Positions 1 through 64,000 of a stretch of 64,000 bases of DNA are shown piece by piece. The position numbers and the translations under genes are program-made. Each line of letters starts with the position of its first letter. The first letter of the stretch is position 1. The DNA is taken from NCBI GenBank assembly GCA_014281115.1, contig JACONQ010000003.1, forward strand, positions 3,162,001 through 3,226,000, given 5' to 3'. The notes beneath the pieces were generated by a model. It ran no database searches and was not told the origin of the DNA. It was given only the letters and a program-made list of their open reading frames with translations. The stretch is from Laburnicola sp. R22_1 (Eukaryota > Ascomycota > Dothideomycetes > Pleosporales > Didymosphaeriaceae).

Positions 1-1080
1 CCACGTCCTTCTGCAGCAGCCGCGCTCGATCGCGGTCGCTTCTGCGAACTTCATCGACGTATTTTGAGATATTCATGCGAGGGGCCCTCTGCTGGATAAA
101 CACTGCTGCCTGCGTAAGGGCAAGCGGCATGAAATCGAGGGCGAGTATCAGTTCCATAGCCTCGTCCTCTTTAGCAACAGATCTGAGCTTCTTTCGGAGA
201 AGGGCCAGCGCGTTGTCCCTGTTCATTGGCCTCACTTCGATGATGCTAGTAAAGTCACCTGTGAGTTTGTACGCTACATCTCGGCTCCGTGAGGTGAAAA
301 GAATCGAACCGTTCGGCGACTGTGGTAGAAAGTCTGAGAGTAGCTCCGTCGGTTGATCCCTGCTGCCAATTGCACAGCTCTGTGCTATATCCTGAAAAAA
401 GACGCTCGCATCGTCAGCATTGTCGACCACCATCAGCCAGCGTCCGTTGCGCTTGTCGCATAGCCAGCTGCGCACGAGCCGCAGGGTGTCCGCCTTGGGG
501 TCGTCCCAGCCGCCCATCTTCGTCGCCTCGGCGATCCTACGATACCCTTCCTCGAACCTCGCTCGCGTGCCTGCGTGCACCCAGAACACCCACGTCTCCG
601 GCGAGGCCTCCTCGACGTGATAGCAGTGCTCGATGGCGAGCTGCGACTTTCTGCGTCTGCATTAGTCGCGAGTACTACTAGCCTAGCCGTCCTCTCCACA
701 TACCCTACCCCGCCCAGCCCTACAAGTGCGACGCGCGACGCTGGTGCCGAGCATTTCTCGCGTATCTCGTCGAGCAGTGTTCCGCGGTCGACGAAGTCAG
801 GGTCGCGGCGGAACGGGATGACGCACGAAGGCTTCGGTGGGTTCTCTGGTCGTTCTGGTGGGGCTACCGTTAGCGCTGGCTCGGACCCGGTGCCAGATCT
901 CCAGACCGGCGATATTTGGGCCACAACGGCAGCAGCGACTTGCCTGGGTAGTAGTTGTTTGTTTGGGTCTCTGTCTGGCATCAGTGTGGTGCTTGGTGCG
1001 CAAGGTGTAAGTGACGTACCGATATTGATATCTCTCTGGGCCAGGTTACCGATGTGTGCGTTATTATAGAGAGGAGGCAT
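1..1080 (-). CDS. NB-ARC NLR receptor, 5' part (cut by left window edge)
   Basis: Minus-strand NLR-type receptor. Exon 1 is 1080..704 and exon 2 is 650..<1. The intron 703..651 has a GTATGT donor and CAG acceptor and splits the P-loop glycine codon. After splicing the P-loop reads GLGGVGKSQLAIE. Downstream are Walker B-like WLMVVDNADD, an RNBS-B-like SILFTSRSRD and a GLPL-like MPLALTQAA, the order expected of an NB-ARC domain. The first ~25 residues (NNAHIGNLAQRDINIGT) form a short Asn/Gly motif that matches the C-terminus of the neighbouring hydrolase, so this receptor probably signals by templating that effector. It is a diverged paralogue, in inverted orientation, of the receptor at 2841-6296. 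The repeat domain lies outside the window; TPR is expected by homology but not seen. Confidence 0.85.
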
Positions 1081-1390
1081 CTTAGGCTGGTTCTCTTGTG
1101 TGCGCTGTTGCGGTGAACGTGGTAGGGGATTAGGCTGCTTTAATGTGCCTGCTTGTTCTGCCTACCCCGCAGCAGCTGAGCATCGGCGCGTAGGGAACAG
1201 AGACGAAGCCAGGCTGGATGCTCTTTGTGGAGGGCTGAGCCGTTCTATTAATAGTCCATAGGCTGCGATGAACAGTATATAACTAGTGTTTCCTGATGGT
1301 GAAAGGTACAGGTCAGCTTAAGCTGTTTCGACAAACTCGACCTTCCAGTACACCTAGACATGGCGCCGTACGGGTTAGCTACCTGGCACG
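1081..1390. promoter_or_regulatory. Intergenic promoter, left arm of inverted promoter pair
   Basis: The stretch from the NLR start at 1080 to about 1254 aligns, reverse-complemented, with about 2667-2840 upstream of the second NLR. Shared exact blocks include GCTGAGCCGTTCTATTAATAG at 1234-1254 (its complement is at 2667-2687) and CAGCTGAGCATCGGCGCGTAG, with roughly 80-85% identity by eye. The rest, 1255-1390, is the leader of the hydrolase gene on the plus strand. Conservation of non-coding DNA suggests recent duplication or shared control elements. Confidence 0.6.
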
Positions 1391-2525
1391 ATGGGGAGAA
1401 AGCAGAAGTGGAGTGAGGGCTGTGACAATATAGACATGCTGTTCTATCCGGCTAACGCAAATAGCATCGTCTTCGTCCACGGTCTTCGCGGAGGAAGAGA
1501 GTCGACGTGGACGAAGGATGGGGTGGTCTGGCCGAAAGAATTGCTGTCCAAGGATATTCCCAAAAGTCGAATCCTAAGCTTCGGCTACGACTCTGAGATT
1601 GTACACTCCGACACGGCAGAAGTCACGCAAGGCAGTCTTACAGACGATGCACGGCAGCTATGCAGCCTCCTCGATGATGCGCGTAACCAGACAAGCACGG
1701 TAAGATGCTCTGCTATAGCCTACTACGATTTTGAACTATCTTTGCGGTGCTGTCAATACTAACTGTTCCCTCAGGCTGATCGTCCTATCATCGTGATTGG
1801 CCACAGCCTCGGCGGCCTCGTCCTCGCACAAGTGCTGTATGGTGGCAACGGGGCTACAGAAGGAGACAGCATCTACTCGATAGCGCAGCACATCAAAGGA
1901 ATGATATTCCTTGGTACACCCTTCTTTGGCTCCAAGATTGCCGGGTGGGGTGAGATCGTGCGGCGTATATACAGCCTCGTCCAGAAAACGGACCAGAACA
2001 CCTTGAAGCATCTCAAGTTAGATTCAGAGGAGCTCAAGGATCTTCGACTCGGCTTCCCAGACGTGATCCGTAAGCGGAATCAAACTTCAGACAAGGTCGT
2101 CGTGGTCTTCTTTTTTGAGAAGAAGATGACTTACAAAGTGGTACGTTAGACGCAAGGCTCTAGCACCAGTTACTAATGAGAAGATGAAGTGGGTCGTCAA
2201 GGAAGAAGATGCGTCCTATCCCGGAGTCGGAGAAATCTTGCCCATGCAGGCAAACCATCTCGACATCTGCAAGTTTGACGATGCAGAAGACGATGGATAC
2301 AAGCAAGTGAGGGCGAAGATCAAGCAAGCTATGGAGGCGACTGATATCACTGAAACAAGCACGGTAAGAACAGCCCCGTTTCATGATTCAGTGAGCAAAG
2401 TCATGGTAATGCGAGAACAGGGTAACAAAACCTACATTGTCAACAACGACGGCACGATCACGAATCTCGCTCAGGGCGATATGAGAATCGAGCAACAGAC
2501 TAACAACTATGGGCAGACCAAGTAG
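1391..2525 (+). CDS. SesB-like alpha/beta hydrolase (putative NLR effector) with C-terminal amyloid-type motif
   Basis: Three exons, 1391..1699, 1775..2140 and 2184..2525, give 338 aa. Intron 1 is GTAAGA...TCAG. Intron 2 is GTACGT...TACTAATGAGAAG, and its acceptor is the less certain one. The N-terminus IVFVHGLRGG and the nucleophile elbow GHSLGGL (Gly-x-Ser-x-Gly) with FLGTPFFGS mark the serine lipase/esterase fold used as effector or N-terminal domain in fungal NLR systems (SesB type). The C-terminus, after about residue 300, carries NNDGTITNLAQGDMRIEQQ followed by TNNYGQTK. This parallels the N-terminal motifs of both flanking NLRs. The inferred role is a membrane- or lipid-acting cell-death effector triggered by receptor-templated amyloid folding. 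No signal peptide is evident, so it is likely cytosolic. The reading frame is intact. Confidence 0.85.
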
Positions 2526-2840
2526 AGCTTCGTCGGCAAAGATGGGGAATAAAGGGCAGATTGTGAACAATATTAATTGAATGATTGTGATGTATGCGTA
2601 ACTATCCCCATCGTGCACTAGACTTTCTGGATTATGGTGAAAGGGTGAAAGTAACAGTCTACCATGCTATTAATAGAACGGCTCAGCCCTTGATGGAGAG
2701 CATTCAGCCTCGCCTCTCTCCTATTCTCTACGCGCCGATGCTCAGCTGCGGCGGGGTATGCAGAACAGGCATGCGCATTAAAGCAGCTTGATCCCCTACC
2801 ACGTTCGCCGCGACAGTGCATGCAAGAGAATCAAATTAAA
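2526..2840. promoter_or_regulatory. Intergenic promoter, right arm of inverted promoter pair
   Basis: The sequence 2667-2840 is the inverted counterpart of 1081-1254. The match continues into the coding start, where both receptors begin with related N-terminal motifs. This supports ATG 2841 over the in-frame upstream ATG at 2820. No TATA-like element stands out. Confidence 0.55.
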
Positions 2841-5800
2841 ATGCTTCCCATCAACAACTATGGCAATATCGGTAACATGGCTGAGAGGATCAACATCGGT
2901 ACGCCGCTTGCACTATGCGCACCCAACCCTCCGGTGCTAACGTCAGACAGAGGCCCAGACGAACAACTACTATCCAGGCAAGTAGCTGCCATTACAGCTT
3001 GTACCTCGCGGGAGGATCTGAGGACTTGCCGCAGGGTCCGAGCCAGCGCTAACGGCAGCCCCACCAGAGCGGCCAGAAACTCCACCGCGCCCATCCGCCG
3101 CGATACCCTTTCCCCGCGATGCCGACTTCGTCGAGCGAGGGACGATACTCGATGAGGTTCGCCGGCAATGCGTTGAGGCAGGCTCGTGGACTGCGCTCGT
3201 CGGCCTTGGCGGTGTAGGGTGAGTCGGGATACTTGATTCGTCGTACCCATGGGCTAACGTCCGCGAAGCAAGTCGCAGCTCGCCATCGAGTATGCGTACC
3301 AGACGCGCGAGCGATCGGACGAGACGTGGGTGCTCTGGGTGCACGCCAGCAATGCAGCGAGGTTCGAGCAGAGCTATCGCGACATAGCCGACCGCGTCAA
3401 GATCTTCGGCCGGAAGGATCCGAAGGCGGACATTTTTGAGCTGGTGCACGACTGGCTGTGCAGTAGCAAGGATCCGTGGCTGCTCGTGCTCGACAACGTA
3501 GACGATGCTCGCTTTCTTGTGCATGTCCCGCTTGCCCAGCGAGACGAGGCGGCCAACTCGAGGAGCGCTCCCAAGCCGCTGCGCTCTTACATTCCACACA
3601 GCGAGCGCGGCTCGGTCCTCGTCACGACACGTAACCGAGACGCGGCGCTAAAGCTTGTGGAGAAGCGCTGCATGATCAGCGTAGAGCCTATGAACGAGGT
3701 GCAGGCCAGTGCGCTCTTTAGGAAGAAGCTTGAAGAGGTTGAGGACCGTGTGGGCATCGACGAACTCACCGCGGCGCTAGAGTACATGCCGCTCGCCATC
3801 GTGCAGGCGGCGGCTTACATTGCCCGGAAAGCACCTCGCTGCTCCGTGCAGCAGTACCTCGCAGACTTCCGAAGGAGCGACCGCAAAAGAACGACTCTCC
3901 TCGACAGCGAGGCAGGACAGCTTCGTCGCGACTATGAGGCGAAGAACTCGATCATCATCACGTGGCAGATCTCTTTCGACTACATCCGGGAGACACGGCC
4001 ATCCGCCGCCGGCTTGCTCTCGCTGATGAGCTTCTTTGACCGGCAAGGAATACCCGAGGAGCTGCTTCGGGCTCAGCCAGGAGAGGAACCCGGCCAGCAC
4101 GAGCAGCACGAGCAGCACGAGCGCGACAGCAAGCGACAGGCCTGGGAGGATGAAGACAGCGCGTCCCAGCCCAGTGCGAGCGACGATGGGTTTGAAGACG
4201 ACGTGCAGACGTTGCGCGATTACTCGTTCATCTCGGCGAACACAGATGGGGCAAGCTTTGGAATGCACGGACTGGTGCAGCTTGCGACGCGGAAATGGCT
4301 GCAAGTTCACGATGAACTGGAGCAATGGAAGCAGCGTTTCATTAGCAACCTCTGTGCCGCTTTTCCAACGGGAAATCACGAGAATTGGGCGGTGTGCCAG
4401 AGGCTGTTCGCGCACGCCAAATCTGCTGCGGAACAGCGGCCAGAGAGGGAAGACTCGCTGAGGGAGTGGGCTTCATTACTATACAAGGCGGCATGGTATG
4501 CTTTGCTAATAGGAAGCTGGGTTGAAGCAGAAGCGATGTCACTGCAATCGGTGAAGACGAGGAAGAAGATACTAGGGCCAGAGCACGAAGAGACGCTGTG
4601 GAGCATGGCAATGGTAGGCGATGCGTATCGGATTAGGGGGCGATGGAAAGAGGCCGAAGCGCTGGAGGTGCAAGTGATGGAGACGAGCAAGATGAAGCTC
4701 GGAGCAGACCATCCCGACACGCTGACCAGCATGGCCAACCTGGCGTCGACGTACAGGAACCAAGGCCGGTGGGACGAAGCCGAAGCGCTACACGTGCAAG
4801 TGATGGAGACTCGCAAGACGAAGCTCGGAGCAGACCATCCCTTGACGCTGACCAGCATGGCCAACCTCGCGTCGACGTACTGGAACCAAGGCCGGTGGGA
4901 CGAAGCCGAAGCGCTGCAGGTGCAAGTGATGGAGACGAGCAAGACGAAGCTCGGAGCAGACCATCCCGACACGCTGACCAGCATGGCCAACCTGGCGTCG
5001 ACGTACAGGAACCAAGGCCGGTGGGACAAAGCCGAAGCGCTAGACGTGCAAGTGATGGAGACGAAGCTCGGAGCAGACCATCCCGACACGCTGACCAGCA
5101 TGGCCAACCTGGGTGTTACGTATAGTGTACAAGGCAAAGAAGATAAAGCCGAGCCGCTGAAAATGCAAGTGATGGAGACTCGCAAGACGAAGCTCGGAGC
5201 AGACCATCCCGATACGCTGACCAACATGGCCAACCTGGGTGTTACGTATAGTGTACAAGGCAAAGAAGATAAAGCCGAGCCACTGAAAATGCAAGTGATG
5301 GAGACTCGCAAGACGAAGCTCGGAGCAGACCATCCCTCGACGCTGACCAGCATGGCCAACCTCGCGTCGACGTACAGGAACCAAGGCCGGTGGCCAGAAG
5401 CCGAAGCGCTAGACGTGCAAGTGATGGAGACGAGCAAGACGAAGCTCGGAACAGACCATCCCGACACGCTGACCAGCATGGCCAACCTCGCGTCGACGTA
5501 CAGGAACCAAGGCCGGTGGCCAGAAGCCGAAGCGCTAGACGTGCAAGTGATGGAGACGAGCAAGACGAAGCTCGGAACAGACCATCCCGACACGCTGACC
5601 AGCATGGCCAACCTCGCGTCGACGTACTGGAACCAAGGCCGGTGGGACGAAGCCGAAGCGCTGTTTGTGCAAGTGATGGAGACTCGCAAGACGAAGCTCG
5701 GAGCAGACCATCCCGACACGCTGACCAGCATGGCCAACCTCGCGTCGACGTACAGGAACCAAGGCCGGTGGCCAGAAGCCGAAGCGCTAGACGTGCAAGT

Positions 5801-6296
5801 GATGGAGACGAGCAAGACGAAGCTCGGAACAGACCATCCCGACACGCTGACCAGCATGGCCAACCTCGCGTCGACGTACTGGAACCAAGGCCGGTGGGAC
5901 GAAGCCGAAGCGCTGTTTGTGCAAGTGATGGAGACGAGCAAGACGAAGCTCGGAGCAGACCATCCCTTGACGCTGACTAGCATGGCCAACCTCGCGTCGA
6001 CGTACAGGAACCAAGGCCGGTGGGCGGAAGCCGAAGCGCTAGACGTGCAAGTGATGGAGACTCGCAAGACGAAGCTCGGAGCAGACCATCCCTTGACGCT
6101 GACTAGCATGAACAACCTCGCGTTTACGCTGAAGGCTCAAGGTTTTACAAGCAGAGCGATTTCCCTTATGGAAGACTGCTGTAGGATAGGGTCAGTAGTA
6201 TTTAACCCCCAACATCCTAACTTCCTATCGTTTTGCGAATCTCTAGCAGCATGGCAGCTAGAAGCTATGGATCTTGGCGAGCAGAGCAACTCCTAG
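2841..6296 (+). CDS. NB-ARC/TPR NLR receptor with near-identical TPR repeats
   Basis: Exon 1 (2841..3218) and exon 2 (3269..6296) join across GTGAGT...GAAG to give GLGGVGKSQLAIE, a P-loop at the same place as in the paralogue. Walker B-like WLLVLDNVDD, SVLVTTRNRD and MPLAIVQAA follow, then a winged-helix-like region and, from about 4577, 13 tetratricopeptide units of 42 aa (kinesin-light-chain style). Eleven of these are nearly identical. The N-terminal NNYGNIGNMAERINIGT matches the SesB-like hydrolase motif. Oddity: relative to the paralogue there is one extra base between about 2982 and 3035, so the frame changes. It may be a frameshift, or a 34-nt micro-intron at 3001..3034 (GTACCT...GCAG) that restores phase and would give 1123 aa. 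The role is a non-self sensor, with ligand binding inferred at the TPR array. Confidence 0.85.
4577..6160 (+). repeat. 126-bp TPR coding tandem repeat array
   Basis: The array holds 13 units of 126 bp (42 aa) inside the NLR gene. Unit 4 is shortened in frame to 39 aa, and the first and last units are degenerate. Units differ mainly at a few codons: R/W/S after TY, D/P/A/K before EAEAL, D/H/Q/F/K after EAL, S/R before KTK, A/T before DHP, and D/L/S before TLT. High DNA identity between units indicates concerted evolution by unequal exchange or conversion. Confidence 0.9.
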
Positions 6297-7819
6297 CAAG
6301 GCAGAGGTATAGCAAGTAGCTAGATAGTCTCCAAGGCCTAGTAACGCTCGGTTGAACCCATTTGCCAAAGCGCAGGGCTTCGATTTCCAGGGCCTTCACC
6401 CTCTGCCTTATCTTACATCCTTCCCGTCACATTGTCTTTCCCTCTAAAAAGCTGAAACTAGCGCTCGTTGGGGCTTAGTCTAGGAATCGGCGCCGGTGGA
6501 CTCGAGAAGCATAGGGATAGGCTTGATCAGGTCTTTTGTTCGGGAAGCAGAGAGGAGAACGGCGGAGCTTGTGAGCGTGGCAATGCTATGTCGTAGGTAT
6601 TACTGTGCGTTGGACCGCGTCCTAGGATATACAAAGATGGCTGGTTTCGACGCTAGAAGCGCGTTAGCTAAACAAGCATAGCTTATTAACTACTGCTCCT
6701 AATCAAGTCGGTCTTCATGATAATCCGAACACTTAGCCATGGTTATGCGCCACAGATATTCTTAGACGCCGATCCAAGATAAGGATAGCGTGATGCTGGC
6801 TACAAAAAGATACAAGTGCCCTGCCACGTGGGAGAGTTTTAAGGCTCCTCCTTTCCTGCCCGATGGAACGCCTGGCATGCACACTCTTAGGGTCGGCGTG
6901 CCTTGAAATCCTACTACTTGAAGGCAGAGTTGGCGCGTTTACGTGAGGCGTCTATACCAGAGGTCCAGTGCGAAAGTAACGTCCCTCCCTAAGTCGCGCA
7001 AAACCCCCCGTACCGCAAAATATGCGAGGTACTTTGCTGTCAAGCAAGAATAAGTCTACGCACACATCAAAATACTCTATGTCTTTCTAAGGAATGTGTA
7101 CTTTAGCCACTTGCGTATATAGCGCAGCCTCCCTACTAATAAATTACATTTGCATAGTTGCCTCCGCGCCCAATAGACAAGGTGCTTTCTTTCGTCGCAT
7201 AAAGATGTCTCTCTGCTACAGCCGCACTAATTACCTTGTTTGTGCTACTACGATGCGAAGGTACATGTCTTATACAAGCGTCAGAACCTTTTGACAATGT
7301 TGCGCAGTCATATTAGCCTTTTGCGTCGATGTGGCGGGGACATTCATGCGTCCTTGCCACGCTGATTGGTACTTCTGATCGAAGCGCGAACTATATCTAG
7401 CTAGCGCGAAATAGCTCTTACAGACTACATAATCACGCCAACGTTATTTACATTTGTCATCTGGAACGGCCAGCTTGTGGCTGTAAGGCTTATAGGCCCT
7501 ATAGTTAGCCTAAGTGTCCGCGCCATAGTGGGCTGTGCAATCAGCCGCAACCCGCCTGCGATGGCCTGTTCTTACCTACTCCAGCCCAAACCCACTGACA
7601 CAGCAATAGAACTCGCGCACTCTCGCGCCGCATCGCCATCGGATTTGATCCTTAGGTATAGCTCTGCGTCCTCTCTCTTCCCATGCTGGCTAACCTTAGT
7701 AGCCTAGGACTAAAGTGCTCAACAAGCCGCTGCCTCGTCTCTTCGGCTAGGCTGCCGCGTCTGATGCCGACCGAGATCCGTTCCTACCGCTTGCCCCCGT
7801 CCAGCTCTTATGTGAAACA
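6297..7819. other. Gene-poor spacer
   Basis: Only short open frames without recognisable domains or convincing splice structure are present. No transposon ends, tRNA or long repeats were seen. The last few hundred bases are presumably the promoter of the HET-NACHT-WD40 gene. Confidence 0.5.
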
Positions 7820-10800
7820 ATGCGTCTTGTGCAACGCAGCGACACTGGCGACTTCGTTCTTACTCAGATCGACGACGACTCTATCCCTCCTCCTTACGCG
7901 ATTCTTTCACATACCTGGGGCGCCGATGCTGAGGAGGTCACCTTTGACGACCTAACGAATAATACTGGCAAGGATAAGCCTGGCTATGAGAAGATCTGGT
8001 TCTGTGCAGAGCAAACTGCACGCGATGGCCTAGAATACTTCTGGATTGATACGTGTTGTATCAACAAGAGAAACAATGCCGAACTCTCGCACGCTATTAA
8101 CTCGATGTTTTGCTGGTACCGCAAGGCTAATCGATGCTACGCCTATTTACCAGATGTCTCCACAACTTCTTTTATTTTGAACAGAAGAAAAAAGTCAACA
8201 ACGCAATGGGAGCCAGCTTTCTGGAAGAGCAGATGGTTTACCCGGGGCTGGACGCTCCAAGAGCTTCTTGCTCCAGCTTCGGTTGAATTCTTCTCCTTAG
8301 AAGGCAAGCGGCTTGGTGATAAAGGTTCGCTTAGACAGCAAATCCACGAGATTACAGCGATTCCTGGATCAGCACTCCAAGGGGCCCCCTATCCCAGTTC
8401 AGCGTCAATGAGCGAATCTCGTGGATCAATAATCGCCAAACCAAGCTTGAGGAAGATAAAGCGTACTCCTTACTAGGTATTCTTGGTGTTCATATACCGC
8501 CTATCTATGGCGAAGGGATGGAGAGTGCGTTCAGGAGACTTAGAGAAGAAATCGACAAGCAGAAGAAATGCATGCAAGACCTACATCTTACTGATCCTTG
8601 TAATGACAAGAGGCGCATTGAAGACACTAAGGGAGGGCTGTTAGAGGACTCTTACCACTGGATCCTTAAGAACGCAGACTTCCAACAATGGCGTGACGAC
8701 GAGAACAGCCGACTGCTCTGGATCAAGGGCGATCCTGGGAAGGGCAAGACAATGCTGCTTTGCGGCATCATCGAAGAGTTGAAGAAGTCGATCGCGAAGA
8801 CAGACCTCCTGTCCTACTTCTTTTGCCAAGCTACGGACTCGCGGATTAACAGCGCCACTGCGGTGCTGCGAGGTCTGCTATACTTGCTTGTTAAGCAGCA
8901 GCCATCACTCGTCTTGCATATTCAGAAAGAGCACGATCACGCCGGCAAAGCACTCTTTGAGAATTCGAACGCCTGGGTTGCCTTGTCTAAGATCTTTACA
9001 AGCATTCTGCAAGATCCAAGCTTGAACAGTACGTTCCTCATTGTTGATGCGCTCGACGAGTGCGTTACGGATTTACCTAAATTACTGGATTTCGTCGCCC
9101 AGAAGTCATGCGTGTCTTCTCGTGTCAAGTGGATCGTCTCTAGCCGCAACTGGCCGGTGATTGAAAAGGAGCTCGACCCTGCAATGCAAAAAGTAAGGGT
9201 GTGTCTTGAGCTGCACGAAGACTTCGTCTCTGCAGCTGTTGGGGCATACATTCAGTTCAAAGTAAACTGGTTAGCGAAGCGAAACAAATACGACGATAAG
9301 ACGCGGGACGCTGTCAAGCACTACTTGTCGTTGAACGCAAAAGGCACCTTCCTCTGGGTAGCATTAGTGTGTCAAGAACTCACCTATGTATCGGAATGGA
9401 AGGTTCAGAAAAAGCTAACGGCATTTCCGCCCGGACTCGACGCCCTGTACAGGCGGATGATGGACCAGATCCACGATTCAGAAGATGCCAACCTTTGCGA
9501 ACGTATACTAGCTGTCGTCTCCACTGTCTACCGGCCAGTCACGTTAGACGAGCTCGTGTCTTTCGTCGACATGCCCAACGGTGTTTCCGGGGATTACGAG
9601 GCTTTGTCTGAGGTTATAGGGCTTTGTGGCTCTTTCCTGACGCTTCGCGAACGCACTGTCTTCTTTGTCCACCAATCAGCAAAGGAATTTCTATCTCAGG
9701 AAGCGAGCTCCAAAATCTTTCCCTGTGGAATGGAGGGTGTTCACTATTCAATCTTCTCAAAATCCCTCCAGATCATGTCGACACTTCGGCGAGACATGTA
9801 CAGCCTCCATGAACTAGGGTATCCTGCTGAGCTAGTAGAACCGCCAGACCCAGATCCCTTAGCGACTCTGTGTTACTCGTGCATCTACTGGATTGACCAC
9901 CTTGGCGATTGGAGTCTTGCCTCCTCCGCGACTTCCTTAGTAGACCTGCAAGACAGTGGCGCCATCCACAAATTCTTAAGGGAGAAATTCCTTTACTGGC
10001 TTGAGGCTCTTAGCCTGTGCAAAAGCCTACCAGATGGGGTAGTCTCAATAGCAAAATTGAAGGCGTTAGTGGACGTAATGCTCTACCCTGGACGACTATT
10101 TTTATATTATGCATGCTGATACAATTTAGGGAAGAGCAGATGCAGCTATGTTAAACAAGCTTGTTCAAGATGCGCATCGATTTATTATGGCGCATAAGGG
10201 GGCAATAGAAAACAGTCCCTTGCAGGCATACGCATCGGCACTTCTGTTTAGTCCAGCCAGCAGCCTAGTGAGGGGCTATTTTAAAGAAGAAGAGCCACAG
10301 TGGATTACGATAAAGCCAAGTAACGTTACAGGGGATCAATGGAGTGCGTGCCTGTCGACGCTCGAGGGGCATAGCGGTATGGTCTACTCCGTAGCCTTCT
10401 CCCCCGACTCGGCACGGCTCGCGTCGGCGTCGGCCGACAACACGGTCAAGATCTGGGATCCGAGCAGCGGCGCGTGCCTGTCGACGCTCGAGGGGCATAG
10501 CGATTCGGTCAACTCCGTAGCCTTCTCCCCCGACTCCGCACGGCTCGCGTCGGCGTCGGCCGACAACACGGTCAAGATCTGGGATCCGAGCAGCGGCGCG
10601 TGCCTGTCGACGCTCGAGGGGCATAGCGATACGGTCAACTCCGTAGCCTTCTCCCACGACTCCGCACGGCTCGCGTCGGCGTCGGCCGACAGCACGGTCA
10701 AGATCTGGGATCCGAGCAGCGGCGCGTGCCTGTCGACGCTCGAGGGGCATAGCGGTTGGGTCTACTCCGTAGCCTTCTCCCCCGACTCCGCACAGCTCGC

Positions 10801-12304
10801 GTCGGCGTCGGACGACAGCACGGTCAAGATCTGGGATCCGAGCAGCGGCGCGTGCCTGTCGACGCTCGAGGGGCATAGCGATTCGGTCAGGTCCGTAGCC
10901 TTCTCCCCCGACTCCGCACGGCTCGCGTCGGCGTCGGACGACAGCACGGTCAAGATCTGGGATCCGAGCAGCGGCGCGTGCCTGTCGACGCTCGAGGGGC
11001 ATAGCGATACGGTCAACTCCGTAGCCTTCTCCCACGACTCCGCACGGCTCGCGTCGGCGTCGGCCGACAGCACGGTCAAGATCTGGGATCCGAGCAGCGG
11101 CGCGTGCCTGTCGACGCTCGAGGGGCATAGCGGTTGGGTCAGGTCCGTAGCCTTCTCCCACGACTCCGCACGGCTCGCGTCGGCGTCGGACGACAGCACG
11201 GTCAAGATCTGGGATCCGAGCAGCGGCGCGTGCCTGTCGACGCTCGAGGGGCATAGCGGTTGGGTCTGGTCCGTAGCCTTCTCCCCCGACTCCGCACGGC
11301 TCGCGTCGGCGTCGGCCGACAGCACGGTCAAGATCTGGGATCCGAGCAGCGGCGCGTGCCTGTCGACGCTCGAGGGGCATAGCGGTTGGGTCTACTCCGT
11401 AGCCTTCTCCCACGACTCCGCACGGCTCGCGTCGGCGTCGGCCGACAGCACGGTCAAGATCTGGGATCCGAGCAGCGGCGCGTGCCTGTCGACGCTCGAG
11501 GGGCATAGCGATACGGTCAGGTCCGTAGCCTTCTCCCACGACTCCGCACGGCTCGCGTCGGCGTCGGACGACAACACGGTCAAGATCTGGGATCCGAGCA
11601 GCGGCGCGTGCCTGTCGACGCTCGAGGGGCATAGCGATACGGTCAACTCCGTAGCCTTCTCCCCCGACTCCGCACGGCTCGCGTCGGCGTCGGACGACAA
11701 GACGGTCAAGATCTGGGATCCGAGCAGCGGCGCGTGCCTGTCGACGCTCGAGGGGCATAGCGGTTGGGTCTACTCCGTAGCCTTCTCCCACGACTCCGCA
11801 CGGCTCGCGTCGGCGTCGGCCGACAGCACGGTCAAGATCTGGGATCCGAGCAGCGGCGCGTGCCTGTCGACGCTCGAGGGGCATAGCGATACGGTCAGGT
11901 CCGTAGCCTTCTCCCACGACTCCGCACGGCTCGCGTCGGCGTCGGACGACAACACGGTCAAGATCTGGGATCCGAGCAGCGGCGCCTGCCTTCAGACGCT
12001 CAATGTTGGCCGGACACTCTCCCGCATCTCTTTCGATTATACCGATTCGTGCCTTGACACTGAGATTGGCACCATCAGTCTTAGAAATCCATCAGATTCA
12101 GTTGTACCCCTGGATAATGCAGAAGTCCAACAACCTCAATACAAAGGCATAGCTTTAAGTTCGGATAGAGTTTGGATTACATATAACTCGAAGATGTTTA
12201 TATGGTTGCCCTCAGAATATCGGCCGTTATGCTCAGTAGTGTTGGACAATACAATTAGCGTTGGGGTTGGATCAGGAAGGGTATGGTTCGTTAGCACGTC
12301 CTAA
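7820..12304 (+). CDS. HET-NACHT-WD40 STAND receptor (HET-E/HNWD type), one frameshift
   Basis: The HET domain starts at ATG 7820 (YAILSHTWG, FWIDTCCINK, WFTRGWTLQELLAP). It is followed by a NACHT domain with Walker A GDPGKGKTMLL and Walker B FLIVDALDEC, then WD repeats from 10346. An intron at 10075..10129 (GTAATG...TTTAG) joins the NACHT and WD parts in phase. The 718-aa last segment ends with a non-repeat tail. Without the lesion the protein would be about 1476 aa, close to the Podospora HET-E family plan. The lesion is in the run GGGGCCCCC at 8381-8389: the HET frame and the following frame (LSQFSVNERISW, YSLLGILGVHIPPIYGEG) are out of register by one missing base. As written, a truncated HET protein of about 218 aa would be made. 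The role is allorecognition/heterokaryon incompatibility, with the WD propeller as specificity surface. It is either an inactivated allele or an indel error. Confidence 0.88.
10346..11990 (+). repeat. 126-bp WD40 coding tandem repeat array (13 units)
   Basis: Thirteen consecutive 42-aa WD units begin with CLSTLEGHS. Variation is confined to few codons: D/G and S/T/W/M after EGHS, N/Y/R/W before SVAFS, P/H in FS[PH]D, R/Q before LASAS, A/D after ASAS, and N/S/K before TVKIWD. These are the kinds of positions known to be under diversifying selection in HET-D/HET-E/HNWD genes. The repeat DNA is almost identical and GC-rich, with no sign of heavy C-to-T damage. Confidence 0.93.
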
Positions 12305-13130
12305 AGCCTTTAGTATTTCTTTATTTTTTATTATCTTATTTTCTCTATTCCTCTATTTCATAGAGGGGGCTGGGGATTAAGGTGTATATATACTTCCCTA
12401 AGTTGCATGCCGAAGCTTCGAGCATCCTCTAGATCAAGTCGCAAGCCTTTCATGTAGAATCACGTGCTTGATATTTGCCACCAGAAATAGAGCGCAATAT
12501 ACCATCATCCAATCTTATTCCATCGCTGTCTGACGGCGCGATAATATAGCTTAGTAAAAGGACCCTGCTGGCCCAGTCCATGTCGGCGGTAGTGGTCCAA
12601 CGAGCGAACAGCTGGCGGCAACGAACACCAGCCCGCCATCCAAAAATAGCCTCTTAGTCGTTAGACATTTGTGGAATAGCGCGAACCTTCGCTGGTTAAG
12701 CATAGAATAAAATACAATACGGTAATAATTTCCAGCGATACACCACGTAAGCTCGCTAGATCGGCCCGCGAAAATCATGCTTAGGACCCCCTCTGCGCGG
12801 ATAAATCCGGATTGCATCATACTACGGATCGCGTATCTGCAAAGCTCTGCAATACTTCCTTACACTATAGAGCTATCGTTTGGGACCCCCGAACTCTAGC
12901 ATTTATAGATAGCCGTCTTATTGTAGGGATATAAACTGGGTGCGGTTTAAGAGGCCTTAAAAGGGAAGACTAAAAGCATAAGTAAGAGCGCTGTAATTTT
13001 TTCGCCACTCACCATCAGATTAAGGAGAATTCTTAGAAGAAGAGGATTGCCATTGATGCGATTTAATTTACTGTGGGGTGGGGGGTGGAGATGCTTTTAT
13101 AGGAAATCTTTTGCGGCACGGGGTGCTTTG
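12305..13130. other. Spacer, no recognisable gene
   Basis: AT-rich sequence follows the WD40 gene stop. An 89-codon minus-strand frame at 12551-12820 has no recognisable domain and is not called. The part near 13040-13130 lies directly behind the truncated transposase and may be its eroded remainder. Confidence 0.4.
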
Positions 13131-13132
13131 CG

Positions 13133-13582
13133 TTACGCAGGGGGGGACGTTAGGTCGACTTTGTGGCGTCGTATAAATCGGTCAACCCAGTTTTTGCCAG
13201 CAGGCTTCCCAGCTATTTCTGATGCGAAATTTCGTATCATCTCCTTTGTAGGGGGTAATCCTCGTTCGCAAAGGCCATCAATATATTGTAGAAGCTCAGT
13301 TTCCTGTTGGGAGTTGAGGAGGCGCTGGCTGTCGGCCAGCGCGTCGCGCGTGCCCTGCACCCTGCGATGCCGGCGCGACAACGTATTGCGATCGCAGCCA
13401 TATTTTTGAGCGACTTTGGTGTAATTAGGCTTCTCAGAGATGCTCAGCGAGCTCAAATAGTCAAGAGCAGCACTTAATTCGGCCATATTCGTTGTATAGA
13501 GCGTTGCAAAAGGTGCCGAAGTTGGGCTGTTGAGGCGGAAAATCGATCGTCCGGTGGGGCCGATCGTCAGGTGATGAAACAC
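13133..13582 (-). pseudogene. Truncated pogo/Fot1-like transposase, DNA-binding N-terminus
   Basis: The probable start is at 13486 (MAELSAALDYL). The first helix-turn-helix (psq/CENP-B type) reads YTKVAQKYGCDRNTLSRRHR. A CENP-B/Tc5-type second DNA-binding region follows (ETELLQYIDGLCERGLPP, EMIRNFASEIAG, KNWVDRFIRRH). The frame stops right after this point and the DDE catalytic domain is missing, so this is a truncated Tc1/mariner-superfamily element of the pogo/Fot1 kind. No clear terminal repeats were found around it. It sits beside the inverted-repeat unit that carries the HET-ankyrin gene. Confidence 0.75.
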
Positions 13583-13761
13583 GGTAACCGGCTTACCTCT
13601 TGTAGATTCGCCACCTCACAAGGTCATGGTCGGTGCGGTTCGGCCGCCCTCCCTGCTAGTGGTGGCGATATAATGTACCAGTCTATATTTGTTACGGTTC
13701 TCTATTGCTTATAAAAATGCTTATGCATCTCTACTTATACTACGCTATTACCAGCTTTAGA

Positions 13762-13873
13762 CTATGCTTAATACGTTACGCTTCTACTACCTAGAGATAA
13801 TAATAATACATAGACCGGTATCATCTAAGCCCGACTGGCCGTACTTATTAGCTACTGTAATTAACATTTAATG
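13762..13873 (+). repeat. Inverted repeat, left arm, flanking HET-ankyrin gene
   Basis: This arm is about 112 bp and begins CTATGCTTAATACGTTACGC. It matches the reverse complement of 17221-17334 with about four mismatches, three of them transitions. The inner end overlaps the stop codon region of the HET-ankyrin gene. The 8-mer AGCTTTAG at 13753-13760 abuts the outer end and recurs at 17350-17357. Confidence 0.85.
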
Positions 13874-15650
13874 CAGCAGCTCAACTATTGCTTCGTGACC
13901 GTACCGTGCCGCCCACGATAGCGGCGTTTGTCCATTTTGGTCCTTTAAGCTAACATCGACTTTTCTGGTATTGAGCAACAATTTAACTACCGCTTCGTGT
14001 CCGTTCCGTGCTGCCTGCGAGAGCGGCGTCTGTCCGTAACAATCCTTCGAGTCCACGTCGACCTTGTCTGTGTTAAGCAGCAGCTTCACTACCGCCTCGT
14101 GTCCGTTGCGGACCGCCCCCGATAGCGGCGTCCGTTTGTTCTGATCCTTCGAGTTAACATCAACCTTGTCTGTGTTAAGCAGCAGCTTCACTACCGCCTC
14201 GTGCCCGTTCCATGCCGCCCACCACAGCGGCGTCTGTCCGTAACAATCCTTCGAGTTAACATCAACCTTGTCTGTGTTAAGCAGCAGCTTTACTACCACC
14301 TCGTGTCCATAGCATGCCGCCCACCACAGCGGCGTCTGTTCGTTCTGATCCTTCGAGTCAACATCAACCTTGCCCGTGTCGAGCAGCAGCTTCCCTACCG
14401 CCTCGTGTCCGTTGCGGGCCGCCCTCGATAGCGGCGTCCGTTCGTCCTGATCCTTCGAATTAACATTAACCTTGCCCGTGTCGAGCAGCAGCTTCACTAC
14501 CGCCTCGTGTCCGTTGCGGGCCGCCCCCGATAGCGGCGTCCGTTTGTTCTGATCCTTCGAGTCAACATTAATCTTGCCTGTGTCGAGCAGCAGCTTCATT
14601 ACTGCCTCGTGCCCGCTCCATGCCGCCCACCACAGCGGCGTCCGTTCGTTATGATCCTTCAAGTCAACATCAACCTTGCCTGTGTCGAGCAGCAGCTTCA
14701 CTACCGCCTCGTGTCCGTTGCGGGCCGCCCCTGATAGCGGCGTCCGTTCGCCCTGATCCTTCGAGTCAACATCAACCTTGCCCGTATCGAGCAGCAGCTT
14801 CACTGCCGCCTCGTGTCCGTAGCATGCCGCCCCCGATAGCGGCGTCCGTTCGTTCTGATCCTTCGAGTCAACATCAACCTTGCCCGTGCTGAGCAGCAGC
14901 TTCACTACTGCCTCGTGTCCGTAGCATGCCGCCCCCGATAGCGGCGTCCGTTCGTTCTGATCCTTCGAGTCAACATCAACCTTGCCCGTGTCGAGCAGCA
15001 GCTTCACTACTGCCTCGTGTCCGTTGCGGGCCGCCCTCGATAGCGGCGTCCGTTCGTCCTGATCCTTCGAATTAACATTAACCTTGCCCGTGTCGAGAAG
15101 CAGCTTCACTACCGCCTCGCGTCCGTTCCATGCTGCCCACCACAGCGGCGTTCGTTCCTTCTCAGATTTTGAGTCAACGTCGACCTTGCCTGTGCCAAGC
15201 AGCAGTTTGGCCACCGCTTCGTGCCCGTTCTCTGTAGCCCACAATAGCGGCGTCTGTCCATATCTACCCTCTAAGTTCACGTCGATCTTGCCTGTTTTGA
15301 GGAGCATCTCAGCTAAGATCTTGTCCCTGCTCAGTGCCGTTGCACATGTTAGCTTTCGTTCGTCTTCATCTTCGTCTGTTGAATCAAGGAGCAGTTTGAC
15401 TACCGCCTCGTGTCCATTCAGTGCCGCTCTCCATAGCGGTATCCAGCCAGTCTGGTTTTTCGATTCAGTGTTGGGCTTGCCTGTGGCGAGCAGCAGCTTG
15501 ACTATCGCCTCGCACCCAAACTCTGCCGCCCACGATAGCGGCGTTTGTCCGCTTTGGTCTTTCGAGTTGACGTCGACCTTGCCTGTGTCGAGCAGTAGCT
15601 TGACTAGCGCTTCATGTCTATTCAGTACCGCCCAGATGAGGACTGCATGC
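13868..15650 (-). repeat. 102-bp ankyrin coding repeats (18 units)
   Basis: Eighteen 34-aa ankyrin units occur, the last cut short at the stop. The central ones are nearly identical, with switches in blocks such as LSGAARN, LWWAAWN and LSGAACY. These block patterns recur in different orders, as expected from shuffling by unequal recombination. Confidence 0.9.
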
Positions 15651-16697
15651 TCCAACGAATCCAAATTTCGCAAAAATTCAGGCATTGTCCATTGGGGCAA
15701 ACAGGGCGTACAGCCTTTTCCGTCATGGAGGTGAAGAAGAAATGCAATAGTATCGTGAATGACTTCCTCCACAGATTTCTCATAGTTTGGTACCAGAATA
15801 TCTGTATCACATCCGTCTGACGATATGCCAAGCAATGCATAAATGACATCTCTCGATTCAGTTGCCTTACTTGCCCTGAATTTGAGGAGTAATGTGCGGA
15901 GGTCGTTGTTTTGGCTCCACCAAGAATGCTTTCGTGTAGGACCTGGCATGATATCCAGGATAGCTTGGCAATGAGGATCCGGAGTTATGCCCACCAAATA
16001 TGGAATGATCGCAAAGATGCGCGCCGAGACCGATTTGGTACCACAAATGACTCTGGCCGACCGTGCATTAGCAACTTCTTGTATTATCCACACCCTCTTA
16101 AACCAGGATCGGCCGAAGAGGATCCAGAGCCCCTCGCGTAGTCGGTGCATCCAATTTTCATGTACATTATCCAGTGGTTGCTGTACAGTCGACCAACGAT
16201 CTTGCCACCGCTCGTCTGACGTCGTCCAGTTGTTGCATGCATAGTCAAGCGCCTCTTTCTCTAGGCTTTGCATATAATGGAAGGCCAGATCTGTCTCAGA
16301 AGTAGCTTGGCCTAACCAGATCAGGACCCTTTCGGCTCTTTTATAGATAGAAGTCATCTGTACCACTTGGTGTGCCCGTTCTTTGTCATTTTCCTGGTCA
16401 ATGCAGATGGCATCAACCCATAGGATCCGGTCTTCGTATGGGTAGCGCAAATGCTGTAATGCCAGCGATAAATTTTTCGTGACTGGCATCATCCTTCCAT
16501 TGATCTCAATATCGTGCGGCTTGGCTGTACCTCCCTATGTGTACGACAAAGCTTCGTATTCCATGCTGCCATCGGTATCGCGTAGCCATGCATCGAATAG
16601 TTCGCATCGTATGCATCCATAGTCGCCATGGAAAAGCCGGAGAAGCCGGAAGGAACATTCCTCTAGATCTATAGGCTTGTACTCAAAACGATTCATT
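13868..16697 (-). pseudogene. HET-domain/ankyrin-repeat gene with disrupted N-terminus
   Basis: The open part is 16492..13868 (874 aa). The HET core reads LWVDAICIDQEND, RVLIWLGQA and SWFKRVWIIQEV, followed by 18 ankyrin units of 34 aa (GHEAVVKLLLDTGKVDV type). Upstream the HET start is still readable in frame (KPIDLEE..., YEALSYT*GG) but carries two lesions. A TAG at 16537-16535 stands where the invariant Trp of the SYTWG signature belongs (TGG to TAG). One extra base near 16680 (TAAC where TAC is expected) shifts the codons from the probable ATG at 16697. Translation could still start at Met 16492, giving a protein without the first HET motif. The family role is cell death in vegetative incompatibility. 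The gene is boxed by inverted repeats. Confidence 0.85.
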
Positions 16698-17220
16698 AGC
16701 GGCTTTGAGAGGGCTATTCCGACAAGAGTCGCTGTGCCGTAGGAGGTAGGGCGGCTAGGCAGAAGCGAAATCTAAAGCCTGTGATTGTCTTGACTCGGAA
16801 ACATTAGACCATGTTGTCAGGAGTAGACATTGAGACATCTTACAACTATGCGCAGGCCGCAAAAGATGACTATTCCCACCTTTTCAGTTGGAACGGGGTA
16901 TTCGAGGAGATAGTAGAGGGTTGTGGATGCTGAGACAGATCAAAGAGCAGCTGAAATTGTAGGCTGAAGGTCGAGGGTGGCTGTGTGACTCAGGCGCAGC
17001 CCCGCAGTTGCCAACACCAAGGCTGTGTAGAACTGGCTAACGTTGGTTCTGAAAGTGGTGATTCTCCGGATAGTAAGTCGGTATTGCCACTACAAGCGGC
17101 ATGGCCGACTTGCGCCAGCACTTGGGTTGGAGTGTCGCAGGAGATAGCAATGAAAGGTGAGATGAACGGTTCGCGTTGCGACTGCCGGGGGAGAGTAACT
17201 GCGCCGCAATGCACTGCAAG
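16698..17220. other. Upstream region of HET-ankyrin gene inside the inverted-repeat unit
   Basis: No supported gene was found; short frames on both strands around 16985-17248 look like mutual shadows. The region is bounded on the right by the inverted repeat and presumably holds the former HET-ankyrin promoter. Confidence 0.4.
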
Positions 17221-17334
17221 GCAATTAAATTTTAATTACAGTAGCTAATAAGTACGGCCAGTCGGACTCAGACGATACCGGTCTATGTATTATTATTATC
17301 TCTAGGTAGTAGAAGCGTAACGTATTAAGCATAG
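17221..17334 (-). repeat. Inverted repeat, right arm, flanking HET-ankyrin gene
   Basis: This arm is about 114 bp, the reverse complement of 13762-13873 at about 96% identity. The whole unit 13762-17334 is about 3.57 kb. The outer end reads TTAAGCATAG, then 15 bp of unmatched sequence, then AGCTTTAG, the possible 8-bp target duplication partner. Confidence 0.85.
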
Positions 17335-18985
17335 ATCGCAAGGCTGCGGAGCTTTAGTCGGCCCGCTTGCTAGACTTTGCACAGCCACAGGTTTGACAGC
17401 CACAAGCACGCCACGCTGGGTTATGATTATATAACATTTTTGCGCTAGCTGGAATTGGTAATCGCTCCGACCAGAGGTACCGACCAGGGTGGCGATCCCG
17501 AATAATTTGAGCGCTACCAGCAGCCCTACGGCTAATTATTACTCCTTGGTAGTGCTATTAGATTCTCTAGCTTCGATAGAGACGCCTAAGGGGTTGCGAC
17601 AATTATGTAAGCGTAGTGACGGCTTTCTGGCATACAAGACTCGTTTTTGTTTAAATAATACTGTTTGCGAAACATGTAGCAAGACATCTGCGCAAGCGTA
17701 ATTTTTATATACGTAGGATTATGGCGCTTTAGAAATGGTCTAAGCATGTAACCTAAGGTGGATGTAGTAAAATTTAAGACGCATGGAGAAGTTCTGTAGT
17801 TGGGAAATAGAAGTACCTATAGTTTGTTCCGTTACGGTGGTTGGTCCGTTACGGGTGGATGGACGTTAGATGTTTTCGCCCGACAGTCGGAAAGCAACGT
17901 GCGTGATTGCAGGAAGTTCTGCCCGCGCCAAGACTTCTCTGCTTCACTGCTCGTAAGCATCACGTGACATTCGTTCAAATTATTACTTCCTACAGGCCTC
18001 GCTTTTATCAGCAATTAGCGTTCCCTTATGACCAAGTTTGCTAAATCTGCATAAACTAAGCAGGCGCCTAAATCGCCGGCTCTACTCACCCAAAACTTAT
18101 ACCTTCACCGGTTACCTGCGTCCAAGTTTATCTGCTTCCACTGCAGTCTAGGCATCGCCGCCTAATCCATCGGGAACTCCGTTGCTGCGAGGCAGACAGA
18201 ACACAGCCAGAAAGTAAGGCCAGGGGTGTCTCCAAACCCATCAGAAACTACGTTGCCGCCAGAAGGGGAGGCACAGCCGTGACGTACACCCAGAGAAGAC
18301 AACGGGTTTCAGTCTGCCTTGCACGATCGAAACACCAATAGGCTGGCCGGCTTCCTACAAAGACGGGGCGCTGTTCCCTGCAAGCTTGATGCCTCTAACC
18401 CAATGCTTCCACTCAAAGTAGCGAAGGTGTAAGAAGCCATCACAAAAGGAGGGCAGCCGCCAAAGCCATCCTTGGGGCAAGACATGGCTGTCAACCATCC
18501 GCATGACACGGCACAGAAAGGGGCATCCCAGCGTGGCATGAAGGATATGCCCGGACGCTATTCCACGGTGGCGTGGGAAAGGCTACACTGTTGGTGCTTG
18601 GAGGTGCTACGATGGTGGCGAGTACCCCCAAGCCATAAGGGAGTAGGCTGTTCCGCTTCCGATAAGACAGCGCTTCTGGAACCTAGCACAAGGTCGCAGG
18701 AAAGCCGTGGACGGAACGTAGGAGTACATTGGGTTCGACGGTAACTACCAGCCCTTTCTATGGAAGGCCCACGTTAGGACGACCTGTTACGTCGCGTTGA
18801 TTCGTAGTCAGCTGGACAGAGTCGTCCTCCCTTGTGAGCTCACGATGGGTTGTAGGCTAGTTAGACTAGGCAGACGTATAGCTTCCTCCCGATTACGAGA
18901 CAAGTGACGCTCGAGGCTATGCACACAAATAGCTATTAACGCTACTACTTGGGCGAGGATACAAGCCTGTCTAGGTAAGAGTAGG
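17335..18985. other. Gene-poor stretch
   Basis: Several frames of 60-90 codons exist, but none has a recognisable domain, compositional bias or splice signals. I see no RNA gene or transposon end here. Confidence 0.45.
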
Positions 18986-19866
18986 TCATCTTAGGAGGTC
19001 AAGACATACCAGAACAATACCCTGGCGGATCTCGCGGATTCGCACGTTGGCAAGCGCTAGACTGTACAGAACAATCGCCCCGAGAATCTGAAAGGACGCT
19101 GCCACTGCGTTGGCCACGACGAATTGTAGTAGCGTACGCACACGTTTGGGAATGGGGTGTCCCGAGGCCCTGTGGGTTTGTAGAGCCTCGTGCCATTGTG
19201 CGCACGACACAACAGACGCTATGGCAACGCGAGAGAGCAGTGCATACTCGTACACCACGTTGTCCCTGCCTGCAATCAGAAGAATGGACAAGGAGAGAGG
19301 GAAGGTCTCGTACCACCTAAAAAGGCCATATCAGGTGCCGTCCACGCGAAACTACCATAGACTAGCCATATCGCCCTGCGCGAATTTCGGATGCCACGAA
19401 GTGTCCAGGAGAGCTACCCGTAGTATAAGTTCGTAACCCAATCGGTAGTAGGAAGTACGCTCACATTCGTGCCGACGAACAGCTGAAGGGCAAACAGGAT
19501 GACTGGTTCAAGCCAATGAGGCTCGTCTGTAGTGAAGGCAATCACAATAGCGACTATGCCAGCTATAGACAAGCCGGCTTGACAGATGCTAAAGAGGAGA
19601 GTTAGGGTTCTTTCCCAGACGCGCGCGTGCCTATTCTTTCTAAGCCAGGAGGCATCCTGGATCAAGAGCACAACGCTCAGCAGAAGTCCGCTAACGAAGC
19701 AAAGGAGAAAGCCGATATGAAGGACGAGGGCCATAATGGAGCGACGATCTGGGGAGCGTCGGACGCGAAGACCACTCCTTATCTGTCGAACTCCTGATAT
19801 CATGAGCCGCGCCATGCAACGAGACTTCACGGATGCCTCCAAGCCCTTAAGGGTCCCATCGTGCAT
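18986..19866 (-). CDS. Multi-pass membrane protein, unknown
   Basis: Two exons, 19866..19418 and 19316..18986, join in phase (donor GTAGCTC, acceptor TTTTTAG) to give up to 259 aa. The junction reads NLYYG|WYETFPLSLSILL. The hydrophobic segments are VLHIGFLLCFVSGLLLSVVL, an Ile/Val/Ala-rich helix, VILFALQLFVG, FPLSLSILLIAG, LLSRVAIASVVSC and FVVANAVAASFQILGAIVLY. The likely start is MALVLHIGF at 19734, because the 44 residues before it are basic and non-hydrophobic. The 3' end may continue after a further donor near 19005. No family is recognised; the splice phase and helix pattern are the support. Confidence 0.5.
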
Positions 19867-20461
19867 CGGGGTATGGACCCATTAGGATACTGAGCACCAC
19901 GTCCCTCGACCCACCCTTAGGGGGGGACGGGGCCTAAGCATGTGGTTCCGCTGATACGCTCGCTGGTGCGGACGAGACATCTGAGCCTTGATCCTGGCGG
20001 CGCCAACATACGCATGACCGAAGGCGTGCGCATCCTAAGCGCCCACACAACTCACAAAGGCCCGCATTCAGGGCCGCTTCAGGATCTGGGGGGCTTTGAC
20101 CGTGGCTCGTTGCTTCACCATTCGGCACTCCGCGAATCTCCCCTTGCTAGCTGAAGGCGTAGCTGGCGCTGGCGATGCTGTTGCATGCCCGTTCCTTGCA
20201 ACGGCAAGGCGAAGTGGGTGGAGGAGGCGTCGCCGCGTCTCCATTCAGCTGCCTGCATCCTCGTCGCACTCGCCACCAACCTGGGAGGGTCTGGGAGGCG
20301 CAGGGGGACGCATGAACGGGAAGACATGCGGCGGACGCTGCGTCCAGTGTGCCTTGCTTTCTTAGCTGCCGTAGTAGAGGATAAGGACTTACTTGTCGCT
20401 CCGCTTCGTCCGCTTCGTCACCCCACTCCGTTTACGCTGCATTCCTATCCAATTGTCCGCC
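19867..20461. other. Spacer with no supported gene
   Basis: GC-rich sequence with overlapping short frames on both strands. Nothing is recognisable. Confidence 0.35.
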
Positions 20462-21313
20462 ATGACCGTTTTACAAAGTCCAACTGATTCCCTCGCTACC
20501 ATTGAGGACGACACGTTATACGAAGTATATAGAGAGAAAGATGGAGAGAAAGACGGCGAGGAAGACGGAAAGGAAGATGGAGAGATGCAAAATCAGGTCA
20601 GTGATCACTGCTGTGCGTACTTCCACTAGCTCACCTGTCATCATGGTAGCCAGCCGTAGGGGCAGATCCCCACGGCGGTGTGCTGTCTCGGCCATGCTCC
20701 GTATCACAAGGCGGTCCACTCACAGGCCGTCCTGGAAAGAAGCGAGTGCGCTTTGAGGAAGATTCGGATGAGGTGCATCGCAGCGTGAAGAGAAAGGTCA
20801 TTAGAACAGTAAGCTATGCTACGAAAGACTTGACAAACCAAGCAGGTTGCTTATGCATGTATAGGAGGAATGCTCGGCCCTACTCACGGCCACAAAACAA
20901 ATACAGGATCTAGAAGCGAGGGTCGAAGCGCTAGAAGAAAAGAAGGTGAAGTGGGGAAGGTCTTTCGAGAGTGGGCTGAGAGGAACGAGAAATTCATGCG
21001 AGAGCTTACATCGCTCATGACTAGTGATACTGGTAAATAACTTCGAGAAATGCTATGTACAGGGGAAGGGCGGGAGAGAGCAAGCGTGCGGACTGGTAAC
21101 GTGTTGCAGTGTCTAGGGAATGAGCAGGCGCCTGTCAAAGATCGCATATACTCGTTCAGCACCCCAGGATGCCTCAGCAGACATTTTAAACTTACGCATT
21201 TAGCGAAGATTCAAGAAGGTCAAAAGCCCAAATGCCGCTTATGTCTGGTACGGCTGGATAACAAGATACATCTCCAACGACACGCGCTTCAGGTACATAG
21301 AACTGTCTCATAA
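20462..21313 (+). pseudogene. Decayed gene with C2H2-like tail, possibly DUF3435/FluG-type relic
   Basis: The 21050-21313 frame has a zinc-finger-like pattern: GCLSRHFKLTHL, then KCRLCLVRLDNKIHLQRHAL and QVH. This resembles the C-terminal fingers found in many DUF3435 (FluG-domain) proteins. Upstream, 20462-20597 encodes an acidic leader (DGEKDGEEDGKEDGE) with a following GTCAGT donor. A coiled-coil-like DLEARVEALEEKK at about 20909 is out of frame with WAERNEKFMRELTSLM further on. The pieces do not assemble into one clean model. They may be two unrelated fragments; the DUF3435 link is a suggestion only. Confidence 0.35.
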
Positions 21314-22437
21314 GTTCGATTTAGCGCGAAGCTAATATTGAGAAAGCTAAGCTTAAGAGAGTGTCCTCATTATTCGCATTTAGCTAGAATATTACCGTGT
21401 TTCTCTATGCTTCCTAATATATTTAACCGCTAGCTGGGTCTTTCTAATTCCTCCAAGCCCATTTAGGACTACTGCCGATCGGCTACTACCATAACCATGA
21501 AGTAGCTCATGCATCTAAAGAGGATGATATTCAGCCCATGTCTAATCCTGGCCGGGTGGCGAACTGAACGTACGCCGCCCTCCGCCATGGATCCCAGACC
21601 GCGCATTCCGCAAGGCTCGCCTCTTCCATCCACGCCCCCAAAGCGACGAGGCTGTGCTCTACGGGATCTCTTGCTGCAGTTTGGTTCACAACCTCTGCGA
21701 CCAAGGCGCTGAGGGAACGTTAATTCACCACGCCTATAACTAGTGCGGACAGGGGTTCGCGCACTTGCCTAGGGCTGGGGCTGGAAGTTTGGCCAAAGGA
21801 TATATATTGGTTCCCTCCGTCATGCCAGACTCGAAGAGCGGCTTCGTCTTATGAGACCTGGAGATACCATGTCAGACTTGGAGAGCGACACTACTATTCC
21901 ATGGTCGGAGAGAGACTCTGTCATTCAATATTCGGAGTCCTCTGTGCAGAGGGTGATAGAAAATCGCACCATACGGAGAAAGTTTACCTACCCTAATATT
22001 TGAAGTATCACTGATTTTGTTTCGTATATTAGCGGACCCACGGTCGGAGAGAGACTCGGTCATTCCATCATCGGAGAGACTCGGTCATTCCGCCGTCGGA
22101 AAATCCCATGCTGCTGAACTTGTAACTTAGATAGACTACCGCACTATCTGCACCCCACCCTCTTCTCTCATCCTCAGCTCAACTCTTTCTCCACCTACTG
22201 TAGCACGACTTCTCCTCTCCCTTAACCGCAGCACGACTGACTTCTTATTGCCACAGCTGGTACGTATTAGTGGCCATGCTTTTTAGAAAGGAACCGCCAC
22301 TGACCTTTCCAAGCCCAACCTCCACCGACCATCCCGTTCCCGGCTTTCCGTACAGTCACGGGGTTTTATTGCTTGGCCTCAAATAAGTGCTAGTAAATAC
22401 ATAACATGAAAAGTATATAATTCCGCCTGCCCGAAGT
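21314..22437. other. Spacer with short direct repeats
   Basis: No gene is seen. Between about 21870 and 22105 the phrase CGGAGAGAGACTCGGTCATTCC and shortened versions recur four to five times, giving a small degenerate tandem family. Confidence 0.4.
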
Positions 22438-23411
22438 ATGCCTATTAGAAATGTAAAAATGAGTTCCAACACTTTCTTCAGTCTGTATTTTTCTTTCGCT
22501 GTAAGTGCCCACGTCTTTATGGGCAATCCCGCTCCTCTACAATGGAATATCGAAATCGACAAGCTAGTGATGCCAATGAACGGTGACCCAAATCACCTAG
22601 GGCCGGCATGGGGACAGCAGCCATTTCCCTGCAAAGGCCATCATTATACTACTTCCCATATACAGCCTCAAACAACCTGGCATACAGGAACTAATGTAAC
22701 TTTCCAGTAGGTTCCCTTCTGCCCTTAGAGGATAGCTTCTAATTCATTTAAGACTTTTTGACTCGACGAATACAACGGGTGTGAGTATGTTCAGTCCTGG
22801 TGCCGCTCATTCAGGAGGCTCTTGCCAGATATCCTTCTCGTATGATAACGGAAAAACCTGGATTGTCGTTCAAAGCTGGGAGGAATTGCCCCCGCGTTCA
22901 GAAGGGCACTGAGGGACAGTTGACGAACGTCTACGACACGAATCAGGATTACTCGTTCCATATTCCAGCAAGACTTCCACCAGCTGACAGAGTCCTCGTT
23001 GCATGGTAAGCTACAAGCTTTTCATTTAGCTAGCCGCGAAGCTGATGTTATAGGACATGGATAAACGCCTCGGGGAACCGCGAATTCTACATGTCTTGCT
23101 CGTCCGTTAGAATACAAGGGCTGCATGCATCATGCAGGCCTTCTTCCTTCAATTCGCCTATGCTAGTTGCGAATCTACGAGCTAATCCAGCAATTTTGGA
23201 ATCACAGGACTGGATCTGGTCACGGTGCAACATACCTCATGGAGCTTGGATTCGCTATCCAGAAAAGTATAGAGGAATTAATCCCCCAATTGTAGCCCAA
23301 TCCCCTTCAAATAGTAGTCCTGTTAGGTTTCTACAATTTACCGATCCTGATGGTTTCTGCGGATCAGATAATAATGAGCTTGTGCAGGCTCTCGGGCACC
23401 TCCCTGAGTAA
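22438..23411 (+). CDS. AA11-like lytic polysaccharide monooxygenase, one frameshift
   Basis: Exons 22438..22706, 22795..23005 and 23054..23411 join with consistent phases (GTAGGT...TCAG, GTAAGC...ATAG). A signal peptide (FFSLYFSFAVSA) precedes HVFMGNPAPL, placing the catalytic His at the mature N-terminus. The second copper His lies in AAHSGGSCQISF and the axial Tyr in NREFYMSC, all as in AA11 chitin-active LPMOs. A ~100-aa C-terminal extension rich in Trp, Pro and Cys follows. The lesion is in exon 2 at about 22877-22888, where QSW is followed by a one-base loss and the frame switches to CPRVQKGTEGQL. As written the protein is truncated. A secreted chitin/polysaccharide oxidase role is expected if the lesion is an artefact. 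The start could also be Met 22459. Confidence 0.75.
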
Positions 23412-23629
23412 AATAAATAAACTTTATTAAATAAAAAGAATCATTTATTAGGAACGCCCTCACTGTTAGTTGAAAAACAGCCCACGACAAAACGAAATGA
23501 GGCTTCAGACTCAACGGGGACACGCCAGAATTTAAAGATTAAAGTTCACGGAAGCCGCTGCATCAGACATAAGCGCATCAGAAAATATGAAAAAAGCGTT
23601 ATGTAGAAGGAAAGAAAGGTAGGTACAAG

Positions 23630-23637
23630 TATATAAA
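23630..23637 (+). promoter_or_regulatory. TATA box of orphan gene at 23670
   Basis: TATATAAA lies 40 nt before the ATG. The same spacing of about 30-45 nt is seen before the genes starting at 26473, 28817, 63273 and 63947. Confidence 0.55.
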
Positions 23638-23669
23638 AGTAGCCTATACACTCTAAGTTTCCTACAAAT

Positions 23670-24323
23670 ATGCCTCTACCTAAGATATGGCGTAGAAAAC
23701 TTACCTCGTGTGCTAATGTGGTATCTCGACCTAAGCTCTATACAATTGTGTGGACGAGTATCTTCAAGGACACTAACTGGTTAGAGACCGCTGTACGCCT
23801 TGGGGTGAATCCCACTCTCCTTGGTGCCGATCTGGGGAGATTTTGCAAAAGAAATGAACAAGCTAATGTTTTTCTACTTCTTGTCGATAGAATAGGGGAT
23901 GTAGTGTCCGCTAACCGGCTGGGGGCCTTTGAAGCTAGCCTTCAACCTCATATTCGCCAAGTAGGCGCAGAGGTTTATGAATCACCAGAATTGAAGCTTT
24001 GGATTATATCTCACTCTCCCAAAGGCAAAGATGACGAAAACTTCGAACATGCGAAGATGATGTTTGGTACCAATTCAACAAAAACATTACAAGCGGCATA
24101 TTGCTCATGGAAAGGTTCCAAAAGTTTACTATGGACGAAACCTAGAGTGTTGGGTCGAGAGATTAATGAGTTTGATAAGCTATTCCCGTTCTGGTTCGTA
24201 GACCTTAACATCCCTGGAGAGTGCGGTCCTATACAAGTAAGATTTAATCATCTTAAGCAACATCAAAGGGCTTTAGACTCTATAGGGATGAAATACGTTT
24301 ATAGGATTAAGTTAGGGACGTAG
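23670..24323 (+). CDS. Orphan protein, paralogue of the gene at 62428-63273
   Basis: An intact single-exon frame of 217 aa. It aligns with the minus-strand 281-aa protein at 62428-63273: VWTSIFKDTNWLETAVRLGV against VWSMVFKKTEWLQTAINMGA, then LLGADL against LIGADI, and a shared Asp-Arg-Thr/Ile-Gly-Asp turn. No known domain is recognised. It lacks the N-terminal F-box-like stretch of the paralogue. No signal peptide or membrane segment. It probably belongs to an expanded lineage-specific family. Confidence 0.65.
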   Translation: MPLPKIWRRKLTSCANVVSRPKLYTIVWTSIFKDTNWLETAVRLGVNPTLLGADLGRFCKRNEQANVFLLLVDRIGDVVSANRLGAFEASLQPHIRQVGAEVYESPELKLWIISHSPKGKDDENFEHAKMMFGTNSTKTLQAAYCSWKGSKSLLWTKPRVLGREINEFDKLFPFWFVDLNIPGECGPIQVRFNHLKQHQRALDSIGMKYVYRIKLGT

Positions 24324-24460
24324 AGTGTAGAAGGAGCCGAGCCAAGCGCAATGTCACAATTCTGTAGCTAGAGATTATGGTATATTACATGATTTTTTGA
24401 ACATGTTTTTTACTAACGTTACTACTTTACGAATTTATCTATAGAGCCGTGTGCCCCTCT

Positions 24461-25519
24461 CTATTTCGCTTGCCCAACTTTTGAATTAGACATATTCTGC
24501 TGCTCCCCAACTACTACATCACTATTTGTGCTATCCGCACACTCTTTATTCTTATTTATAGCCAAAAACTTTTGGTATGGTAAAAATTCCACTTTTACCT
24601 TCTTACCTTTCACCGAAACTTCTACATATTGAATACTTTCTTCTTTTGGCTCTGCATTATCAATAACTTCAATCTCGTCGAGAGGAACTCCGGCTAAGTT
24701 AAAAAACGTTGGAGTGTATACCTCATCTCGGTCTTGCTGCAATTTACGTCGTATGTGTTCATTATCATCTTTATCAGACCCATTTGAGCGGTCATTCATG
24801 TTAAAACGCCCAAGTTGCGCGGAGAGTTCATCGACGTCAGTTTCTCCCTTATTGTGGGCCTTATCGTCCTCTGCGAGTTTTCCGTCCTCCTTATCATCTT
24901 TATTAGACCCCTTTGAGGAATCATGTGCTTCCTGACCCTGCTGTGCACCTTGCTCACCAGGGGCATCCTCATCACCAGGGGCATCCTCGTCACCAGAGGC
25001 ATCAGAGGCATCAGAGATATCAGAGCGATAAGAGCCATCAGAGCCATCATCCTTTTCTTTGGAGGCCTCGTTATCAGTTTTAGAGCTACCTTCCCCTTTG
25101 AACGATCCCGCTGTGCAAAGTTCGCAAACAGTGCTCTGTCTATGGTCTTCGCATAATGTGTGTCGCTTGCAGGGAGCTTTGTATACCAATGCGCCAATAT
25201 CATAAAGCTGAAGCTTCTCGCCCATATTGCAGTGAACGCAAGATTCAGACTCCGGCAACTGACCGAAATTCACTACCGGCCACTCGTATTTGCTCAGCAA
25301 TTCTAACTCCTTAGCCGAAATTTGAGCGTTTTCTATAAATCTTTTCCGGTCAGGTGTTTTTCGCCAGCCCAGATTCGACAATAGCTCCATCAGACGGAAC
25401 AGTGGCATTATATCGGTTCCTTCTTCTATTCCTTTCAAAGGGACGGCAGCATGAGCGCCACTAGTCTCGTCCCGAAGCATATTCAAGAGTCTCCCACGCG
25501 AAGTTGCTACAGAACTCAT
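24461..25519 (-). CDS. Orphan acidic protein with Cys/His cluster
   Basis: An intact single-exon frame of 352 aa. Residues ~90-135 hold a Cys/His cluster (CVHC...PCKRHTLCEDHRQSTVCELC) suggestive of a zinc-binding site. Residues ~140-260 are very acidic and low in complexity, with short repeats of DEDAPG. The C-terminal part (VYTPTFFNLAGVPLDEIEV, KGKKVKVEFLPYQKFLA) looks folded. No signal peptide. Function not recognised. Confidence 0.6.
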   Translation of the reverse strand: MSSVATSRGRLLNMLRDETSGAHAAVPLKGIEEGTDIMPLFRLMELLSNLGWRKTPDRKRFIENAQISAKELELLSKYEWPVVNFGQLPESESCVHCNMGEKLQLYDIGALVYKAPCKRHTLCEDHRQSTVCELCTAGSFKGEGSSKTDNEASKEKDDGSDGSYRSDISDASDASGDEDAPGDEDAPGEQGAQQGQEAHDSSKGSNKDDKEDGKLAEDDKAHNKGETDVDELSAQLGRFNMNDRSNGSDKDDNEHIRRKLQQDRDEVYTPTFFNLAGVPLDEIEVIDNAEPKEESIQYVEVSVKGKKVKVEFLPYQKFLAINKNKECADSTNSDVVVGEQQNMSNSKVGQAK

Positions 25520-26438
25520 AATGTAAGATCGCTGTTGGAACGGCTTTAAATCAATAATGGGAAATGCTAAAGGATGAACTGCAGTGAAAGGATGCCTAGC
25601 AGTCTTTATATTATAACCGTGCTTCTACTTTCTGCACTGAAAGCCCCAAGAAAATATAGCATCCATTATTTACTGCAGGGTGACTATATAAAATGGATGT
25701 CGCCAAGCCCTCACAAAATACCGGCGCGTGCGCTTTGCAAAGACAGTCGAATGTTGCAGGGCAACTAGATGAGTTTTACGCGAGCCACCATGGTTTTCTG
25801 AGCTGTTAGCAGACGCACACACGATATAAAAAGGAGTACTCGCTTGAGATATTAATCATAAGCCCAAAGTTTGCCTTCTTCCCATGATGAAACGGTTGGC
25901 GATGAGTATTCCGTCCAATGAATATCGTTTGATGTCAAGATAACCAATTTTTGTGCTCTCCTTCGCTTGCGCTGTTTCATGGCTGCGCATAGCATAGACC
26001 ATATTCGGTTAATATAATAAGTCGGCATTGTCGGTTGGGTTTAAAGTTGGTATCCTGCTGGGCGCTGTGTGACATCAGATCGTTTTATAAAAGCCGCAAG
26101 CTGTATTGGCATAATTTTAGCACCTGTGCCGCTGGTTATTATGACTACGTTGCTTACGCGCCGCCACAAAACGCAAACCGAATGTCCCCGTCACCATGTG
26201 GCACAGCTACCGGCTTATCCTTCGGGCTACAAACGGAAAAAACCTAACCCTTAACATTATAGAAAATCCAAATTTAATTCAAAAAAGTTCTTGCCGCATC
26301 TGACATCGGGAGTGTAAAGCTTCTAAGGTGTTTAAGGTTCCCGAGGTCCAAAAGCTATCACGTGACCATAACCACCCCAGGCAGGAAATTTATTCTACTA
26401 TCCTTTTTATTGGCCCTCATTTAAAATCATTGCTAGGA
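25520..26438. other. Spacer, no supported gene
   Basis: Short frames only. A TATATA-like element at about 25824 (GATATAAAAAGG) is not followed by a convincing coding start. Confidence 0.4.
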
Positions 26439-26446
26439 TATATAAA
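26439..26446 (+). promoter_or_regulatory. TATA box of small secreted protein gene
   Basis: TATATAAA lies about 27-34 nt upstream of ATG 26473. Confidence 0.5.
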
Positions 26447-26472
26447 GATCTCATGCCGACACTAACTATGCC

Positions 26473-27047
26473 ATGTATTTCTCCACGATGATGCTAACCA
26501 CGGCTTACGCTATTAGCCTTTTTATAGGCCAAATATATGCGCAAAATATAACAGATAATTTACCAAAGGTATGTAAGACCGTTTAGATCCTAAATATATA
26601 CTTATAGGTGATAGCTATGGTTCTGTAATAAGGACCGATGGAGACATTGCACACACTTAGGAACAGGTCCCTCTCCAGATATTTGTTGGGCTACTGATAT
26701 GATGAGAAATACTTCATCTATTGCAATTGGTCTTGGCGTATGTTGCCGGTTCTACAGGTAATTGGCTCTTTATTATTCCGTTTTAAGTTAACATAGATAG
26801 CGATGAAACCTGTAATATACCTTATAGAGGATGGGGAGGTGAAGGTGTATGGTACCCAGGGTCATCCTTTGTAAACAAAGACTTTCAGGAGACAGTTCGC
26901 AGTTACAAGTGTTTACAAAGTACGTGGAAATGCCCATCAGCAGCAGAGGGGGTTACCCAAGTGACGGTTCCTGTGTCTCCCGCACCCTCCAACCCAACGA
27001 ATAATGCACAGGGGTACCCGACGAATAGCGCAGTCTGCACTACTTAA
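26473..27047 (+). pseudogene. Small secreted cysteine-containing protein, probably frameshifted
   Basis: This gene is hidden because of short exons. Exon 1, from 26473, encodes a signal peptide (MMLTTAYAISLFIGQIYAQ) ending near a GTATGTAAG donor at about 26569-26573. Exon 2, about 26608..26757, reads DSYGSVIRTDGDIAHT. After a one-base problem at about 26656-26661 it continues GTGPSPDICWATDMMRN and IAIGLGVCCRFY. Exon 3 (26801..27047) begins with acceptor ACATAGATAG and gives DETCNIPYRGWGGEGVWYPG through to a Ser/Pro/Asn-rich tail. At least six cysteines are present. It looks like an effector-type secreted protein. The exon 1/2 boundary is uncertain and the frame break may be an artefact. Confidence 0.5.
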
Positions 27048-28068
27048 TAAGTCTTTCTATAGATAGGTATATAAACCGTTTTTAAAGTAGGTAGTTAACT
27101 CTAGTTTTATATTTACATAATAGAAATATTTTCTTCAGCGTTTAATGTAGGTAATAATGCAGTAATAATTGTAAACGTGGCCTAATTAAGTTAGACTTAG
27201 ATACAGTCCTTGTGGTTTTCTAAGCAAATACCGCATTAAAGATTAAACAATCTCTTAACATACTAAGGTTTAAATCTAAGATGCTTTAGACTTTATTCTC
27301 TAGCTTAGAAAAGTCCTTTAATATAGCCCGCAACACTTAGTAATGGGTTTCTTATAAGCCTTAGTGTCGACGGGGACATACATTGAGTGACCACTGTCCG
27401 GCGAGATAAGTAGCCACCCAAAGCCTTCTACTTAGATGGAAATCAGGTATGGAAAGTTCCCTGCACACAAAAAGGTCTGGCGGTCTTTAACACATTCCAG
27501 ACTAGGGTAATAACAGAAACTTCACCTGCCGAAATGATTCTATTCGAATAATTCGTGGAGATATTAGTAGATATTTGTGACGGTTCATTATTCTTCTATT
27601 CTTAGGAGTGGAAGGTTAGCCTTTTGCTCCGACAATATTTCTCCGCCTGCTCCAGTCAACGAGCGGCATTCGCACGCATTATTCGACAGCCTACCCCACT
27701 GGACTGGATCGCGGTAACTATGACATATCAAAATCTACTTGGGTTGTACGCAGGACAAGGAATTAGGCCTTCATAGTGGTGGCATGCATGTCTTGCCAAA
27801 TTGTGCACATACCGGTTAGTTATAATGGCTAAAAAGTAGGAAGATGTGGCGAGTTCTTAGCAAAGTCGGCTTCACCCCTGCAGACAAGAATTTTAATTGC
27901 GGTGAAGCTTGTAAATTAGTGGACTGAAAATTATAAATGACCCCTAGACCAGACAGGGGGGTGTCGCTAACAAGATAGTTGACGGCGTCGACAAAACGAT
28001 CGACAGCAAGACCAAGAACGAGAGATTCCGGGGGCCTTAATCAAACCTTGGCCAAACATTACTTTGGG
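27048..28068. other. Spacer, probably decayed sequence
   Basis: Fragments of coding-like sequence on the plus strand around 27480-27720 (for example ETSPAEMILFE and RIIRQPTPLDWIAV) are broken by stops. No gene can be supported. Confidence 0.35.
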
Positions 28069-28817
28069 CTATATTTTACTAGTCTCGCAATGATACCGCT
28101 CGATATGTACGAAACCAGAGCTTGTTGCTGGCCTTATGACGATAATTTTACAGTAGGAGATTGGGAATGTTAGGTAGAAGCCAAATCTTCTCCATAGATA
28201 TCTAGCATAGTCATACGGATGATCTAATAAATATAATGTCCTTTCGCTCTTTATAACGCGTTCCCAAAGCTCAAAATAGCATTCCTCCCAGTGTATCTGC
28301 TTAGAACCATCAACCCAATATCCAAGAAACATGTGGGCACAGTTTAGTATATCAGTATGCTTAAGATTTAAATGCCTCCAGAGCTTCCAATCCTGGGGTT
28401 TGAATAACCCAAATGCTAACATACGAACGCGTAACCAACCAGTATAGTGAACGAAGTCTATGCACTTTTAGTAATATACATAGCTACGAAATAAAACCTA
28501 CGACTGTGCTTAACTAGCTTCCACAGCTCATAGAAATGTGCTGCTTTATATACTGGTGTTACTGTGCATCTAGCAAATTGAAATTGCCAATAACGCAATC
28601 CTGTTAACGCTTGACGCCAGACACTAATAGGCCAGTATGAAGTCTGTGCAAAGAGCACAACCTGAGCAAGATAGCATGTTGACCATTCTGCACCTGCCTT
28701 TTTTTGCAGTAAATTAACTAAATGTAGAATCCCAGGCCAGCTTTGAATTTGTTTTACTTCGTTTATAACGTTGTACAATCGCTTAACGCTTAACCTTTCT
28801 AAGCTAGACCACTCCAT
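28069..28817 (-). pseudogene. Orphan Trp/Tyr-rich protein, one frameshift; paralogue of gene at 63947
   Basis: Two frames, 28817..28458 and 28422..28069, read as one protein if a base is removed from the AAAA run near 28470. The first ends ...VAMYITK and the second continues CIDFVHYTGWLRVRMLAFG. Combined length is about 249 aa, rich in Trp, Tyr and Leu. The N-terminus MEWSSLERLSVKRLYNVI matches the start of the cut gene at 63947 (MEWSSSEKSSVKSLFRII). No domain is recognised. TATAAATA lies 30-37 nt upstream of the ATG. Confidence 0.55.
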
Positions 28818-29138
28818 TGTTTTCCTTCAGGTGGGAATTGATGGGGTATTTATACTTAATTTTTGCAACCGACACGATTTTGTTAGTGGAAGGGGCCGAA
28901 ATTTTTTTTTCGGGCGATATGTGACAAGGAGCCGAACCAAAGTTCAACGCAACTATACTTCTATCACATGCGAGTTATACTTTGCTGATGAGGGGAGCTG
29001 GAGCAATATTAATGTCTCTAACAGACAATCACCATTCGGATAACAACCCGTCCTGTTTAGCTCCGAATGCCCTATCCACGCCATCCCAACTGTTTATACC
29101 TTTGGCTTAAGTTTGAGGGAGTTTTGCCTAACATAGAT
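28818..29138. promoter_or_regulatory. Promoter of orphan gene and downstream spacer
   Basis: Contains the minus-strand TATA element at 28847-28854. The remainder up to the channel gene stop at 29139 shows nothing supportable. Confidence 0.4.
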
Positions 29139-31503
29139 TTATGCATTTCTACTGTACGTTTTCAATCTAATTTTACAATGATTATCAATAACTGCGTCTT
29201 CGTCTGATAGGATAATATCCGAAGATAGTTCTCTGCAATTATGAAGCTCAATATCACTAAAACCAAAGTTGTCTTTAGGCAGACGCAAAGCTGCTTGCGC
29301 GTTAATCGCATTATACGTAGGATATTCCGTCACTGGTTTATCTAACGCTTTTGTTGACAACGGTAAAAACTTTAACAACGGGTTAAACATCTTGCAGAGA
29401 ATGTAATGATAAACAATTGTTAAAGCTGCTGTTAGAAGCATAAAGATAGCTTGACCAATGCATGCTGATTTTCCCTGTGCATCTCGTACCAACACAAAAA
29501 GGGCTACTAGTCCAGCCTCCATTGTGTATATACCTATAATAAGGTGTTTAATAGCGTGTGGATAAAATATGCCGCCGTAGTCCTGTGCTGCAATTGTAAT
29601 CGATGAATGCGAGTGCACTATCCAAGATATAGCGAATATAAACAGCTGAATTGGGATTATTATTGGTGATATTGTAGCGTAGATAAATCCTGACTGAGTT
29701 AGTAGGGAATCTCCTAGATGATTTAGTACTATACCAATGCAGGCAAGATTGGTGTAGACAGGAACATAGGTTCCCCACTCAACTTCTGGAACTTTTCTAT
29801 CCAACATCTGGGAAACTGTGCGATCAAATAGAGGCGCAGCAATAAATATGCTTATTAACCGGTCGATACGAAGTAAACTATTCGCACTTATAGCCAGAGC
29901 GTGCAGGAGAACGTACGATAAAAAGTAGTTACTCGCTTTCGGTAAATTCTTGGCTAGTGTTGCAACTATAGCATTTCCAGCAGAAACCTCGTTCGAGATA
30001 GTAGTGAGGCCGGCAGAAAGAGTGACGATCAACGTAACCTGAGTCCACAGGAAGAAAAAGTAGTAGTTCTGAATTTTAAGCCCAATGATACTTCTTAGTG
30101 GAATTCCTTGTTTCTTGACTAAGAGTAACAATGTTACCGAAAACAGTTTTAGCAGAAAGGTCAACAATAGCGGTGGTAACAGGCCCTGTATGATACCAAG
30201 CGCCCAGATGGGTGTATCCTGGAGCCACCCGAGCCATGCAAACGATTTTGAGAGGTATATAACTTGAGATAGTAAACCAGACAGAGACACCGGGACAGCG
30301 AGGGAAATAGCGAGCAGAGTGATGAGGAAATTACTTGTAACAGTGCGAGAAGTTCTATTCCACCATTTCATACTGATATTGTCCCATACAACTTCGTGAG
30401 TTGACGTGGGAAGAGAGCATGGCGTCATGAATCCTGCCTTGGAATGAAGTACTGTTTGGCAGGCCATGCGAGCAGAAAGCGGAGATTCGAAGGTAACGAA
30501 TGCTGAAGGAAGAGTCCTTAGTGTATTTTGATTTCCTGTTAAGGCTTTGATCTCGTTATTGACTTTTACTAAGCTTTTGCGATAACCTTCTATGGAGGTC
30601 ATGTCCCCATCGAGAACCATTCAAGTAAGCGCCAGACAACAGCCCAACGCTCATTCTTAGTGGACTTATGTTTCCCTTCTAGATGGCAACGAGCGATGGA
30701 CCGTATCTTTTGTTTAATCAACTTCGTTTCTGCCCCTTCAAGGAGTCCAATTAGCCGGTCGCGTTGTTGAGTCTTTTGCTTAATAATACCCATGTCTCGG
30801 TTGAAACAGATCGCTGTGATTTTCCCAAAACATTCTAGCATGTTCTTTAGCCGTTCGTGAGATAACAGAGACTGAGGGATTGAGTCTATGAGTACTGTGC
30901 GCTGCGATGGATATTGGGATGCCTGCCGAATATCGACATAATTCTCAAGCTCTTTCCATATCATCCAACAGACATATGCGATAAAGCATACCCCCAGCCA
31001 GAGGTGAGCCCAATAGCGATCCGTATGTTCCAATCCAACGTTAGACCAGCCAATAAGGTCGAGGCCTTGAACACCATAAGGCCCACCTTTTCCTTGCAGA
31101 AAGTTGAGCGGCGCAAGGACTGGGGTTACTATGAGACAGGATGGTAGAAAAACTAACACCAATGTTCTCAGGTATCGTTGGAAAAAGTAAGCGTCAAGGT
31201 TATCACCTCGCTTCCAATTGAATCGTATTATTTTAGACGTCATCAGACGGACTAATTCACCGGTCCGCCATCCGGCAGTCTCGGGGCTGCATTGATGAGT
31301 CAATAGTTTGAACAAGAATTATGGAGCACTAACTATATTGAAGGGAATCTTTTCTGGATCACGAGAAAAATGATTATCTCCACTCCGAATACGACTAACG
31401 AGGTGGAAATAGATGCTACAAACGTACTTAGGGATACACCGCTAAGCTCTTGTGCCTTTAAAAAAGACTGACTGGCAGCTACGTTTAATGACAATTGCGA
31501 CAT
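29139..31503 (-). CDS. CSC1/OSCA-TMEM63-like (DUF221, RSN1-type) channel, one frameshift
   Basis: Exon 1 is 31503..31334 with the first membrane helix (SLVVFGVEIIIFLVIQKRF). The intron 31333..31287 (GTTAGT...GCAG) joins in phase to give FPSIY|PETAG. The RSN1 N-terminal membrane region follows, then a cytosolic loop (RTVLIDSIPQSLLSHERL). At about 30606-30620 the frame changes after WRLLEW to GDMTSIEGYRKSLVKVNNEI, consistent with one lost G. The rest (29139-30606) holds the multi-helix RSN1_7TM pore region, including WNRTSRTVTSNFLITLLAIS and FFFLWTQVTLIVTLSAGL. Known relatives are mechanosensitive/osmosensitive cation channels of plasma membrane or vacuole. If real, the frameshift splits the protein before the pore. 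Confidence 0.8.
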
Positions 31504-31815
31504 GGTACCGTCTACACGATAACGCCGTCGCTACCACGATCTATATACCTCAGGGTCATGATCTTGATGGTCTCAATTAAATTTTATATCACGTAGGCCA
31601 TGCAGTTAAAAGCAATGTCTTACCATAAACGTTCTAGTGGTACCAACGGAAACATTTTTAATTTTTGGTTGGGACCGCTATACCTCGTCAAGTTGGCCAT
31701 GCTCCGACACCTCCGTCCGGCGGCATGTCACGTGATAAAATTTTCATGCGGCGTGGTCGGATATAGCGGGCTAACTATCATGGTCTTGATTCGATTCTTC
31801 CAATTCATTGACATC

Positions 31816-34289
31816 ATGGACCTAAACGAGGCTCTAAGTCTCATTTTAGTACGTCGCTGTCCTTTTAAGCTTGTTACAAAGTACCTATGGTATTAACAAC
31901 TAAAGCGATTCGCTCAGGACTGGAACGAGACCGACCCGAAAGCAGACAACGAAGAGCTTACCCAGTTACTCCTTGCTGTTCAACTGTGGAGTGAGAACGT
32001 TCAGGACACACTACAGCGTCGGTCGGATACACTCCAGATTTCTAATACTCTCCACCTACGTCACAGGGATGTGGTCCGGACAAACGAACCAACCACTGGA
32101 TCGCGAAGCTTTACTGATGTGCCTCGGCGAGCTTCTAAACGCACAAACAATTCCTTATCAGAGCGAAATAGTCAAGAAGGATCAATTGACCAGGATGTTG
32201 ATCCAGATGCCGGAGGATTTGTGGAGGATGATCTTGGCAACCATCAAAGCGTTCGTGATTCGAACAGCTCAGACGCCGAGGGTTGTTCGTTCCCGATGGC
32301 CACAATCCCGACAACAGAGGCCTGGGTTTGAATCTTGGTGATCATAACGATAATGTTCCCGCTTTCGACGGTGACAATCTTTTCGGGGATATGGAGGTTG
32401 AAATGCCGAGTTACTTTGAAGACGCTATAGGGCCACTCGAAGACGTTTCGGTGCTTACCAGCGATTCAGAAATGGTAAACTCTGAAGATGTGGAGGGTGA
32501 AACTGCGCCGGCAGACGAAACGAGGGAGATTACAGGATCATCAAGCTTCCAACCGTCGTTGAACCTGGGCTTTGACGGCGTGGAGGGCTACGTTCATAAT
32601 TCTGCTAACCAATTGGCAGAATTTCCAAACACTCAACCAATACAAAAAGCAGATATTCTGGGTCCTGAAGACATGAAGGAGATCGAATCGTACCTTCAAA
32701 GCGCTTGCCATATAGGATTCCGTCCACTATACCAAACTCCAGAAGAGGATATGTCAAAGAGCGCAGTTTACGATATGTTTGATCCGCTTATATATGGGCG
32801 TCAACTGACTCGGCCGCTAATATGTAACCTTCTTCTTGCGCTGATTCCTGCTCCTTTGTCTATAATAGAGCCCGAGTCTCAGGATTGGGAAGAGGAGATG
32901 TTCATGAACGATGGAGTTTCCGCCACTCTATTTGAGTCAATGCTCCTAGTCGTGGTGGACACACCCAACAAAAAGGTATTCCTTCTTGGCTCTGGGTCCC
33001 CACCATCATCTATCCAGAGATGTTTGGATAATTGTTTGTGGGTAAAGGTTACCCAAGATGTACGTTCTCTCGATTATTCTGTACGATTCTTTAACTCACG
33101 CGACAGCCTGCCATGCACCCCAGTGTTGAAAGCACATTAATGCTCGTGCACTTGGCAACAGCCAGCTTTCGCAATACAAACGCTGACAAGATGGACGCAC
33201 GAGATCTTCGAATGGACTTCATCAAAGCCATGTTGGGCCCCTATCGAAAAGAAGCGGTCCTTCGGGGACTCGGCATGGATCCGGAACAAGCTCCATATCA
33301 GAGATTCCAGATGGTAGTTGAGACATCACTCAAAGATTTTCCCTCGAAAGAGCTGCTCATCGAACATATTCACTCTAATAACGTAAGCCTAGACAGCAAA
33401 AAGCTTCGAATGCTACAGTGCATTCATGAGATCGGATCTGTGCATATCCTTTGTTCGCTAAAGCACATCGCAGCACAACCGAGGGAAGGAGCTCCAACCA
33501 GGCAGCTACATGTCAACCGGCTTTTGCAAATACATCATTACCTCGACACCAAAAACGCAACCAACCATTTGGAAGTGGCGCGCACGCGATACCTGAAATT
33601 CTGCTATTACGATGCTTTTCGCTACGAAGTAAAAACTCTTACAGAGAAAAGAAGCATAAGTAGGATTGAGAAGAAACGCAAAGCAAGGCACGAATCCACC
33701 GAGAGTTTCAAGCAGGGGATCAATACATCTACTGTCCCAACACCTGAGACGGATTGGATTGCCCGTAATTATCCTGATTTTGTACCCGGATCCAAGCATC
33801 CTGCATCATTTCCCGTTAAACAGGCGATTGCGTCTGGGATCGAGAAGGCATATGGTGGCGACCACGATACCATAGAAAAGGATTTGAACAGGTATATTCA
33901 CGATGGAAAGATCATACATTTTATTTTTCAAGGCACAGTCGACCCGTCCTTACTTGTCTTGTTTCCTGGTCAAGAGATAAACACCCCGGTGCTCAAATTC
34001 TCTCGCGCAGGTCTGCAGAAGAGCCTGCAGAAACCGATAAAACCTAAGGAGTAAGTATGACCCTTTGTGACGTAACTTTGCTAAAATTGATCCCAGCATC
34101 GACATGCTCTCTGACGACGACGCACAATGGTTTGGGAATGCTATGAAGGTGCTCCGACCAGAACTTCTGGTTCCTGTCCCTAGCACTGCCACGGAGCTTC
34201 TCCTTGGCTTTCCATCCAATCTTAATACAAGACTCCAAGATCGCAGTCCAAATGAGTATATCGGCAGCCCTCTTACCTTCCTAGCCTAG
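31816..34289 (+). pseudogene. Large orphan protein, two frameshifts; possible Ulp1-like region
   Basis: Exon 1 31816..31848 (MDLNEALSLIL), intron GTACGT...CTAAAG, exon 2 31906..34050, intron GTAAGT...CCCAG, exon 3 34097..34289; both introns keep phase. Within exon 2 the frame changes at about 32281 (after SSDAEG) and at about 33110-33120 (CACCCCAG, after SRDSLPC), each by one base. Without them the product would be roughly 790 aa. The acidic N-terminal half is disordered-looking. The middle (LLVVVDTPNKKVFLLGSGSP, then FFNSRDSLPC and DLRMDFIKAML) is faintly reminiscent of Ulp1/C48 peptidases, but the catalytic His is not evident. The C-terminal part is basic and helical. Function unknown. Confidence 0.5.
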
Positions 34290-34564
34290 ACGGATGAGTT
34301 TTCATCACGTGAGCATCCGCACAGGACCCAAAAACATGAACATCGCAAAAAAATAGCCGTAGGTAGTAATAGCGTGTGCGCCTTGCAGGACTGCTGAGCA
34401 TTAGGGAGCCGGGCGCGTAGATTTAAAAATAAGCAGCGGGCAGTGCTACCTAAGCGCCGGCTACTGGTACATTAGTGGCTGTGTCATGTTGGTCCGTGCG
34501 TTCTCCTGCTACTATAGGTATTTCATATCCTACGGATCTATAATTCCACCCTAACAATTACAAG

Positions 34565-35710
34565 ATGCTTGACAAGATCGCTTTCTTCGCCATCATGTGG
34601 CTCTGCTTTGGGCTTTCAGCCTTTGTCGCTTCTATTCGCCATGTCACACAAAGTTCGCTTATGAAGCCGCCCTACGACAACATCCTATCACTCGTCTGTT
34701 TTTACTACTTTTTGTTTCTTGCATCGTTAATACGGTTTCTGCTGCTCTATACTACAATCATTCAGCTTCCAATACCTTACCCGGCTCATCATTCTATCGG
34801 CTCCAATACTCCTCCACTATGCTACAGACTAGTTGCCTATGGCTCCTAAAAGTGAGCCTTCTCACTTCCTATTACCGCCTGGTCGAATCGTTTTACTTGC
34901 TAAAGCGAGCTTGGTGGTGCATACTTTGGATGCTTGTTATGGCGTGCACATGCTGTATTATTGAGTACCCTTTTGCAGAGCCGCCTCACACCGCCGGTAG
35001 CCCTCACTTCGGCCTAAAATTGACGGTTTATTAACCTGTGTTTAGGTATCGAAGAACCCCAAATACTGGTATCATTCGTGGCATTGTGGGTATCTACATC
35101 GTGGGATGGGGTTACCAACATCATTCTGATCGCCTTTCCGCTGACAATCTTGGCACATACACGTTTACCCAAACGTACTAAGAAGTATGCCGCTGTGCGA
35201 TTTTGTCTGATTTCTATAGTCATTTTAGTATCCTTTGCAAGAGCAGGTAGCAGCTACGCAGTACGCGGTATCGCCAAATCGTTCTGGCTACATCTTTGGG
35301 GACTCATTGAAAACGCAGCCTTTCTCTTCATCAATAACGGCATAGCTGCTCGTTCGAATTTTCGGATCAAGACCTTACGCCGTGGAACTCGGGAGACGGG
35401 TCCAGACATGTCTGGTAACCGTAGCAGCTCGCCTCCTAGATCCGAACCTCCAACTGGCCCAACATCACCGCAAGAGGGCGTTTGGCACGTGACTAGTCGT
35501 ATTGCGACCTCCGAGAACGTTCCTGGGCCTAGTGGGGAGGAAGCGCGGTATACACCTATAGAAACCGACGTAAGTCATTACTATCCAGCTCATACCATAG
35601 GTGGCTCACATCGCTTTAGATACGTATCGTGCACCGCGTCCGAGACCAGGTGCCTGTTAGTGCATTTAGTTGGGACACAGAGTCAAGCATTGTCGGAAAT
35701 AGCATCATAG
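34565..35710 (+). pseudogene. Fungal rhodopsin-like (PTH11-related) membrane protein, frameshifted
   Basis: Pieces in three frames give the family order. TM1 is MWLCFGLSAFVASIRHV. TM2 is LFLLLFVSCIVNTVSAALYY. TM3 is SSTMLQTSCLWLLKVSLLTS, followed by YYRLVESFYLLKRAWW. The TM5-like STSWDGVTNIILIAFPLTIL and later helices come after. One-base shifts are needed in the T-runs near 34700-34715 and again near 35015-35045. A Ser/Pro-rich cytoplasmic tail follows. The family contains putative seven-helix receptors. As written it is non-functional unless the indels are artefacts. Confidence 0.6.
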
Positions 35711-35735
35711 TTGATATTTAAGACTATTTGAGGTT

Positions 35736-36565
35736 CTAATGTGAAGAGACGCAGTCGTAATAGCCAAGCCATAAGTTCGTGCAATTTACACTCAGTCCTG
35801 GATTCAGTTGTTTCAACTCCACAAATGCTATGTTATGTTTCTCAGCAACTGCGTTATATATATCACCTTCTCCTACTAAATAATACACACTGAATTGTGG
35901 TAGAGACGAAGGTGGGAGTAGCATCGAAGGCGGCGGTGTAGATAGACAGCCTGTCTGTATGGAATGTTTGGGATTGGATGGAAGCAATGGTAGATCTGAG
36001 GATTGCTCAGGCCCAACGGCATGATCCAATGGGCACGTAGTGTCCGATCTTTGGCTCCAGCCGAGAAGACAGTTAGCAATGTCAGACGCGTAGCATTGTG
36101 TAGCTCGTCCCTATTCTAAGTGACTTGCCACTACACTGTTAGGCCTGGCGTTGTAAGCACAGGCTGCCGCGCGGTAAAATTTTGCAGGCATAAGTTAGAG
36201 ACGTTCGCAAATAGATCCACAGCTTGCTTCAAGCCAAAATCTCGACCCTCTCCTGCGCCCTCCATCAACATCATTTTGATGATACTTGATGGACAGTGAG
36301 AGACGTTGACACAGCTCCCTTCGCCAGCATTGGATTGCATGAGTTCGGGATTTGTCACCGCACCTTGCAGTGCTACCCACACGTACACAGCCATCAGATT
36401 CTTGCATCATCATTGCAAACAATAGACTCGGAGGCACGCTTGTGTACGATGCAGCATCTAGAATAAACATCTTAATGCTCTCTAGCTCTTCCAGTGAATT
36501 ATCGCTGCCATAGGTTGGTGAGCAAGATGCGTTGAGGACGTGGAGATTTCGACTCCATCTGTGGC
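35736..36565 (-). pseudogene. Secreted lysozyme-like/LysM protein, decayed
   Basis: The N-terminal part reads SYTSVPPSLLFAMMMQESDG and CVRVGSTA, then, after a one-base shift near 36360, GAVTNPELMQSNAGEGSC. This is a pattern seen in fungal secreted proteins with a lysozyme/SLT-like fold. A second block (CYASDIANCLLGWSQRSDTT, 36110-36030) leads into a LysM domain at 35740-35890: YLVGEGDIYNAVAEKHNI, LKQLNPGLSVNC. The segment linking the two blocks is missing or unspliceable. No intact signal peptide was located. Expected role would be chitin or peptidoglycan binding. Confidence 0.5.
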
Positions 36566-36859
36566 TTTAGTTTGCGAGCTATGTACATGGATGTTCATCT
36601 TACAGTTCTTCAAATGTCAGCCATTCTGATGCTGCAGGCCATCCTGCTTACGTTGAGCCGTGTCCACTGAAGACCTGATAGGATGCGACCAAGGAGAAAG
36701 GGAGACTGAGGTACAGGATCCAGAAAACCATGTTGGCTTAGTGACGGAAGTATATTGCTTATAGAACATGAGGTGGATGCACGTGATACCTGTGAAACGT
36801 AAATATAAATTTGGTGCACATCTTCAAATCGCGGGATTCCAGCTAGAAGAACATCCCAA

Positions 36860-37358
36860 ATGACCAAGTACCAAGCTAATACATCTGTTCGATTTGCCAA
36901 TCCACCTACCACCGCCCACATATTTCCTCTAAACGATCCCGAGTATTGGAGCGTTCAATACTTCGAAGAACACGTTAAAAAATGCGTCGTGTGCAAAGCC
37001 CCCTATACAAGACTCTGTCCAGTGGGTTTGGCTCATGCTGGTAATACTGGACAGGTTGCACACATTGATTATACGGATGCTTAGATACATAGGTAGCATT
37101 GACTCGTACATGTATCTCAAGAGTAACTGCATTATTAGTTCCAGTTGTAAGCGGATCTGGCTGGATGTTCCTATGCAATTCGTCGAGTTGCGGGTCCTCC
37201 TCAGGACTTTGCGATACGAGCTCCCGCGGGAAGCTGGCACATCCCGCAGCGCGATTGGCACCGTATGCCAAGGATCAGGCAAAATTGGGGGACATGGAAA
37301 AATGCCAATGCCAAAGAAAACCAGTAGCTCAAAGACGCGCTATGTGTATTTTTACTAG
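36860..37358 (+). CDS. Small orphan protein with CxxC and LC motifs
   Basis: Exons 36860..37040 and 37093..37358 join in phase across GTAATA...CATAG and give 148 aa. Residues ~25-60 (DPEYWSVQYFEEHVKKCVVC, then LCPVGLAHAG) form a short cysteine motif, and a conserved-looking block IWLDVPMQFVELRVLLRTLR follows. The tail is basic and Ser/Lys-rich. Small proteins of this plan are common in fungal genomes without assigned function. The frame is intact after splicing. Confidence 0.55.
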
Positions 37359-37362
37359 ATAC

Positions 37363-38401
37363 TTAAATGGTTTTATGTCTAAAAAGATATGTTTCCTCCT
37401 CCGATAGCAAGGCATCTTCACCGTCAAAGCTATCAAACGATGTGCTCATGTCGGATGCAACATCTTCGTATGACGCAGACTCTCCCTGAACCTCTGATCG
37501 CCTCAAATCCGCGCTGTTCGACTCCAAAGACATCTCTTGTGTCTTGTTGGAGGATTCTTCCAGGAGCCATTCCGACGCATCAACCGTGGCCTTGTAAATG
37601 ACATGGAGTGCTCCTTCGCGTTTCACTTGATACTGCCATTTGGGAGGGATGTAGAGTACCAGCAACGCGTGATTGATGTTTTCGAGACTGGGCCGAATTT
37701 TCGCGATCCAGACCACCATTTTCCACAGGCGGCGTGACATATCAAGGTCTTTGTCGTTATCTTTGCAGAGGTTCGTAACCATTTGTGCGGACTCTGTTAG
37801 GATGTTTATCACGTTATACCGGACGGTTTCCACCTAAGCATGATATGTGCTGTAAGTTTTAGTCAAGTTCTATGATAAGAGTAGTTTGCTTGTTACCTAA
37901 TAGCAAGGTATAGAAAGGGTCTCCTCGAGGATTTGCCACTTCATAGTAATACTGGTTGTTTTGGAATATGCTTAACCCTAACCGGCACAGCTTTTCAGGG
38001 CCAAGTACTCTCGCAACCACAAGGAGATCCACCAAATCGCTCGAGAACTTATAAGGCGTTGATTGAGTCTTAGTCTGAAAGCAGAACTGGACCAAATCAT
38101 AAGCTTCTGATGATTGCGGGACTTCGTACCGTTCGAGCAAGAGCGCAAGCTCAACTAGAATTTCGCTGGTAATGTCCTTGGCCGTTACGAAGATGCCATG
38201 GGCCGACTGAAAAAGTCGTAAAAGCGCTTCCGGATGCTCTTTCATGTTGAATAATGTAGGAGACGTCTGCTCGCTGAACAAAGCTTCAAACTTGGGGCCT
38301 AGTAGGCGTAACTTGGAGGATGAGACGTGATAGACATAGTCTTGAGCGCGTATAACCGTATCTGGATTAGGCGAAATGTCAAACACTTTCATAGTCGCCA
38401 T
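37363..38401 (-). CDS. BTB/POZ-like protein
   Basis: Exon 1 runs 38401..37897. Its start (MATMKVFDISPNPDTVIRAQ) has the BTB-like core YVYHVSSSKLRLLGPKFEAL, SPTLFNMKEHPEALLRLFQS and VELALLLERYEV. A GTAACA donor at 37896 is followed by exon 2. Splicing to AACAG at 37794 keeps phase (exon 2 37793..37363, total 311 aa). The visually more natural acceptor at 37834 is one base out of phase. The C-terminal region is acidic (DSFDGEDALLSEEE). Such fungal BTB proteins are usually of unknown role. The exon 2 boundary is uncertain. Confidence 0.55.
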
Positions 38402-38993
38402 AGTGTACTTTTAGACCTCGAAGATACATTCAGCAACGTGCTTAAATAATGTATGTAGATATCACGTGACATGGATCTGCCAAGCATCAGTATGCAGGCT
38501 AGAAGATTAGAAGCCTGCCAGCGAGCCATGAGATCCGAGCAAGACTCGAAGGGGGGGTTGCACAGTTCTCAGAATCTGCAGGCATTAGCGGCACCCTCGG
38601 GAGCTAGGTATGGATTATGCGTCACGCGCTTTCGGAAAGCCCGGCGAGTTAATTAGTTACGGCGGCACAGCATCCAACCAGACGGCACGGGATTGTGCAA
38701 GGCAGACGAGCGCTTAGCTTTTCCTAAAATTATCCGTTACTCGTTTGGCTGGCTAATAAGAAGTGCCGCTGACATCCGAGTCTCAGTCCGCTCAGGCTAG
38801 TACATGACGATTAGCACAGTTGTCTTTACCCTTTGTAGCCCGATCCCATTGCCGAATCCACGACACTTGTCTCATAGAAGGCCCGATTAGGACGAACGAT
38901 GGATGCCATTTGCAACTGCCTATGGGAACACTAAAAAAACTCCAAGCTAAGACTAGACGCAACCGTAGGTGCCAAGATTCTCATTCAGTTCCG
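38402..38993. other. Spacer, no supported gene
   Basis: The BTB-like promoter lies at the left. No domain-bearing frame was found; the plus-strand frame at 38820-39119 is a shadow of the Zn2Cys6 gene. Confidence 0.4.
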
Positions 38994-39928
38994 TCAATGA
39001 ATGACGAACCACTCGTCTGTGGGAGCGAGGAAAGAGGAGGCTGGATCTCCTTGCCAGCTTCCAGACGCCCTTTCGTTGTTAACACCACCCTCGAACAACG
39101 GCGGCACTTCAGATTTTGAAAAACCATTCGGTGCGAAATGCGGATGTTCCGTAAGTGACCCGCTACCACCAAGAGAGGTAGTGGACTGGCCTTGGATTTC
39201 GAAGTTTGGAGCCAAACCAAGACTCTGAGTGTTGTAATCCGATATGACAAGGCCTTCATCCAATTGGGTGGGTTGGGCTTGGATGAAATCCGGGGCCAGA
39301 CCAAAACCTTGAAAACACTGGGCGTTCGCAGCGTGATTGGAACCTCCTACAGGGCCCAAAATAAGCTCCTGGGAATACTGGGTGTTGAAATTCACTAGGT
39401 CGTCTTCCATTGTAGATTCAGTTGGAAGTTCCTCCTTTTCAGCTGCTTGGAAGCCGGTGTCTGGATTGGCGTGCTCCTCAACCTTCTGAAGTATACCCAG
39501 CACGTAGTTCAATGAAGGCTCAGGATTGGCGTGAATCTGGGAAGGGCTTTCGGGCAGGCAGTTGTGTTCCCGCAAGAGCTTGAACGACACTTGCAGTGCT
39601 TCTGAGAGTAGATCACATTCCTTCTTCAGATAGGTCTGTCTACTCAAGGCTTAGCGTAAAGAAGTGGCTTTGTGCGTGAACTTACTCATTGCTGGCCCCG
39701 GAATTTCGCTCTGTGATCACACAGAGCTGGCGAGCGGTCTGGCACTCATCACAGACGCCTCCATCCTGGGTACCATTTATGCACTTGGTATCTTATAAGC
39801 AATCGATGCGCAAGGTAGGTTATTGGTAACATTACCCTTATTTTCCTGAACCGACAACGCTCGCATGCACGTGCTGCGCGCCTCAGTTGTGAACGTGCTG
39901 CGCGCTTCGGTTGTGAACGTGGACCCAT
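38994..39928 (-). CDS. Zn(II)2Cys6 transcription factor
   Basis: Three short-intron exons, 39928..39836, 39783..39686 and 39639..38994, join with correct phases to give 278 aa. Introns are GTAATG...CCAAG and GTAAGT...GTAG. The spliced N-terminus is basic (PKRAARSQLRRAARA). It then reads CERCRFRKIRC followed by INGTQDGGVCDECQTARQLC, an exact C-x2-C-x6-C-x9-C-x2-C-x6-C binuclear cluster with an intron directly after the third-Cys spacer. A short helical stretch (LKKECDLLSEALQVSFKLLR) follows, then an acidic Gln/Asn/Pro-rich region that may activate transcription. No fungal middle homology domain is present. It is a small nuclear regulator, divergent from the F-box gene (226 bp apart). Exon 1 contains an imperfect 27-bp tandem repeat. 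Confidence 0.75.
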
Positions 39929-40154
39929 GTTACTCGTGTACCTCCCACTGCTGTAACACCGTCCTACTTATATCTGGGGGATCCTGTGCGCCACTGCGGG
40001 GTACATCTGAGATCATATATGGCACAGTCGTTCAGCCTGGGCGCTTCCAGCTCTATTTGTGAAATGTCAAACACGCCAAACATGGGTTCCTGTTAGTGCT
40101 ATCTTGGGTACCATCAATTCCTATTGAATGTTCTTGCAGTTTAGACACTCCAGA

Positions 40155-41994
40155 ATGATGAATCTTCCTCCAGAGCTAAGCGACGCGATCTTTGAGACTG
40201 TATGTTTCTTGACCCCGCGAAACAAAATATGTTAACATTTTCAGCTGGACTCAAGCGCGTTAGCCTCGTTGTGCCGCGTTTGTAAAGCAATAAGTACAAT
40301 TGCTCAAACCAAACTGTATGGACATCTAATCATTCCGATGACGTCTTTTGAAGACATCGACCGAGCTCAAGTATTCCTTGTGGCACGAGCTTCCTTGAAG
40401 ATACAAGCCCACACCCATAGTGTAACCGTTATTGATTGTTCACCCCCAGCGGATGCAATCTCCGTTAGGAAAACTCCCCTAGGGAGCAACTATCGGTCTA
40501 ATTTTCCGACTCACACCGTTCCGAAAAGGAAAGCCGTGACGACTGGGGAGAAAGACCAATCGCTCTATCTATTTCTCGTTCTGATCCCCCATGGGCAACT
40601 TCGCGTATTCAGGTCAGATGGTCTTTGTTGAAAATTTACTTCGCTGATAGTTGCAGGCACTTATCAAATCGGCCTATAGGCGCGCGGATACTGGAATACT
40701 TGTCCTACACCCAACGAGAGCTGCACTTCTTCCAGGCAAACATTCGCTACGATGCACAATACCAAAGTCGCTTTGGCGAGTCTTTTAGACTAACCCATGT
40801 ACTACGGGATTCGCCCAAGCTTAGAACCTGCGACATCAGCTTCCAACGCTTGGAGCATCTTCAGGAGTTTTTGCACTGTCTTTTCTCGGACCGTTCGACT
40901 TTTCGACACACACTCCAAAATCTTCGCATTCAGGCCATGAGGTCGGAGCAACTCACGATGATAATCAACCATGTTCAATCTCAAAGGTCGTCTTCCCAGG
41001 GGTGCTGCCTCTCGAATCTCCGCCGACTCACTCTGGACGGTTGGGACCTAGAGACGCTTCTTCCGCTTCTGATTGGGTTGATCCCTTTCCAATCCATTAC
41101 TCATCTTACACTATGGAACTGCCTGCATTCGGATACTTTTCTGGACGCTCTCGCCGAGACATTTCTGCAAGTTCCTCGTCTTATTGATCTACACCATCTC
41201 GCAACTTCTTTTAGCCACGTTGAACAACGCAACATTGATGCATGTCTGGGACAACTCTTCAAAATCTGTAACTTCGACTCACTACACCTGGTTTGGAGCC
41301 ACGCTGGGGCCAAACCAGAGACGACCTTTGCAGCAATGCCACTGCTCGGAAAAAGCATCCGCTCGCTTTCGCTGCATTACAGAAGTCATCTTCACGCTGC
41401 TGAAGACGAGGTCGATTACCTGCCAGGCGGTCTAAGCGAGGTGTTTCATCATTGTCAAAATCTTAAGCAGCTCGGTCTGCAAGTTGACGAATACTATCTT
41501 CTTCCCCAGATTTGGAACAAACCCTTGGTTGCAGAGCATATCAACTTCTGGGTAAGTATCGAGGGTTCTAGGTTTTAAGTGCTGACATCATGTAGAACGG
41601 ACTTCAGTGTATGCCCGATCTGTTCGTGCTACACCTTCGGCAGTACCATGTATGCCAGCACGCACAACCGAGGAGCGAAAAGGAGATTGCGTGGGAGCTT
41701 CAGTGCTTCACCACTGGTCTGTTCGCATTCCTTCATGATAGAGGGTACTGCGGGAATCTCCAATACATCGTGATTGGAATGCGTCAATCACCAGTCATAG
41801 GACGTTACTGTGACAGGATCCCACTGCATTGTTTCTCAAAGGCAAAACAGCGAAGATATCTTGGCGAAGAAACCGTGGTGTCGGTGCCTCTGTCATTAAG
41901 TACTCTGCAAAAAGAGGAGCCCGCTGCCACTATCTTGCACTATGACCCTGGATGCGAATGGGATGGCGGTAGGCCAGGACAGTTCTATCCTTAG
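40155..41994 (+). CDS. F-box protein
   Basis: Four exons, 40155..40199, 40245..40612, 40657..41551 and 41596..41994, with GT-AG introns in matching phases, give 568 aa. The N-terminal F-box reads MNLPPELSDAIFETLDSSAL and then ASLCRVCKAI; an intron after FET splits it. The rest resembles the leucine-rich C-terminal half typical of fungal F-box proteins (NLRRLTLDGWDLETLLPLLI, HLTLWNC, LKQLGLQVDEYY). It probably recruits substrates to an SCF ubiquitin ligase; substrates unknown. The frame is intact. Confidence 0.7.
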
Positions 41995-42206
41995 CATTAT
42001 TATTACTCAAGGTAGCATTACAGTAACGTCAGTCTATTCTATATTTATTTCTATTATATTTTAGTACACTAGCTAGAATTATATTGTGGAAAGTAGTATA
42101 GATAGAATATTTAGCTGTAAAGTACCAATCGTAAAACATTCCCTATAAGAAGGCTCTTATAATAGATTTATAGATACTTTTAGCTATATAGGTTTATTTT
42201 ACGCGA

Positions 42207-44471
42207 TTAAATTTGTAAAGCATTATATGGTTGCTTACCCATAAACAATGATACGGAACTAATACTACAATAATATATTTGAACAGATTTCAGATGCTTT
42301 CGAAAAGCTACAATATTCTCGGCAGCTGGACTAACCAATCTTAACCGCTTACAGGCATTGCGACTATTGTTCTTACTATGACTTGCGACCTCTGTAGTTA
42401 AGAAGGCTTTCGTCCCTCCAGCTGTTAATTTTTGGATTGCCTGTTTAACTGTTTGTTTAGTATTTATGCAAGTAAAACTATTGGTACCCTCTACCACTGG
42501 TAGTGGTATAAACTCCACGGTAGCATTGTGGGACTGTCTCTCTTGTATCGTTACATCTAGTCCCTCCGTTGCGAAACCGTTGGATGTGGCATCTTCGATT
42601 GCGACATCTCCTTCATTCCCATTCTCATTAAATTCATGTGGGGAGATCAAATTAGGCCGGTTCCTTTCTATGGTGTTTGATGACTCTGTATCGAGGGTTT
42701 CTCTTAGTAGGAGATCGTTAAAGAAAGCCATTAATATTAGGACCAAATCACCAAATGGAGTTAGGAAATCCCCTTGCTCTTGGGCTGCGAGAGCATCCCA
42801 TATATAACCGAGAAACAGATTGTGATAGTGATCTAAGTTTTTCGATTTTATTTTAGATGCACTTGTCATGGTTGGAGGGACAAAATCCGTCCGGGCCGTG
42901 AATATAGTCTGCCTTGCCCGTCTCATTTGAACTTCTTGGTCGAATAACTCTGCTGAAACATCAAATTGGTTGGTAGGACGCTCGCACAGCATGTGATATC
43001 GAATGTCACATGCGTCAGGGTTGAATTGTCGTAGCTTAAGGATAGTTGTATTCTCAAAGCCCAAGTCGTACGCTACGCTCGCCAATCGAATTGTCCAACC
43101 TGGATGATCCGAGTATTGCCCTTTGGGGTTCCCATCTCTGCTATAACGCATGGAAGCCAAAAACAGCTGTATGTAAGCCCATCCCGTTGCTCGTTGTGCC
43201 GTATCTGTCTCCCTATACTCTTGCTTATCACCATATTGGATTATACATTTGCGCGGTTCGCTATAATATTTTGTATAGTATGTTTTAATTGCACTTTGTA
43301 TGGTAGGGGACGCCTTATGGTGTGGAAGAAGCCATCGTAACGCAAGCATCGCAGGACCTAACCTCTTAGTGTGCTTGAAGAATGTGGCAAAACTTGGTAC
43401 AAAAGTAGGCAGCGCAAGCAGTTTGTCAAGCGACTCTTCTCTCTCTGTACTTGAAGCTTGCTTTAGCACTTGATTAGTACCAAATAGGTACCTGGCCCTC
43501 TTTGAATGTTCCAAGCTCCATTTGGGCGCGAGACCTTCTACCTTCCGCAGCGTAACAAGATCACACCAGTGGCCGTTTCCGTGAGTGAGAATTTGCCATG
43601 TCTGAAGTATGGTTGATAGGTAAGTTTCGATTTCCTGTTTTTGTTAACAAAGTACTTTTGAGCTAGCATAGTAAGGCTTCGATACCTCATAGCATCTCCA
43701 ACTAAGTATAGGTGGAAAGGAACCCAATTGGAAGTTCACCCAGAGCGCACGAAATGGCTCCAGGTTGTCTAAAATAGATCTAATCTTGGAAGTACGTAAA
43801 ATTTGATTCACGTTGCGTTGTTTCGATTTGCTCAGCCTGTTCATCCATGCGGCAGCCTGGTCGTTCATTCCTTCTCGTTGATAGTGTCGTACTCGGAGAT
43901 ATATTTCGCCATCGCATAGAGCAGAATGACCTCTGTAAAACTGACGGAGATACAGCGCTGCGCCGTGGGTTATTTCTACACGTTGACTCTGTGAGCAACT
44001 TGGACTCTCTAGACCGGATTCAAACCTACTATCACTAAACATGTCCACAGGCCAAAATTGGGAGAGGTTGCTACTTTCCTGTCTTGCATTCTGCAGTCTA
44101 AATCTGCCATGCAAACAAGGTATTACTAACGATGATGGTAGTAGGAGTTTAGGAAGTAAAGCAACACGATGAAGATCCTTGGGTACACATCCAGAGGCCC
44201 CTAGAATTTCATCTAATATAGAGGGAGAAATTAATGCAGGCAAATGATGCTCAAAATCCGACATACAACATCCCGTACAGTCGTCTGGGAACTCCTCGAG
44301 CTCAGCGTAGATTAAATTTATCGACGGCACCAACGCGGTCCCTAAGTAATATTGATTAACTTCCAGGTCCATTGCTTCTAAGTAGTCTGCGCGAAGCCTA
44401 TATAATCTAAGTAAGCTAGAACGCGTGTACCTAAACAAAAAAGGGCTGACTACACTAAATTTAGGCTCCAC
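42207..44471 (-). CDS. DUF3723 protein, one in-frame nonsense codon
   Basis: A single frame from 44471 to 42207 (755 codons) is interrupted only by TAA at 43646-43644, where CAA would restore the protein. Family landmarks are YYLGTALVPSINLI, PCLHGRFRLQNA, GEIYLRVRHYQREG, AAWMNRLSKSKQRNV, EPFRALWVNFQLGS, and, after the stop, EIETYLSTILQTWQIL and LPTFVPSFATFFKHTKRLGP. DUF3723 proteins have unknown biochemical function. They are abundant on accessory chromosomes and are a hallmark cargo class of Starship transposons. The gene is divergent from the RING-patatin gene, with about 50 bp between starts. Confidence 0.75.
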
Positions 44472-44520
44472 CTATGTTCGTAACCATATAAGACGAGATA
44501 GAACATTGAATATATCGGCT

Positions 44521-47474
44521 ATGGCTTCCCCAAATAATAGTAGTTTACTTTATGCTTTTTATGATAACGAAGATAATTTTCTTATGCTGGGTAAAGGCCT
44601 AGGAAGAGTAGTCAGTCAACTCAGCAGCCCGTCAACCCAATACCCTGGCATAGTATTGCTTGTTGGCCGGGGAAACCGGAATATTCTAAAATATACCTCT
44701 GATATCACCAATCAAACATCTAGAGCCGTAGCAGATATCGGTTTAGTAAAATCGACGGTTAACGACAAGAGCCCGCTACTCTTAGCCACAGTAGATCTAA
44801 ACACGGCATACAGTGGATTCGATCCTCGAAATAAACGTCATAGTCGCGAGTATCACCAAGTGTCGTGGTTAAGTAAAGCTTCAGACTTAGGAACTACTCG
44901 ACTGGTTGATACTGTATTTGGTCGTCTTATTCTCAAATTTACTGACGTACTATGCCTATTCTTAGATGACTTCATATCTTCTACCGAAGCGCACGATGTT
45001 CTCACTCGTTGGTCAAACATTGCTTCGCAATCCGCAACATCCTGGAGACCACGGATCATCTTGGTCGGTGGCCACCAGCTTAATATGGCCAGTTGGGGCC
45101 AGCTGTCTGGGTTCGAAGATGTAAAACAGTTACGGGCTCTTAGTTCGAACACAGCACTAAACATTGCGCTACGGAACACTGTCTCCATAGTACAAAAACA
45201 CCGAAGAGAGTGCAGTATGCTGTTTGTAGCAAATCACACGAGAGCTTTCTTTGAAGCTGCCTTGCGCCATGTCGCAAAACATTCACACGACTTTGATTTT
45301 GTCTTAGCGACGCGCATCAACAATGAGGTTGACCACACGTTGGGTTCAAATTTGCGATCGTTCCTTGAACTGTGTGCGCAGAATTCAATGAGCCAACAGT
45401 TCGCATTTCGATACATTGCCTCCGCGTTGGTAATGGATAGCTGTCCCCCTGATATGCATCGTAGGTCAATCTCTCTAGCTGTAGCGTAACTGACAAATAA
45501 CAGGATTTCCCCCTGACTTGGTGTTTGATACCCTCTACTATCCGTGCTCATTTAAAGCTTTCGCGCAGCAGAGTGTTCCGCCGGTTGAAGCATCTAAGCT
45601 TCTAAAAGCAAAATATGCTAAAATCTACAGCTCCGTGGGACCCACTATGGCGGCCCAGCAGCATAAGGAAGTAATTGACTCATTTGAAGTGGATTGGGCT
45701 GGGTTCAAGACGAACCGAGTATGCCTAGTCTGTTTGAGGCGGAAGCCAGAGCATGCATTCCAATGCGGTCACGCTCTTTGCGATGTTTGCGTATGCATAT
45801 TTGGAGCTCAGGTGGAAAATAGAGAGTACAGCTATCAGTTGTCGACATGCATAATCTGTCGAACACGCTGTAAACTGACTGTACAGCTTAAACCTCCAAC
45901 CGCTGGGTCTAGGCTACTAGTTCTAGACGGAGGTGGCATTCGAGGCATATTCAGTATCCTAGCCATTACCGCTTTCGACTCCGTTCGAAAGCTTCCATAC
46001 CCGATCTACGATGATTTCGACCTTGCACTAGGCACAAGCTCCGGAGGCCTGATTGCTCTAATGATGTTCGTTCGCCGGACGATGTTGGAATGCCTCGAAC
46101 TATTCGAGACCTTTGCGACCCAAGTCTTTTCCAAGAGGAACGAACATTTCCTGGCCAATGTGTACGGCTTTATTTCATCTCTTATAACTGATAGCAGGTA
46201 CGGCGCAAGCCAAATAGAATCCTACATGAAAGAAGCATACGGACCCCGAACCCCGTTTTTTAGTGGCCTTGGACACCCTTCAGGGGTTTCAAGCACCAAA
46301 TTTGCTGTTACAACTATGAGTGTTTCCACCTCTAGATTATGCATCCTATCAAGCTACAATGGACAAATGGAAAGATGCGGTGTGTTTTACCTAATTAAAA
46401 ATTTAACAGAAGTATCTAACGTGTGAAGGTTACAAACACCATCGTCCTCTACGTGGGGATCATGAGGTCCTAGTGTGCGATGCGTACGATACCATCCTAT
46501 GATTATAGAGCTCAGATTTCTGATTCCCCCGCAGTGCAAGAGCTACATCGGCTGCTCCCTCTTACTTCCCCGCCAAATTCATTCCTGGGCCTGGCTATCT
46601 ACAAGATGGGGGCGCGGGGAAGCACAATAATCCTATTGATCCTGCCGAGTGGGAGTCGAAAGCCATTTGGAACACGGATCCGGACTTTGTCATATCTATC
46701 GGTACGGGTTACGCCAATACTCCCCAACAGTCCCCTGTGACACTAAACCGACTGCGATTTCGGGACCGGTTTCTCATCAGGTTGTTTCGACTTTTTAGCG
46801 CCATGCTAAATGCACAGAGCAGCTGGAATGATCACTTGAATGGGGTTAGTGAAGAGCGTCGCGATAATTATTTTCGCATCAACATGTCTTTAGATGAAGA
46901 ACCCGAGCTAGATGACTTTATGAAGATCCCTGAACTGAAATCAAGATCCATCATGTATCTAGATAGCTTTGATTTCCGCCCAATGGTTCAGGCCCTCCTC
47001 TCAGCTTCATTCTTCTTCGAGCTGGATGGCAGCCCAGTGCTGGTACGAAATAATCTCAAGTGTACGGGTGCAATCCGCTGTAGAAGTGTGAACAGCCACG
47101 CCATGGTAGCTAGAATACTGAGCGAATATCCAACCGCAAGTTTTAGTACTAGCACAGGAGATGGGTTCGGTCGTATAGATCCCAATCAAGATCTCTGTCC
47201 TAATTGCGGTCAATATAGTAAAAAGGTTTCGTTTACGGTCTATTATTATGACCAGACCATTAGTATATACATGAAGTTAAATCAGTTATGGAAACGTAGA
47301 ATTAGCGGCTTCCCGCAAAGTATCTCTAGTTTGGCAGAAAAGCAGGTATTGCAAGCGGATTTTGGTAGGGCAGATCATGGCAGCCGAAAAAGTAGCTGTA
47401 GCTGTCTACGGAAAAGAAAACGCCGCACTCTTCCCTTTCTCAGACAAAAGAAGAGGCAAGGGGTAGTGGACTAA
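44521..47474 (+). CDS. RING-like/patatin-like phospholipase
   Basis: Exons 44521..45460, 45504..46381, 46410..46483 and 46535..47474 keep phase throughout (943 aa); the 28-nt third gap is unusually short, so that boundary is doubtful. Residues 1-~330 form a domain with LLVGRGNRN and IILVGGHQL strands that I cannot name. A C3HC4-like zinc site follows (CLVC, FQCGHALCDVCVC, CIICRTRC). The patatin domain has DGGGIRGIFSI (oxyanion hole), GTSSGG (nucleophile Ser) and a catalytic DGG in GYLQDGGAGKHNNP, preceded by AARATSAAPSYF. All catalytic elements are present. The predicted role is lipid acyl hydrolase, possibly an immune or incompatibility effector. A second CxxC site and a basic tail end the protein. 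Confidence 0.78.
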
Positions 47475-47885
47475 GACAGGGTAGAAAAGTAATTATAAGC
47501 GCGTACATTAATCCAAACTTGCAAATGCACCACTTGTTCTAAATGTGCTCGCTCTCGCAGCAGAAATACAGAGTAGTAATAGCCTTATTTGCAAGTATTA
47601 TATATGCAGCATCTGCAGGTAGTATAATCTATACCTACCGTCGCGGTGCAAGTCATAAGTCTGGGATATTTACCTTGACAGTAAGCCGAGGCTATCCAAC
47701 TCCATCTATCTAAATATTCATTTATCTAGCCTACCGTAGTACAAACCCAGTCATGGCATCTATATACAATAGGAACGTCAGAATACTGCCTCACGCACGA
47801 CAGTAAAGTCCAGTGTAACGATCTACCCACCCAACTTAGATATGTCGATCCGCTATACCCAAGAAAGAACCATTATATCCTCCGA
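47475..47885. other. Spacer/promoter
   Basis: No gene seen. Holds the 5' region of the small membrane protein gene. Confidence 0.4.
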
Positions 47886-48245
47886 ATGATACAACCAAGT
47901 ATCCTGTATAGTGCTTTGACATTAGGACTAGTCACTGGAATCTCCAGCCTGACGCTCTTCTGCATATGGATGCTTGATCCCCAGGCTCATCGCATTCGTG
48001 GACTCCAAATCGTTGCATCTTGCATTTCTTGTATCTGCTTTACCATTCCGTTGGTACTTATCAATCTTCTCAGTCGACGTCTCTCTGCGATATCATCTTT
48101 ATCCGTCGCTCGTGGTCCGCTATTCTTGCTTTCCTCTATATCAGTCTGTTGTTCCGCTGTCCTCGTTATTATAGTATCAATATTTTCAGCTGATCGGACT
48201 GGGATGCAAAAGGACCGGTCAATCGGACGAATGAAAAATATTTAG
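47886..48245 (+). CDS. Small multi-pass membrane protein
   Basis: Single exon of 119 aa with about four hydrophobic segments (ILYSALTLGLVTGISSLTLF, IVASCISCICFTIPLVLINL, GPLFLLSSISVCCSAVLVII) and a short basic tail. No family is recognised. It converges on the next gene, 39 bp away. Confidence 0.45.
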   Translation: MIQPSILYSALTLGLVTGISSLTLFCIWMLDPQAHRIRGLQIVASCISCICFTIPLVLINLLSRRLSAISSLSVARGPLFLLSSISVCCSAVLVIIVSIFSADRTGMQKDRSIGRMKNI

Positions 48246-48284
48246 CTAGTTCTTTGACAAGAATTACATACACACAAAGTCTAT

Positions 48285-49116
48285 TTACATATGTGAAACC
48301 CAATCTCCAACATCGTCCCACAAACTTTCGGTGATGCTTATCTCGGGTAGCACAGGCGCTATATTATCCCATTCAGAATCTGCCTCAAAGGTCTCCCTGC
48401 CATCTGAGTGCGACGTGGTAAAAGGTGCATCCTCAGCAGCATCACCACAATCCACTTCGCCATAGTTGCTATGGATATCTTGCACTGTTCCAAACTCGAC
48501 ATCTCGGCGTTGGGAGCCTGCCACACTTTGGAAGCCTTGGAACCAGTCGACTATAGAATCGGTCGTGTGAACGGTTGCACTGGCGCCGTATCCATCGCTG
48601 CTCCTCCGAACGCAGGCCTCAGGCGTTGGGTGGTTTTGCCGTCTCGTGTGAGCATCTTCACTTCTATCCTCATCCGAATCAAGTCGAATTTGCTCTTGGG
48701 AGTGTTTAATTAAAAATATCAGGCTTCCAATTCCGAATACCGCGCCCGCAACCGAGGTGATCATGACGAATCCAGTGGCTTGCTCCGATAAAGTCGAACT
48801 AGTAGCTGTAACGATTGCTGGAGCATTCGGGCAGCGTGTAGAGGTCGGTGGGGGCGGTTCCTTAGTGGGCAGGAATGTGGCAATAGTGGGATTAACTCCC
48901 AATGAGGTTTCTGGAATAGAAACAGACGAAGTAGAATAACATCCGCCCGTTGCCGTCGCTCCCGGATGATGTATATTCGTGGTTCTGTTTAGCCATGGGC
49001 GGACTAGAAAACAGTTAGCGCGACACCTGCTTTCCGGTATCCGTGCACCACGTACCTAGTCGAGCATTGCACCACCCACAAAGCACGAAGTAACATCCTA
49101 TACGAGAGAAACGCAT
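48285..49116 (-). CDS. Single-pass type I membrane protein with signal peptide
   Basis: Exon 1 49116..49056 and exon 2 49003..48285 join in phase (GTACGT...TTCTAG) to give 259 aa. The N-terminal signal-like MRFSRIGCYFVLCGWCNA is followed by a Thr/Ser/Pro-rich ectodomain with a few Cys. A helix (FVMITSVAGAVFGIGSLIFL) and a basic-then-acidic cytoplasmic tail complete it. The architecture resembles fungal cell-wall-sensor or Mid2-like proteins, but no named domain is visible. Confidence 0.55.
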
Positions 49117-49494
49117 CGCGACAGGTATGCTTGGAAGATATATTCACGTTACACCGACCTCTTCAGCATGTACATATGTATCATTTCGTGTTGCGGCGAG
49201 GCTTGCAGGCCCAATACGCCTTTGGTTAATAAATTTAGTGAAATGTTACGGCACAGTGGGTGTGCCTTGTCGCTGGCGCGTAGTGGCAAACCATGGAGAT
49301 TGCTGCGGCGCCTGCGCAGGGTGCCATATGCCAAGGAACTAGCGGAGCTGCCGCAACAGGGCGTGATTACCAACGATCGATTTGGGTGTCTTCGCAAGGC
49401 GCACGCGCTCATGCTGACGGTATTTCATGGGGGCTTTATTGAAAGGCTTGACTACCATATCAGGTAGGTAGCGCCTGAATCACATTCTAACTAA

Positions 49495-49959
49495 CTATGT
49501 AGCCGCAGCGTTCCCACCATTGGGAGCGTCGCCTTGAACCGCCACAGGCAATAGCTCCGTAACTGTTTGATGGACCTGATGACACCATGGCAACAGTTTT
49601 AGATAGTTTCGCTGCAAACTGGCAATATCCTTCGTCACTTCGATCAAAGACTTATCCATCTCATTTGACCATCTGCCCACGCTCTCCATTAATTGTGAGT
49701 GCATCTTTTCCATCCTATCCTTGATTTCTGTCACATTGAATTGGAGTTGGTCGACACGCGATATGAGGTCTGACAGCTGCTGCATTTCGGGGCTAGAGAT
49801 GTACGCGCTTGCGACCTGGTTGAGTGGGAGGAAAGAGTTTGTTTGTTCTGCATACTCCCACCCCATGCCAAGGTCCCCTTCCGTTTCTGGGATCGGCGGT
49901 AGGTCGGTTTGGAACGCCATTGATTCAGAACCCCAAGCGCAATCTGGGAAGAACTCCAT
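49495..49959 (-). CDS. Small coiled-coil protein
   Basis: Intact 154-aa frame starting MEFFPDCAWGSESMAF. A heptad-rich segment spans about residues 60-120 (LISRVDQLQFNVTEIKDRME, KSLIEVTKDIASLQRNYLKL). The rest is Pro/Gly/Asn-rich. An upstream exon cannot be excluded. Function unknown. Confidence 0.5.
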   Translation of the reverse strand: MEFFPDCAWGSESMAFQTDLPPIPETEGDLGMGWEYAEQTNSFLPLNQVASAYISSPEMQQLSDLISRVDQLQFNVTEIKDRMEKMHSQLMESVGRWSNEMDKSLIEVTKDIASLQRNYLKLLPWCHQVHQTVTELLPVAVQGDAPNGGNAAAT

Positions 49960-50216
49960 GTTGATTTGAGGTGGCGTAGGAACACTTAAGAGGATGATTT
50001 CGTCTGCGATTTGTGATGGTTACCATAGGCCGGTGTAAAAGTTGAGCTTACATATCTGCGGCGTACCTACCTGTTTACGAGGCCTCCGAGACTTCCGAGA
50101 CTTCCGCGGTTTCCGCCGGGTACGACGGAATCGGGCGGAATGGGCGGCAACAAAAGCTTTGCCTTCGCCACGTTATAGTGTTGCGGCTGTGGAATACGGC
50201 AACCCTACGCTCCACC

Positions 50217-50597
50217 ATGGCTCCCCGACGCAGACTTGCATATACGCCCGAAGAAGAAAATACATTGGCAGAGATTATCAAAACACGACCCTCCGCTCCG
50301 TGGCCTGTTATACGAAAGGCGTACAATTCTGCCAATCCGCAAAGACACAGAAGTGTCCCAGCTCTACGCAAGAAGTGGAAAAGCATGCAAAAAGCAAAAT
50401 TGCTTCCAGCATCGCAGGGTAGCCCCAACACTGCAGCTTCGGAGCATGAGAAAGAGCCGTTGTCCACCAGTCATGATGTGGACTCTTCTTTCCTCAGTGG
50501 CTTTCCATCGCGCGCATCAAGCCCTGCGGGTTCAGGTTTCTTCACCGAAGATCATGTTGAACTGAAGGACGAATCGATGGTGCATGTGAGTAACTAG
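50217..50597 (+). CDS. Myb/SANT-like DNA-binding protein
   Basis: Start chosen at ATG 50217 (MAPRRRLAYTPEEENTLAEI). Residues ~8-60 fit a Myb/SANT-like helix-turn-helix with spaced Trp residues (APWPVIRKAYNSANPQRHRS, LRKKWKSMQ). A Ser-rich, disordered C-terminus follows. A GTGAGT donor at the 3' end (about 50588) may splice to AATCAG near 50651, changing only the last residues. About 126 aa. Such small regulators are common in accessory fungal regions. Confidence 0.55.
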   Translation: MAPRRRLAYTPEEENTLAEIIKTRPSAPWPVIRKAYNSANPQRHRSVPALRKKWKSMQKAKLLPASQGSPNTAASEHEKEPLSTSHDVDSSFLSGFPSRASSPAGSGFFTEDHVELKDESMVHVSN

Positions 50598-50985
50598 CTC
50601 AGCGCATTGTTCCTTGGCTGACTATGGCTTTGGCACATCGTTCTTCAATCAGTGGGATTAGTTTTCCTGGTGATATCAGGTTTCCTGGCGATCTGGATTA
50701 TTCGCATTTGGAAGGAAGATCCTTATCTATGGTAGACATCACCAACCGCCACGGTATCTAGCAGATGTTTCAATGTCATTCAGAATAATATATGCAGTTC
50801 TGTACATGTTTTCCACAATTAAGGATTCTTTAACAAGTTCTCCACCTGACTAACGCGCAGTAATGCCTATTCCGTACTGTAGTAAGGCGTATCCCATTCT
50901 ATATTAGCAGAAACCTACTGCGCGTTAGAAAACTCGACACTAGTTGTTCCGGCTATCACTAGGAATAGATCACGCGCGTTTAACT

Positions 50986-51712
50986 ATGGCCCACCCCCTG
51001 CTCACCGCAATATTTCATACTCATAAACCGTTCTCCGGAGATGCCGCTCTAGCCCAAAGACATGTTCTCCGCTCCCTCCGAAATGCCGTCATGTTTTTGA
51101 AGTACTCTCTTAGATTTAAAGGCGGCGCTGTCCCTGCACTACAGCGTATTACTTCACCAATTCAACAATTTGCATATATGGAACCTAACCAGAACCAAGA
51201 GTTGGTACGATCAATATTTATTTCTAAGTCTGTTCGAGTTAATGACAAGGCCTCAGTCGACCCAGGATGAACCACTCTCCTACTACCAACAAGTCCTGAG
51301 ACAGCTGGATCTCCACACGAAATGGAGTATCCAAAGACTTGCAGTGGAGTTTGATGCTGCTACCCAAAGTAACATAGCGCTTCAGGCGGAACTTAATAGG
51401 GCTGCACAAAACATTATGCTCCTACAGAGGGAGCTTGACAAGGCGCGCAGCCATTCGGAGACTCTTAAGCAAGAGTGTAACGGTCTATTCAAAGAGGTTG
51501 AAAGGCTGGAAAAGCTGGCCGATAATACGAGTGAACAACGTGACGCTGCGAAAACGCAGCTAGTGGCGATCACGAAAGAGAATGATGAGAACGTTAAGAA
51601 ATTGAAGGCGGCCATGGAAGAAAACGCAAGCTACAAGGCTATTATTGAATTGAGCAATGATGCTTCTGGAGCAAGTGGGAACAGGAGATCTCGCCGCCTT
51701 CGTGAGATTTAG
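50986..51712 (+). CDS. Coiled-coil protein, frame broken near 51.1 kb
   Basis: The N-terminal frame from 50986 (MAHPLLTAIFHTHKPFSGDA, VLRSLRNAVMFLKYSL) and the second frame (SWYDQYLFLSLFELMTRPQS, then a long coiled coil QSNIALQAELNRAAQNIMLL to EENASYKAII) differ by one base. The switch lies between about 51100 and 51170, and no acceptable intron resolves it. The C-terminus is basic (NRRSRRLREI). Function unknown. Confidence 0.45.
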
Positions 51713-51732
51713 CTAGTACAAAAGGCTCATTT

Positions 51733-52804
51733 TTAATCATCCAGACTCCCTTCATCTGCTTGTATGCTTTTGATGGATCCTTCAGCATTGGCTAGGCCAG
51801 GAAATGCAAAAACGGAAGTCTTGGAAGCTAGACATGCCAGTGACTGAGCTGGCAACGCATTTTTAAGAAACCCATGCTAATAAGGTTAGTGAGCACGATA
51901 GAGACAGCGGTAGGTCAAAAACCTGTTTTAAATCATCAAGCTCTACTCCGTCGCGCATTCCATGCCGCACGAAGTCGTCCATTTCCTCATCCGCCAATGC
52001 TGGTGATATAGGTTCTGTTATCCTTAACAGCAGCTGCACCAGTACCTTAGCTTGCGGGGGCGGCTTTTCCGGCCCTATGTGGATGTATCGATCGAATCCT
52101 ACCTGTATTACGTCATCCAGTCACCTTAATGCATTACAATACTTACCTATCTTAATACGTCCGTCCCAGCTAGAAACAAACACGTCTGATGGTAGGATGG
52201 CGTCGAAGTGGCATCCTAATCGGTTCAGTGCCTCTATGCCTCGTAGGGTCTATCTAGTCAATATTGAATGCAGACGCAGGAATGTACATACTTCCTTAAG
52301 TATGGTTCTTATATCTCGGAGAACTGCAGGCCTCCAGATAGCTGTGGATAGAGGGATGCCAGGTCGATCGTATACGCAGTATAGCCACCCGTTCCATTCA
52401 AACGCCTGGATAAAATTCAAAGCGTACGGTGAGTTTCTATCCAGTTTGAAAACAGCTTTGGGGATGATTTTTCTTATGATAACAGGACAGCTATCTTCTC
52501 TAGACTCGGCCAAACAATAACTACGGCCGTCTCCCGGGATGATTTCGTACACGAACTCGTAGTAGACATCAGGATCTTTGTGCTGAGGAACAACTGGCTT
52601 AAGAAGAGCATACAATGCTGGCTTTTTATGTATTGTGTTTTGCCTAGTTTTGTTCTGCTGTACTGGATAATTATTAATGCTCTTTGGAGTGTGAGTGGAA
52701 TCAGTGTTGAAATTTGATGCGCCATTCACATCTGGAGATGCCGGTTTATTTAGACGCCCTTGACCAGGCGAAAGGGAAAATCTAGTGTTCCTATCGGGAG
52801 CCAT
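51733..52804 (-). CDS. Protein-kinase-like pseudokinase
   Basis: Four exons, 52804..52292, 52249..52147, 52098..51923 and 51843..51733, splice in phase to 300 aa (MAPDRNTRFSLSPGQG start). Introns begin GTATGT, GTAAGT and GTTTTT. N-lobe: YYEFVYEIIPGDGRSYCLAE and the VAIK-like VIIRKI. Hinge: WNGWLYCVYDRPGIPLS. C-lobe: LRGIEALNRLGCHFDAILPS then DVFVSSWDGRIKIGFD. The HRD triad appears as HFD and the DFG motif is lost, so catalysis is unlikely. Its start is 82 bp from a divergent coiled-coil gene, suggesting shared control. Confidence 0.65.
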
Positions 52805-52886
52805 CGCGTGCACAAGAACCGGGGGTGGCACACTACTTATAGCTTTGGTAAACCCTTTAGTCCCAGGGATCACCTTTCTGTCGAAA
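52805..52886. promoter_or_regulatory. 82-bp divergent promoter
   Basis: The stretch between the pseudokinase start (minus, 52804) and the coiled-coil gene start (plus, 52887) is only 82 bp and must hold control elements for both. The alternative upstream starts of either gene would overlap the other. Confidence 0.5.
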
Positions 52887-53378
52887 ATGCCACGCGCAAG
52901 GAAAGCACTCGAGCCCTCGAAATTAAGTGGAGTAGAAGTGAACGAAATTGATGAGTTCGTACGAAGGCACGGTGGGACCACTTTGGCTCTGGAACTGACT
53001 CGTGCTCGAACGAAAGAGTCGAAGCGCGAGGAAAACATTATACAGCACATCCACTACCTGTCACGTACAAATGGAGAGCTACGCGCGGAGCTTTCCTTCT
53101 ACAGGCATTGCTACACGAACTCAGAGCGTTTCAAAGATGTAATTGAAGCATATGCACGAGATTTGCTCCACGAGTGCATCATTGGGTTAGTCGCAGAGCC
53201 TGACTTGGAGACAATACGATCTATATCAAGTGGCATTACCAGGAAGTTGAAGACTTCCAGAACAAGCTATCTCAGGCATTTGAAGAATTTGCTGCGCCGT
53301 ATGAATCTAAGCAAATGCAGCCATTGCCTCATGTATGATGGGGATCTAGTCCGCGGCATTGCAAAGACATACTTCTAG
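52887..53378 (+). CDS. Coiled-coil protein, divergent partner of pseudokinase
   Basis: 163 aa from MPRARKALEPSKLSGVEVNE. The central part reads HIHYLSRTNGELRAELSFYR and is helical/coiled-coil. The C-terminus is basic with a CxxC (LKNLLRRMNLSKCSHC). The frame is intact and single-exon. Function not recognised; the position suggests joint regulation with the pseudokinase. Confidence 0.5.
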   Translation: MPRARKALEPSKLSGVEVNEIDEFVRRHGGTTLALELTRARTKESKREENIIQHIHYLSRTNGELRAELSFYRHCYTNSERFKDVIEAYARDLLHECIIGLVAEPDLETIRSISSGITRKLKTSRTSYLRHLKNLLRRMNLSKCSHCLMYDGDLVRGIAKTYF

Positions 53379-53510
53379 GTCGTCTTGTTGCGGCATAAGT
53401 GGGCAAAAATGGTTCGAAATCAAGCTCAATCAACCTTATATCTCTGTTCATTACATTTGCAACCGTTTTTCTAATTCCATCGCGAATAGTTTCATTAGCA
53501 CACACTGTGC

Positions 53511-55133
53511 CTAGTTAGCGTCGAAATAGACTGGATCCATTTTCATACCCGATACTGCCACCTTGCCCCTTCGTTCACGGAGGATATCTTTGATGATTTC
53601 GGAGTAATCCGGTTTGCCCTGGATCTCTACAATCCTTGCTCCCTTGCGCTCTTGTGTTTGCGGCAAGTCATCCCGATAAATATACATGTCCAACACCTGA
53701 TGTATTAGAAAGTGTAGGCAGAAGGCGTAGGTATACATACATTGCTCCCAGACAACGCTGGTCGTTTTCCAGGGTAATCCAGGCTTGCCGTTGCTCCTCT
53801 CTGTGTTTGGCCTTTTGGAATCTCTATGTTGGAAACTTCTGGAGCTGGCGTATACTGTTGTTTATCTTTCTTTAAGAGCTCATCCATGAATTTACGAGCA
53901 AGGTGATGCTGTTCGCCGCTTTCCATATGCCAAACAAATACAATTTCTCGGGTGTTGGTATTCAAAGAATCCTGTTCCTCGATTAAATGTCTCAGATAAG
54001 ACAGATGCCCAGTTATGCCTATCCCACTTGCGAACAATACGACCGTGCCATATTGCCGAAAGTTAAAACATGAACCATAGGGACCTTCAATCCATGCAGT
54101 GTGGCTGTTGTGCATGTTCGAAGCGAGACCCGATAGTTGTCGTGTGAAACCTCTTTGTGGCCACACGTGAAGTTCTATACTGTTCGATAGTATAGGGGAT
54201 GCTACCACGAAGGGATGTCTTTGAAAGCAACTGAATAATCCAGCGTTGGCCAAAGTAAGGTAAACATATTGACCAGGACGTACTCTCCACGGCCTGGCAG
54301 GTGTAATTTCGAGTTTGATGCCTTCTCCAGTCATTTGCAGCATGGCTATTGTTCTGTGTCTGTGCCAAGATAAGTTCCGATAAAGCAAGAGACAATATCG
54401 ACATGCTAGACTAAGAAACCAAAGAGACGTGCTAAGTACCATGCGATATCTGGTAAGTCTGTTGGGGCTCTCTACATGAAACCAGAGTAAAATGCTTATA
54501 CACAATGCACTTGTTAAATGAACGAGGCGGAATATCTCGTATATACGTCGCCGGACTGGTTTTATAGAGGTACACACGAGTGCAATTAGACTAAATGCCA
54601 CCTGTTCCATTAGATACAAATTTTCATTTTGGTAGCATTACGTACAACAGTCCCAGTGATGAATACTAGATCTATTTTCCAGTTCGCTAGAATTAATTCT
54701 AAAGATACATGAAGTAGCCCCTCCAGTATAACAATAGAAGCAATAGCTATATGACCTTTCAGATATGTTCTGAGTGAGATCTTTAGATAGTGGGCGATAA
54801 GGTCTGCACTTGGAAGTAGCATTGCCAGGTTTGTTAGAAAAAGGATGCAGATCGTATACTTAATTCCTTTCGAGACTGTACTCCCCAGCCTATGCAAATG
54901 CCATTCGCAGTAAACAAGAGAATGTAAAGAAGGACATCCCCGATAGAACATTGTAGCCCAAGGGCTTCCAGGAACGTTACTCGGGTATAACGCAGATATT
55001 TTAGGCTTAGGTATGTGGTCCATAAAGTAAACGAACGAGATATGTAATAGCTAAGCCATCTTATTGCAATAAGCGCGATGAGGCCAAAGAAGGCTACTAG
55101 ATACCAGAAGCCAAAGTTTAAGTCGTCCGCCAT
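53511..55133 (-). CDS. Ferric reductase-type transmembrane oxidoreductase (FRE), one frameshift
   Basis: Exons 55133..54646, 54601..53741 and 53696..53511 join in phase (GTACGT...AACAG, GTATGT...CATCAG). Membrane helices carry the haem-ligand histidines expected for a ferric reductase domain (LKGHIAIASIVILEGLLHVS, RLVHLTSALCISILLWFHVE). FAD-binding RPGQYVYLTLA with HPF and NAD(P)-binding VVLFASGIGITGHLSYL follow, with a C-terminal GKVAVSGMKMDP. One frame change lies at about 54886-54900, between ICIGWGVQS and KGIKYTICILFL. Start MADDLNFGFWYL is preferred over Met 55175. The family moves electrons across the plasma membrane to reduce Fe(III)/Cu(II). FREs are a recurrent Starship cargo class. 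Confidence 0.75.
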
Positions 55134-55250
55134 GCTAGGGAGCGATGGCAGTTCCACCAGCGCCGTTAAATGCATTTTATAATTGGCCCGTGCGCAATGC
55201 GTATAGATATATAAGTGGACCGTTCACCCTCCGTTTTTTTAAACTCCTAC

Positions 55251-55704
55251 ATGGCGTCTGAGCGTACGCGGCAGGAATCGTTTCGCAAACGTCGAATCAA
55301 TTTTATTCGTCGCGCACACGAGATCAGTGACCGTTATGACGTTGATGTATGGGTTTGCATCCGCAAGAAGGGTCAATGCTATGTCTACGATTCTATGCCT
55401 AATGACAATGATTGGCCTCCCACAAGCAAAAAGCTAGTATGTCACATAATATTATTTGCTACTTTGGACTTATTTTGTATAGCAAACAAGTTATCCAATA
55501 CCATGTATTAGAACACCCCAAGACTTTAAGCATAACAAATCAGTAAATAAAGCGTTGGATAAACCATTAACAAAGGAGAAAGAGTCTTCTAAAGCAACTG
55601 TGTCTGAGATGTATCTAAAGAACAATCTTCCTTGGCCACCAATGCCTGAATATTCCCAGGAGGAGCTCTTTTCTGCTGAAGGACTGTGGAAACTAAGCAA
55701 ATAA
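55251..55704 (+). CDS. MADS-box-like mini protein
   Basis: Exon 1 55251..55446 reads QESFRKRRINFIRRAHEISD, YDVDVWVCIRKKG and a WPP motif, a degenerate SRF/MADS fold seen in small fungal proteins. A GTATGT donor follows. Exon 2 (from about 55511) reads TPQDFKHNKSVNKALDKP to NNLPWPPMPEYSQEEL and stops at 55704. The simplest splice is one base out of phase, so the junction or the sequence is uncertain. The likely role is DNA binding. Confidence 0.5.
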
Positions 55705-55806
55705 GAGCCTATTGCCTAAAAGTGGGGGTTGCAAAAAAGTAACGTAGCAAGATTTCTAATATAAATATGTTCGTACGCATGTACTTTTATAATTGTAACT
55801 GTGATC

Positions 55807-57147
55807 ATGATGCCAACTAGACATAACCGTAACCTAAGGTCGCTAGTTTCAACTAAGGATATTAGCAAAAACAAAAGGATCGATGCATTGACCGTACCTA
55901 AGATCGATAAACTGATAGAGGGGATAACAAAGGAATTAGACGATGGTCTACTACCCCCTTGGCTAAAAAAGAGGAAAATCCTTCAAACCCTTCAAACGCT
56001 AAGAACTGCCAGAGTTAGTGCTAAAGATGCTATCACTCAAGACATATTAGCCTGTGTTGATGAGTTAGAATCACAAATGGATGTCGACGATTATAATCCA
56101 CATCCCGGCCCCAACAACCAGACCAGTTATGATAATAATGGATATCGCGAACCCGACGATTATGACCCCCAAAATGCTGCTCAGACTAGCCATAATAGCC
56201 AGCAAACCACTCAACTCGGCCACCAAAATGCTCAGACTAGCCATGATAGCCAGCAAACCACTCAACTCGTTAAACATGGTCCTCTAGTGTGCTGGATTGA
56301 AGAGAAATCATCTTCGAACAATCAGTATTCAGACATTAAGAGGAAGATCGTAGCGCATGATGAGAGGGGACGATATGTCGTAGCTTATGGGGACATTGAT
56401 GCTGATAGCGGCGCTTCTGGGAACTCACAGAGCATATTTAGTCTGAGAGTCGAGGTATCGCCTCCAGGGAAAATGATCGAAGATTATGAAAAGAAAGATA
56501 GTTCTGGCAACAGTTTAGAGCTGAACATCGTTCATACCAACGATCGCGTTCTAGAAAAGATCATTCAGTGGCATAGACAGGCAAGGAGACAGCCACCTCG
56601 CAATATTCTTAGTCAGATTACTATGTTAGGTGCCATCTGGAATCGAAAGACACAGCTAGGCCACCACGCAGAAGTACATGTACTAGATCCAAGTATTAAA
56701 GAGAGAGACCGAGTCCGCTGTTTAGTGTATCTTAATCTGCAACCGTATAAAGATGAGTGTAGAACATGGGGCGTAACGAACTTCTCGGGGCTAAGCTGGG
56801 AAACAAGAACAACTGTGATGGCATGTGTAGAAGGTCACAACAAAACCGAAAAGGCAGTCTCGTTTCATAACAAAATTGTTGAGATAGAGAATAGGTGGCA
56901 TGCAAAGTTCCGACCCGATGATTCTGATGCACTGTCAGAAATAGATGTAGAACCATACCATAGGTACGAAACGCCACAGCGACGACATACGTCACGGACA
57001 AAGTCAAAGACGCCTGGAGAGGCCTCTACTCGGCCTCCCAAGACTACACCACCATCGCCTAAGAAGGAGAGTAATACCATAGACCCATCGATAGAGGAGT
57101 TTAAAAGTATCATGTATATCTTACTGGGAAAACATACGGGGAACTAG
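55807..57147 (+). CDS. Orphan 446-aa protein
   Basis: Intact single exon from MMPTRHNRNLRSL. The N-terminal helical region is followed by a Gln/Asn/Ser-rich linker with a tandem duplication (QTSHNSQQTTQL and QTSHDSQQTTQL at about 56190-56265). A folded-looking C-terminal domain follows (KRKIVAHDERGRYVVAYGDI, WHRQARRQPPRNILSQITML, LGAIWNRKTQLGHHAEVHVL), then a basic Pro/Ser tail. No family is recognised. Confidence 0.55.
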   Translation: MMPTRHNRNLRSLVSTKDISKNKRIDALTVPKIDKLIEGITKELDDGLLPPWLKKRKILQTLQTLRTARVSAKDAITQDILACVDELESQMDVDDYNPHPGPNNQTSYDNNGYREPDDYDPQNAAQTSHNSQQTTQLGHQNAQTSHDSQQTTQLVKHGPLVCWIEEKSSSNNQYSDIKRKIVAHDERGRYVVAYGDIDADSGASGNSQSIFSLRVEVSPPGKMIEDYEKKDSSGNSLELNIVHTNDRVLEKIIQWHRQARRQPPRNILSQITMLGAIWNRKTQLGHHAEVHVLDPSIKERDRVRCLVYLNLQPYKDECRTWGVTNFSGLSWETRTTVMACVEGHNKTEKAVSFHNKIVEIENRWHAKFRPDDSDALSEIDVEPYHRYETPQRRHTSRTKSKTPGEASTRPPKTTPPSPKKESNTIDPSIEEFKSIMYILLGKHTGN

Positions 57148-57285
57148 ATAAAGACGAAAAGACACTATATTTTGCACAGTATGAGCTTTGGACAAAGGCG
57201 CGTGAAAAAAATAAGGGGGCGAGTAGGATTTGTTACATGAAGGTTATATAGTCCGTAGGTACTCAGTAATACAGATATCCCCGCA

Positions 57286-58409
57286 ATGCGTCTATTCACC
57301 TGCATCATATTTGCCATACCTGGTTGGGCATTTTGGCGATTGCCATGCTACTCTAGCTTGGGCGTTTTTCGCATCGATCCAATCGTGTCCCCAGACTTAC
57401 CATCTCAGCATGCACATACCCTTCATGGAGCCCAAAGTAAGCATTGCACTGTTAATTTCAACGCGCTCATACAAATATGCCATAGAAATTGGGTTTAATA
57501 CATCCTACTCTGATATTCGTTTATCCAATTGCACTTCATGCGCAGTCATGCAGGATTTATCAGTCTATTGGACGCCCTTGCTGATGTTCGCGTACCCAAA
57601 TGGAACTGTGATTTCTGTGCCACAAGTGAATGGAATGTTAATGTAAGCGTCGCCGAGGATACAGTGCACGCATTGCTAATAATCTTTACAGATATTATTT
57701 TCTGTTTGGTGAAGATATCAAGGCGTTTCCAGAAGGATTTAGAATGATAGCAGGCAGCTCAACGAGACGAAACTCCACGCTTGACGTCCCAGATCCTCCC
57801 TTATCCTTTTGGACTGCCAAAGATAAATCACAGGAAGTGCTTGTACAGCGAGCGCTGGGCTTCAATTGCTTAAACTACGAAACTGTAGGCGAGGGTGCAT
57901 TACAAAGGCATTCTCTACCCCCTAAGCCTTTTATTGACTCCCAGTGCAAAGATGGCCTGCGCCTAGAGCTGTTGTTCCCATCATGCTGGGATGGAGTCCA
58001 TATCGATTCTTTTAACCACCAATCTCATTTGGCATATCCTGACCTCCTCATGCAAGGGAAATGCCCAGAAGGCTTTAGATCTCGTCTTCCCTCTCTATAC
58101 TATGAGACAATATGGGATACCCACGCCTTTAAAGGCGTGGACGGCCAATTTGTATTGAGTAACGGCGATGTAACTGGGTTTGGCTATCACGGCGACTTTC
58201 TCAACGGTTGGGAAGTTAATGTATTGCAAGATGCAATCACAGTATGTACGAATCTATCAGGGAACGTCGAGGATTGTCCACCTTTTCGTCTACAGTCAGC
58301 AGAAGCAGCAGCTAGTTGCATGCTGACTCCACCTGATGTTCTAAAGAATGAGAATTGTACAGAACCTAGATGCGAGCTTTGTGGTAATATTTCTATATCC
58401 TATGTATAA
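57286..58409 (+). CDS. DUF1996 secreted protein
   Basis: Exons 57286..57436, 57486..57642 and 57692..58409 splice in phase (GTAAGC...CATAG, GTAAGC...TACAG) to 341 aa. The signal peptide-like MRLFTCIIFAIPGWAFW is short. Family landmarks are DPIVSPDLPSQHAHTLHGAQ, SNCTSCAVMQDLSVYWTPLL, FPEGFRMIAGSSTRR, LRLELLFPSCWDGVHIDS and SNGDVTGFGYHGDFLNGW. These define the DUF1996 fold, found in secreted fungal proteins of unknown catalytic role and sometimes fused to WSC domains (none here). The frame is intact. Confidence 0.78.
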
Positions 58410-58412
58410 TAT

Positions 58413-58721
58413 CTACGTAGAAGAATAAATGATGATTCCCGTCTGTAAGAGATATGCATATAAATAAATGGATTCAGGTGCGCCTGGAGCAGCTGAAACC
58501 AACGATGTTGATGGCGTGGAATTGTTCATCGTAAAATTAGAAAGCCTTGGCCTCTGCAGTCCAGGACTACCAGAGTTAATAGGGACAATGTCGTTCCTGG
58601 CAGGAGAACACGATGGGATTATAGGATCTGTGACTGTGGTCCCATTAGGAAAGTTCGAGTTAATGTTCACGTAAGTAGAATAGACAGTGCTAACAAGCAT
58701 AAGACTAACTAGTAATCTCAT
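58413..58721 (-). CDS. Small secreted protein
   Basis: 102 aa with signal peptide MRLLVSLMLVSTVYS followed by an Asn/Thr/Ser/Pro-rich mature part with several N-glycosylation sequons and one Cys. A TATAAA element lies about 45 nt upstream. It converges on the DUF1996 gene, with stop codons 3 bp apart. Confidence 0.45.
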   Translation of the reverse strand: MRLLVSLMLVSTVYSTYVNINSNFPNGTTVTDPIIPSCSPARNDIVPINSGSPGLQRPRLSNFTMNNSTPSTSLVSAAPGAPESIYLYAYLLQTGIIIYSST

Positions 58722-59236
58722 AATGAAGGTACGTTGTGGTACTGCGATCGGGGTCTTTATACTAGATAATAGCCTTGGATTTATGCTACCTATAGTACAT
58801 AATTTAAATGCGTCCTAGTGCGACCCTTCGGGCAAGGGTAGGAGTCTGCCACCTTTGGTGGGTCCTACCGAAGTAGTTGACGGCAACTATAGAACCGCTT
58901 TTGAATAGTCATCTTGACGACCCTTTCTTGTTAGAGTTATATAACTATCTATAGTACTGACGAAAATCTCTGCATACAATAGTATAAAATTCGCACGCGC
59001 ACACCCTTTTCCTCCATATTATCGATCAAAATACCGAACCCTGAGTAAGTCGGGCAAGGGTAGAGACTTGAGGAGAAATAAGCGCTATCGCAGGCTTTGT
59101 AAGCTCAGGCGTGGACTGTGCACTTCGGCCTTGCCCCCGAATTCCCGGCCATTTAAGAAGAGCGTTGCCATCACCATTTCACCTCCCCTACTTTCCTTCT
59201 CTTCCTCATTGTTTTCGATTGATCGGCCTCGCGAAG
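58722..59236. other. Spacer/promoters
   Basis: Contains the promoters of the small secreted protein (minus) and the BTB gene (plus). The phrase GGGCAAGGGTAG occurs twice (about 58830 and 59050). No RNA gene recognised. Confidence 0.35.
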
Positions 59237-60216
59237 ATGACCATGAAGAGAAAGCGTGCGGATAACGATGACGACACCCAGCACCATTCGCTACCCACGG
59301 AGTGGATAACAAGACCCGACTTTCCAGGCCCAACGACCGATGTTATCGTTTGCGAGTCTGTTACCTTTCGAGTATCGGAAATTGTGCTTCAGCTGGATGC
59401 CTGGTTCGCAAATGCGCTATCCCCGCGATGGGCAAATTCGTTGGAAGATGGCGAAGTGAGATTGACGATGCCCATGGATGCGACATGCGCAATGCGCTTG
59501 GTCTTCCTGGTACTCCACCAACAAGTCTCGAAGCTTCCAAAAGGACTTTCCGTCCAGCACTTGAACGAACTCGCAACTGTTTGCGACAAGTACAACTGGA
59601 CACCAATCATGCGTCCGCATCTACGAGAGCACCGGTGGATTGATCAACACTGGGATCTTGGAGGACGTCGGCCAAGAGTACAGGACCCTGACGAGTGGAA
59701 GATGTGGCCCTGGATTATCTCTACATTTGAGGGATCTTCGTCCAAAAAGCTCGCATCATTAAAGGACGTGTTCGCTGGCAGTATGTACATGAGGGGAGAC
59801 GATTTAGTTATCCATCTTTGGGATCGTTCTTCTTTTTCAGCCCTTAACATCCATGGGATAGATTCTAGTATGCCTCTTCCTAACATTTACTAATAATGGG
59901 CGACTAATACAGATTAGAGGAGCTACTAGATTGCCGTTCGGAGATGTGGAGCCAGTTAATATACAGGTGGCAGAAACTCCTTAAGAAACTAAAAGAACAA
60001 AGAACAACGGATAGAGCACACCTCTTAATGGTGGGATTTATGTGTCAAGCTATGATCGACATGCCAGATGAACTGGCCAAAGAAGTCCGGTTTATTGATA
60101 AGCTTAATAGGTTAGAAGATAGCTCGATCGTATTGTTAAAGAAAGAACGAACGGTAGTCGAAACTCTACTATACTGCCATCAGCAGAAGGTTGCCTATAA
60201 TATTAAAAGCTTTTAA
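59237..60216 (+). CDS. BTB/POZ-domain protein
   Basis: Exons 59237..59867 and 59918..60216 join in phase (GTATGC...CAGATTAG) to 309 aa. The BTB core reads TDVIVCESVTFRVSEIVLQL, WFANALSP, EVRLTMPMDATCAMRLVFLV and LNELATVCDKYNW. The C-terminal helical part reads WSQLIYRWQKLLKKLKEQRT. Its stop codon touches the start of the 17-bp minisatellite, so the 3' UTR and polyadenylation region would consist of repeat DNA. Function unknown. Confidence 0.65.
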
Positions 60217-61495
60217 TTATATACCTTTTTAATTTATATAAACTTTTAATTTATATAAACTTTTAATTTATATAAACTTTTAATTTATATAAACTTTTAA
60301 TTTATATAAACTTTTAATTTATATAAACTTTTAATTTATATAAACTTTTAATTTATATAAACTTTTAATTTATATAAACTTTTAATTTATATAAACTTTT
60401 AATTTATATAAACTTTTAATTTATATAAACTTTTAATTTATATAAACTTTTAATTTATATAAACTTTTAATTTATATAAACTTTTAATTTATATAAACTT
60501 TTAATTTATATAAACTTTTAATTTATATAAACTTTTAATTTATATAAACTTTTAATTTATATAAACTTTTAATTTATATAAACTTTTAATTTATATAAAC
60601 TTTTAATTTATATAAACTTTTAATTTATATAAACTTTTAATTTATATAAACTTTTAATTTATATAAACTTTTAATTTATATAAACTTTTAATTTATATAA
60701 ACTTTTAATTTATATAAACTTTTAATTTATATAAACTTTTAATTTATATAAACTTTTAATTTATATAAACTTTTAATTTATATAAACTTTTAATTTATAT
60801 AAACTTTTAATTTATATAAACTTTTAATTTATATAAACTTTTAATTTATATAAACTTTTAATTTATATAAACTTTTAATTTATATAAACTTTTAATTTAT
60901 ATAAACTTTTTATTTATAAAAACTTTTTATTTATAAAAACTTTTTATTTATAAAAACTTTTATTTATAAAAACTTTTAATTTATATAAACTTTTTATTTA
61001 TAAAAACTTTTATATAAACTTTTAATTTATATAAACTTTTAATTTATATAAACTTTTGTTTTATATAAACTTTTAGTTTATAGAAACTTTTGTTTTATAT
61101 AAACTTTTGTTTTATATAAACTTTTAGTTTATAGAAACTTTTAATTTATATAAACTTTTAATTCATATAAACTTTTATTTTATAGAAACTTTTAATTCAT
61201 ATAAACTTTTATTTTATATAAACTTTTAATTCATATAAACTTTTAATTCATATAAACTTTTAATTCATATAAACTTTTAATTCATATAAACTTTTAATTC
61301 ATATAAACTTTTAATTTATATAAACTTTTAATTTATATAAACTTTTAATTTATATAAACTTTTATTTTATATAAACTTTTATTTTATATAAACTTTTATT
61401 TTATATAAACTTTTATTTTATATAAACTTTTATTTTATATAAACTTTTATTTTATATAAACTTTTATTTTATATAAACTTTTATTTTATTTATTA
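60217..61495. repeat. 17-bp AT-rich minisatellite (about 75 copies)
   Basis: Tandem array of the unit TTTTAATTTATATAAAC, about 1.28 kb and under 10% GC. The first ~40 copies are virtually perfect. Variants then appear in blocks (TTTTTATTTATAAAAAC, TTTTGTTTTATATAAAC, TTTTAATTCATATAAAC, TTTTATTTTATATAAAC), as expected from local duplication of mutated units. The array begins right after the BTB gene stop. Confidence 0.97.
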
Positions 61496-62427
61496 AACAT
61501 TAAAGCGTGTGGTCTTTGCGTGGGCACGTCTAGGAATAAGGGTTAAGATAGTTAGAAATTATATATTACTTTACTAAATAGGAATAGAGTGTATATATTA
61601 ATAGGAGCAGAAAAGTACATATTAAGTCTAAGATATACTTAAGCTACCTTAACCTATATATTATCTAATAGTCAGGCTTGTTTATTACTTTACACTGTAA
61701 AGTGGAAAGAGGGAGAAGCGGACGTACAGCACGAGGGCGGAAGGGGTAGAAGGACCCAGACGTACTGTCCTCAACAGAGCAAAACGGGGGCCCGTTTTGT
61801 GCTGGGCCGTTTGGCTTGCGCCAAGATACGCTGCACAGAGCCCCATAGGGCCATGCAGAAAGGCATGATGCGCAGGAGCGGCCCCCTGCTGTGGCTATGC
61901 TTATTACTAAGCAGGTTTCAGAGGATTTCTCTCCCGCAACCTGCCAAGAATAGATTATATAACATTTTCTTTGGAGCGTGGTTCGACAACGCTAAGCCTC
62001 TTACATCGAGATGAGCCGCACAAAGTTTTTTTTAGGGGCCACTGGCTGCCATTCATCCTTTTCATAGCGCTCTTTCTCCTTTTCCTGTTCATATCCGTCA
62101 ATATCAGCCAATGTCTCCGCTGCTGGCCAAGCGGATAATGGGGCTCCCTCCATAATGCATTGAACGAAAGGGTCTGCCATTCGGTTGGCTCTAACGCCTT
62201 GAGGGTATACGTTTAGTATATATGTTAACAGAGCCATTATCATTCTCTTTGTGAATTTTGTGTTGTTCCTAACGGTATTAACGGATGATAAACTCCCGAG
62301 CGTAGACTTAGATCTTACATGCGAGTTTCGAGGCTCCTACTGCAAGTTACTATAATCCCGATTCCTAGGCAGGCTGCTACCACCTATTATACGGCTTAAA
62401 TATTGCTCGCGGGTATATCTCTATTTC
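61496..62427. other. AT-rich spacer with minor frames
   Basis: No supported gene. An 80-codon minus-strand frame at 62001-62243 ending in a Glu/Lys-rich tail could be a remnant of a larger gene but has no recognisable domain. Confidence 0.35.
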
Positions 62428-63273
62428 CTATTGTACTCCTCTAGCGTGCCATAGATTATAGTACTTTTTCCGTTCTAATTCCCAGTCCTTAATTTTATAC
62501 CGACGCTGTTGATGGTAATTATCTCTAAATACAAATCCATTATAGAGATAATCACCAGTATGTTTATTGGTGCCTCCTGGTATAACATTTACAAAAGGCG
62601 GTTTGCCAGCAGCGAAGCTTACGCCATTAAAGCTTCTAAATATATACTGCTCTTGACGGTGCGGAGAGGCTAGATTTAAGAGGAATATAGGGCTTAACTG
62701 TTTAACAGATTTAATCTCCCCATTAATTCCTAGGATATCCTTGGAGCTTAATGTCCTAATGCTTTTCTTTGGGTCGTTGTAGTAGCAGTACTTTGTTTCT
62801 AGGGGCTCCCAAGGTTTCCTTCTTCCACCCGAGAAAAGATAGCGAAAGTCTTTGCCAAAGCACTCTGAAACAGTAAGGGTATCTATAGTAAGAAATACCT
62901 CATCGAGTTCTACTGGTACTTCAAGTTGGCCATTGTAGGTTCCATTTAGACATGCTTTTAGTAAGTCCATCTCATATTGTATATCACCTGTACGATCGTG
63001 TATAGTAAGAAATAAGCGGGGCTTTCGGGAGCTTTTCTTTGCCCTACTAGCGAGATCTATATCTGCCCCAATTAGTACTGGAGTCGCTCCCATATTAATA
63101 GCTGTTTGAAGCCATTCAGTTTTCTTAAAGACCATGCTCCAGACTTTATCGTACGCCTCTGGCGGGCTAAATTTAAAGACAGTAGCTGCCCAAAAGGCAG
63201 ATAGGCCCAGGTAGGAACAGACTTTATCCCAGAGCTCCTGGGGCATATAAGGACGATTGTGGAGTTTAGACAT
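62428..63273 (-). CDS. Orphan protein with F-box-like N-terminus, paralogue of gene at 23670
   Basis: Intact single exon of 281 aa. The N-terminus (YMPQELWDKVCSYLGLSAFW) resembles an F-box start. Residues ~60-130 align with the 23670 protein (VWSMVFKKTEWLQTAINMGA, VLIGADIDLAS, RTGDIQYEMDLLKACLNG). The C-terminal half is rich in Tyr, Lys and Arg. A TATA element (TATTTATA on the minus strand, about 63314-63322) is about 40-50 nt upstream. Function unknown; a member of a small local family. Confidence 0.6.
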   Translation of the reverse strand: MSKLHNRPYMPQELWDKVCSYLGLSAFWAATVFKFSPPEAYDKVWSMVFKKTEWLQTAINMGATPVLIGADIDLASRAKKSSRKPRLFLTIHDRTGDIQYEMDLLKACLNGTYNGQLEVPVELDEVFLTIDTLTVSECFGKDFRYLFSGGRRKPWEPLETKYCYYNDPKKSIRTLSSKDILGINGEIKSVKQLSPIFLLNLASPHRQEQYIFRSFNGVSFAAGKPPFVNVIPGGTNKHTGDYLYNGFVFRDNYHQQRRYKIKDWELERKKYYNLWHARGVQ

Positions 63274-63906
63274 TCTAAATAGTGTGTTACTGTAAGAAAG
63301 AGTTAGTACGAGCTATATAAATACTCCTCTCTAAGACAATTATCTAAGGACATATTAAAACGACCTGGTAGCTTTTATGCTTTCAAGCTCTAATTTGAGG
63401 GTTATTACCTCTATTTTATTTACGCAGTTTTTATATACAGTTCAATAATAAAATCTTAGATTAATATGCTAGTTAAATAATAATAGCTTATTCGCCCCTA
63501 GACAGTACAGTCGCTAGCGATTGCAGCTTCACCCTATCAGACTGGCTGCAGTATGTGCTGCGCACCCCCACCTTCCGTAAACGAGTCAGCACCGACTGTG
63601 GAACGCTTAACAAATAATTTCACTCGTCAGCTATTAACAAAAGGCGGGCTTGACTCTTGCTGGCACATTAGCCTAAGTTAATGTTGCTGCCTGCAAGGGT
63701 GAGGCCGCATTCGCTAGCGACTGTATCTTCATAGGTATATACACTATAGAATTAGGGTTACTAGCGCTATTTGTGCTAGTAAGAGATTCATAGGGGAGAG
63801 TGGCCAGATCTCTCGTTATCAAATACAGACGCAGTTTTTGATAGCCGGAGTAATGAAAGGCTAGGAACTTAGCACCTACCTATACTCTTTTAAGTAGAAA
63901 TTAAGA
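63274..63906. other. Promoters and spacer
   Basis: Carries the TATA element of the minus-strand orphan. A short imperfect direct repeat (TCGCTAGCGA at about 63511 and 63711) is present. No gene seen. Confidence 0.4.
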
Positions 63907-63914
63907 TATATAAA
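63907..63914 (+). promoter_or_regulatory. TATA box of gene at right edge
   Basis: TATATAAA lies 33-40 nt before ATG 63947. Confidence 0.5.
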
Positions 63915-63946
63915 CACGCATCATACATTCCTCCTACAGTTAAAAA

Positions 63947-64000
63947 ATGGAATGGTCTAGTTCAGAAAAGTCAAGTGTGAAAAGTCTCTTTCGAATCATT
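63947..64000 (+). CDS. Start of orphan gene, paralogue of broken gene at 28.1-28.8 kb (cut by window edge)
   Basis: Only 18 codons are in the window: MEWSSSEKSSVKSLFRII. They match the first residues of the minus-strand gene starting at 28817 (MEWSSLERLSVKRLYNVI), and both have a TATA element 30-40 nt upstream. Complete extent unknown. Confidence 0.5.
   Translation, partial: MEWSSSEKSSVKSLFRII

What the first reader, a model, noticed from the sequence alone, without database searches (positions are those of the whole stretch)
1..55133. Gene set of a Starship-type giant mobile element: NLRs, DUF3723, patatin-like phospholipase and ferric reductase together
The sequence shows three NLR/STAND-type genes (1-1080, 2841-6296, 7820-12304), a DUF3723 gene (42207-44471), a patatin-like phospholipase (44521-47474) and a ferric reductase (53511-55133) within 55 kb. 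These four accessory classes are those described as recurrent cargo of Starship elements, whose captain is a DUF3435 tyrosine recombinase. A C2H2-tailed relic at about 21 kb may come from a DUF3435-type gene, and a Myb/SANT gene is also present. No intact captain is in the window, so element ends are unknown. The inference is that this is Starship interior or a Starship-derived graveyard.
Basis: partly seen in the sequence, partly recalled or inferred. Interest (0 to 1): 0.9.

Follow-up and report, generated by a model that had tools for sequence, protein, structure and literature searches.

The report
Immune-receptor transposons nested inside fungal Starships
This stretch of a filamentous fungus's genome lies inside a giant mobile element (a Starship), and one of its immune-receptor genes turns out to be the cargo of its own much smaller jumping element, which may help explain how such genes spread and reshuffle.

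Summary
The window is C20:3162001-3226000 of a 63.9 Mb fungal genome. A stop-free DUF3435 captain lies about 9.6 kb to its left. From window 18860 rightwards the DNA is co-linear with three other large elements, E2-E4, whose homology begins at the same base (within one) with a captain about 1.1 kb inside, at a TTAC(N7)A-like site (one mismatch in E3).

Less expected: the HET-NACHT-WD40 receptor at 7820-12304 fills a 6.2-kb transposon (6977-13152) with imperfect 47-bp inverted repeats and a TA target. A genome scan found seven complete copies. Three insertions tested each have an empty site: N1 in a Fot1-like element, N2 in sister Starships, and E3's copy at window 50941. Between two lineages the outer parts are 93-99% identical but HET and NACHT stretches fall to 57-92%, suggesting exchange of receptor cores within a constant shell.

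Open: Starship right ends, E1's own left end, the mobilising transposase, conspecific empty sites. N1 and N2 share a frameshift.

The parts
1..1161 (-). 5' part of a TPR-type NLR gene that continues to the left of the window (C20:3159929)
2841..6296 (+). TPR-type NLR gene with a 126-bp repeat array
6919..6978 (-). piece of a Fot1-like transposase gene left of the N1 insertion; 59 of 60 bases match two uninterrupted copies (C7, C12)
6977..13152 (+). N1: NLR transposon, TA to TA
6977..7023 (+). left terminal inverted repeat of N1 (47 nt, 81% complementary to the right one)
13106..13152 (-). right terminal inverted repeat of N1
7820..12304 (+). HET-NACHT-WD40 receptor gene inside N1 (13 WD40 repeats; frameshifted between HET and NACHT in this copy)
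13151..13587 (-). N-terminal part of the Fot1-like transposase gene (HTH_Tnp_Tc5) with that element's inverted repeat at 13540-13587
13762..17334 (-). HET-ankyrin gene framed by 111-nt inverted repeats (13762-13872, 17224-17334); mobility not shown
18860..64000 (+). Starship body shared with E2, E3 and E4; continues to the right of the window
21102..21464 (+). captain-tail relic (C2H2-type tail)
42207..44471 (-). DUF3723 gene
44521..47474 (+). patatin-like phospholipase gene, divergent from the DUF3723 gene
50046..50597 (+). ORF with Myb/SANT-like domain
50941..50942 (.). TA empty site of the NLR transposon copy that sits in sister element E3 (C8:1645334-1649963)

Best explanation
The window lies inside a Starship (E1), one of at least four related elements in a filamentous ascomycete. 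Its captain, a DUF3435 tyrosine recombinase at C20:3151065-3152405, is inferred to move the whole element (not shown). Nested in E1 is an independent class of mobile unit: a cut-and-paste transposon (4.6-6.2 kb in five complete copies, 7.1 and 7.9 kb in two that carry extra DNA) with imperfect 47-bp inverted repeats and a TA target. In the four copies read in full, its one recognised gene is a HET-NACHT-WD40 immune receptor. It has jumped into Starship bodies and into a Fot1-like element (shown by filled and empty sites). The mobilising enzyme is inferred to be a Tc1/mariner-Fot1-type transposase acting in trans. Between two lineages of this transposon the outer parts stay nearly constant while HET and NACHT stretches differ strongly and WD40 repeat number varies (shown); I read this as exchange of receptor cores within a mobile shell (inferred).
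For: Captain 9.6 kb left of the window, three PF11917 segments without stops. Body co-linear with E2, E3, E4. Common left boundary with a captain about 1.1 kb inside. E2's left end sits in a dispersed repeat; 5 of 5 fetched un-inserted copies (of 33 flank-matching rows) read TTACTATATATA, fitting TTAC(N7)A (motif from passages of PMC12153272). NLR transposon: inverted repeats; 14 of 15 fetched end pieces and 4 of 4 ends of N1/N2 carry the TA-plus-TIR. Genome scan: 22 ends at <=3 mismatches against 0 for the reversed control; 19 at <=2, 14 of which form seven complete elements. Empty sites: N2 absent base-exactly in E3, with the same TA junction in E4; E3's copy absent at window 50941; N1's site uninterrupted in 2 of 2 Fot1-like copies fetched. 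Mosaic identity. HET-NACHT dN/dS 0.23-0.32 between lineages.
Against: No right end of any of the four Starships was found, nor E1's own left end; homology still ran on at the edge of what I could read. About 28 kb of NLR genes and transposons separate E1's captain from the shared body, so that it belongs to the same element is inferred from position, orientation and relatedness. No transposase with these TIRs was identified. N1 and N2 share a frameshift between HET and NACHT and C1's WD40 part lies in two frames, so several copies may not make a full-length receptor. Within the recent pair C1-C8 constraint looks weak (dN/dS 0.42 or 0.71 by method). E2's N2 site holds 9 extra bases. The copies on C1, C6, C10 and C12 are in no Starship that I mapped.
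Confidence: 0.9

Rival explanations
1. The NLR units spread by segmental duplication or ectopic recombination, not by transposition; the repeats at their ends are incidental.
For: The genome is rich in repeats, and WD40 arrays and flanking repeats could seed recombination.
Against: Identical termini next to TA in 14 of 15 end pieces with unrelated flanks; single-TA empty sites for three insertions; 0 hits for the reversed pattern.
Confidence: 0.04
2. The window is a Starship-derived graveyard: the shared body is an immobile remnant, and the captain at C20:3151065 belongs to a separate neighbouring element.
For: 28 kb of other transposons and NLR genes lie between captain and body; E1's captain is only 46-49% identical in protein to the main captains of E2-E4; captain-tail relic in the body; no right end found.
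Against: The captain is stop-free and correctly oriented; its closest match among the loci compared is the truncated second captain beside the body in E2-E4 (73% over 168 aa; captains on C2, C11, C12, C22 reach 67-69%); sister copies are 92-99% identical in most body blocks, so the family moved recently.
Confidence: 0.3
3. The region is an ordinary NLR-rich, fast-evolving compartment with no Starship.
For: NLR clusters and transposons are common in fungal genomes (PMC12258605, passages).
Against: Co-linear multi-copy body of at least 80 kb with a common left boundary and captain at the edge.
Confidence: 0.02

Closest known systems
Starship giant transposons (DUF3435 captain; accessory NLR, patatin, ferric reductase, DUF3723)
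   Same: Captain close to the left boundary of the sister copies, TTAC(N7)A-like target, DUF3723, patatin, ferric reductase and NLR genes, large size, several similar copies.
   Different: Right ends and element-level empty site not found; at least one NLR is cargo of a smaller nested transposon; E1 carries a different captain lineage from the main captains of E2-E4.
ToxhAT nested in the Starships Sanctuary and Horizon
   Same: A small inverted-repeat transposon with a gene as cargo nested inside a Starship (passages of PMC12506042 and PMC9594970).
   Different: There the cargo is an effector gene in a 14-kb hAT-type element (abstract start); here it is an immune receptor filling a TA-target element with seven complete copies in one genome.
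HNWD genes of Podospora anserina (het-d, het-e, het-r)
   Same: HET-NACHT-WD40 architecture with highly similar WD40 repeats and repeat-number variation (passages of PMC12222747 and PMC1805685).
   Different: 'Inverted repeat' and 'target site' do not occur in the main text of either paper; one pseudogene there is noted next to a transposon relic.
Fot1/pogo-type (Tc1/mariner superfamily) transposons
   Same: TA target and short TIRs (recalled as the superfamily's marks); a Fot1-like element with HTH_Tnp_Tc5 and DDE_1 pieces is present here.
   Different: No transposase recognised in the four NLR transposon copies read in full; the local Fot1-like element has different TIRs.

Membership tests
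[quoted passage not shown]
   For E2-E4 the first PF11917 segment lies about 1.1 kb inside the common left boundary. For E1 the captain is present but its own left end was not found.
Starship | Target site of the TTAC(N7)A kind at the 5' end (one of several target kinds in the family) | tested here: met
   E2 TTACTCTCTATA, E4 TTACTATCTATA, E3 TTCCTACCTATA with one mismatch; 5 of 5 fetched un-inserted repeat copies TTACTATATATA. Short and AT-rich, so consistent rather than decisive; not tested for E1.
Starship | Accessory genes DUF3723, patatin-like phospholipase, ferric reductase, NLR | tested here: met
   list of accessory classes from passages of PMC12506042
Starship | Direct or inverted repeats at both ends and a clean empty site | tested here: inconclusive
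   Left boundary found for E2-E4; no right end for any of the four; no relatives held.
TA-target TIR DNA transposon (the NLR unit) | Terminal inverted repeats shared by the copies | tested here: met
TA-target TIR DNA transposon (the NLR unit) | TA target duplication with empty sites | tested here: met
   Three insertions tested, each with at least one single-TA empty site
TA-target TIR DNA transposon (the NLR unit) | Own transposase | tested here: not met
   ORF lists of N1, N2, C1 and C8 (plus strand >=120 aa, minus strand >=250 aa) show the receptor and long antisense frames on the minus strand, which were not domain-searched; no transposase recognised. Hence called non-autonomous.
HNWD (HET-NACHT-WD40) NLR | HET, NACHT and near-identical WD40 repeats in one gene | tested here: met
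   82% identity over 99% of the HET-NACHT query to a Byssothecium circinans WD40 repeat-like protein. The full-length frame is not intact in N1 and N2.

The most novel reading that the evidence does not exclude
Some fungal NLR immune receptors are themselves transposon families: a TA-target inverted-repeat shell carries a HET-NACHT-WD40 receptor, exchanges receptor cores between copies inside a constant shell, and uses Starships as long-distance vehicles. NLRs counted as Starship accessory genes would then in part be hitch-hiking receptor transposons.
Probability: 0.45. Interest if true: 0.8.

Novelty: new variant of a known kind. Interest (0 to 1): 0.62.

Why it matters
NLRs are listed as recurrent Starship accessory genes, and why they ride there is unclear. 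Here a receptor gene of the het-e type is shown, with filled and empty sites, to move as the cargo of a small cut-and-paste transposon that sits both inside and outside the mapped Starships. That gives a concrete mechanism for dispersal and shuffling of fungal self/non-self receptors, and a simple mark (the TIRs) to look for in other genomes.

Tried and rejected
Right end of the Starship: E1/E3 breaks at C20:3228683 and C20:3237350 proved to be insertions in E3; the E1 break at C20:3245106 is followed by another TIR-like sequence in E1 while E2, E4 and C23 continue alike. The right end stays open. HET-ankyrin unit (111-nt inverted repeats) as a further receptor transposon: stretches fetched near its relatives in E2, C25 and C26 do not carry those repeats (end positions there were estimated), so it is only a suggestion. 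TPR-NLR pair: it sits in the same Fot1-like element, but its two junctions show no matching inverted repeats by eye and lie about 20 bases apart in the native element, so I claim nothing about its mobility. Autonomous partner: none seen among TIR ends at <=2 mismatches; three 3-mismatch ends (C5:413248, C13:1362399, C20:1991189) were set aside unread. C13:240032 is a 0.43-kb terminal fragment outside the receptor coding part. Literature: of ten searches, eight bear on NLRs and transposons and their listings and the passages opened showed no report of an NLR gene as cargo of a TIR transposon; two more were on Starships in general. The library lacks subscription papers and preprints, and PMC9156397, cited there as the Starship paper, is not held. 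Papers seen as passages only: PMC12222747, PMC1805685, PMC12134995, PMC3599309, PMC12153272, PMC9594970, PMC12258605, PMC9815663, PMC12506042.
Full report
What the window is. It lies at C20:3162001-3226000 of a fungal genome of 63.9 Mb in 26 contigs. The best named relatives of the receptor's HET-NACHT part are from Byssothecium circinans (82%) and Zopfia rhizophila (76%), followed by Periconia and Lentithecium, among the 120 listed of 7,996 hits; I infer a member of the Pleosporales.

The observation. The NACHT matches of the two TPR-type genes are below Pfam's cut-off. The gene at 1-1080 continues outside the window as a longer TPR-type gene.

Starship test. PF11917 found 88 segments, which I grouped into 41 loci within 5 kb. 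One, without stops in its three segments, lies at C20:3151065-3152405 (+), about 9.6 kb left of the window. The window's DUF3723 gene has four other near copies at 85-99%; three of the four lie about 31-37 kb from captains in the same opposing layout: C20 near 1.98-2.01 Mb (E2), C8 near 1.66-1.69 Mb (E3) and C13 near 0.30-0.33 Mb (E4). The window from 18860 onwards is co-linear with E2-E4, in blocks mostly 92-99% identical with some short ones at 76-90%, and homology continues right of the window: from the left boundary to the last matched block E2 spans 89 kb, E3 89 kb and E4 137 kb.

Left boundary. Homology among E2, E3 and E4 begins at the same base within one: C20:1974808, C8:1693237, C13:331180. 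The first captain segment lies about 1.1 kb inside. The target-like motif is a few bases inside that boundary, so the end cannot be set to the base: TTACTCTCTATA (E2), TTCCTACCTATA (E3), TTACTATCTATA (E4). E2's flank is a dispersed repeat; of 33 rows that match it I fetched five un-inserted copies, and 5 of 5 read TTACTATATATA. This fits TTAC(N7)A, called the canonical Hephaestus target in PMC12153272 (passages). The motif is AT-rich, so this is consistent, not decisive.

E1 itself. Left of window 18860 the sister copies do not match; one other locus, C21, matches from 18161 at 90%. The C-terminal part of E1's captain is 73% identical over 168 aa to a truncated second captain beside the main captain of E2-E4, 67-69% to captains on C2, C11, C12 and C22, and 46-49% to the main captains of E2-E4. 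A captain-tail relic sits at window 21102-21464. One body may have been served by two captain lineages; this is inference. E1's own left end was not found.

The receptor transposon. A search with the right flank showed a unit at C20:3238575-3243852 (N2) whose ends recur elsewhere, including the window (N1). Both ends carry inverted repeats that start TAACG; in N1 they are 47 nt and 81% complementary. Of 15 end pieces fetched from other contigs, 14 carry the repeat at the expected place, and one (C13:240358) was a wrong guess and shows another element. A genome-wide scan with up to 3 mismatches gave 11 forward and 11 reverse ends, against 0 and 0 for the reversed control. Of the 22, 19 have at most 2 mismatches: 14 form seven complete elements (C1, C3, C6, C8, C10 and two on C20), two lie 39.5 kb apart on C21, and three are single ends (C12, C13, C24). 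Older copies with more changes would be missed.

Transposition. N2 is absent base-exactly from E3; E4 has the same TA junction with changes in the wider flank; E2 lacks N2 but has 9 extra bases there. The copy inside E3 (C8:1645334-1649963) is absent from the window, where one TA remains at 50941. N1 splits a Fot1-like transposase gene; 2 of 2 fetched copies of that element (C7, C12) are uninterrupted at that TA, with 59 of 60 bases matching on the left. The Fot1-like element's inverted repeats lie at C20:3157829-3157876 and window 13540-13587 (48 bp, 94%).

Contents and evolution. I read four copies in full: N1, N2, C1 and C8. Each encodes HET-NACHT-WD40, and no transposase was recognised. 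N1 has about 13 and N2 about 6 repeats of 126 bp. C1 and C8 have an open HET-NACHT frame of 787 codons; C1's WD40 part lies in two frames; N1 and N2 share a frameshift between HET and NACHT. In 200-column windows N1 against C1 and C8 is 95-98% identical in the first 800 columns and 93-99% in the last 1.2 kb, but 78-92% over HET, 90-94% just after it, and 57-66% at window 9171-9770 within the NACHT-to-winged-helix part. HET-NACHT dS between the lineages is 0.49-0.65 and dN/dS 0.23-0.32 (748 codons, gapped codons dropped). N1-N2 rests on very few changes (one of two methods failed). C1-C8 gives 0.42 or 0.71 by method, so constraint within that recent pair looks weak. Coding DNA that diverges more than the non-coding ends, at silent sites too, is what exchange of cores would leave.

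Known and new. Starships with NLRs are known, and so is a small cargo transposon nested in a Starship (ToxhAT; passages). HNWD receptors with variable WD40 repeats are known (passages). One paper states that fungal NLRs can be carried by transposons, citing the Starship work (passage). Eight searches on NLRs and transposons in an open-licence library showed no report of an NLR gene as cargo of an inverted-repeat transposon; subscription papers and preprints are not covered, and listed papers were not read in full.

Limits. Right ends of the Starships, E1's own left end, conspecific empty sites, the mobilising transposase and expression are open. Copies on C3, C6, C10, C12, C21 and C24 were seen only as matches and end pieces.

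Noticed in passing
C20:1975914-1978288 (L015, L028) and equivalents in E3 and E4: A truncated second captain lies beside the main captain and is closer to E1's captain (73% aa over 168 aa) than the main captains are (46-49%): possible captain replacement on one Starship body.
   Followed up: partly
window 1-6296 and L046:6421-8998: Two TPR-type NLR genes lie head-to-head with a hydrolase-like ORF (1373-2525, perhaps SesB-like, recalled) between them; the outer parts are 96% identical inverted copies. NLR N-termini and the hydrolase C-terminus seem to share an NNxG-type motif by eye (amyloid signalling pair?).
   Followed up: partly
C20:3157829-3175587: Fot1-like element, about 17.8 kb end to end, whose transposase gene is split by both the TPR-NLR pair and the NLR transposon N1.
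   Followed up: partly
window 13762-17334: HET-ankyrin gene framed by 111-nt inverted repeats (96%); no empty site seen, and relatives elsewhere lack these repeats near their estimated ends.
   Followed up: partly
window 60210-61489: 17-bp AT-rich minisatellite (75.7 copies) in the shared body; related arrays of other lengths lie at the matching place in E2, E3 and E4.
   Followed up: no
C20:2036595 (L048:5595) and C20:3245140 (L051, just after 9106): Other TAAC-type TIR-like sequences inside the sister Starships, perhaps further small cargo transposons.
   Followed up: no
C20:2062094-2062105 (L080): E2's empty site for N2 holds 9 extra bases (ATTAAATTA); they do not look like the TIR end, so an excision footprint is possible but not shown.
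   Followed up: no
window 44471-44521: DUF3723 and patatin genes are divergent with a gap of about 50 bp, suggesting a shared promoter.
   Followed up: no
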